From NCBI GenBank assembly GCA_024230435.1, contig JAAERL010000886.1:1-32878 (forward strand): DNA of 32,878 nucleotides, given 5' to 3'. The stretch is from Desulfobacteraceae bacterium (lineage in GTDB: Bacteria > Desulfobacterota > Desulfobacteria > Desulfobacterales > Desulfosarcinaceae). How positions within the stretch are numbered: position 1 is the first letter of the stretch; the number at the start of each line of letters is the position of its first letter. The position numbers and the translations under genes were made by a program. Below the pieces are notes generated by a model that ran no database searches, was not told the origin of the DNA, and saw only the letters and a program-made list of their open reading frames with translations. Positions 1-32,878 of this stretch are shown here, piece after piece.

Positions 1-142
1 CGGATTTTGATTCGCATTCAAGGCGCGCCAAAGTTTTGCTGATCAGTTTGCATACTTAACGTATTCGCACCTTTGGCATAACGCACAAGACGGGAAAAAA
101 GACATACAAGATGGTATATTCTTTAACTGCAAATCGCCTTAA
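1..142 (+). repeat. Family R palindromic repeat, copy R1 (left arm cut by window edge)
   Basis: First of five copies of a dispersed palindromic element in this window. It holds the shared core (GCCAAAG ... GCATACTTAACGTATTCGC ... CTTTGGCATAACG), then ACAAGATGGTATATT and the right end AAATCGCCTTAA. The core has an 11-base insertion relative to the other copies (around bases 34-46). The matching left arm would lie before base 1. It sits just past the 3' end of the histidine kinase gene, where its fold could also act as a weak terminator. No protein is encoded. Confidence 0.8.
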
Positions 143-247
143 GGACGAGCATAAGAGGTATATTCGTATCTCCCACGACCCTAAAATACCATTTTGTTAA
201 TTTTTTTTCCCGTCAATCGCATAGTTTTTTGCAAACCTGCAGGTCCC

Positions 248-2113
248 TTACTCCGGCGATACCGGCAATAAAATAGTAAACGCGGTGCCTGCCCCGGGTT
301 TGCTCTCCACTTTAATATCGCCGCCATGGTCTTTGATGAAGCCGTAACATACGGAAAGCCCCAGCCCTACGCCTTTTACACTGTCTGTTTTAGTGGTGAA
401 AAACGAGTCGAATATTTTATCCAGGTTTTCAGGCTTGATTCCGATGCCGGTATCCGAAATACGAATTTTGATTGTATTGGCGGTGATAGTCGTGGTTATG
501 CCGAGTGTGCCTCCCTCACTCATTGAGTCTTTGGCGTTGCTGACCATGTTGAGAAACACTTGTCTTAATTGATTTTTTGAAGCAACAACAGGCGGCAGGG
601 GATCTGTTAAACTGCTGTCGATTCTAATATCGTTTTCCCGTAGCTGTTTTTCATGAAGCAGCAAAATTTCATCCAATATAGTATTGATGTCCACAGGACT
701 TTTTTCTTCCTGATCCGGTTTTGAAAAACTGAGCATTTTGCGCAACATATCAGCCAGGCGCATAGTTTCGGACAGCGACATTTCAAGCAGTTTTCGCCTT
801 TTATTGTTAGCCGGTATTTCGGTTTTCATCAGCTCAAGTGTATTCATGATACCGTAAAGGGGATTGTTCAATTCGTGGGCTAATTGGGAGGTCAGGCGTC
901 CCATGGCCGCCAGCTTTTCGGATTGCAGAAGCTGCTCCTGGGTACTGTGCAGTTTGCGCTCCATTGCCAGCCGTTCTCCCAAATCAACAAAAAAACCTAC
1001 CGACGCCATTTCATTTCCCTGGTCATCATAAATTATATTTGCCGATAGCGTACCTTCTATCAGCATCCCGTTTTGGTGTTTAAAATTCATTGGGTAAGAT
1101 CGCAGCTTGCCAACACCTCCGTAATCGGGGGCCCGCATAATTTTCATTACCTTGTAGGCCATGTCTTTAGAATAGAGCTGGCGCACGTCCATTTTGCCGA
1201 TGACTTCATTGGATTTGTACCCGAGCGTTTCCTCGGCCCCCTGGTTCCAGATAAACATGGCTCCGTTAACATCAGAGCCGATAATAGCATTAGGGGAGCT
1301 ATGAATTATATTTTGCAGGAAATCGTGGGTTTCTTTAATGCGCTGCTCCAGTTTGACGATTTGGCTTTGATCCACAAAAATTCCTTCATAACCTATAACC
1401 TTGCCTGTATGGTCATGGCGCAGATGACCTGTTATCAGGGCCGGAATAATGCTATTGTCTTTGCGCTTAAAGTCCACCAGGTAGTTGACCGCTCTTCCGC
1501 GCTTTTCGATCATTTCCTGGAAATCCCGGCGGTCCTTAGAGCGAACATAAATGTCTTGCGCAATATCCAGGTTGAGAAATTCCTCTTTATTTTTATAACC
1601 CAGCATTTCCAGCAACGCATGGTTGGCGTCCAGAAATCGTCCCTGCTTGGTGCTTATGTAAACACCTACGCCTACATTTTCAAAAAGCCGGCGGTAATCT
1701 TGCTCCGTAGACCTGAGCTTTAGTTCCTGGTTTCGATGAGTGGTAATATCCCGGTAAATATTGAGCTTGGAAATGGTGCCGTCGGTATTTTTGATCGGAA
1801 CTTCAATGATACGGAAGGTTTTATCCGTTCTGGGAATGTATATTTCGGACTGTACCGTTTTTCCGGCTTCAAAAACATCCCTGGCCCGGCACCATGGGCA
1901 CATAACTTCATTGCCATTGATAACGTTGTAGCATTTTTTGCCCACGCCCGGGCCGAACATGCCGATCATAGCCTGATTCATAAATTCGACGATATAGTCC
2001 TGATTGATGATGTAAATCCCATCTTCAACGGCGTTTAGCACTTCAACCACGTTCAAGACATTGGTGCAAGCGGTTGTAGCAAAATTAATTTGTGTATTTG
2101 ACGGTTTTGTCAT
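248..2113 (-). CDS. PAS-domain sensor histidine kinase
   Basis: Soluble-looking multi-PAS histidine kinase of 621 residues that should autophosphorylate and pass phosphate to an unseen response regulator. Three PAS-like domains occupy roughly residues 20-125, 135-260 and 265-385. They are followed by a short coiled coil and the HisKA box with phospho-acceptor H413 (LAHELNN). The HATPase domain shows the N box (MVSNAKD), G1 (DTGIGI), F box (FDSFFTTK) and G2 (GVGLGLSVCYGF). The first PAS carries C61 and a CPWC pair (C72/C75), a pattern seen in many desulfobacterial kinases that could bind metal or sense redox state. No transmembrane segment is evident. The start at 2113 is preferred because GGAAG precedes it; an upstream in-frame ATG at 2152 would add 13 residues but has no ribosome site. 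The ligand is unknown. Confidence 0.9.
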   Translation of the reverse strand: MTKPSNTQINFATTACTNVLNVVEVLNAVEDGIYIINQDYIVEFMNQAMIGMFGPGVGKKCYNVINGNEVMCPWCRARDVFEAGKTVQSEIYIPRTDKTFRIIEVPIKNTDGTISKLNIYRDITTHRNQELKLRSTEQDYRRLFENVGVGVYISTKQGRFLDANHALLEMLGYKNKEEFLNLDIAQDIYVRSKDRRDFQEMIEKRGRAVNYLVDFKRKDNSIIPALITGHLRHDHTGKVIGYEGIFVDQSQIVKLEQRIKETHDFLQNIIHSSPNAIIGSDVNGAMFIWNQGAEETLGYKSNEVIGKMDVRQLYSKDMAYKVMKIMRAPDYGGVGKLRSYPMNFKHQNGMLIEGTLSANIIYDDQGNEMASVGFFVDLGERLAMERKLHSTQEQLLQSEKLAAMGRLTSQLAHELNNPLYGIMNTLELMKTEIPANNKRRKLLEMSLSETMRLADMLRKMLSFSKPDQEEKSPVDINTILDEILLLHEKQLRENDIRIDSSLTDPLPPVVASKNQLRQVFLNMVSNAKDSMSEGGTLGITTTITANTIKIRISDTGIGIKPENLDKIFDSFFTTKTDSVKGVGLGLSVCYGFIKDHGGDIKVESKPGAGTAFTILLPVSPE

Positions 2114-2397
2114 TCTGATTACTTCCATATTACAGGGAAAGAGTGGAAACATTATTTGCGGATTTATTGTACAACATCAAAGGTGATACTGCTAATATTT
2201 TATTTTTCCGTATCATGAATACAGGGCTGAATTATAAACATTTTTACGAATATATGCTGAACTTTAGAAGATGCCTCATAGCGCGGAACCCATGTTGCTT
2301 AAAAAAAAATTAAAGTAACAGCGTTAACTGCCGATAATAACTGATTGTAAAATAGTTGAGATTATTGAGCCGGTATTTGAACGTTGAAGGAGTGGCT

Positions 2398-2571
2398 ATG
2401 AATTCGTTTAAAAAAAATATTTTATTTTTAAGCCTATTGTGTGTATGGATTTTGCTGCTGATAAGCCCTGTTGGCAAAATTATTACCTATGTTTCCACCC
2501 TTGTGCTTATTATTATGTTATTTGGCTGTGGTTGCGTTAATGTTTGTCACAAACAAAACAAACACCAATAG
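2398..2571 (+). CDS. Small hydrophobic membrane protein, unknown function
   Basis: Encodes 57 residues. The ATG at 2398 has a clear AAGGAG ribosome site seven bases upstream, so it is preferred over an in-frame TTG at 2356. Two short hydrophobic stretches (about residues 6-23 and 28-44) with a PVGK turn between them suggest a hairpin-like inner-membrane peptide. The tail is cysteine-rich (GCGCVNVC) and basic. It stands alone between the divergent kinase gene and a repeat-rich gap. I do not recognise a family. The ribosome site and the sequence pattern make it a plausible real gene, but it could be an unselected frame. Confidence 0.5.
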   Translation: MNSFKKNILFLSLLCVWILLLISPVGKIITYVSTLVLIIMLFGCGCVNVCHKQNKHQ

Positions 2572-3054
2572 CTTGACTGGATTTAGTGCGTGTTCTAACT
2601 AATTCAGTGAAATGTCAACAACCCCTCGGCTAAAGACCTTGGGATTTTCTCGCCTCATCATTTTATAAATATAGCCTCTACGCCGGAGATAAAACCTGCC
2701 GAGTGGTTTCATTAAGTTAGGTATGTTTAATTTAAGGCGATTGGCGGAAAAGAATATACCATATTGGGCAGAATTTTTTTTCGTATTCAAGGCATGCCAA
2801 AGTTTGCATACTTTACGTATTCGTACCTTTGGCATAACACAGAAGACGGGAAAAAAGACATGCAAGATGGTATATTATTTAACTGTAAATCGCCTAAGCA
2901 GATCTCCTGCTATCATTATCTCAAAATCGATTAATCTTGATGTCTTGCCAAAACATGTCCGCAAGTCTTGCCGGGTGACAATTAATTTTTTATTTTGTTG
3001 TTAAATTTTTCTTGCAGAGTCTTACTGTTTTTGCTAATAAATAGCGCCTTACAC
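2572..3054. other. Gene-poor gap holding repeat R2
   Basis: No convincing gene. A minus-strand frame at 2599-2865 is open, but its N-terminal half is translated repeat R2, and the rest (2599-2730) matches nothing I recognise. The stretch at 2615-2665 (CCCCTCGGCTAAAGACC...) looks like transposon-end debris. The tRNA-His promoter should lie in the last 100 bases, but I cannot single out its boxes. Confidence 0.5.
2732..2897 (+). repeat. Family R palindromic repeat, copy R2 (full length)
   Basis: Complete copy of about 166 bp. The left end is TTAAGGCGATTGGCGG then AATATACCAT. The right end is CAAGATGGTATATT then AAATCGCCTAA, so the termini are inverted repeats. The interior is a second palindrome (GGCATGCCAAAG ... 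CTTTGGCATAAC) around GCATACTTTACGTATTCG. The whole unit could form a long hairpin in RNA or a cruciform in DNA. It lies between the small membrane protein and tRNA-His. Confidence 0.85.
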
Positions 3055-3131
3055 GGTGGGTGTAGCTCAGTTGGTAGAGCACTTGGTTGTGGCCCAAGTG
3101 GCCGTGGGTTCAAGTCCCATCACTCACCCCA
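3055..3131 (+). tRNA. tRNA-His (anticodon GTG)
   Basis: Cloverleaf folded by eye. The 7-bp acceptor stem GTGGGTG/CACTCAC (one G-T pair) is extended by the extra G-1 opposite C73, which is diagnostic of histidine tRNA. The D arm is GCTC...GAGC. The anticodon arm is CTTGG-TTGTGGC-CCAAG with anticodon GTG at 3089-3091. The T arm is GTGGG-TTCAAGT-CCCAT. CCA is encoded at 3129-3131. Confidence 0.97.
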
Positions 3132-3158
3132 TATTTTAAAACTAAGAGGTCATTGGAT

Positions 3159-3185
3159 AAAAAGCGCCAATGGCTTTTTAGTTTT
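3159..3185 (+). terminator. Possible terminator after tRNA-His
   Basis: AAAAAGC (3159-3165) and GCTTTTT (3173-3179) form a 7-bp stem around a 7-base loop, followed by AGTTTT, 28 bases after the tRNA. The stem is A/T-rich and therefore weak, but position and layout fit a Rho-independent terminator. Confidence 0.45.
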
Positions 3186-3330
3186 AACAGTTGGCTTGCC
3201 TCTTATTCTCGCCATGGGATTTTGACATGACTGGCTGCAAATTTTTTTTATCCGGCGTATTATCTATATAATATGGCAAATATGGTTTTTTTTACGGCTC
3301 GAAAAATGAACCGGTAAAAAGGATGCTCCG

Positions 3331-3963
3331 ATGACACGGTTTGCCGCAAAGCCCGTGAATACCAAAATTCCGGTTCAACTCAACGAGAATGAGTTTGAGC
3401 AATTTATCTTGCCGTACTTATCGTTGCCAAAAAAGACGGTGACCGGATCGGTTATTCGGGGCACAAACATCAGCGTGATAAAAAAATGCCCGCAATTGTT
3501 GATAATCACGGCTGCGTCCCTGCGCCATACACGATTGTTCCGGTCAACAGAAATGATTGCATCCTTTTGCCCGATAGCCTTGGACATCTTTTCCGGATCG
3601 CCCGTAAAGCCGGCTTGCCGTTAAGGCGATTGGCGGAAAAAATATAGCATCTTGACAGATACCTTATTGCGCTTAGATTTTTTTTCGTATTCAAGGCATG
3701 CCAAAATTTGCATACTTAACGTATTCGCACCTTTGCCACAACTTAAGGGCCACGGAAAAAAAAGACAAACAAGATGATATATCCTTTGACTGCAAATCGC
3801 CTAAAGCTGTTCATGCCTTGGCATAACGGTGCAAAGGACATTTGCCTATCATGACAAGTTTAAACGGTTACTGCTTGGTTTTGAGAAAATTCAATCCCGG
3901 CATTTTAGCTTCGAACTGCTGGCCTATACCATGATAAACATATGCCAGTGCTGGCAACCGTAG
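3331..3963 (+). pseudogene. Degenerate IS5-like transposase, split by repeat R3
   Basis: Three pieces of one DDE transposase of the IS5/IS4-like type can be read. The N-terminus (from ATG 3331) gives LNENEFEQFILPYLSLPKK. Near 3430-3435 the reading frame shifts and jumps to the catalytic middle, KDGDRIGYSGHKHQRD then VDNHG, up to GLPLR near 3620. Repeat R3 follows. The C-terminus reappears at 3829-3963 as VQRTFAYHDKFKRLLLGFEK, then IQSRHF and LLAYTMIN, ending at TAG 3961-3963. Most of the N-terminal half and the segment between the middle and the C-terminus are lost, so no active enzyme is possible. The assignment rests on remembered family motifs, not on a search. Confidence 0.75.
3621..3804 (+). 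repeat. Family R palindromic repeat, copy R3 (inside transposase remnant)
   Basis: Left end TTAAGGCGATTGGCGG and AATATAGCATCTTG, right end CAAGATGATATAT then AAATCGCCTAA. This is the longest copy (about 184 bp), with extra bases between the left arm and the core (3655-3680). The core has drifted (CCAAAATTTGC, CTTTGCCACAAC). It lies exactly between the middle and C-terminal pieces of the broken transposase. Confidence 0.85.
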
Positions 3964-4185
3964 CATATCACAAGCTATCCCCCAATCTTAAAAAAATCCA
4001 CGTTGATGGATACGTGTTTCTAATTTCTTACGATTGTGTTCAACGTTTCGCGTCAGAGCGTCTAAATTTTAAATTGAGTGCTCAGAAAATGCTACTTTCC
4101 AATAAATTGATAATTCGCTATCGGCGATTGGCTATTTTTGAATCGGAAAACTTGCAACCAGTTATTTTACAAAATCCTGGTGACT

Positions 4186-4259
4186 GCTCCCCCACCTTCG
4201 TTACACGAAGCAGGGAGCTTCTAAGCGGCCTTTAGCCGCTATCGTATCCAGCCCGATAC
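4186..4259 (+). other. Cluster of three hairpins, possible IS200/IS605-type end relic or structured RNA
   Basis: Hairpin 1 is GCTCCC/GGGAGC (4186-4191/4213-4218) enclosing CTTCG/CGAAG (4196-4200/4206-4210). Hairpin 2 is AGCGGC/GCCGCT (4224-4229/4235-4240) with loop CTTTA. Hairpin 3 is GTATC/GATAC (4244-4248/4255-4259). The layout CTCCCCCACCTTC ... GGGAGCTTCT resembles right ends of IS200/IS605 (TnpB guide RNA) elements, but no tnpA or tnpB remains nearby. Confidence 0.4.
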
Positions 4260-4402
4260 TTGGTAAAAACTCAAGGTGTAAGTAAAGAAGTAAAATTATA
4301 AAAATGCCGAATCGTTGTAAACGCTTTATATTTAGGTAAACTCCCATACGCCGTCTATATCTTCCTGAGAAAAATCATTATTTGGACATTAAAAGGAGAA
4401 AT

Positions 4403-4420
4403 ATGCAAGGCTGGCCTTGA
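4403..4420 (+). CDS. Possible five-codon leader peptide (MQGWP)
   Basis: ATG CAA GGC TGG CCT TGA is preceded by AAAAGGAG at the correct spacing, a better ribosome site than that of guaD itself. It lies 132 bases before guaD, in the same direction, and a hairpin lies between the two. It could be a translated leader or a chance match. There is no comparative evidence. Confidence 0.2.
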   Translation: MQGWP

Positions 4421-4445
4421 TCATCAAATTTATTTGAAGCTATAA

Positions 4446-4463
4446 AAAAAATTGTGTACAAAG
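4446..4463. promoter_or_regulatory. Candidate operator shared with the regulator gene
   Basis: AAAAAATTGTGTACAAAG contains the near-palindrome TTGTGTACAA. It matches at 16 of 18 positions the sequence at 9636-9653, directly before the YheO/DauR-type regulator gene. Two such matches ahead of two purine genes suggest a common binding site. The binder is inferred to be that regulator. Confidence 0.4.
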
Positions 4464-4485
4464 CAGTATCATTGTGTTAGGCAAC

Positions 4486-4510
4486 TTCAACGTCCGCCTT
4501 GGGCGTTGAA
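4486..4510 (+). promoter_or_regulatory. Hairpin in the guaD leader
   Basis: TTCAACG (4486-4492) pairs with CGTTGAA (4504-4510), with CC/GG pairing inside, about 40 bases before the guaD start codon. No T-tract follows, so it is not a standard terminator. It could be an operator or an RNA structure controlling guaD. Confidence 0.35.
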
Positions 4511-4551
4511 ATCCATTCGATAGTTTATTCGTAATTAAGGGAAATGAAAAT

Positions 4552-5862
4552 ATGAGTGGTCAAAACTTAAAAGTTTATCGTGGTGAAATTTTACACTCTT
4601 TGAATGATCCGGCCCAGGTGGGCGATCAGCAAAGTTTTGAATATTTCCCGGATGGCCTCCTGGTAGTCAAAGACGGACTGGTGGAATCTGCAGGGCCTTA
4701 CCAAAAATTGCTGCCGGATTTACCTGAACAAGTAAATATCGAGCATCATCAAGACAGCCTGATTATGCCCGGCTTTGTTGATTGCCATATCCACTATCCT
4801 CAAACGCAAATCGTAGGCGCTTATGGAGAACAGCTCATAGAATGGCTGAATAACTACACGTTTCCTATGGAAAGTGAATTTTCCAGCCCTGATAATTCAA
4901 GGGCTGTTGCCGATATCTTTATAGATGAATTGCTCCGCAACGGCACTACGGCCGCCCTGGTCATGGCTACTGTTCACAAACAGTCGGCTGAAGCTTTTTT
5001 TCGCGCCGCCAGCAACCGCCGGATGCGTATGATTTGCGGTAAAATTATGATGGACCGCAACGCTCCGGATTACCTGACCGATACAGCCGAAAGCGGATAT
5101 GAAGACAGCGCGGAATTGATCGGGCGATGGCACGGCAAAGACCGGCTAAGCTATGCAATTACTCCCCGTTTTGCCCCTACCAGCAGTGAAGATCAGCTTA
5201 AAAAGGCAGGTCAATTGTTACGCGAACATCCAGGTGTCTATATGCATACCCATCTGGCTGAAAACCTTGAAGAGATAAAATGGGTAAAAGAACTCTTCCC
5301 CAGGGCTTCCGGCTACCTGGATGTTTATGATCATTATGGTTTGTTGGGCAAACGCAGTATCTTTGCCCATTGCATTCATCTGAATGACCATGAGTTTGAA
5401 CTTCTCCATAAAACCGGATCGGGCATCGCCTTTTGCCCTACCTCAAATCTTTTTCTGGGAAGCGGACTGTTTCCTTTATCTAAAACTGAAAATAAAAAGG
5501 TCAATACCGGACTGGCTACGGATATTGGCGGCGGAACCAGTTTTTCCCTCCTGCAGACGATTAACGAAGCTTATAAAATCCAACAGCTTCAAAAACACCG
5601 GTTATCCCCGTTCAAATCGTTATACCTTGCTACTTTGGGAGGAGCACGAACTTTGGGGATAGATAAGACCATCGGCAATTTTGAGCCTGGAAAAGAAGCC
5701 GATTTTATTGTATTGGATTACCGGGCCACGCCACTGCTGGACCTACGCCTGCAACGCTGTACAACAATAGCGGACAAATTTTTTGCTTTGACGATCCTCG
5801 GAGATGACAGGGCAGTTAAAGCCACATATATATTGGGAAAAGAGGCTTATCGAAAAGGTTAA
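4552..5862 (+). CDS. guaD: Guanine deaminase
   Basis: Cytosolic zinc amidohydrolase, 436 residues, that hydrolyses guanine to xanthine and ammonia and so feeds the xanthine-handling enzymes downstream. Family signature PGFVDCHIHYPQ places the metal ligands H79 and H81. Further ligands follow in THLAEN, FAHCIHL and ATDIGGGTS. The N-terminal beta domain with VVKDGLVESAG and the C-terminal GKEADFIVLDY are typical of the subgroup. Length fits bacterial GuaD (about 440). AAGGGAA precedes the ATG by about nine bases. A purine permease follows 49 bases later in the same direction, so the two probably form one transcript. Regulation may involve the TTGTGTACAA site and the leader hairpin upstream. Close relatives in the SsnA/AtzA group deaminate other ring compounds, but the HYPQ motif favours guanine. 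Confidence 0.95.
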   Translation: MSGQNLKVYRGEILHSLNDPAQVGDQQSFEYFPDGLLVVKDGLVESAGPYQKLLPDLPEQVNIEHHQDSLIMPGFVDCHIHYPQTQIVGAYGEQLIEWLNNYTFPMESEFSSPDNSRAVADIFIDELLRNGTTAALVMATVHKQSAEAFFRAASNRRMRMICGKIMMDRNAPDYLTDTAESGYEDSAELIGRWHGKDRLSYAITPRFAPTSSEDQLKKAGQLLREHPGVYMHTHLAENLEEIKWVKELFPRASGYLDVYDHYGLLGKRSIFAHCIHLNDHEFELLHKTGSGIAFCPTSNLFLGSGLFPLSKTENKKVNTGLATDIGGGTSFSLLQTINEAYKIQQLQKHRLSPFKSLYLATLGGARTLGIDKTIGNFEPGKEADFIVLDYRATPLLDLRLQRCTTIADKFFALTILGDDRAVKATYILGKEAYRKG

Positions 5863-5911
5863 TCTATCAATAATAAAGAACAATTAACGAAGATAATATG
5901 GGAGTTGTGCG

Positions 5912-7501
5912 ATGAAAAGCGATTTTAAGTACCCGCTGTTTTCAAAAAATGACATGAGTGCCTTTTGGGCGCTATTTACTGACAATTTAACCAACCTGAT
6001 AGTGCTAAGCGGAATTTGCAAATTCGTTTTTCAAATGCCAGATCAAATCGTGTTTGGCCGGATAATTCCCGGCGCGGCCGTGGCAATTCTCATGGGGGTT
6101 TGCGTTTATACCTACCTTGCCAGAAGATTAGCGGAAAAAACCGGGCGTACTGACGTCACCGCCTTGCCATACGGTATTAGCACGCCGGTAATGTTTGTAT
6201 ACCTTTTTGGGGTCATCGGGCCAATCTACTGGGCTACCAATGATGCTCTGCTTGCCTGGCAAATCGGTATCGGGGCTGGATTTTTAGGTGGTATTGTCGC
6301 CGGGCTGGGCGCTCTGATCGGACCTTTTTTAAAGCGTGTGACACCTAGAGCAGGCATGTTGGGAACTTTATGCGGAATTGCTTTGGTCTTTATCGGCACG
6401 GTGCCTCTTACCATGGTTTTCGAGGAACCCATGATAGGTTTCATTTCTTTGGCAGTTGTCATGTGGGGTCTGGTTGGTTGTTTCAGGCTGCCGTTTAATA
6501 TGCCTGCCGGATTGGTTGCTTTGATTCTGGGAACTACTGTAGCCTTGTTTTTGGGCAAATCCTCAATTAATTTCGAAGGTGTGGGATTCTATCCGCCTTT
6601 GCCGTATTTGGGCGACATGATCATCGGTATCAAGCATTTGTTCAGTCATCCGGAATTGTTTTTGGTGCTCGTTCCGGTTCAGATCTATAACTTTATCGAG
6701 ACGATGAATAATGTCGAATCCGCCGAAGCAGTAGGCGACTCCTATCCCGTATCCGTGGCCATGGTTACTGATGGTTTTGGAACCATGTTAGGCGCATTGT
6801 TTGGTTCGCCTTTTCCTACCACAGTTTATCTCGGTCATCCTGGTTATAAACGCATAAAGGCCCGTTGCGGCTATGTTCTGGCGGTGGGGATCGTATTATT
6901 TTTAGCGGCCAGTTTCGGATTGATGGCGTTTCTTAACAATCTGGTGCCCCTGGCGGCCACCGCGCCAATTCTTGTCTATGTCGCCGTGATTATTATCTCC
7001 GAAAGCGCGCGCACTTGCCCCACAAGGCATGGAATGGCCATTGCCATCGCCATGATGCCTCACATATCTTCTTTTGTAGTCATGAAATGGGGCAGTATGC
7101 TCAATGCTCTTGGAAATTTGGGTATTCAACAAATACCCGGTCTGAGCGACCCTAAAACAGTTGAGGCCATGGCAAGTGAGGGGGCTCATGTCATTGGGCA
7201 TCAGATTCTTAGCCAGGGCGCAATCATTACCGGTTTGATGTGGGGTGCTTTTCTGGCGCTATTAATTGATGGAAAATTTAAAGCTGCCAGTGGTTTTATT
7301 CTGGTGGCGGCTGCAATGGCCAGCCTGGGAATTATTCACTCGCCCAACCTGCACTGGCCTGAATTCAATTCAATTGTTGGCGGATATCTATTTGTGGGAT
7401 TAAGCATTCTTTTCTACTCCATGTTTGCCAAGATCGAATGCTTAGCAGACAATAGTACTTTTGACAGAACTGAAGATACTGCTTTGGAGTATGCTGAATA
7501 G
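5912..7501 (+). CDS. NCS2/AzgA-type purine permease
   Basis: Polytopic inner-membrane transporter of 529 residues with about 12-14 hydrophobic segments, expected to import a purine base by ion symport. NCS2-like features are GRTDVTALPYGIST after the third segment and the conserved acidic stretch NFIETMNNVESAEAVGDSYP in the middle of the protein. That stretch corresponds to the substrate/ion site region of xanthine, uracil and hypoxanthine carriers. GSPFPTTVYLGHPGYKRIKAR follows. It lies 49 bases after guaD with the ribosome site GGGAG, which makes guanine or another purine the likely cargo. Exact specificity cannot be read from the sequence. The branch differs from XanQ/UacT of the E. coli cluster. 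Repeat R4 follows the stop codon and separates it from the convergent mocA-like gene. Confidence 0.85.
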   Translation: MKSDFKYPLFSKNDMSAFWALFTDNLTNLIVLSGICKFVFQMPDQIVFGRIIPGAAVAILMGVCVYTYLARRLAEKTGRTDVTALPYGISTPVMFVYLFGVIGPIYWATNDALLAWQIGIGAGFLGGIVAGLGALIGPFLKRVTPRAGMLGTLCGIALVFIGTVPLTMVFEEPMIGFISLAVVMWGLVGCFRLPFNMPAGLVALILGTTVALFLGKSSINFEGVGFYPPLPYLGDMIIGIKHLFSHPELFLVLVPVQIYNFIETMNNVESAEAVGDSYPVSVAMVTDGFGTMLGALFGSPFPTTVYLGHPGYKRIKARCGYVLAVGIVLFLAASFGLMAFLNNLVPLAATAPILVYVAVIIISESARTCPTRHGMAIAIAMMPHISSFVVMKWGSMLNALGNLGIQQIPGLSDPKTVEAMASEGAHVIGHQILSQGAIITGLMWGAFLALLIDGKFKAASGFILVAAAMASLGIIHSPNLHWPEFNSIVGGYLFVGLSILFYSMFAKIECLADNSTFDRTEDTALEYAE

Positions 7502-7516
7502 CGCCATTTGCGGATG

Positions 7517-7673
7517 TAAGGCGATATCTGTCAAATAATATAGCATCTTGCATGTCTTTTTTTCCATCTCTTGCGTTATGCCAAAGGTAGCGAATACGTT
7601 AAATATGCAAACTTTGGCATGCCTTGCCTTGAGGATGAATAAGATGCTATATTTTTCCGGTAATCGTCTTAGG
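7517..7673 (-). repeat. Family R palindromic repeat, copy R4 (inverted)
   Basis: Full copy of about 157 bp in reverse orientation, between the convergent permease and mocA-like genes. On the minus strand it reads TAAGACGATTACCGG, AATATAGCATCTT, the core GGCATGCCAAAGTTTGC ... CTTTGGCATAACG, CAAGATGCTATATT and ATATCGCCTTA. It begins 16 bases after the permease stop, so it may serve as a bidirectional hairpin for both transcripts. Confidence 0.85.
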
Positions 7674-7757
7674 CGATGCTTTGTAACCATTTCGGTGACA
7701 ACTTTTTGATTGTCCTGGTCCACTACTTTGGCAAATACTTTAAAAAGGACTATATTA

Positions 7758-8366
7758 TCAGTTGTGCAATTGCACTAACTGCTTATAATCTTTGTCATAG
7801 TCCATATCCCATAGAATTCCTGGAGCATTTACCTCAATGTCCAGGTTGAGTTGGCAGTACGTTGATAGCAGGTGGCGTAAACCGCCCGGTTCTTTGAAAT
7901 CAAAAATTTTTTGCCTTAAACAAGAGGGAATTAAGACTGGGCGGCCTTTTATTTTCCGGTAGCAGGGATAAACGATACGACCGGGGTGGTTTTTTGAGGC
8001 GGATTTTAATTTGAGAAGCACGTGTTTAGATATCAACGGCATATCGACCGGGTGTACGAAAAAAGAATTCAAATTCCGGGGCAGTTCTTCCACGCCTTTT
8101 CTGACCGATGAATACATTCCCTGACGGAAATCAGGATTAAAGACCGCGCGGGCCGTTGTTCGCTCAATACGTGAGTTGAGCTGCTCATGGCGATGGCCCG
8201 TGACCACCAAAACCGGCGCTGCACCGGCCGCAACAAAAGCGTCAATGACTTTTTCGAGCGCGGTCTTGTCTCCGAACTTCAACAAGGGTTTGAATTTGCT
8301 CATGCGCGAAGAAAGTCCTGCGGCAAGAATGACAGCGCCGATGGAAAAAGGTGTTACTTCTTGCAT
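7758..8366 (-). CDS. mocA: MocA-like molybdenum cofactor cytidylyltransferase
   Basis: NTP-transferase of 202 residues that probably attaches CMP (less likely GMP) to molybdopterin, giving the dinucleotide cofactor that xanthine-dehydrogenase-type enzymes need. The nucleotide-binding signature LAAGLSSRMSKFKPLL is at residues 14-29, followed by VVTGH and the metal-binding HPVDMP (about 101-106). Length matches MocA/YgfJ (about 190-200). Its start overlaps the end of the XdhC-family gene by 13 bases, implying translational coupling. In E. coli the homologous ygfJ lies in the same purine/selenium region. The CTP-versus-GTP choice is not settled by eye. Confidence 0.88.
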   Translation of the reverse strand: MQEVTPFSIGAVILAAGLSSRMSKFKPLLKFGDKTALEKVIDAFVAAGAAPVLVVTGHRHEQLNSRIERTTARAVFNPDFRQGMYSSVRKGVEELPRNLNSFFVHPVDMPLISKHVLLKLKSASKNHPGRIVYPCYRKIKGRPVLIPSCLRQKIFDFKEPGGLRHLLSTYCQLNLDIEVNAPGILWDMDYDKDYKQLVQLHN

Positions 8367-9400
8367 TGGGATCTTACCTGGATAAGCTGAGCAACAATAC
8401 TGACAGCGATTTCTTCCGGTGTTTCGGAACCGATGTCAATTCCGATAGGCGCGTATACCCTGTCCAAATCCGTTTTGCTCCAACCTTTTTGTTTCAGGGA
8501 TTCAAAACAGGTTTTAACCTTGTTTTTGCTGCCAATCATGCCGATGTAGGCTGAAGGTGATTCAAGAGCTTTCTCAAGCAGCATTTGGTCGTGGCTGTGG
8601 CCCCTGGTGATAATTACCAGAAAAGCGTTATCAGATAGGGGTAACCCGGAAAAAGCTTCAGTAAAGTTGTTCAAAACAGTAACATAATGGGCCTGGGGAA
8701 AGTTATCCTTATTGGCAAATTCAGGCCGGTCATCCAACACCGTGATTTCAAAGCCCAGCATAGCCGCCATGGCCACCGTGGGACGGGCTACATGACCGGC
8801 CCCAAAAATAAAGAGCTGTGCTTGTGAGGATAATTTTTCTACAATATAATTATATCCGTGAAAGTTATTCAAAAACAGCGGCCCCCGATCTGGTGGGTCT
8901 TTTTGTATGACTGCCTCGAATTCCGGGCCGGGCTCGAATCCCGCTTTTTGCCCCTGAGCGCAAATCAAGCCAAGGCGAGCTGTGCCAAAACGCGGAGAAT
9001 CACCTTCGAGCTTTGTAAAAAGATAGCGCGGTTGATTGCTTGATCCAAGCCCGGCCAGAGCTTCAAACACCTCCAGGTGTTTTGGATCGGGCTCCACAAA
9101 TGATAAAAGAATCTGCTGCTCGCCGCCGCAAATCATACCCAGCGCCGCTGCCTTTCGGCTGTCCAATTTATATTCTTTGAGAAGCGCTCCAGGCTGGTCC
9201 CATAGCTGTCCGGCCGTTTTTGTCACGGCAGCTTCAATGGCGCCGCCTCCTATAGAGCCGATGATGGAGCCATCTTCAAAGATTGCCATTTTGGCTCCCG
9301 CTTTTCTTGGGGTCGAGCCCATACTTTTAGTCACTGTGGCTAAAATGACCGGCTGTTTTTTTTTCAAACATTCATATATAGCTAAATAAACTGATTTCAT
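8354..9400 (-). CDS. XdhC/CoxI-family molybdenum cofactor insertion protein
   Basis: Maturation factor of 348 residues. By family knowledge it binds Moco, promotes its sulfuration and loads it into xanthine-dehydrogenase-type apoenzymes in the cytosol. The N-terminal XdhC/CoxI domain shows VTKSMGSTPRKAGAKM and GSIGGGAIEA. The C-terminal Rossmann-like domain begins at LFIFGAGHVA and continues with VLDDRPEFAN, TRGHSHD and GMIGSKNKV. Note that this is the chaperone called XdhC in Rhodobacter, not the iron-sulfur subunit called XdhC in E. coli. It is first in a two-gene minus-strand unit with the mocA-like gene, divergent from the regulator gene at 9663. The target is presumably one or both molybdenum hydroxylases encoded downstream. 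Confidence 0.92.
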   Translation of the reverse strand: MKSVYLAIYECLKKKQPVILATVTKSMGSTPRKAGAKMAIFEDGSIIGSIGGGAIEAAVTKTAGQLWDQPGALLKEYKLDSRKAAALGMICGGEQQILLSFVEPDPKHLEVFEALAGLGSSNQPRYLFTKLEGDSPRFGTARLGLICAQGQKAGFEPGPEFEAVIQKDPPDRGPLFLNNFHGYNYIVEKLSSQAQLFIFGAGHVARPTVAMAAMLGFEITVLDDRPEFANKDNFPQAHYVTVLNNFTEAFSGLPLSDNAFLVIITRGHSHDQMLLEKALESPSAYIGMIGSKNKVKTCFESLKQKGWSKTDLDRVYAPIGIDIGSETPEEIAVSIVAQLIQVRSQCKK

Positions 9401-9610
9401 AGTTTGGATCCTAAAAGCTGTGATATTTGCAATTTACTCAAATCTATTGCATTAACGTATGATCTGCCAATACCGCAACCCTAAAGTGATCAAAAAATAC
9501 CTTACTACCCTTCAAAGTTGATAGTTTTTATACTGTTTCAGAAATTTGAAAATTACCGGGGCATCCTGTAAACATATGTTGAAATCTTAAACAAAAAGAT
9601 ATTTATGATA

Positions 9611-9653
9611 TACAACAATTTTTTTGTTGCTTAACAAAAAATTGTATACTAAG
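9611..9653. promoter_or_regulatory. Inverted-repeat operator or leader hairpin before the regulator gene
   Basis: CAATTTTTTTGTT (9616-9628) and AACAAAAAATTG (9633-9644) form an inverted repeat with one bulged T and a four-base centre; the outer arms extend through ATACAA/TTGTAT. The right half, AAAAAATTGTATACTAAG, recurs with two changes before guaD. The site ends just before the regulator's ribosome site, a position suited to autorepression. It also lies in the divergent region facing the xdhC-family gene. Confidence 0.5.
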
Positions 9654-9662
9654 AGGAGAACA

Positions 9663-10301
9663 ATGAACACAAAAAAGCTTGAATTTTTAAAAAGCATGGC
9701 AAAAGGACTTGTATCCGTGTTTGGGCAACGGTGTGAAGTGGTAATTCATGATTTTCAAGATATGGCTAAATCCGTTGTCCATGTAGAAGGTGATGTAACC
9801 AATCGATCGATTGGAGCGCCCATTACCGATCTTGTGTTCAGAATCGTGCAGGAGTTCGGAAACGATGCACCCGATAAGGCCGGATATAAAAACACTACCA
9901 GTGACGGCCGGCAATTAAAGTGCGCTACTTTTTTTGTGCGGGATGATGAAGATAATCTGGAAGGCTGTCTTTGCATTAATTTTGATATATCTGATTTTAT
10001 GTATGTATCTAACGCATTTTCGGATTTGACGTTTCTGAAAACTGATCATGAGGGCGAAACGCCGGTAGAACGGTATGCCCAGAGTTTTTCAGATACCATG
10101 GAATCGATTATTGACAATACCGTTGCGGGCGCCGGCAAGCCGCCGAGCATGATGGACAAATCCCAGAAAATGACGATCATACGCAACCTGGAACAGCAAG
10201 GCGTGTTTATGATCAAAGGTTCGGTAAACTATCTTGCCAAGGTTTTTGGCGCTTCCAGGTATACGATTTATAATTATCTCAAGGAAATTCGGGAAGGTTA
10301 G
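9663..10301 (+). CDS. YheO/DauR-type transcriptional regulator (PAS-like plus HTH)
   Basis: DNA-binding regulator of 212 residues. Residues 1-115 form a YheO-like PAS sensory domain (VFGQRCEVVIHD, then GCLCINFDIS). The last 60 residues are a helix-turn-helix of the DauR type (VNYLAKVFGASRYTIYNYLK). A GAGGAG ribosome site fixes the ATG at 9663; an in-frame start 39 bases upstream would translate through the inverted repeat. The gene stands at the head of the purine operon and diverges from the cofactor-maturation pair, so it is the natural local regulator. In E. coli the cluster is instead associated with the sigma-54 activator YgeV, which is absent here. The ligand is unknown; a purine or a ring-opened product is a guess. 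Confidence 0.85.
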   Translation: MNTKKLEFLKSMAKGLVSVFGQRCEVVIHDFQDMAKSVVHVEGDVTNRSIGAPITDLVFRIVQEFGNDAPDKAGYKNTTSDGRQLKCATFFVRDDEDNLEGCLCINFDISDFMYVSNAFSDLTFLKTDHEGETPVERYAQSFSDTMESIIDNTVAGAGKPPSMMDKSQKMTIIRNLEQQGVFMIKGSVNYLAKVFGASRYTIYNYLKEIREG

Positions 10302-10623
10302 GGCCTTGAAAATTTCACATTGCCTGGCCCGGCATGGACGGTTTGCCCGGTAGTTTCGTTGCGCTTTAAATCTTATCCTCGCAATATCGGCTATATGTCC
10401 GCGGTAAAATTTTTCGTTTGCCTTGCTCCCGGCCGGATTGGCCTGTTTTCGGATGAACACCGCATATATTCGAACTCATTTTTATCCGTTGCGCTAATGA
10501 GCAAAGGCGTTGAGCAGATACCTGCCTGCCCACCTTGAAAGCGAATCAAAATCCTGCGCAATAGCGTGGGATATGCAACTTCCAAGACCTTTAATTTTAG
10601 AATAACGGGAGTTTTAAAAAAAG
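10302..10623. other. Gap between regulator and dpaL holding a family 2 repeat
   Basis: 322 bases without a gene I can support. Most of it is a copy of dispersed repeat family 2 (10345-10460). The final 60 bases (AATTTTAGAATAACGGGAG) are A/T-rich and carry the dpaL ribosome site. A promoter for the long operon may lie here, or the operon may be read through from the regulator gene. Confidence 0.6.
10345..10460 (+). repeat. Dispersed repeat family 2, copy A
   Basis: This 116-base stretch aligns with the reverse complement of 29372-29487 with small compensating gaps. Shared blocks are TTATCCTCGCAATATCG (TTATCCTCGGAATATCG in the other copy), GCGGTAAAATTT (GTGGTAAAATTT), then GCCTTG and GGATG. 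Identity is about 70% by eye. No coding potential. Confidence 0.65.
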
Positions 10624-11838
10624 ATGAAAACAATTGATGATTTGAACTTCAAGTATATTGTCCGTGAGCCATCCGGGAAAAACCCGCCTCAGGGGTTCAG
10701 TCAAGACACTGCCGCAGTAGTCAAAAGCTTTCACCAAAAGCTTCCCGGTTATAAACCGACTGATTTGGTGCGTCTGAATCAGCTGGCAAAATCCTGGAAA
10801 GCCGGTGATATTTTCGTAAAAGATGAATCCACACGTTTTGATCTAAAGGCTTTTAAAGTTTTAGGCGGAAGCTATGCCGTAGCCCGGCTGATGTGCAAAA
10901 AACTCGGACTTGACATAGAGCAAATCGGCTATGACTACTTAGTCAGTGATCAAGTCCGGCAGCAGATCGGGCAAATCACTTTTACTACCGCCACAGACGG
11001 AAACCACGGCCGTGGAATCGCCTGGGCGGCGCAGCAACTCGGTCAACAGGCGGTGATCTACATGCCCAAGGGGGCCGCCAGATCCAGGATCGAAAATATC
11101 CGCTCACATGGCGCAAAGGTTGAGGTGACCGATCTGAACTACGATGACGCCGTGCGTCTGTGCTGTGAAAATGCAGAGAAAAACGGCTGGTATGTTGTTC
11201 AGGATACGGCCTGGGAAGGTTATACCGAAATTCCTCTTTGGATTATGCAGGGCTATATCACCATGTGCTCGGAAGCCATTGAACAGATGGCATCTATGGA
11301 TACGCAGCCGACCCATGTGTTTGTCCAAGCAGGTGTAGGAGCTTTGGCAGGGGCTATTGTGGGCTATTTGGCAAATAAATTCCGTGACAATTCCCCCCGG
11401 TTTATCGTGATGGAACCAGCCAGGGCAGCCTGTATTTTAGCCTCTGCCGGCTCTTCGGACAATACCCCGCAACCGGTTGGCGGAGACCATGAAACCATTA
11501 TGGCCGGTCTGGCCTGTGGCGAGCCGAATATCATCGCTTGGGATATTTTAAGGGATTTTTCCTGCTGTTATTTGAGCTGTGAGGATTATGTCGCCGCAAA
11601 TGGCATGCGCATTCTCGCCAATCCCTTAGAAGGCGACAAGGCTGTCGAGTCCGGAGAATCCGGCGCCATCGGAATCGGACTGCTGGATCTTCTGGTCAAT
11701 AATGACCGCCTGGAACCACTGAGACGGCAATTAAAGATTGATTCGGACTCAAAGCTGCTTTTTTTCAACACCGAGGGCGCCACCGATCCTGAAAATTGGC
11801 AAAATATTGTGTGGTACGGAAAGTATCCGTCTTTATAA
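10624..11838 (+). CDS. dpaL: Diaminopropionate ammonia-lyase
   Basis: PLP enzyme of fold type II, 404 residues (E. coli YgeX has about 398). It splits 2,3-diaminopropionate into ammonia and 2-aminoacrylate, which decays to pyruvate and a second ammonia. The PLP lysine is K78 in LKAFKVLGG. Acidic residues in the positions of the known catalytic pair are D125 (TATDGNHGRG) and D194 (VQDTAWEGY). The glycine-rich phosphate loop is QAGVGALAGA. In purine-degrading bacteria this enzyme yields pyruvate at the end of the anaerobic urate route. It is the first enzyme gene of the long plus-strand operon and is followed 42 bases later by ygeY. GGGAG precedes the ATG. Confidence 0.95.
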   Translation: MKTIDDLNFKYIVREPSGKNPPQGFSQDTAAVVKSFHQKLPGYKPTDLVRLNQLAKSWKAGDIFVKDESTRFDLKAFKVLGGSYAVARLMCKKLGLDIEQIGYDYLVSDQVRQQIGQITFTTATDGNHGRGIAWAAQQLGQQAVIYMPKGAARSRIENIRSHGAKVEVTDLNYDDAVRLCCENAEKNGWYVVQDTAWEGYTEIPLWIMQGYITMCSEAIEQMASMDTQPTHVFVQAGVGALAGAIVGYLANKFRDNSPRFIVMEPARAACILASAGSSDNTPQPVGGDHETIMAGLACGEPNIIAWDILRDFSCCYLSCEDYVAANGMRILANPLEGDKAVESGESGAIGIGLLDLLVNNDRLEPLRRQLKIDSDSKLLFFNTEGATDPENWQNIVWYGKYPSL

Positions 11839-11880
11839 TTAAACATATGAATATAAATTGGGAGGAGAAAATTTAAACCC

Positions 11881-13095
11881 ATGCCTTCAATTGATTTTAT
11901 GCAAATTAATAAATTAGCAGAGCGCTGCAAACCAGAAATGAGCGCTTTTTTGCGAGATATGATACGTATTCCCAGTGAAAGCTGTGATGAAAAACTTGTT
12001 GTACAACGGATAAAAAAAGAGATGGAAGCCGTTGGCTTCGATAAAGTTGAAATAGATCCCATGGGAAATATTTTGGGCTCCATCGGCCATGGCAAAACCC
12101 TGATCGCCATGGACGCCCATATCGATACCGTTGGAGTGGGCAACCGGGATAACTGGCAGTTCGATCCATACGAAGGTTTTGAAGACGAAGAACATATTGG
12201 CGGCAGGGGAGCCAGCGACCAGGAAGGCGGAATGGCTTCTATGGTCTATGCCGGTAAAATCATCAAGGACCTGGGGCTGGAAGGCGACTACACTTTGGTT
12301 GTGGTTGGAAGTGTTCAGGAAGAAGATTGCGATGGACTGTGCTGGCAGTACATTATCAAAGAACTTGGCCTTAAACCGGAATTCGTGGTCTCAACCGAGC
12401 CTACCGATGGCGGTATCTACCGCGGTCAACGCGGCCGCATGGAAATCAAAGTGCAAGTAAAAGGTGTCAGCGCTCACGGATCCGCCCCCGAACGCGGAGA
12501 CAACGCCATTTTTAAAATGGGGCGTATTCTGGCCGATCTGGAAAAGTTGCACGAACGTCTCGCAATCGATGATTTTCTGGGAAAAGGTTCCCTGACAGTT
12601 TCTGAAATTTTCTATACGTCTCCTTCCCGATGCGCAGTGGCCGATGGTTGTACCATTTCTATTGACCGCAGGCTTACCGCAGGTGAAGACAAAGAACTGG
12701 CGCTTTCTCAGATCCGGGAGCTTGATTCGGTTAAAGCGGCCAATGCCGATGTTTCAATGTATACGTATGAGAAACCTTCCTATACCGGACTTGCTTATCC
12801 CACGGATTGCTACTTTCCATCATGGATTTTGCCCGAAGATCATTTGGTGACCCAGGCCGCCGTAGAAACGTATAAGAATTTATACGACCAGAAACCCAAC
12901 GTTGATAAATGGACCTTTTCCACCAATGGTGTTTCCATCATGGGTATGTTCGGCATTCCTTGCGTGGGATTCGGGCCGGGCAAAGAGGCCCAGGCACATG
13001 CTCCAAATGAAAAGACCTGGAAAGATGATCTCGTCCGCTGCGCTGCTTTCTATGCCTCATTGCCCCTTATCTACCTGGAGAAAAAAGGAGAGTAG
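11881..13095 (+). CDS. ygeY: YgeY-family M20 metallohydrolase
   Basis: Zinc-dependent amide hydrolase of the M20/ArgE/DapE superfamily, 404 residues, from the YgeY subgroup linked to selenium and purine metabolism. Metal-site residues are visible: H80 and D82 (MDAHIDT), D113 (GASDQEGG), catalytic E147 with E148 (VQEEDCDG), E173 (STEPTDGG) and a histidine in HAPNEKTW near the C-terminus. The dimerisation domain sits between about residues 185 and 290 ([15 protein letters not shown]). It probably removes a carbamoyl/ureido-type group from a linear purine fragment; the exact substrate is inferred. GGAGGAG lies 15 bases before the ATG, a long spacing, but no better start exists. Carbamate kinase follows after five bases. 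Confidence 0.92.
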
Positions 13096-13100
13096 CATAG

Positions 13101-14060
13101 ATGAAGGGCAAATTGACTTTTATTGCCATTGGCGGCAATTCACTGATAAAAAGCAGCGATCAACGCAGCGTTGAAGATCAACATGATTCCGTTCGGCAAA
13201 CCATCGAACACGTGGCGGACCTCATTCAGCAAGGGTATCATGTCGTGATATCCCATGGAAACGGACCGCAGGTCGGGTTTATTATGCGCCGCTCGGAAGT
13301 AGCCCGCCAGACAACCGGACTGCACCTGGTGCCCATGGTAAACGCCGTTGCCGATACCCAGGGGTCAATCGGCTACCAAATTCAGCAATCTCTAAACAAT
13401 GAGCTGCAGCGCCGATCCATCACGGGACAATGCGTCACGGTTGTTACACAGGTGGTCGTTGATGGCAATGATCCCGGATTTGAAAATCCGGCCAAGCCGG
13501 TGGGAGAATTTTTTACCGAGGAGCAGTTGCCCGATATTCAGCGGGAAAATCCCGGCTGGACCCTGATTCCGGATGCAGGCCGCGGCTATCGCCGAGCCGT
13601 CCCTTGCCCGGAGCCCATTGAAGTGGTGGAAAAGCCGGTCATTGAAACACTGCTCGGCGCCGGATACCACGTGGTAACGGCGGGCGGCGGCGGAATACCG
13701 GTAGTAAGAAACGATAACGGCCTGGAAGGTGTTGATGCGGTAATCGACAAAGACCTGGCCTCGAGCTTGCTGGCTGCCCAGTTAGGCGCCGATTTGCTTG
13801 TTATCTCAACGGCTGTTGAAAATGTCTATATCAACTTCGGCAAACCTGAACAACAGGCGTTAAGTCAAATTACTGCTGCCGAAGCACAAGAATACATCCG
13901 CCAGGGGCATTTTGCCTCCGGCAGTATGCTGCCCAAGATCAAGGCCGGATTACGGTTTTTGGAAAACGGCGGTAAACGAGTCATCATTACAACCCCGGAA
14001 TCTTTGAAGCAAGCCGTTATAAACGGAAAAGGCACACACATTGTTTCGAACAATAAATAG
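13101..14060 (+). CDS. yqeA: Carbamate kinase (YqeA/ArcC type)
   Basis: Amino acid kinase-fold enzyme of 319 residues that transfers phosphate from carbamoyl phosphate to ADP, giving ATP, ammonia and carbon dioxide. This makes it the energy-yielding step of the locus. Family motifs are IGGNSL at the N-terminus, SHGNGPQVGFIMRRSE, TAGGGGIPVV, VIDKDLASSLLA and FASGSMLPKIKA. It starts five bases after ygeY and ends 13 bases before ygeW, so the three are transcribed together. Its carbamoyl phosphate should come from the YgeW transferase working in the catabolic direction. The arginine deiminase pathway also uses this enzyme, but no arcA is present here. Confidence 0.95.
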   Translation: MKGKLTFIAIGGNSLIKSSDQRSVEDQHDSVRQTIEHVADLIQQGYHVVISHGNGPQVGFIMRRSEVARQTTGLHLVPMVNAVADTQGSIGYQIQQSLNNELQRRSITGQCVTVVTQVVVDGNDPGFENPAKPVGEFFTEEQLPDIQRENPGWTLIPDAGRGYRRAVPCPEPIEVVEKPVIETLLGAGYHVVTAGGGGIPVVRNDNGLEGVDAVIDKDLASSLLAAQLGADLLVISTAVENVYINFGKPEQQALSQITAAEAQEYIRQGHFASGSMLPKIKAGLRFLENGGKRVIITTPESLKQAVINGKGTHIVSNNK

Positions 14061-14073
14061 GAGTTAACTAATT

Positions 14074-15273
14074 ATGGATAGCATAAATATCGAGGCCTTG
14101 ACCAAGCAACTTGCACAGCTTGACTGTCAGGGGATGCACCAAAATGATTTTCTTTTGACATGGGAAAAAAATGATCAACAGATCCAGTCCACATTTCTGG
14201 TAGCTGAAATCTTACGCGGACTTCGGCAAAAAAACATATCCAGCCGTATTTTCGATAGCGGCCTTGGCATTTCCCTTTTCCGTGATCAGTCTACACGCAC
14301 ACGCTTTAGTTTCTCCAGCGCCTGCAACTTGCTTGGACTGGAAGTTCAAGATCTGGATGAGGGAAAATCTCAGATCGCCCATGGTGAAACCGTACGCGAA
14401 ACCGCCAACATGGTATCTTTCATGGCTGATGTGATCGGTATTCGGGACGATATGTATATCGGCAAGGGCAACGCTTATATGCGGGAAGTCTCCCAGGCGG
14501 TTGAGCAGGGTTTTCAAGAAGGTGTTTTGGAACAGCGGCCTACGCTGGTCAATCTGCAATGCGATATTGACCACCCCACCCAGACCATGGCGGATGCTTT
14601 GCATTTGATCAATCATTTCGGCGGCGTGGAAAACCTCAAAGGTAAAAAACTGGCAATGAGCTGGGCCTACAGCCCTTCATACGGCAAACCCTTATCCGTA
14701 CCCCAGGGCATCATTGGATTGATGACCCGTTTTGGCATGGACGTGGTGCTGGCCCACCCGGAGGGATATGAGGTCATGCCGGAAGTTGAAGAGGTTGCAA
14801 GAAAAAATGCCGCTCAAGGCGGCGGCAGCTTCAGCAAAACCAATTCTATGAAGCAAGCCTTTCAGGACGCCCATATTGTATACCCCAAAAGCTGGGCTTC
14901 TTTTGCAGCTATGCAAAAACGCACAGATCTTTTCGGCCAGGGCGATCAAGAAGGTATTAAAAAGCTGGAAAAAGAACTGCTCGCCCAAAACACCGGGCAT
15001 AAGCACTGGCATTGCACCGAAAATCTGATGGATGTCACCGCCGGCAAAAATGCCCTTTATATGCATTGCCTGCCTGCCGACATTACCGGCGTAAGCTGCA
15101 AAGAAGGCGAGGTAGAGGCCAGCGTGTTCGATCGCTACCGTGTGCCCATGTACCAGCAAGCAAGCTACAAGCCTTACATCATCGCCGCGATGATATTGCT
15201 GAGCAAGGTTCGCCAGCCTGCTGAACTCCTTGGCAAACTTGACCAGCAGGGCGCTATCCGGGCCCGTCTGTAA
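14074..15273 (+). CDS. ygeW: YgeW-type knotted carbamoyltransferase
   Basis: Carbamoyltransferase of 399 residues (E. coli YgeW has about 396), of the trefoil-knotted branch related to ornithine and acetylornithine transcarbamoylases. The carbamoyl-phosphate site is STRTR at residues 73-77, with HPTQ at 167-170 and the HCLP motif in MHCLPADITG. The insert between STRTR and HPTQ is typical of YgeW. In this setting it most likely runs phosphorolytically on a ureido compound (such as 2,3-diureidopropionate or a half-opened relative), handing carbamoyl phosphate to the kinase upstream and leaving diaminopropionate for DpaL. The substrate assignment follows recent views of the pathway and is not proven by sequence. 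A GGAG ribosome site precedes the ATG. Confidence 0.94.
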   Translation: MDSINIEALTKQLAQLDCQGMHQNDFLLTWEKNDQQIQSTFLVAEILRGLRQKNISSRIFDSGLGISLFRDQSTRTRFSFSSACNLLGLEVQDLDEGKSQIAHGETVRETANMVSFMADVIGIRDDMYIGKGNAYMREVSQAVEQGFQEGVLEQRPTLVNLQCDIDHPTQTMADALHLINHFGGVENLKGKKLAMSWAYSPSYGKPLSVPQGIIGLMTRFGMDVVLAHPEGYEVMPEVEEVARKNAAQGGGSFSKTNSMKQAFQDAHIVYPKSWASFAAMQKRTDLFGQGDQEGIKKLEKELLAQNTGHKHWHCTENLMDVTAGKNALYMHCLPADITGVSCKEGEVEASVFDRYRVPMYQQASYKPYIIAAMILLSKVRQPAELLGKLDQQGAIRARL

Positions 15274-15303
15274 TCGGCAAGGATCGATATCTGATAAATT
15301 GTA

Positions 15304-15334
15304 CCCTAACGTTGCCCATGCAATGTTAGGGTTT
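15304..15334 (+). terminator. Hairpin between ygeW and ridA, partial terminator candidate
   Basis: CCCTAACGTTGC (15304-15315) pairs with GCAATGTTAGGG (15320-15331) over 12 positions with one G-T pair and loop CCAT. Only TTTA follows, so termination would be incomplete. It could reduce transcription of the downstream genes or protect the 3' end of the upstream message. Confidence 0.55.
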
Positions 15335-15372
15335 ACATCAATTATAGAAAGTAAAAATGAGGAAATAGTCAC

Positions 15373-15756
15373 ATGACCAAAGAAATCATTAGCACAGATA
15401 AATCACCGGCTGCTATCGGCCCTTACAATCAGGCCATCAAAAAAGGCAACCTTTTGTTTACTTCAGGCCAGATCCCACTGGACCCGGTTTCCGGTGAAGT
15501 TGTTCAAGGCGATGTTCAGGCACAGAGTAAACGTGTGATGGAAAACCTGAAAGCCGTATTGAACGCAGGCGGTGCAAGCATGGATGATGTGGTCAAAACC
15601 ACATGTTTTTTGAACGACATGAGCGATTTTTTAAAATTCAACGAAGTATACCAATCCTACTTCGGTGATAATGCGCCTGCCCGTTCATGCGTAGCTGTCG
15701 ATCGTCTTCCAAAAGACGTTCTGGTGGAAGTAGAAGCTATTGCAATTTTAAGTTAA
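15373..15756 (+). CDS. ridA: RidA-family enamine/imine deaminase
   Basis: Small trimeric YjgF/YER057c/UK114 protein of 127 residues. Family motifs are AIGPYNQAIK, LFTSGQIPLDP, the catalytic arginine in PARSCVAV and the closing VEVEAIAI. RidA hydrolyses 2-aminoacrylate to pyruvate and ammonia, protecting PLP enzymes from this reactive enamine. DpaL, encoded 3.5 kb upstream in the same direction, releases 2-aminoacrylate, so the pairing makes chemical sense and supports a dedicated role. GAGGAAA serves as ribosome site. It sits between two hairpin regions and may therefore be expressed at a level different from its neighbours. Confidence 0.93.
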   Translation: MTKEIISTDKSPAAIGPYNQAIKKGNLLFTSGQIPLDPVSGEVVQGDVQAQSKRVMENLKAVLNAGGASMDDVVKTTCFLNDMSDFLKFNEVYQSYFGDNAPARSCVAVDRLPKDVLVEVEAIAILS

Positions 15757-15792
15757 GGGATTTAGAAGATGCAAATCATCTAGCCTTGTAGC

Positions 15793-15864
15793 CTAAGAGC
15801 TTGTTTGGGAACTATTAAATCGGCTGCAAAAGCTAAATTTTCTATTTCCCAAACAAGCTCTTAG
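15793..15864. repeat. Perfect 19-bp inverted repeat with 34-base loop (MITE/IS remnant or terminator)
   Basis: CTAAGAGCTTGTTTGGGAA at 15793-15811 has its exact reverse complement at 15846-15864, followed by ATTTTTTT. The loop is A/T-rich and non-coding. The stem and the T-run, 37 bases after ridA, fit a Rho-independent terminator. The arm also resembles terminal inverted repeats of small insertion sequences, and the right arm runs directly into repeat R5. Both readings are possible. Confidence 0.65.
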
Positions 15865-15988
15865 ATTTTTTTCGTATTCAAGGCATGCCAAAGTTCGCAT
15901 GCTTAACGTATTCGCACCTTTGGCATAACGCACAAGACGGGAAAAAAGACATACAAGATGGTATATTATTTAACACATATCGCCTTAA
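15861..15988 (+). repeat. Family R palindromic repeat, copy R5 (lacks left arm)
   Basis: Begins at TTAGATTTTTTTCG, which corresponds to the interior of copy R3, and runs through the core to ACAAGATGGTATATT and the right end ATATCGCCTTAA. The left terminal arm is missing, apparently replaced by the 19-bp inverted repeat. The right end lies 22 bases before the start of the selenium-dependent dehydrogenase gene. Confidence 0.85.
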
Positions 15989-16010
15989 AATTCCTTTAGG
16001 TGGGGAGTAT

Positions 16011-18578
16011 ATGATTGAGTTCACATTGAATGGTCAAAAGGCCGAATTCGCAGGAGATGAAAAGAAAACGCTGTTGACTTTCCTGCGCTCAGACAAAGGT
16101 ATTACTTCTGTCAAGGACGGCTGTTCCGGCCAGGCTGCTTGCGGCGCCTGTCTAGTTGAACTGGATGGTAAACCGGCACTGGCCTGTTCGACACCGATGA
16201 AACGCGTGGCAGGCAAACAGGTGATCACCATTGAGGGATTTGCCGAAAACGTACGCCGGACATTAGGCCGCGCCTTTGTAGCCAAGGGCGCCGTTCAATG
16301 TGGGTTCTGCACGCCGGGTATGGTTTCCAGGGCAAAAATATTGCTTGAGAACACCCCCAATCCAAGCCGCAACGAAGTGGCTAAAGCCTTGAAAGCAAAT
16401 GTTTGCCGCTGTACCGGTTATGTTAAAATAATTGATGCTGTCCTGCTGGCCGCCCAGGCCTTGAGGCAAAACCGGCAAATTGACTGGGAGCAAAATACAG
16501 GCATCGGTCATTCCTATCCAAAGTACGAAGGCTACCGCAAAGCTATTGGGACCAGCGATTTTATAGATGATATGCACTTTGAAGGCATGCTTTATGGTGT
16601 TTTGAAATTCAGCGAGCATCCCAGGGCCCTGGTTAAAGATATTGACGTTTCAGAAGCTGAAAAACTGCCCGGTGTGATCAGGGTGTTTACTTGTGCAGAC
16701 ATACCAGGCAACCGCTACCAGGGACTTATGGTAAAGGACTGGCCCATGATGGTGGCCAGGGGAGAAGATACCCGCTGCATCGGAGATGTTTTGGCGGGCG
16801 TTGTGGCTGAAACTTATGATATTGCCAGCAATGCTGTAGAAAAAATCCGGGTTGACTACGATGTTCTGGAACCCGTGACCTGTGCAGCGCAAGCTGCGCA
16901 AAGCCAGGTGTTTATTCATGAAAACGGGAATTTGCTCGACAAAAGCACTGTTCGCCGGGGTGAACCCGTGGAAGATGTTTTTGCCCGTTCAGCCCATGTA
17001 GTGGAAGCTATATTCGAAACTCCCTTTATAGAACATGGTTTTCTGGAAACCGAAGCAAGCATCGCTCACCCCGATGGAGAAAATAAACTTGTGGTCTATT
17101 CCCAAAGTCAGGGAATTTATAAAGACCGCATGCAAATCGCTTCCGTTCTGGATCTTGCCGAAGAAAACATCGACGTCGTTCAGGTTTCCGCCGGCGGTGG
17201 TTTCGGCGGCAAGGAAGATCTTACAGTTCAGCATCATGCCGCACTGTACAGCTTAGTTTTACAGCGCCCTGTCAAGGTCCGGCTCAATCGCGCCGAATCT
17301 ATCCGTATGCATCCCAAACGCCACCATATGGTTATGGATTACAAGATAGCCTGCGATGAAAACGGCCGTTTGACGGCCCTGCGGGCTCGAATAATAGGCG
17401 ACACCGGCGCTTATGCTTCAATGGGCAAAGAAGTTGTTGCCCGAACAGGCACCCACGCCGCCGGAGCTTACCATGTGCCCCATGTAGATGTCAGCGCCAG
17501 CGTTTATTATACAAACAATCCTCCGGCGGGAGCATTTCGTGGATTCGGGGTGAATCAGTCCAATTTTGCCATGGAAAGCCTAGTTGATGAACTTTGCGCC
17601 AAAGGCGGGTTCGACCGGTGGCAGTTCCGTTACGCCAATGCCCTTGATACCGGCAAAATGACCACTACCGGGCATGTGCTTGGTGAAGGTATTGGGCTCA
17701 AAGAATGTCTCGAGGCCGTGAAAGAGGCTTTTGATAAGTCGTCCTGCGCGGGATTGGCCTGCGGGATCAAAAACTGCGGTATTGGCAATGGCGTTGAGGA
17801 AGTCAGCGAAATCCGCATAAATGTTGTTGCTCCCGGCCGCATTGAAATTTTGCACGGGTGGACCGAAATGGGGCAGGGGATTCATACCGTTGCCCGCCAG
17901 ATACTGTGTGAAGTCGCCGGACTGGATGCCTCGGTTGACATTGACATTAAATCATCTACAGGAGTCCAGGTCATGAGCGGGGTTACAACCGCCAGCCGAG
18001 GCACCGTACTGTTGGGAAATGCTGTCATTGCCGCCGCAAAAAAACTCAAAGCCGATTTATCGGAAAAGCCGTTGGCAGACTTGACGGGTAAAACCTACTT
18101 TGCGCGCTACGTGGTGGACTGGACCAGCTCCCATGACACCGGCGGTGAGATCAACAGCCACTTTGCATATGGTTTTGCAGTCCATTTGGCCGTTTTGGAT
18201 GACCAGGGCAAATTGGAAAAAATTTATGCAGCCCATGATGCGGGCAAGATTATCAATCCGGCCCTTTACGAAGGCCAGATAGAAGGCGGCGTAGTTATGG
18301 GGATGGGGTATGCGCTCAGTGAAAAGCTTCCTCTGGAAAAGGCGCGCTTAAGCTCTGAACGTATGTCCAAGCTGGGGCTTCCAAAAGCAAAGGATGTACC
18401 GGAAATCGAAGTTATCGGCGTAGAATGCCTGGATCCGGTAGGTCCCTTCGGCGCAAAGGGTGTGGGCGAAATCGGCACTATCCCCACAGCGCCAGCCATA
18501 GCTAATGCATATTGCCGGTACGACGGCCAGCGCCGCTATAGTTTGCCTTTATCAAAATTGGGAAAAAAGCAATTCTGA
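16011..18578 (+). CDS. xdhD: Selenium-dependent xanthine dehydrogenase-like enzyme (Fe-S plus Mo, XdhD type)
   Basis: Fused molybdenum hydroxylase of 855 residues. Residues 1-150 carry two [2Fe-2S] clusters: C38, C44, C47, C59, then C97, C100, C132, C134. The rest is the Moco-binding portion with SQSQG, GGGFGGKEDL (from residue 395), AGAFRGFGVNQS, TEMGQGIHTV and the catalytic glutamate E820 in GAKGVGEIGT. The FAD domain is absent, as in XdhD and the selenium-dependent xanthine dehydrogenase group, so electrons must pass to a partner. It likely hydroxylates a purine ring. Selenium would be an inserted cofactor ligand, not selenocysteine, so no in-frame TGA is expected. The start at 16011 has AGGTGGGGAG upstream; a longer frame from 15885 would translate repeat R5 and is rejected. 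Confidence 0.9.
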   Translation: MIEFTLNGQKAEFAGDEKKTLLTFLRSDKGITSVKDGCSGQAACGACLVELDGKPALACSTPMKRVAGKQVITIEGFAENVRRTLGRAFVAKGAVQCGFCTPGMVSRAKILLENTPNPSRNEVAKALKANVCRCTGYVKIIDAVLLAAQALRQNRQIDWEQNTGIGHSYPKYEGYRKAIGTSDFIDDMHFEGMLYGVLKFSEHPRALVKDIDVSEAEKLPGVIRVFTCADIPGNRYQGLMVKDWPMMVARGEDTRCIGDVLAGVVAETYDIASNAVEKIRVDYDVLEPVTCAAQAAQSQVFIHENGNLLDKSTVRRGEPVEDVFARSAHVVEAIFETPFIEHGFLETEASIAHPDGENKLVVYSQSQGIYKDRMQIASVLDLAEENIDVVQVSAGGGFGGKEDLTVQHHAALYSLVLQRPVKVRLNRAESIRMHPKRHHMVMDYKIACDENGRLTALRARIIGDTGAYASMGKEVVARTGTHAAGAYHVPHVDVSASVYYTNNPPAGAFRGFGVNQSNFAMESLVDELCAKGGFDRWQFRYANALDTGKMTTTGHVLGEGIGLKECLEAVKEAFDKSSCAGLACGIKNCGIGNGVEEVSEIRINVVAPGRIEILHGWTEMGQGIHTVARQILCEVAGLDASVDIDIKSSTGVQVMSGVTTASRGTVLLGNAVIAAAKKLKADLSEKPLADLTGKTYFARYVVDWTSSHDTGGEINSHFAYGFAVHLAVLDDQGKLEKIYAAHDAGKIINPALYEGQIEGGVVMGMGYALSEKLPLEKARLSSERMSKLGLPKAKDVPEIEVIGVECLDPVGPFGAKGVGEIGTIPTAPAIANAYCRYDGQRRYSLPLSKLGKKQF

Positions 18579-18601
18579 ATCGATACTGAAAGGATCAATC
18601 C

Positions 18602-19879
18602 ATGACGCTCTATCTTAAAAATGCTCTGTTTATAGACTGGCAAAGCCTTGCCGTAAAACAGGCCAATATCGCTGTAGAGCAAAGCCAGGATAAGGAAATT
18701 TCTTTTGTGCCGGCCGTTCCGTCTTCCGGCGATCTTGCCAGCGATGACCGCGTGCTGGACTGCACCGGCAAACTGGTTACCAAGTCCTTTGGCTGCGGCC
18801 ACCATCATATTTACTCCACTTTGGCCAGGGGCATGCCCGCGCCAAGAAAAATTCCAGCAAATTTTACACAAATACTCGAATATATCTGGTGGCATATCGA
18901 CAAACGCCTGGACCTGGAAATGATTGAGGCCAGCGCACTGGCTTCAGCCATCTTTTGCGCTAAAAACGGCGTTACATTTGTTATCGATCACCACGCATCG
19001 CCTTTTGCCGTTAAAGGGTCGCTGGATGTCATTGCCAAGGCCTTCAAACGGGTGGGGATCGGTTCCATGCTCTGCTATGAGCTATCTGACAGGGACGGCG
19101 CCGAATCCGTAGAGCAGGCATTGGCGGAAACCGATACCTTTCTTGGCTCCGGAAACCAGGGCCACGTCGGGCTGCACGCTTCGTTTACCGTGGGAGAACA
19201 ACTTTTGCGCCGCGCAGTGGAATTGGCGCAAAAGCATAACACCGGTGTGCATGTGCATGTTGCCGAAGATTTGGCTGATCAGAAGATTACCCAGGAAAAA
19301 TACGGCAAGAGTGTAGTGCAAAGATACCACGATGCTGGAGTTTTGAAACTCGATAAATCCATCTTTGCTCATTGCGTTCATCTTTCAGACACCGAAAAAG
19401 AACTTTTGAGACAATCCGGCGTATGGCTTGCCCAAAACGTAGAGAGCAATCAGAATAACAACGTTGGTATTGCTGGCTATAACTCTTTTGCTTCCAACGT
19501 CATGTTGGGTACTGACGGTATGCACAGCGATATGCTGCGCAGCGCCAAGGCGGCCTTTTTATCGGGCCAGGCGTCCGAGGCAATCGGATTTGACGGCATC
19601 TACCAGCGTTTTCGCAATGTTCATCACTACCTTAACGCATGTGGCGCACATGGCGACGGGGACAACAATCTCGTGGTGCTCGATTACGATTCACCAACCG
19701 AGGTCACTTCGGACAACTTTTTGGGTCACTTTGTTTTCGGCATCGACACCCGGCACGTTCAAAGCGTCATCTGTCAGGGAAATCTGATTGTCAAAGACCG
19801 TCAAGTTACCACCGTAGATGAAAAACAAGTATTGGCCTATTCAAAAAAGATGGGTCAAAAGCTATGGGATAAACTCTAA
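18602..19879 (+). CDS. ssnA: SsnA-type amidohydrolase
   Basis: Metal-dependent amidohydrolase of 425 residues in the SsnA group (linked to selenium metabolism by context in other genomes). Metal-site elements are H67 and H69 (GHHHIYSTLARGM), HVHVAED, FAHCVHL and LGTDGMHSDMLRSAK. In the usual amidohydrolase opening the HxH follows a PGLV-like strand; here it reads KSFGCGHHH, an unusual lead-in. By position it should hydrolyse or deaminate a purine-derived ring, after YgfK or the dehydrogenase and before the hydantoinase. The start follows the dehydrogenase stop by 23 bases with AAAGGA upstream, and its end is 16 bases before the hydantoinase, so the three are co-transcribed. Confidence 0.9.
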   Translation: MTLYLKNALFIDWQSLAVKQANIAVEQSQDKEISFVPAVPSSGDLASDDRVLDCTGKLVTKSFGCGHHHIYSTLARGMPAPRKIPANFTQILEYIWWHIDKRLDLEMIEASALASAIFCAKNGVTFVIDHHASPFAVKGSLDVIAKAFKRVGIGSMLCYELSDRDGAESVEQALAETDTFLGSGNQGHVGLHASFTVGEQLLRRAVELAQKHNTGVHVHVAEDLADQKITQEKYGKSVVQRYHDAGVLKLDKSIFAHCVHLSDTEKELLRQSGVWLAQNVESNQNNNVGIAGYNSFASNVMLGTDGMHSDMLRSAKAAFLSGQASEAIGFDGIYQRFRNVHHYLNACGAHGDGDNNLVVLDYDSPTEVTSDNFLGHFVFGIDTRHVQSVICQGNLIVKDRQVTTVDEKQVLAYSKKMGQKLWDKL

Positions 19880-19895
19880 TCCGAGTGTCGCCATC

Positions 19896-21275
19896 ATGGA
19901 ACAAGTGCTGATTAAAAACGCCCTGATTGTCACCGAAAATAAAATAATTCAAGGCGAAATGTTAATTGAGGACGGCGTCATAGCCCGCCTTGGAGAAAAT
20001 CTCAAGGTAAAGGCGGCGCGGGAATTTGATGCTGACGGCAAGTATGTACTTCCCGGCGGAATCGACGTTCACACCCACTTGAGCCTGTCTGCAGGCAAAG
20101 CCAAAGTGATGGATGGGTTTTACACAGGCACTGCCGCCGCAGCGTTTGGCGGTACCACCTGTATTGTGGAGCACCCCGGCTTCGGACCGCCCGGCTGTTC
20201 TCTGATGCATCAGGTGCAGTCCTGCCTGAGTCAGGCCCGAGGGCAGGCCGTAGTCGATTTCGCCCTGCATGGCGTGTTTCAGCATACTAGTGAGCAGATT
20301 TTTGATGAAATTCAAACTCTGACCTCTGCCGGGGTTTCCAGCGCAAAAATTTACATGACCTATGACGGGCGTTTATCAGATTCGCAGATTTTGCAGGTTA
20401 TGGCCCGTGCCGGAAAACAAGGGCTTTTGATAGCGTTTCATGCTGAAAATCACGCAATTATACAATTTTTAAACAACCGGTTCCGATCCCAGGGCAAACG
20501 TGAGCCAATCTACCACGCCCTGAGCCGTCCCGATTATTGCGAAACCGATGCCATTGAGCGAATTATCAATCTTGCGCTGACGGCCGGAGACATTCCAGTT
20601 TATATCGTACATTTGTCAACTGCGGCCGGGCTGGCCGCCATAGAAGCGGCCCGCCGGAAAGGGCGCCGGGTTTTTGCCGAAGTGTGCCCGCAGCATCTGC
20701 TGCTTGACGATACCTGTTATCAAGAGCCAAACCATGGCGGTTTGAAATATATCATGGCTCCGCCCGCGAGAAAGCAACAAGACTGCGAGGCCCTCTGGGC
20801 CGGAGTGTTCAACGGGGCTGTCAATGTAGTGGCTACAGATCACTGCGCTTTCAGCTTCAAAGATAAGCTGGCTTTGGGAAAACATGATTACAATGCTTGT
20901 CCCGGAGGTATTCCCGGTGTGGAAACCCGGCTGCCCCTGTTGTTCTCCGAAGCAGTAGTCAAAAGAGGGCTTGACATAACAAGGTTCGTGGATTTGGTTT
21001 CAACACAACCGGCAAAAATCATGGGGCTTTATCCCCGGAAAGGAGCCCTGCTCGTAGGCGCCGATGCCGATATAATAATTTTTGATCCCGAAAAAGAAAA
21101 AACCATCACACCGGCAAATCTCTATCATCCGGCCGATTACTCTGCTTATGAAGGCTTGAGTGTTCGCGGATGGCCTGTGCTGACCATGGTTCGCGGATGC
21201 GTTGTTATGCAACAAGACAAGCTAACCGCCCCAAAAGGATGGGGAGAATATATTTACCGTCAACTTTTACAATGA
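19896..21275 (+). CDS. hyuA: Dihydropyrimidinase/D-hydantoinase family ring-opening enzyme
   Basis: Binuclear zinc cyclic amidase of 459 residues, matching HyuA/phenylhydantoinase of the E. coli purine region. Metal ligands are H59 and H61 (GGIDVHTHL), the lysine to be carbamylated K151 (SSAKIYMTYDGR), H182 (FHAEN), H239 (VHLST) and D315 (ATDHCAF). It opens cyclic ureide rings; here the likely substrate is a hydantoin- or dihydropyrimidine-like purine fragment, giving a ureido acid for YgeY and YgeW. The ATG at 19896 aligns with the family N-terminus. A start inside ssnA at 19818 is possible but would add 26 residues of no use. The ribosome site is weak, consistent with coupling to ssnA. Confidence 0.92.
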   Translation: MEQVLIKNALIVTENKIIQGEMLIEDGVIARLGENLKVKAAREFDADGKYVLPGGIDVHTHLSLSAGKAKVMDGFYTGTAAAAFGGTTCIVEHPGFGPPGCSLMHQVQSCLSQARGQAVVDFALHGVFQHTSEQIFDEIQTLTSAGVSSAKIYMTYDGRLSDSQILQVMARAGKQGLLIAFHAENHAIIQFLNNRFRSQGKREPIYHALSRPDYCETDAIERIINLALTAGDIPVYIVHLSTAAGLAAIEAARRKGRRVFAEVCPQHLLLDDTCYQEPNHGGLKYIMAPPARKQQDCEALWAGVFNGAVNVVATDHCAFSFKDKLALGKHDYNACPGGIPGVETRLPLLFSEAVVKRGLDITRFVDLVSTQPAKIMGLYPRKGALLVGADADIIIFDPEKEKTITPANLYHPADYSAYEGLSVRGWPVLTMVRGCVVMQQDKLTAPKGWGEYIYRQLLQ

Positions 21276-21319
21276 TGATGACTCAGCAATCGCGCTTTGT
21301 CCGGTTTTTTTTCGAATTC

Positions 21320-21339
21320 AGTCTGTTATCAAACAGACT
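21320..21339 (+). other. Hairpin between hyuA and ygfK
   Basis: AGTCTGTT pairs with AACAGACT over a four-base loop, 35 bases before the ygfK start. No T-tract follows. It may be a processing or stability element within the operon message. The 99-base spacer is the longest within the ssnA-xdhC half of the operon. Confidence 0.4.
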
Positions 21340-21374
21340 CATAGAAAATTGTAAAATTTTAGGAGATATAAAAA

Positions 21375-24300
21375 ATGAGTAGCGATAAGTTTTGGGGCTG
21401 TGATATCGTCCCCTTGCTCAAATGGATATTGGAAGAAGAAAAAAAGGGAAGTATTTTCGGTATTGACAAATCTGTCTTTTTTATTCCCGGCAAAACTGAC
21501 CCTTTCCGTATGCGCCGCTACGGCCACCTTTTGGAAACCCCGCTTGGCGTGGCCGCAGGACCACACACACAACTTTGCCAAAATCTGATTGCCGCCTGGT
21601 TGACAGGGGCACGCTACCTTGAATTAAAAACTGTACAGGTGCTCGATGAGCTGGAAGTCACCAAACCTTGTATCGATATGAATGATGAGGGCTACAATTG
21701 CGAATGGTCCCAGGAACTCAAGCTGGACCAGTCTTTTGACGAATACCTCAATGCCTGGATTATTCTGCATATCCTCAAGGATAAGTTCGGCTGGGGGGAT
21801 TCTGATGAGCCGGGATTTGTTTTCAATATGAGCGCCGGCTACAACCTGGAGGGAATTTTGAGCCCCTCCGTGCAACGCTTTCTTGACCAAATGGCGGACT
21901 GCTCTCAGGCAAAAGAAGAAAAACTGGAACGTTTGGCCGCGATCTATCCACGAGTCAGGGAATTGGACATTGCCGATTGCATCTCGGACAATATTACCAT
22001 TTCGACCATGCACGGCTGCCCGCCCGATGAGGTGGAAAAAATCGGCCGTTATTTCGTAAAAGAACGCAAACTGAACACCACTATAAAATTGAACCCAACC
22101 CTGCTGGGTCCCGAGCGTCTGCGCGGGATTCTCAATGACAGCCTGGGATTTGAAACCGTGGTTCCTGATTTGGCCTTTGAGCATGACCTCAAGTATGAAG
22201 ACGGCCTTGCTTTAATCCGGGCCTTGATTGAAGATGCCCGGCAAAGCGGTGTTGCCTTCAATATCAAGCTTACCAACACACTCGAAACAGCTAACAAGGA
22301 GCAAAACCTGCCTAAAAACGAAACAATGGTTTATATGAGCGGGCGTGCTTTGCATCCTATCAGCGTTAACCTGGCGGCCAAGCTTCAGAGCGAATTTAAC
22401 GGCGAACTGGACATTTCTTTTTCAGCCGGTGTGGATTGTTTTAATTTTGCCGGCGCCATCGCATGCAATCTCAAACCCATCACCGTTTGCTCGGACATCC
22501 TCAAGCCGGGCGGCTACGCAAGACTTTCCCAATACCTGGAACTGTTAGGCGCGGCTATGAATACCGTCAACGCTCAAAGTATAGAAGAATTTATCACTTC
22601 CCGCTGTACTGATACTCAAACCGTTGATCCGGCCCGCGCCGGACTGGAAAACCTTAAAAGCTACGCAGCAAAGGTTATTGAAGACAAGGCTTATAAAAAA
22701 GAGCAGTTTGCCTATGAATCCATAAAAACACAGCGAAAGCTGGACAATTTTGATTGTATACAGGCGCCTTGCATGACTACCTGCCCGGCAGGTCAAGACA
22801 TTCCCGGATACCTGTACCATACAGCCCGGGGCGACTATGAAAAAGCCTACCGGACTATCATGCAGACCAATCCTTTTGCCCATGTTCAGGGCATGGTATG
22901 CGACCATCTGTGCCAGAACAAATGCACACGCATCAATTATGATAATCCTTTGCTCATTCGGGAAATCAAACGGTTCGTAGCCGAAAAATTTGAAGCGCCG
23001 GGCCATCTGAAACCTTTGCCTTCAAACGGGATCAAGGTGGCGGTTATCGGCGCCGGGCCGTCAGGACTGGCCTGCGCTTACTTTCTTAGCCTGGAGGGAT
23101 TTGAAGTCGAAATATTTGAAAGTAAAGCCTTCGCAGGCGGGTGGGCCTCAGATGCCATTCCCGAATTCCGGCTCGATAACGGCAGCATCCAAAAAGATAT
23201 CGATGCCATTTTAAAACTTGGTGTAACTATCCACTATGAATCGGCCGTTGATCAGAAAAAATTTCAAGAGCTACAAGGAAATTTTAAATTTATCTACATT
23301 GCTGTGGGCGCACAACAAGGCACTAAGCTGGGCATACCTGGTGAGGACGCCCAAGGAGTCATGGATCAACTCGAATTCTTAAGTGCGGTACGCCGCGGAC
23401 AACGCCCGGATTTAGGCAAAAACGTAGTCGTTATTGGCGGCGGTAATTCGGCCATGGATGCAGCCCGCACCGCCAAGCGCCTGGTGGGAGCCAGCGGCAA
23501 GGTCAGTGTCATCTACCGCCGTACCCGTAAGCAAATGCCCGCCGCGCCCGAAGAGATTCAGGCCCTGGCGGATGAAAGCATCAAACTGATCGAACTCACC
23601 GCTCCTGAATGCATGCTGGTCGAACAAGGCCGGGTAAAATCCAACCTGTGCTTTTGTATGGAACTGGGCGAAAAAGACGCCAGCGGCAGGCGCCGTCCCA
23701 TCAAAATCGAAGGCTCCGAGTTTGAACTTGATGCCGACACGGTAATCTCTGCCATTGGTCAGCAGGTTAAAGTTGACTTTTTTCCCCATCAAAAATTGGA
23801 AATCAACCCCGCAACCCATGAAACCCAAGTTTCCAATGTCTTTGCCGGAGGAGATGCCGTCCGGGGCGCGTCAACACTTATTAAAGCCATTGGCGATGGC
23901 AAAAAAGCCGCCGCTTCAATCATTGACCGGGCCTTGCACAAAGACCGATTGCATGTAACTGAACCTGAAGAAAATAAACTGGAACCTGAACTGGTAAAAC
24001 AAAAAGGGCGCCGTTTGCCGGGCGCGTCAATACCCGAAACCGGCTTTGATCAAAGGCGCGGGTTTGATCTTGTTGTGCATACCATGGATGAACAAGCAGT
24101 CCGTAAAGAGGCTGCCAGATGCCTTCAGTGCAGCCAAGTATGCAATGTTTGCGTCAGCGTGTGCCCCAACCGCGCCAATGTAGCCTACTCCATTGAACCA
24201 GTAGAATATCCGGTTCAACAGGCCCGGCAGACGGACAACGGGGTTGAAGTTCTCACCGTGCAAACCGCGCATATTAGCCAGCGGCGCCAGGTGTTGAACC

Positions 24301-24671
24301 TTGCTGATTATTGTAATGAATGCGGCAATTGTACAACCTTTTGCCCCACAAGCGGATCTCCTTACCTGAATAAACCCAAATTACACCTGAGCCGGGACAG
24401 CTATCAATCAGCATCGTTTGGGTATCATTTTAGCTCGGCCAATCGTTTGGAATATAAGCGCGATGGCAGCTTCGCCAGCCTGGAGATAACCGGTCGGGGC
24501 TATATTTTCGAAAATGATCAGGTCTGTGTGGAATTGACCGGTAATTATATCGTAAAACAAGTGGAATTTAAAAAGAAGATAACAGGTGCTGTTAACTTGC
24601 AAATGGCGGCGCAAATGGCTATCCTTGCATTCCATGTGAGCCGGGTAGAACCTTTTAATTCAATCTTTTAA
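21375..24671 (+). CDS. ygfK: YgfK-type multidomain iron-sulfur flavoprotein (putative selenate/urate reductase subunit)
   Basis: Oxidoreductase of 1098 residues (E. coli YgfK has about 1032). The N-terminal half resembles a dihydroorotate-dehydrogenase-like barrel with the signature STMHGCPPDEVEKIGRYF. A GltD-like module follows. It has a cysteine-rich Fe-S start at C461 (CIQAPCMTTCPAGQDIP), an FAD fold at about 555 (VAVIGAGPSGLACAY), an NAD(P)-binding fold at about 684 (VVVIGGGNSAMDAAR) and FAGGDAVRGAST. The C-terminus carries ferredoxin-like cysteines from C916 (CLQCSQVCNVCVSVCP) and C980 (CNECGNCTTFCP). It was named a selenate reductase subunit, but its constant place in anaerobic purine clusters suggests NAD(P)H- or ferredoxin-driven reduction of a purine ring. 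A good AGGAGA ribosome site fixes the start. Confidence 0.92.
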   Translation: MSSDKFWGCDIVPLLKWILEEEKKGSIFGIDKSVFFIPGKTDPFRMRRYGHLLETPLGVAAGPHTQLCQNLIAAWLTGARYLELKTVQVLDELEVTKPCIDMNDEGYNCEWSQELKLDQSFDEYLNAWIILHILKDKFGWGDSDEPGFVFNMSAGYNLEGILSPSVQRFLDQMADCSQAKEEKLERLAAIYPRVRELDIADCISDNITISTMHGCPPDEVEKIGRYFVKERKLNTTIKLNPTLLGPERLRGILNDSLGFETVVPDLAFEHDLKYEDGLALIRALIEDARQSGVAFNIKLTNTLETANKEQNLPKNETMVYMSGRALHPISVNLAAKLQSEFNGELDISFSAGVDCFNFAGAIACNLKPITVCSDILKPGGYARLSQYLELLGAAMNTVNAQSIEEFITSRCTDTQTVDPARAGLENLKSYAAKVIEDKAYKKEQFAYESIKTQRKLDNFDCIQAPCMTTCPAGQDIPGYLYHTARGDYEKAYRTIMQTNPFAHVQGMVCDHLCQNKCTRINYDNPLLIREIKRFVAEKFEAPGHLKPLPSNGIKVAVIGAGPSGLACAYFLSLEGFEVEIFESKAFAGGWASDAIPEFRLDNGSIQKDIDAILKLGVTIHYESAVDQKKFQELQGNFKFIYIAVGAQQGTKLGIPGEDAQGVMDQLEFLSAVRRGQRPDLGKNVVVIGGGNSAMDAARTAKRLVGASGKVSVIYRRTRKQMPAAPEEIQALADESIKLIELTAPECMLVEQGRVKSNLCFCMELGEKDASGRRRPIKIEGSEFELDADTVISAIGQQVKVDFFPHQKLEINPATHETQVSNVFAGGDAVRGASTLIKAIGDGKKAAASIIDRALHKDRLHVTEPEENKLEPELVKQKGRRLPGASIPETGFDQRRGFDLVVHTMDEQAVRKEAARCLQCSQVCNVCVSVCPNRANVAYSIEPVEYPVQQARQTDNGVEVLTVQTAHISQRRQVLNLADYCNECGNCTTFCPTSGSPYLNKPKLHLSRDSYQSASFGYHFSSANRLEYKRDGSFASLEITGRGYIFENDQVCVELTGNYIVKQVEFKKKITGAVNLQMAAQMAILAFHVSRVEPFNSIF

Positions 24672-24682
24672 AATAAAAGTAA

Positions 24683-25558
24683 ATGTATCGAATTGCAGTA
24701 GATAAAATGAAACATACAACGATTTCTGATACACATCATTGCCCCAAGGCCCAATCGACATTGGCCGATCTGAGTATTTGCATCAAGGGCGCGGGTGACA
24801 TCGCCACCGGTGTGGCGGTTCGGTTGCACCGATGCGGATTAACACGCATTGTCATGCTGGAAACCGAAGCTCCTCTATCCGTGCGACGATCTGTTTGTTT
24901 TTCCGAGGCAATTTTTTTCAAAGAAAAAATTGTGGAAGGCATCATGGCCGTAGCTATCGATAATTCAGGCCAAATTTCTTCTGCCTGGAATACCGGGAGA
25001 ATACCGGTTTTGGCCGATCCTGACTGGAAAGTACTTCAACACACCCGTTTTGATGTAGTGGTGGACGCCATTATAGCTAAAAAAAATCTTGGCGCCCGAA
25101 TCCAGGACGGTCGTCTGGTGATCGGCCTGGGGCCGGGTTTTATCGCCGGAATAGATGTTCACCGTGTTATTGAAACCAACCGGGGACATGACTTGGGCCG
25201 GGTGATCCGGGCCGGTCAAGCGCAACCGAATACTGGTGTCCCGGGCATTATTATGGGATACGATCGCCAGAGGCTCCTTCGGGCCCCGGCGGACGGTGAA
25301 TTCGTAACCGGGTTGGATATCGGCGATATTATCGAAAATGGACAACCGGTTGGAAATATCGGCGATAACACGGTCAGGGCTCAACTTGGCGGAGTGATAC
25401 GTGGACTGCTGCACAGCGGTACGCAGGTACGAAAGGGTACAAAACTCGGTGACATCGATCCGAGAAAAAATATTCCCAATTGTAATCTCATATCGGATAA
25501 AGCGCTCGCTGTGGCAGGAGGTGTGCTCGAAGCAATTATGGAAACTCATTTGGCATAA
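24683..25558 (+). CDS. yqeB: YqeB-type selenium-dependent Moco maturation protein
   Basis: Protein of 291 residues of the EF2563/YqeB family, linked to loading a selenium-modified molybdenum cofactor into molybdenum hydroxylases. Visible features are a Rossmann-like N-terminus (IKGAGDIATGVAVRLHR), LGPGFIAGIDVHRVIETNRGH, and a C-terminal hammerhead/lipoyl-like part (RAPADGEFV, LGGVIRGLLHSGTQVRKG). It starts 11 bases after ygfK; a second in-frame ATG at 24707 is a possible alternative. Together with the XdhC-family protein and MocA it supplies three cofactor-maturation functions at one locus. YqeC and SelD, often paired with it, are not in the window. Confidence 0.9.
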   Translation: MYRIAVDKMKHTTISDTHHCPKAQSTLADLSICIKGAGDIATGVAVRLHRCGLTRIVMLETEAPLSVRRSVCFSEAIFFKEKIVEGIMAVAIDNSGQISSAWNTGRIPVLADPDWKVLQHTRFDVVVDAIIAKKNLGARIQDGRLVIGLGPGFIAGIDVHRVIETNRGHDLGRVIRAGQAQPNTGVPGIIMGYDRQRLLRAPADGEFVTGLDIGDIIENGQPVGNIGDNTVRAQLGGVIRGLLHSGTQVRKGTKLGDIDPRKNIPNCNLISDKALAVAGGVLEAIMETHLA

Positions 25559-25583
25559 AAAAGTAATTTATAAGGTATAATAT

Positions 25584-27872
25584 ATGGCAGTAGGTAAGTC
25601 TGTTCAAAGAAAAGACGGAGTAGCAAAAGTTACAGGCAAAGCGCGATACACCGATGATTTCTCCATGCCGGGTATGCGCGTGGCCAAGTACTTGCGAAGT
25701 CCCATAGCCCACGGCCGGGTTGTGCGGATCGATACAACAAGGGCCGAAAAACTACCGGGAGTTGATGGTGTTTTTACTTTTCACGATGTTCCCAAAAATA
25801 CATTCGCAACCGCCGGACATCCCTTTTCACTGGACCCGGAACACGGCGATGTCGCCGACAGGTTATTATTAACGGATTGCGCCCGTTTCCAGGGCGATGA
25901 GGTTGCCGTAGTAGTGACCCGTGATGACATGACAGCTCACAAGGCGCTGTCATTGATTGAAGTTGAATACGAAAACTTAAAACCCCTGATTCGCATGCAA
26001 GATGTTCTGGCCCACGATGCTCCCGAGCTTCACAAACGGAGCCGCAATTTGATTAAGGAGCACGCCTACACAGTGGGCGGAGATTATAAAAAGGCCATAG
26101 AAGAATCCGATCATCTCATTGAAGGCGTCTTTGAAACCCAGATTGTTCAACACTGCCATCTGGAGAATCATTCCTCTTATGCTTACATGGATGATATGGA
26201 CCGCATTGTCATTGTCAGTTCAACCCAAATTCCCCATATTGCGCGAAGGATCGTAAGCGAAGCCCTGAATTTTCCCTTAAGCCGCATACGGGTCATTAAA
26301 CCTCACATCGGAGGCGGGTTCGGAAATAAACAGGACGTTATCCTTGAACCCATGGTGGCCTTTTTGACCCTGAAGCTGGGCGGGATTCCCATAAGACTGA
26401 AACTCAACCGTGAAGAGTGTATGGTGGGCACACGTGTCCGGCATCCCCTGCATATCCAGGTAAAAGCCGGTATTAGCCAGGAAGGAAATTTAAATGTCAT
26501 TGATTACGACGCCGTTTCCAATACCGGCGCGTACGCATCCCACGGTCATTCCATTGTCAGCGCCGCTGCCGCCAAGACCCATTACATGTATCCCAGGGCC
26601 ATCTACCGCTGCCGCGCACGGACCATTTACGGAAATTTTCCCTCGGCCGGAGCGATGCGCGGGTACGGATCACCCCAGATTATCTTCGCTGTTGAGAGTC
26701 TCATGGAAGACGCCGCACGCAAACTGGGCATCGATTCGGTGGACTTTCGGCTCAAAAACGCCGTCAAACCAGGCGACATAAATCAGATCGGCAAACGCCC
26801 CATCGTAACCGCGGGACTCATCGAGTGCATAGAAAAGGGCAGAGATCTCATCGATTGGGATAAAAAACGCGCCACTTTACAAACGCCGCAAACAGGCCCT
26901 GTACGAAAGGGACTGGGCATTGCCTGTTTCAGCTATCTTTCAGGAACCTACCCGTCATGCGTTGAACCGGCCAGTGCCCGCCTGATCCTCAATCAGGACG
27001 GCTCCGTAAACCTGCTTGTCGGCGCAACCGAAATCGGCCAGGGATCAGATACCGTATTTGCCCAAATGACCGCCGAAACATTAGGCACATCCTACGAAAA
27101 GGTACATGTCGTATCAAACCAGGATACTGATGTGACTCCCTTCGATTCGGGAGCATACGCCTCGCGCCAAACCTACGTGACCGGCCAGGCCGTCATGCGT
27201 GCCGCCAGTGAGCTCAAGGATAAAATTTTGGCCTATGCCGGAGTGATCACGGGCATGAATCCCGGCGAGCTTGATATCGATGAAGGAAATATTGTCATTG
27301 CCAAATCCCGTCAGACAGCCGTGATGAGCCTCAAGGACCTCTCCATGGACGCTTATTACAACAAAAACCGGGGAGGCCAGATCACCTCTGAAGTAAGCTG
27401 CAAGGCGCTTACCAACGCACCTTCGTATGGATGCACAGTCGTGGATTTGGAAATTGACATTCCTATGTGTAAAGTAAAAATCAACGAAATTTATAACATC
27501 CATGACGCCGGCGTTATCATCAATCCCCTGACTTCCGAAGGGCAAATACACGGAGGCATGGCAATGGGCATCGGCGCAGCACTTTTTGAAGTGCTTATGG
27601 TCGACCCGGACTCGGGCCGGATTTACAATAACAACATGCTGGACTATAAAGTTCCAACGATAATGGATATTCCCGGCTTGGGGTCCGGATTTGTGCAAAC
27701 CCACGAACCCACCCATCCCTATGGAAGTAAATCTTTGGGCGAACCCCCCGTGCTTACCCCAGCGCCTGCTATCCGCAACGCCATACTCGACGCCACCGGA
27801 ATAGCCATAAACGAATTGCCCATGAACCCCAAGACCCTGTTCACGCATTTTAAAAATGCCGGATTACTATAG
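25584..27872 (+). CDS. xdhA: Xanthine dehydrogenase molybdenum-binding subunit XdhA
   Basis: Large Moco subunit of 762 residues (E. coli XdhA has about 752) of a three-subunit xanthine dehydrogenase that hydroxylates hypoxanthine or xanthine. The first 120 residues are the hammerhead domain (VTGKARYTDDF, LRSPIAHGRV). Moco contacts are SSTQIPH, GGGFGNKQDV from residue 243, SAGAMRGYGSPQ and TEIGQGSDTV. The base-catalyst glutamate is E720 in SLGEPPVLTPAPA. Ten bases separate its stop from xdhB. Whether it runs as oxidase of xanthine or reductase of urate in vivo cannot be told from sequence. Confidence 0.95.
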   Translation: MAVGKSVQRKDGVAKVTGKARYTDDFSMPGMRVAKYLRSPIAHGRVVRIDTTRAEKLPGVDGVFTFHDVPKNTFATAGHPFSLDPEHGDVADRLLLTDCARFQGDEVAVVVTRDDMTAHKALSLIEVEYENLKPLIRMQDVLAHDAPELHKRSRNLIKEHAYTVGGDYKKAIEESDHLIEGVFETQIVQHCHLENHSSYAYMDDMDRIVIVSSTQIPHIARRIVSEALNFPLSRIRVIKPHIGGGFGNKQDVILEPMVAFLTLKLGGIPIRLKLNREECMVGTRVRHPLHIQVKAGISQEGNLNVIDYDAVSNTGAYASHGHSIVSAAAAKTHYMYPRAIYRCRARTIYGNFPSAGAMRGYGSPQIIFAVESLMEDAARKLGIDSVDFRLKNAVKPGDINQIGKRPIVTAGLIECIEKGRDLIDWDKKRATLQTPQTGPVRKGLGIACFSYLSGTYPSCVEPASARLILNQDGSVNLLVGATEIGQGSDTVFAQMTAETLGTSYEKVHVVSNQDTDVTPFDSGAYASRQTYVTGQAVMRAASELKDKILAYAGVITGMNPGELDIDEGNIVIAKSRQTAVMSLKDLSMDAYYNKNRGGQITSEVSCKALTNAPSYGCTVVDLEIDIPMCKVKINEIYNIHDAGVIINPLTSEGQIHGGMAMGIGAALFEVLMVDPDSGRIYNNNMLDYKVPTIMDIPGLGSGFVQTHEPTHPYGSKSLGEPPVLTPAPAIRNAILDATGIAINELPMNPKTLFTHFKNAGLL

Positions 27873-27882
27873 GTAAAAGATC

Positions 27883-28761
27883 ATGTTTGATTTTGAAAGC
27901 TATCATAAAGCTGAAAGTGTAGATGAAGCCATAGCTCTGCTGGCTCAAAATCCTAAGTCTATCCCCCTTGCAGGCGGCACCGATGTCCTGGTGCGGTTAC
28001 ATCAACATCACCAGGATTACCGGCATGTGGTAGATATCCACGGCCTCAAGGAACTTAAGGAGATTTCAAAAAACCCGAACGGCGTAATCAGAATCGGTTC
28101 CGGGGTCACCTTTACCACTTTAACCGAACACCCTCTGATTACCGGCAACATACCCGTGCTGGCCCAGGGCGCCTCCAGCGTAGGAGGACCTCAGGTCCGC
28201 AACGTGGGCACCGTTGGAGGCAATATATGCAACGGAGCTCCCAGCGCCGACAGCGCCGCCCCGCTGCTGATTCTCAATGCCACCGTGGTGCTCAAAGGCA
28301 CCCAGGGACAACGTGAAATCCCTCTTCACGAATTTTACCAGGGCCCCGGCAAGGTCGACCGCATGGAATCGGAAATCTTGACCAGCATCGTTATTGCCCC
28401 TGAAAATTATCAGTGCTGGTTCGCTAAATACCATAAATACGCCATGCGCGACGCCATGGACATAGCTACCATCGGCTGCGCCGGCGCCTGTAACATTGAA
28501 GGCGGCCTGGTGAACCAACTGCGCCTGGCCTACACAGTGGCGGGCCCCACGCCTTTAAGATGCTGGAAGACAGAACAAATAGCCAAAGGCGCCAAAGCCG
28601 ATGAATCACTGCTTGAGCTTGTAAAGTCTTCCGTACTAAAAGACCTCAGGCCCCGTGACTCTTGGCGCGCCAGCAAGGATTTCCGTCAACACGTCATACA
28701 AACCCTTGCTCAGCGTGTGCTGCAAGCCATACTCAACCAATGTGGAGAAGTTAAACCATGA
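27883..28761 (+). CDS. xdhB: Xanthine dehydrogenase FAD-binding subunit XdhB
   Basis: FAD subunit of 292 residues that passes electrons from the [2Fe-2S] subunit to NAD or another acceptor. The FAD-binding motifs are LAGGTDVLVRLHQ near residue 30 and the long signature VGGPQVRNVGTVGGNICNG with SADSAAPLL (about residues 100-125). The C-terminal CO-dehydrogenase-flavoprotein-type domain follows. The stop codon overlaps the xdhC start by four bases (ATGA), indicating translational coupling. It is the only stand-alone flavin subunit of this type in the window although two molybdenum hydroxylases are present. Confidence 0.95.
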   Translation: MFDFESYHKAESVDEAIALLAQNPKSIPLAGGTDVLVRLHQHHQDYRHVVDIHGLKELKEISKNPNGVIRIGSGVTFTTLTEHPLITGNIPVLAQGASSVGGPQVRNVGTVGGNICNGAPSADSAAPLLILNATVVLKGTQGQREIPLHEFYQGPGKVDRMESEILTSIVIAPENYQCWFAKYHKYAMRDAMDIATIGCAGACNIEGGLVNQLRLAYTVAGPTPLRCWKTEQIAKGAKADESLLELVKSSVLKDLRPRDSWRASKDFRQHVIQTLAQRVLQAILNQCGEVKP

Positions 28762-29276
28762 ATCGAAACATATCCTTTACCATAAACGGAAAATCCGTCA
28801 CCTTATTGGTAGACGTGCGCCAATCCCTTCTTGAAGTGCTTCGCGAACATGGCTACACCAGCGTAAAAGAAGGCTGCGGCGTAGGCGAATGCGGCGCTTG
28901 CACCATTCTTATCGGCAACACCCCCGTTGACTCATGCCTCTACCTGGCGGTGTGGGCTGACGGTCGCACCATCCGAACCGTAGAAGGCGAAACCCGCAAC
29001 GGCGATTTATCCGAAGTCCAACAAGCTTACCTGGACGCCGGAGCGGTCCAATGCGGCTATTGCACACCCGGGCTGATCATGACCTCCACCGCCTTTGTGG
29101 AAAAAAACAAAGATAACACATCCATCAGCCGCCATGACATCAAACGGGCCCACGCAGGCAACCTTTGCCGCTGCACCGGCTACGAAACCATCATCCGCGC
29201 GGTAGAGCAATGCCTGACACCCGAAAAACCCAACCAGGACACGCATTGCAAATGCAAGGCCGAATCCGGAGAATAA
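28758..29276 (+). CDS. xdhC: Xanthine dehydrogenase iron-sulfur subunit XdhC
   Basis: Small subunit of 172 residues with two [2Fe-2S] clusters. The plant-type cluster uses C40, C45, C48 and C60; the second uses C99, C102, C137 and C139 (CGYCTPG ... CRCTGY). It relays electrons from the Moco subunit XdhA to the FAD subunit XdhB. The tail is slightly extended and ends with an extra CKC triplet (HCKCKAESGE) that is not part of the standard cluster set. It is the last gene of the operon; no clear terminator follows, only A-rich sequence and a family 2 repeat. Confidence 0.95.
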   Translation: MNRNISFTINGKSVTLLVDVRQSLLEVLREHGYTSVKEGCGVGECGACTILIGNTPVDSCLYLAVWADGRTIRTVEGETRNGDLSEVQQAYLDAGAVQCGYCTPGLIMTSTAFVEKNKDNTSISRHDIKRAHAGNLCRCTGYETIIRAVEQCLTPEKPNQDTHCKCKAESGE

Positions 29277-29724
29277 AAAAACAAGCGTGCAAAAAATCAA
29301 GGCTAAAAAAAAATAAATCGCGCCTATACAGATAGTGAACAAACTGGCCATTTCTGAATAGGCGCTAAATAGTGCCCATCCAAAAATTGGATAATTTGTT
29401 CGAAATCAAGGCATGCGATAAATTTTACCACAGGCATATGACGATATTCCGAGGATAAAATTTTGAGCACAACACAGATTTCTGGCGAATTAGCAATTTA
29501 TGAATAAGCTCTAAATAATACACTTGAAAAGATTCCCCTTTTATGAGATTGATGTGGCCGTTGCTGTGGTTCTCGCATTGCCCGGAAAAGGAAAAACGCA
29601 ATACCAAAAAAACGGAAACAATCGAGAATTTAAAAAAAAGGAGCAGACATAAAAATGCCGCTTTCGCCTTCAACGGCTAAAAAAGCAAGCCCTTCAATCA
29701 GCGATACAAAAAGAACCAACCTAC
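29277..29724. other. Gene-poor spacer between the purine operon and tRNA-Arg
   Basis: About 450 bases without a supportable gene. It holds family 2 repeat copy B (29372-29487), flanked by two related direct repeats at 29351-29377 and 29498-29523 (TGAATAGGCGCTAAATAGT and TGAATAAGCTCTAAATAAT). A minus-strand 82-codon frame at 29425-29673 runs through the repeat and shows no family likeness. Confidence 0.6.
29372..29487 (-). repeat. Dispersed repeat family 2, copy B
   Basis: The reverse complement aligns with 10345-10460, sharing TTATCCTC, AATATCG, GGTAAAATTT, GCCTTG and GGATG in the same order and spacing. Each copy spans 116 bases between the outermost matched blocks. It is bordered by imperfect direct repeats of about 26 bases. 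Confidence 0.65.
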
Positions 29725-29801
<77 letters not shown>

Positions 29802-29809
29802 ATAAAATC

Positions 29810-29843
29810 AAAGGGTTATGACAATCGTCATAACCCTTTTTTT
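29810..29843 (+). terminator. Rho-independent terminator after tRNA-Arg
   Basis: AAAGGGTTATGAC (29810-29822) pairs perfectly with GTCATAACCCTTT (29827-29839) over loop AATC and is followed by TTTT. The inverse strand also ends in a T-run, so it can terminate the convergent integrase transcript as well. Confidence 0.85.
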
Positions 29844-29846
29844 GTA

Positions 29847-29870
29847 TTTGGCTAGTATTTTGGCTAGTAT
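29847..29870. repeat. Tandem 12-bp direct repeats beside the integrase gene
   Basis: TTTGGCTAGTAT occurs twice head to tail (29847-29858 and 29859-29870) between the tRNA terminator and the integrase stop codon. Short direct repeats near an attachment site often serve as integrase arm-binding sites; that role is inferred here. Confidence 0.6.
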
Positions 29871-29879
29871 CTGCGGGAA

Positions 29880-31049
29880 TCAACTCGCGTCTTTCTTAAC
29901 CGCAGGCCCTGCTACCATGGCAATTTTTACGGTCAACCATTTTTCGTACCGGTTCATTGCATCCATGAGCGCGTCATCAGACTGAACCGCGTAGTGGACA
30001 TCCATACCTTGCAAGCTGTGACCTAAAATCATATCCCGGTGAACCGGATCGACTCCCGCTTCGATCATATAGGTTTTAACTGAGCGTCTGATGTCGTGAA
30101 ATATGATGCCCATGGGGTGTAACCGTCCCGGGACCAGCCCGGCCTTTTTGCATGTGGTTTTCCAGGATTTGCGAAAGCCGCTACGGTCCGTTATTGGTTT
30201 ATTCCTATACGTGAAAATATAGTCATGATGATCGTGGCTGGCAGTATTTTGTAAAATATCGTTTACGATCTGATTTATCGGAATCGACTTTTTATCTTTT
30301 TCTTTGACATCCTCACTATCAAACCGGATGAAATCACCTTGAATATGTGACCATTTCAAGTTTCTGATTTCTCCGGCCCTCATGCCTGTATTCATCGCTA
30401 CAATTATGATTGGTTTCAAGTGGGACAGGGCAGCATTAACAAGTTTGATGTACTCTGATATTTTTATAATTTTTTTTCTGGCGTTTTTCCCTTTCACTAG
30501 AAGTTTTTTTGTTTTTCTGAACGCTTTCAGCGCGCCTTCTCCTATAATATCGTTATCAAAAGCCAACGAAACCATTGTCTGTACTATTTTTAATTCCATA
30601 TCCACCGTGGCTAAAGCCCTGCCCTCATCAAGACGCTTGTTTTGATAGTCTATCAGGTCCAAATTCTTTATTGAGCCGACTTTCCGGTGTTTGAAATTTT
30701 TATTGAAATTTTTCAAGCAGAGTTGAACCCGATCATATGATTTGAGCTTTTTAACGGAGTTAAGATTCAGGTACCATCGGGAAAGCTCTAAAAAATTTAT
30801 CTTACTGTTTGTTGAAAGGGTATTTTCACGTTTCTGCTTTTTACGTTCAATATCGAGTTCTCTTGCTTCCTGAATTGATTTTCCAACGAGTTCAAATCTG
30901 GCTTGTTTTCCCGCTATGTAGTATTGCACCCAATAATTAGGACTTTGAGTTCTTTTCGCCTTCACAAGATCCCAGTCACAGCCCCCGCATACTCGATTCC
31001 GTAAGGATTGTTTCCGGTGGCATACCGGACATTCAACATAAACTGCCAT
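29880..31049 (-). CDS. int: Tyrosine-family site-specific integrase
   Basis: Recombinase of 389 residues that should integrate and excise the element at tRNA-Arg. Active-site residues are R224 (MNTGMRAGEIRNLKW), H318 and R321 (FHDIRRS), H344 (LGHSLQGMD) and nucleophile Y353 (DVHYAV). The SAM-like core-binding domain spans about residues 80-180. The N-terminus carries two CxxC pairs (C7/C10 and C21/C24), a zinc-ribbon-like addition absent from lambda Int. The start at 31049 has GGGGAGGG upstream and gives the MAVYVECPVC opening; a longer frame to 31121 overlaps the excisionase-like gene. The gene points toward the tRNA, as usual for tRNA-targeting islands. Confidence 0.93.
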   Translation of the reverse strand: MAVYVECPVCHRKQSLRNRVCGGCDWDLVKAKRTQSPNYWVQYYIAGKQARFELVGKSIQEARELDIERKKQKRENTLSTNSKINFLELSRWYLNLNSVKKLKSYDRVQLCLKNFNKNFKHRKVGSIKNLDLIDYQNKRLDEGRALATVDMELKIVQTMVSLAFDNDIIGEGALKAFRKTKKLLVKGKNARKKIIKISEYIKLVNAALSHLKPIIIVAMNTGMRAGEIRNLKWSHIQGDFIRFDSEDVKEKDKKSIPINQIVNDILQNTASHDHHDYIFTYRNKPITDRSGFRKSWKTTCKKAGLVPGRLHPMGIIFHDIRRSVKTYMIEAGVDPVHRDMILGHSLQGMDVHYAVQSDDALMDAMNRYEKWLTVKIAMVAGPAVKKDAS

Positions 31050-31062
31050 GATCCGCCCTCCC

Positions 31063-31284
31063 CTACAATGAATCCAAATAGATATCCAATTGTTTCCTGT
31101 CCCACAAAAGTTTTGCTCCATTGATTCGTTTTGGCCGCAGGCCTTTAGGTAAGGGATTTTTAGACTTGGGAGCGGATCTAAGTCTTAAGGTACCGACACT
31201 GAAATTCAGGTATTCGGCTGCTTCTCGAACATTCATCATTCTTGGATTGATTACCACCGTTTTTTCCGAATCTTTTTTTTTCAT
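31063..31284 (-). CDS. Excisionase-like small HTH protein
   Basis: DNA-binding protein of 73 residues with a MerR/AlpA-type winged helix (MNVREAAEYLNFSVGTLR, residues 17-34, then a basic turn and LLWDRKQLDIYL). Such proteins select target DNA for integrases or control their expression. It ends 13 bases before the integrase start on the same strand, so the two form one unit. AAGGGG precedes the ATG by about ten bases. An excisionase or recombination directionality role is inferred from position. Confidence 0.8.
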   Translation of the reverse strand: MKKKDSEKTVVINPRMMNVREAAEYLNFSVGTLRLRSAPKSKNPLPKGLRPKRINGAKLLWDRKQLDIYLDSL

Positions 31285-31351
31285 GATGGTGTATTCCCCT
31301 TTTTGCTTGAGGGAACCCGGAAGGAAGGAATGGAGTATGTAGAATGCGCAT

Positions 31352-31385
31352 AAAAAAAGCCCCTCCAGGTTTCCCCGAAAAGGCT
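31352..31385 (-). terminator. Probable terminator downstream of the membrane sensor gene
   Basis: Read on the minus strand, AGCCTTTTC pairs with GGAGGGGCT (several G-T pairs) and is followed by seven T residues. It lies about 105 bases past the 3' end of the gene at 31490-32785 and would insulate it from the excisionase-integrase pair. Confidence 0.55.
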
Positions 31386-31489
31386 AAGCTTGATGTGACG
31401 AATTGTTACTTAAAACAAATGTGTACCTATCGTCAACTGTTATTTGCGCGATATCGTTATTTTTTTTCAATTCATTTTTTTATTTTCAG

Positions 31490-32785
31490 TCATCGGTATT
31501 TACGTAATATAGGGTATTGTCGAATAATTTTCTGATCACAATCGATATGCACGACTTTAACCAATTTATGAGGTGATGTAACCCTGAATATGGTGCCACC
31601 ACTTTCAAAAAGCATGATAGGCTTTTTTTTTATAACATCTATCACCTTTTTCATTTCCTTCACTTGCAATTCAACTAATTGTAAATACGCAAAAATTGTT
31701 TCAATTTGGCAGATTAACTTTTTGAATAAACATATGTCCTGCACACTGTAAATATGACGAATAAATCCTTTACCCAAAAGCAGCGAGGCGGAAAATTCAC
31801 CATTTATTTTTAATGGAACGACTGCATCAATACAATTTTTTTTCATTAGCCTGTTAAGCTCTCCCTTTTCCTCATGGCGCAGCATGATTTTAGGACTTCC
31901 ATCGGTATAACTAAATGACCGTGAATTGGCTTGAAGATAATAGCTTTTGTCGAGCCAACTGCATGAAACAATGGTACCTGAATTGGATTTAATCATAACG
32001 TTGCAACCAAACAATACCGACAAAGATCTTGTCAATTCATCATACGATTTAATCTGAGTAGAATTTGATAGTTTTGTTATTTCTTTTCGGAGAATCGATA
32101 TTTTTTGGTTATAATTCAATCCAAAAAGCCTACGGGTTGTTATGGCATAAATCAACACACCCGCAAGATATGCCAGCGAACAAGAATAGAATAAAATATT
32201 TAATTTTTGAATACCAAAAATCGGACAGATAATTAATATAAAAAAGCCTTTAAATATAAACGGAATAATCGCGGCTGCAATATATCTGATTTCGTTTTTA
32301 ATATGAGGCTCGGATTTGCGATAAGTTATGATTAACTCATAGAAAAACTGGGCAGCATAAAAAACTAAATAAATTTTAAAAAATAGAAATGCAGGCCCAA
32401 CAATCTTGGTCCAGCCTAACGGCCCTTTTTGCATCCCCGAAATAAAAAATGGCGTGGGCAATAAGATTATGAAAAACAATCCGGGCAAATAGTTTATTAA
32501 TAATTTTTTACCGTGCAATGGCTGATGATATGACTTAATTATTTGAATTAACGTACCCGGTATTAGTATTACTGAAACATACATTATGCGATCATACAAA
32601 AGCGCTGCGGAAAGACTTGTTGTCCTATTGATAATGGATTCGCCGATTAAATACCACATCATTTCAATTGTAAGCAAAAAGAGCAAATTTGCTCTGAACG
32701 AACGCTTTCGAACAACAAATAAATAGCACAATGATAAAAATAAAAAAGTACAGGAGGCAGCAGGCGCTAAACTGTAATGGGTCAT
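31490..32785 (-). CDS. Polytopic membrane sensor-like protein (7TM N-terminus, GAF-like C-terminus, no kinase)
   Basis: Protein of 431 residues. About seven hydrophobic segments fill residues 5-225, arranged like the N-terminal 7TM sensor region of some histidine kinases (MMWYLIGESIINR, LLYDRIMYVSVILIPGTLIQ). The C-terminal 200 residues look like a GAF-type ligand or regulator domain (KSYDELTRSLSVLFGCNVMI, then DAVVPLKINGEFSASLLLGK). No H box, HATPase, GGDEF or output motif is found; the protein stops after a short basic tail. It may be a stand-alone sensor that signals by partner contact, or a shortened kinase. GGAAGGAAA precedes the ATG. Base composition is more A/T-rich than in the purine operon, fitting cargo of the integrated element. 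Confidence 0.65.
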   Translation of the reverse strand: MTHYSLAPAASCTFLFLSLCYLFVVRKRSFRANLLFLLTIEMMWYLIGESIINRTTSLSAALLYDRIMYVSVILIPGTLIQIIKSYHQPLHGKKLLINYLPGLFFIILLPTPFFISGMQKGPLGWTKIVGPAFLFFKIYLVFYAAQFFYELIITYRKSEPHIKNEIRYIAAAIIPFIFKGFFILIICPIFGIQKLNILFYSCSLAYLAGVLIYAITTRRLFGLNYNQKISILRKEITKLSNSTQIKSYDELTRSLSVLFGCNVMIKSNSGTIVSCSWLDKSYYLQANSRSFSYTDGSPKIMLRHEEKGELNRLMKKNCIDAVVPLKINGEFSASLLLGKGFIRHIYSVQDICLFKKLICQIETIFAYLQLVELQVKEMKKVIDVIKKKPIMLFESGGTIFRVTSPHKLVKVVHIDCDQKIIRQYPILRKYR

Positions 32786-32878
32786 TATAGTTTCCTTCCG
32801 GTCAATACTTCGTTATTTATGAGGCATTGCATTAGAGAAAGAAAACAAAAAGAATTGTTAGAAGTTCGAATTTAGAGC

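Follow-up and report, generated by a model that had tools for sequence, protein, structure and literature searches.

A probable gene cluster for anaerobic reductive purine catabolism through urate in a sulfate-reducing member of the Desulfobacterales

The reductive degradation of urate was elucidated in gut bacteria because of its relevance to gout. In 2025, the pathway was shown with purified enzymes from E. coli and C. difficile, and according to the available text of that report (PMC12507026), the urate route involves a net uptake of four electrons. The corresponding cluster of E. coli K-12 consists of xdhABC, ygeWXY, hyuA, yqeAB, ygfK, ssnA, ygfM, xdhD, guaD, and uacT. We analyzed a related locus in the 32,878 nt of contig JAAERL010000886.1 (assembly GCA_024230435.1); this whole stretch is called the window below. 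The host genome belongs to the order Desulfobacterales and carries dsrA (600 bits against a cut-off of 393), in agreement with the initial annotation, which had proposed a probable relative of sulfate reducers. Each protein was assigned to a family by its NCBIfam bit score against the curated cut-off, and Pfam domains were used besides. The features are as follows, with scores given as bits versus cut-off.

4552-5862, + strand: guaD, guanine deaminase (guanine to xanthine); TIGR02967, 615 vs 375; 54% identity to E. coli GuaD
5912-7501, + strand: permease, proposed distant NCS2-type nucleobase transporter, from hhalign profile comparison
7758-8366, - strand: MocA-like NTP transferase; NF045665, 217 vs 315, and TIGR03310, 131 vs 186, both below cut-off; PF12804 present
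8354-9400, - strand: XdhC-family molybdoenzyme maturation factor; NF045664, 369.5 vs 350
9624-10301, + strand: YheO-like PAS_6/HTH_22 regulator; PF08348 and PF13309; likely start 9663 from start context
10624-29276, + strand: purine/urate locus of 13 intact open reading frames, dpaL to xdhC
10624-11838, + strand: dpaL (ygeX), 2,3-diaminopropionate ammonia-lyase; TIGR03528, 572 vs 532
11881-13095, + strand: ygeY, M20-family ureido hydrolase; TIGR03526, 692 vs 321.5; 70% identity to E. coli
13101-14060, + strand: yqeA/arcC, carbamate kinase; TIGR00746, 360.5 vs 358, narrowly above
14074-15273, + strand: ygeW, carbamoyltransferase (phosphorolysis to carbamoyl phosphate); TIGR03316, 740 vs 500; 65% identity to E. 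coli
15373-15756, + strand: ridA, enamine/imine deaminase; TIGR00004, 178 vs 106
15793-15990, no strand: 72-nt palindrome and a copy of a genome-wide repeat of about 110 bp, between ridA and xdhD
15885-18578, + strand: fused Fe-S/Mo xanthine dehydrogenase (XDH) homologue ("xdhD"), urate-reductase candidate; TIGR03311 (model name "selenium-dependent xanthine dehydrogenase"), 948.5 vs 830; true start probably internal, at 16011
18602-19879, + strand: ssnA, divergent aminohydrolase; TIGR03314, 338.5 vs 455.5, below cut-off
19818-21275, + strand: hyuA, D-hydantoinase family; TIGR02033, 498 vs 393; 44% identity to E. coli HyuA; true start probably internal, at 19896
21375-24671, + strand: ygfK, Fe-S flavoprotein, 2,8-dioxopurine reductase candidate; TIGR03315, 925.5 vs 835; Fer4_20 and Pyr_redox_2
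24683-25558, + strand: yqeB, maturation factor of selenium-dependent molybdenum hydroxylases; TIGR03309, 331 vs 220
25584-27872, + strand: xdhA, xanthine dehydrogenase Mo subunit; NF043082, 1172 vs 780
27883-28761, + strand: xdhB, FAD subunit; NF043083, 398 vs 310
28758-29276, + strand: xdhC, Fe-S subunit; NF043084, 226 vs 217

The families named earlier from motifs were thus borne out by curated models for 12 of the 13 genes, SsnA being the only one below its cut-off, and all 13 were found intact on one strand as had been described. The gene set is far beyond chance, with 11 of the 13 window proteins showing 33-70% identity to counterparts in the E. coli K-12 cluster, and the cluster probably forms one operon, its genes presumably being co-transcribed. 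The description of the set as complete holds for the presence of all 13 genes, but needs qualification in that the fused XDH is not an orthologue of E. coli XdhD, YgfM is missing, and SsnA is divergent. For the flank, the claimed guaD and XdhC-type factor exceed their cut-offs, whereas the MocA-like protein falls below its own and the permease matches no family; we consider the MocA-like transferase a probable Mo-cofactor cytidylyltransferase. The gene list of the initial annotation lacked the YheO-like regulator. Its homologues occur in 9 of 80 SsnA loci, and it is a candidate regulator of the cluster.

Such clusters, as described in PMC12507026, are defined, besides an XdhD-type Mo enzyme and SsnA, by HyuA, YgeW with carbamate kinase, YgeY, and DpaL, all five of which exceed their curated cut-offs here, and by a YgfK (or UacX) reductase, represented in the window by a YgfK carrying an FAD/NAD(P) domain. 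The link drawn earlier to the urate clusters of E. coli and Clostridia is upheld, the set matching that pathway, and the same report has since shown, with enzymes of E. coli and C. difficile, the order of the middle steps that had been inferred. At the residue level, K78, D125, and D194 of DpaL align with K77, D120, and D189 of YgeX, and YgeW retains the STRTR and HPTQ motifs. HyuA of the window has the motifs HTH, K177, HAEN, HLST, and TDHC; searched with the same patterns, E. coli HyuA gave TDHC only. The genome's only two matches to MoCoBD_1 (PF02738) both lie within the purine cluster. Two copies of selD exceed the cut-off in the host genome, so that SelD and YqeB, given in the accessible part of PMC2276186 as a criterion of the selenium-dependent molybdenum hydroxylase trait, are both present; YqeC, also a criterion there, gave no match in the host's own genome. 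In C. difficile, as far as the available part of PMC11448449 describes it, the organism needs both SelD and YqeB to grow well on urate and xanthine, and deletion of yqeC had no obvious phenotype, with which a host lacking YqeC is consistent.

SsnA and the fused XDH set this locus apart. SsnA also scored below the cut-off of PRK07203 (369 vs 444), although TIGR03314 and PRK07203 were its two best models, the next being at 132. Residues H67, H69, H219, H257, and D305, which we take to be the metal ligands, are common to the window protein and E. coli SsnA. By sequence, the protein belongs to a divergent subfamily, the canonical reference in this comparison being E. coli SsnA only; among the best 80 of 391 related loci, the subfamily spans Thermodesulfobacteriota, Bacteroidota, Krumholzibacteriota, and others. 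Desulforhopalus sp. IMCC35007 (locus L098) and Desulfopila sp. IMCC35006 (locus L091) also have an SsnA of this type. The fused XDH shows 26% identity to E. coli XdhD and 28% to E. coli XdhA. Its active site, E444/R552/E862, is conserved as E/R/E in all 47 distinct relatives, the window protein among them (57 alignment rows minus ten duplicates; XdhA likewise counts 19 distinct sequences instead of 26), a set presumably equal to the active site of characterized xanthine dehydrogenases. E. coli XdhD instead has Q449/Q557/E917 and an insertion bearing E606, and both the insertion and E606 are absent from the fused XDH and its relatives. We found no YgfM-type FAD partner in the window, the nearest protein being XdhB (23% over 164 aa to YgfM). 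The sequence comparison places the fused XDH in another subfamily, not orthologous to E. coli XdhD.

The permease is membrane-protein-like by hydropathy but has no Pfam or NCBIfam match, and none in Pfam even at E 1; PF00860 matched none of nine members of the permease family and nothing in the whole host genome. When compared by hhalign, however, it gave 96.2% (E 2.1e-9) against a UacT/XanQ profile, and 86.6%, 76.0%, and 24.6% against GhxQ, XanQ alone, and UacT alone, with controls at 1.2% or less. In the alignment with the UacT/XanQ profile, FIE(263)TM falls on FIE(270)SM and D287 on D298, E263 and D287 each being present in 8 of the 9 family members; we take these residues to be the TM8 Glu and TM9 Asp of NCS2 transporters. 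Comparison with sequences of solved structures gave nothing meaningful (best E 0.06 for the single sequence and 0.73 for the profile), and the single-sequence AlphaFold2 model (mean pLDDT 41.7) was too low for use. The profile alignment suggests a distant NCS2-type nucleobase transporter, a candidate for a new family.

Among the best 80 of the 391 SsnA-related loci, 36 were at least 17 kb long, and these contained XDH-type genes in 31 cases, ygfK in 27, ygeW in 23, ygeY in 22, arcC in 18, and hyuA in 16, hyuA not being found in the other 20. None of the sought neighbours was found in 12 of the 80, 7 of which lie on stretches longer than 10 kb, one of 21 kb. As a candidate for the last step, DpaL occurred in 8 of the 80 loci and another PLP enzyme in 27, never both, and ridA accompanied dpaL (6 of the 8 dpaL loci, 2 of the other 72). 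For C5, the CysK/CBS-like enzyme of the relatives, a search of the host genome gave no more than weak paralogues, at 50 and 21 bits. YgeW alone is no marker of the pathway, since in 17 of 32 other genomes of the class with YgeW over the cut-off, xdhD, ssnA, and ygfK were absent from its vicinity.

Taking the reactions from the E. coli and Clostridia enzymes, we propose that purine bases would enter through the permease, GuaD would yield xanthine, and XdhABC would oxidize xanthine to urate. Urate may then be reduced to 2,8-dioxopurine by the fused XDH, whose maturation would involve YqeB, selenium, and factors of the MocA/XdhC type; YgfK would reduce the ring with NAD(P)H, and SsnA would open it. 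HyuA would open the hydantoin to diureidopropionate; of the two ureido groups, one would be phosphorolysed by YgeW, giving carbamoyl phosphate for ATP formation by carbamate kinase, and YgeY would hydrolyse the other. Finally, DpaL would eliminate ammonia from diaminopropionate, and RidA would convert aminoacrylate to pyruvate and ammonia, the pyruvate feeding sulfate-respiring metabolism. The ATP and pyruvate yields claimed initially are backed, as to the families involved, by curated scores. Since the urate route consumes four electrons net in the available account of PMC12507026, energy would have to come from carbamoyl phosphate and pyruvate oxidation, and growth on purines as an energy source is a prediction.

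Other explanations must be weighed. The fused XDH might be a classical purine hydroxylase acting on hypoxanthine or another purine, with XdhABC or another enzyme supplying the substrate of YgfK and SsnA and the middle of the route differing from that of E. coli. The E/R/E set in all 47 relatives, as opposed to the glutamines and E606 insertion of E. coli XdhD, and the name of the TIGR03311 model speak for this. We nevertheless consider it unlikely, as the fused XDH ends at most 1.5 kb upstream of ssnA in 54 of the 80 loci, C. difficile XdhD, described in the available text of PMC12507026 as likewise lacking YgfM, is assigned to the urate step, and C. sporogenes XdhAC reduces urate with an artificial donor (PMC12990295). 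It has some plausibility, though still less than an even chance by a good way, that the cluster serves mainly to scavenge nitrogen from purines rather than energy: the route demands the electron input mentioned above, and several of its steps would release ammonia. For nitrogen scavenging alone, YgeW with carbamate kinase and DpaL, which conserve ATP and pyruvate, would be superfluous, and UacY, the hydrolytic variant that forgoes ATP according to the same text (PMC12507026), is not in this cluster.

Between ridA and the likely xdhD start, the gap is about 254 bp against about 85-93 bp in the relatives' loci L097-L099, and the palindrome and repeat that it contains could indicate a decaying or silent cluster broken by repeats. 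This is very improbable given that all 13 frames are open, with near full-length model matches and conserved residues where checked. The repeat of about 110 bp has 42 matches listed across the genome (40 of 455 first-look candidates scored); its copies upstream of guaD and xdhD resembled a regulon signal, a reading rejected in view of its genome-wide occurrence. No riboswitch was found, as Rfam at the gathering threshold gave only two tRNAs in the whole window; at permissive thresholds over 9300-16200, the three hits, all to miRNA models and below their gathering scores, fell on the 72-nt palindrome. A binning artefact is judged unlikely because copies of the repeat lie in the window and also on C1032, the contig that carries dsrA, and on C486, which carries a selD copy.

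We therefore retain anaerobic reductive purine catabolism through urate as the probable function. The urate pathway itself is already known, and what is new is the variant, with its divergent SsnA and non-orthologous fused XDH. Whether this amounts to a second, environmental branch seems to us evenly balanced: such a branch would combine the divergent SsnA subfamily with an FAD-less Mo reductase of different active site, and would extend through sulfate reducers and further bacteria from several phyla, mostly uncultured, with its own nucleobase transporter family in some, a different final PLP lyase in many, and purine breakdown coupled to sulfate respiration in the sulfate reducers. It would have been overlooked because the SsnA marker model excludes this subfamily. 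If the chemistry holds in free-living sulfate reducers, purines of nucleic acids and animal urate would be a direct source of carbon, nitrogen, and energy in anoxic habitats, and surveys using the present SsnA model would undercount the pathway. A reductase that lacks FAD but has an XDH-like active site would also offer a natural test of the residues that decide the mode of urate reduction.

Compared with E. coli K-12, 12 of the 13 genes have a family counterpart, ridA being the exception. Identities are 44-70% for dpaL, ygeY, carbamate kinase, ygeW, hyuA, yqeB, and xdhABC, 38% for ygfK, and 33% for ssnA. The window lacks counterparts of ygfM, ygeV, yqeC, xanQ, uacT, and ghxQ, and has ridA, another regulator, and another permease; the comparison of gene order suggested earlier thus recovers the shared genes but in a different arrangement. 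The C. difficile system, compared by its published description in the available text of PMC12507026, resembles the window in having a Mo/Fe-S reductase without an FAD subunit, but uses UacX and UacY instead of YgfK and YgeW/YqeA, whereas the window encodes a YgfK that carries an FAD domain, together with YgeW and the kinase. The locus of Desulforhopalus sp. IMCC35007 differs in carrying xdhBC upstream of dpaL, a xanQ homologue, and the PLP enzyme C5, and no homologue of the window permease was found in its stretch (L098). Its core, dpaL-ygeY-arcC-ygeW-ridA-xdhD-ssnA-hyuA-ygfK-yqeB, has the same order as in the window.

The purine gene cluster of the window comprises 13 intact genes on one strand, as found by an ORF scan, and 12 of the 13 proteins lie above the curated NCBIfam cut-off; the gene identities in the initial annotation, which had claimed a complete anaerobic purine/urate catabolic locus, are right. 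The features discussed here are:

19-127, 2775-2883, 3679-3787, 7517-7626 (- strand, inverted) and 15866-15974: copies of a ~110-bp interspersed repeat
5912-7501: gene for an unclassified permease of 529 aa
10624-29276, + strand: dpaL, ygeY, carbamate kinase, ygeW, ridA, fused XDH (15885-18578, xdhD), ssnA, hyuA, ygfK, yqeB, xdhA, xdhB and xdhC
15793-15864: 72-nt palindrome with 28-nt arms, adjoining a repeat copy
29725-31121, just past xdhC: tRNA-Arg, then a phage-integrase-family gene on the opposite strand, possibly an integration site adjoining the cluster

Located 5' of the cluster are guaD, the permease gene and a gene for a YheO-like PAS_6/HTH_22 regulator, with genes for a MocA-like transferase and an XdhC-type maturation factor on the minus strand. 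The only two MoCoBD_1 matches in the organism's own genome are the two XDH proteins of this cluster, so that no further client of that family is evident for the neighbouring maturation genes. Because family matches begin nearby and the overlap with ssnA vanishes, the fused XDH probably starts at 16011 and HyuA at 19896, with a good and a weak ribosome-binding context, respectively. The palindrome widens the distance from ridA to the probable start of xdhD to ~254 bp.

The genome (6.13 Mb, 1238 contigs; listed completeness 100%, contamination 1.54%) carries dsrA (600 bits versus a cut-off of 393) and two selD copies over the cut-off (G000:C1057:4210-5136 and G000:C486:50962-51885), both probably encoding a selenoprotein SelD, as each contains one in-frame TGA. 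It has no match for yqeC. C. difficile grows well on urate and xanthine only with SelD and YqeB, and lack of YqeC alone caused no obvious loss (PMC11448449). The ~110-bp repeat, two of whose five window copies are only 71-72% alike, has at least 42 genomic matches among those listed (40 of 455 first-look candidates scored), nearly all with at least 91% identity, and is possibly a MITE or REP-like element present in hundreds of copies. The contig with dsrA and one of the two with selD also bear it, indicating that the window belongs to this genome.

The reductive urate route was demonstrated stepwise in 2025 using purified enzymes of E. coli and C. difficile: XdhD-YgfM converts urate to 2,8-dioxopurine, YgfK and SsnA carry out reductive dearomatisation and ring opening, and HyuA, YgeW (carbamoyl phosphate), YgeY and YgeX/DpaL lead to pyruvate (PMC12507026). 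Two groups disagree on which ureido group YgeW removes, as outlined in a commentary (PMC12990295). Judged by sequence, each step has a predicted counterpart in the window, and the pathway type first proposed stands. The window DpaL retains the residues aligned with YgeX K77, D120 and D189, and its SsnA has H67, H69, H219, H257 and D305, presumably ligands, in common with E. coli SsnA.

The window SsnA is divergent, scoring below the cut-off under both its NCBIfam models (338.5 versus 455.5; 369 versus 444). Nine more relatives from different groups scored 307-343 and E. coli SsnA 738 against the cut-off of 455.5; among 395 genomes of the phylum, none had an SsnA over it and six, this one included, had an SsnA scoring 293-338. 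Genome contigs were scanned for motifs with 10 SsnA sequences of the class as queries; after tblastn confirmation this yielded 391 related loci, of which the best 80 (53-71% identity) were analysed. Going by their record titles, they come from Desulfobacterales and other Thermodesulfobacteriota, Bacteroidetes, Chlorobiota, Krumholzibacteriia, Acidobacteriota, Aminicenantes, Denitrovibrio, SAR324 and unassigned bins. The tree built from 91 rows places the window SsnA among the 15 rows of a starred set, of which 13 are Thermodesulfobacteriota, and a long branch (92/98, without a star) separates the group from E. coli SsnA, a weak split because the tree holds only one canonical row. Since IPR017700 presumably rests on TIGR03314, this branch may have been overlooked by the published IPR017700 survey. 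The groups given there are Pseudomonadota, Bacillota, Chloroflexota, Actinomycetota, Spirochaetota and Elusimicrobiota (PMC12507026). Our literature search, conducted on titles and starts of abstracts with subscription journals mostly outside its scope, found no report assigning this pathway to sulfate reducers or Desulfobacterota. Work on DNA degradation in sediment describes xanthine loci of Izemoplasmatales and Clostridium (PMC8289736), and xanthine dehydrogenases are reported for most genomes of a study from the Black Sea (PMC11129491).

Of these best 80 of 391 loci, 54 have an XDH gene that ends no more than 1.5 kb upstream of ssnA. In the 36 loci spanning 17 kb or more, the genes present were XDH-type (31), ygfK (27), ygeW (23), ygeY (22), arcC (18), hyuA (16) and xdhA (13). 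Twelve of the 80 lack every neighbour sought, seven of them on more than 10 kb and mostly from Bacteroidota, and there ssnA stands apart or has another function. Ten combine xdhD, ygfK, ygeW, ygeY, hyuA and arcC with one of two candidate last-step enzymes: eight of the 80 carry dpaL, 27 a zinc-ribbon threonine-synthase-like PLP enzyme, none both, and 45 neither, many of the latter on short stretches. This mutual exclusion (p = 0.046 over all 80, kinship ignored) suggests that the threonine-synthase-like enzyme substitutes for DpaL. Another possible pathway end is C5, an unnamed CysK/CBS-like PLP enzyme of ~490 aa in 27 of the 80 (for example, L132:366-1829); it often lies next to the threonine-synthase-like protein and adjoins dpaL too, in four loci. 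The window has DpaL, and C5 is absent from its genome. RidA clears the 2-aminoacrylate made by DpaL, a role that the window RidA would fit by analogy; ridA is found in six of the eight dpaL loci versus two of the 72 others (Fisher p = 2.5e-6), although the number of independent lineages is small and L097, one of those two others, ends before the dpaL position.

YgeW was over the cut-off in 33 of 291 genomes of the class. As far as contigs reach, window-type ssnA lies near ygeW in 14 of the 32 other genomes, only ygfK and xdhABC in one (G221), and none of xdhD, ssnA and ygfK in 17, eight of these on contigs shorter than 12 kb. The pathway is patchy across the class. In G098, G227, G229, G003 and G287, ygeW, in some with ygeY, has TRAP-type transporter genes (assigned by eye) and, in most cases, C5 in its vicinity, without xdhD, ssnA or ygfK on these stretches (L040-L041, L076-L079, L085, L051); here YgeW would have a different use, its substrate perhaps being a ureido compound that is imported. 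In G267, G076, G190, G260 and G143 (e.g., L054, L071, L074, L057 and L063), the urate cluster is adjoined by genes of nucleoside-type ABC transporters (a BMP-like binding protein, an ATPase and permeases, assigned by eye). Relatives' clusters also hold one over-cut-off gene each of the 8-oxoguanine deaminase (L055) and 5'-deoxyadenosine deaminase (L056) families.

The 529-aa permease matched no Pfam or NCBIfam family and nothing meaningful among PDB sequences. Counting its own genome, 10 of 282 genomes of the class encode a homologue. A profile of nine members matched nine UacT/XanQ sequences with 96.2% probability (E = 2.1e-9, 305 columns), and single GhxQ, XanQ and UacT sequences with 86.6, 76.0 and 24.6%; reversed, TRAP and ABC permease controls gave at most 1.2%, and the UacT/XanQ profile itself reached only 0.7% with GhxQ. 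FIE(263)TM aligns on UacT FIE(270)SM and D287 on D298, each retained in eight of nine members. Of five homologues whose neighbourhoods were scanned, one directly adjoins two adenine-deaminase-type genes (L191; 633 versus a cut-off of 472.5, and 374, below it), another is 6-8 kb away from homologues of xanQ and xdhC (L186), a loose link because the intervening genes resemble DNA methyltransferases (below cut-off), and three had no purine gene among those sought. Since its genome has no match to PF00860 nucleobase permeases, this protein is the best candidate for base uptake.

The fused XDH, a candidate urate reductase, matches TIGR03311 and is 26% identical to EcXdhD. Its active site, E444/R552/E862, is the same in all 47 distinct relatives, window included, and XdhA types have Q/R/E (19/19). 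EcXdhD differs in having Q449/Q557/E917 and an insertion bearing E606, a position that is a gap in all 47. E606 was proposed to orient urate (PMC12507026). No YgfM partner is present, and our guess for the electron donor is ferredoxin or flavodoxin. In what is a modified form of an already known pathway type, the points worth pursuing are the environmental branch of SsnA and XDH, the family to which the permease belongs and the tie to sulfate respiration.
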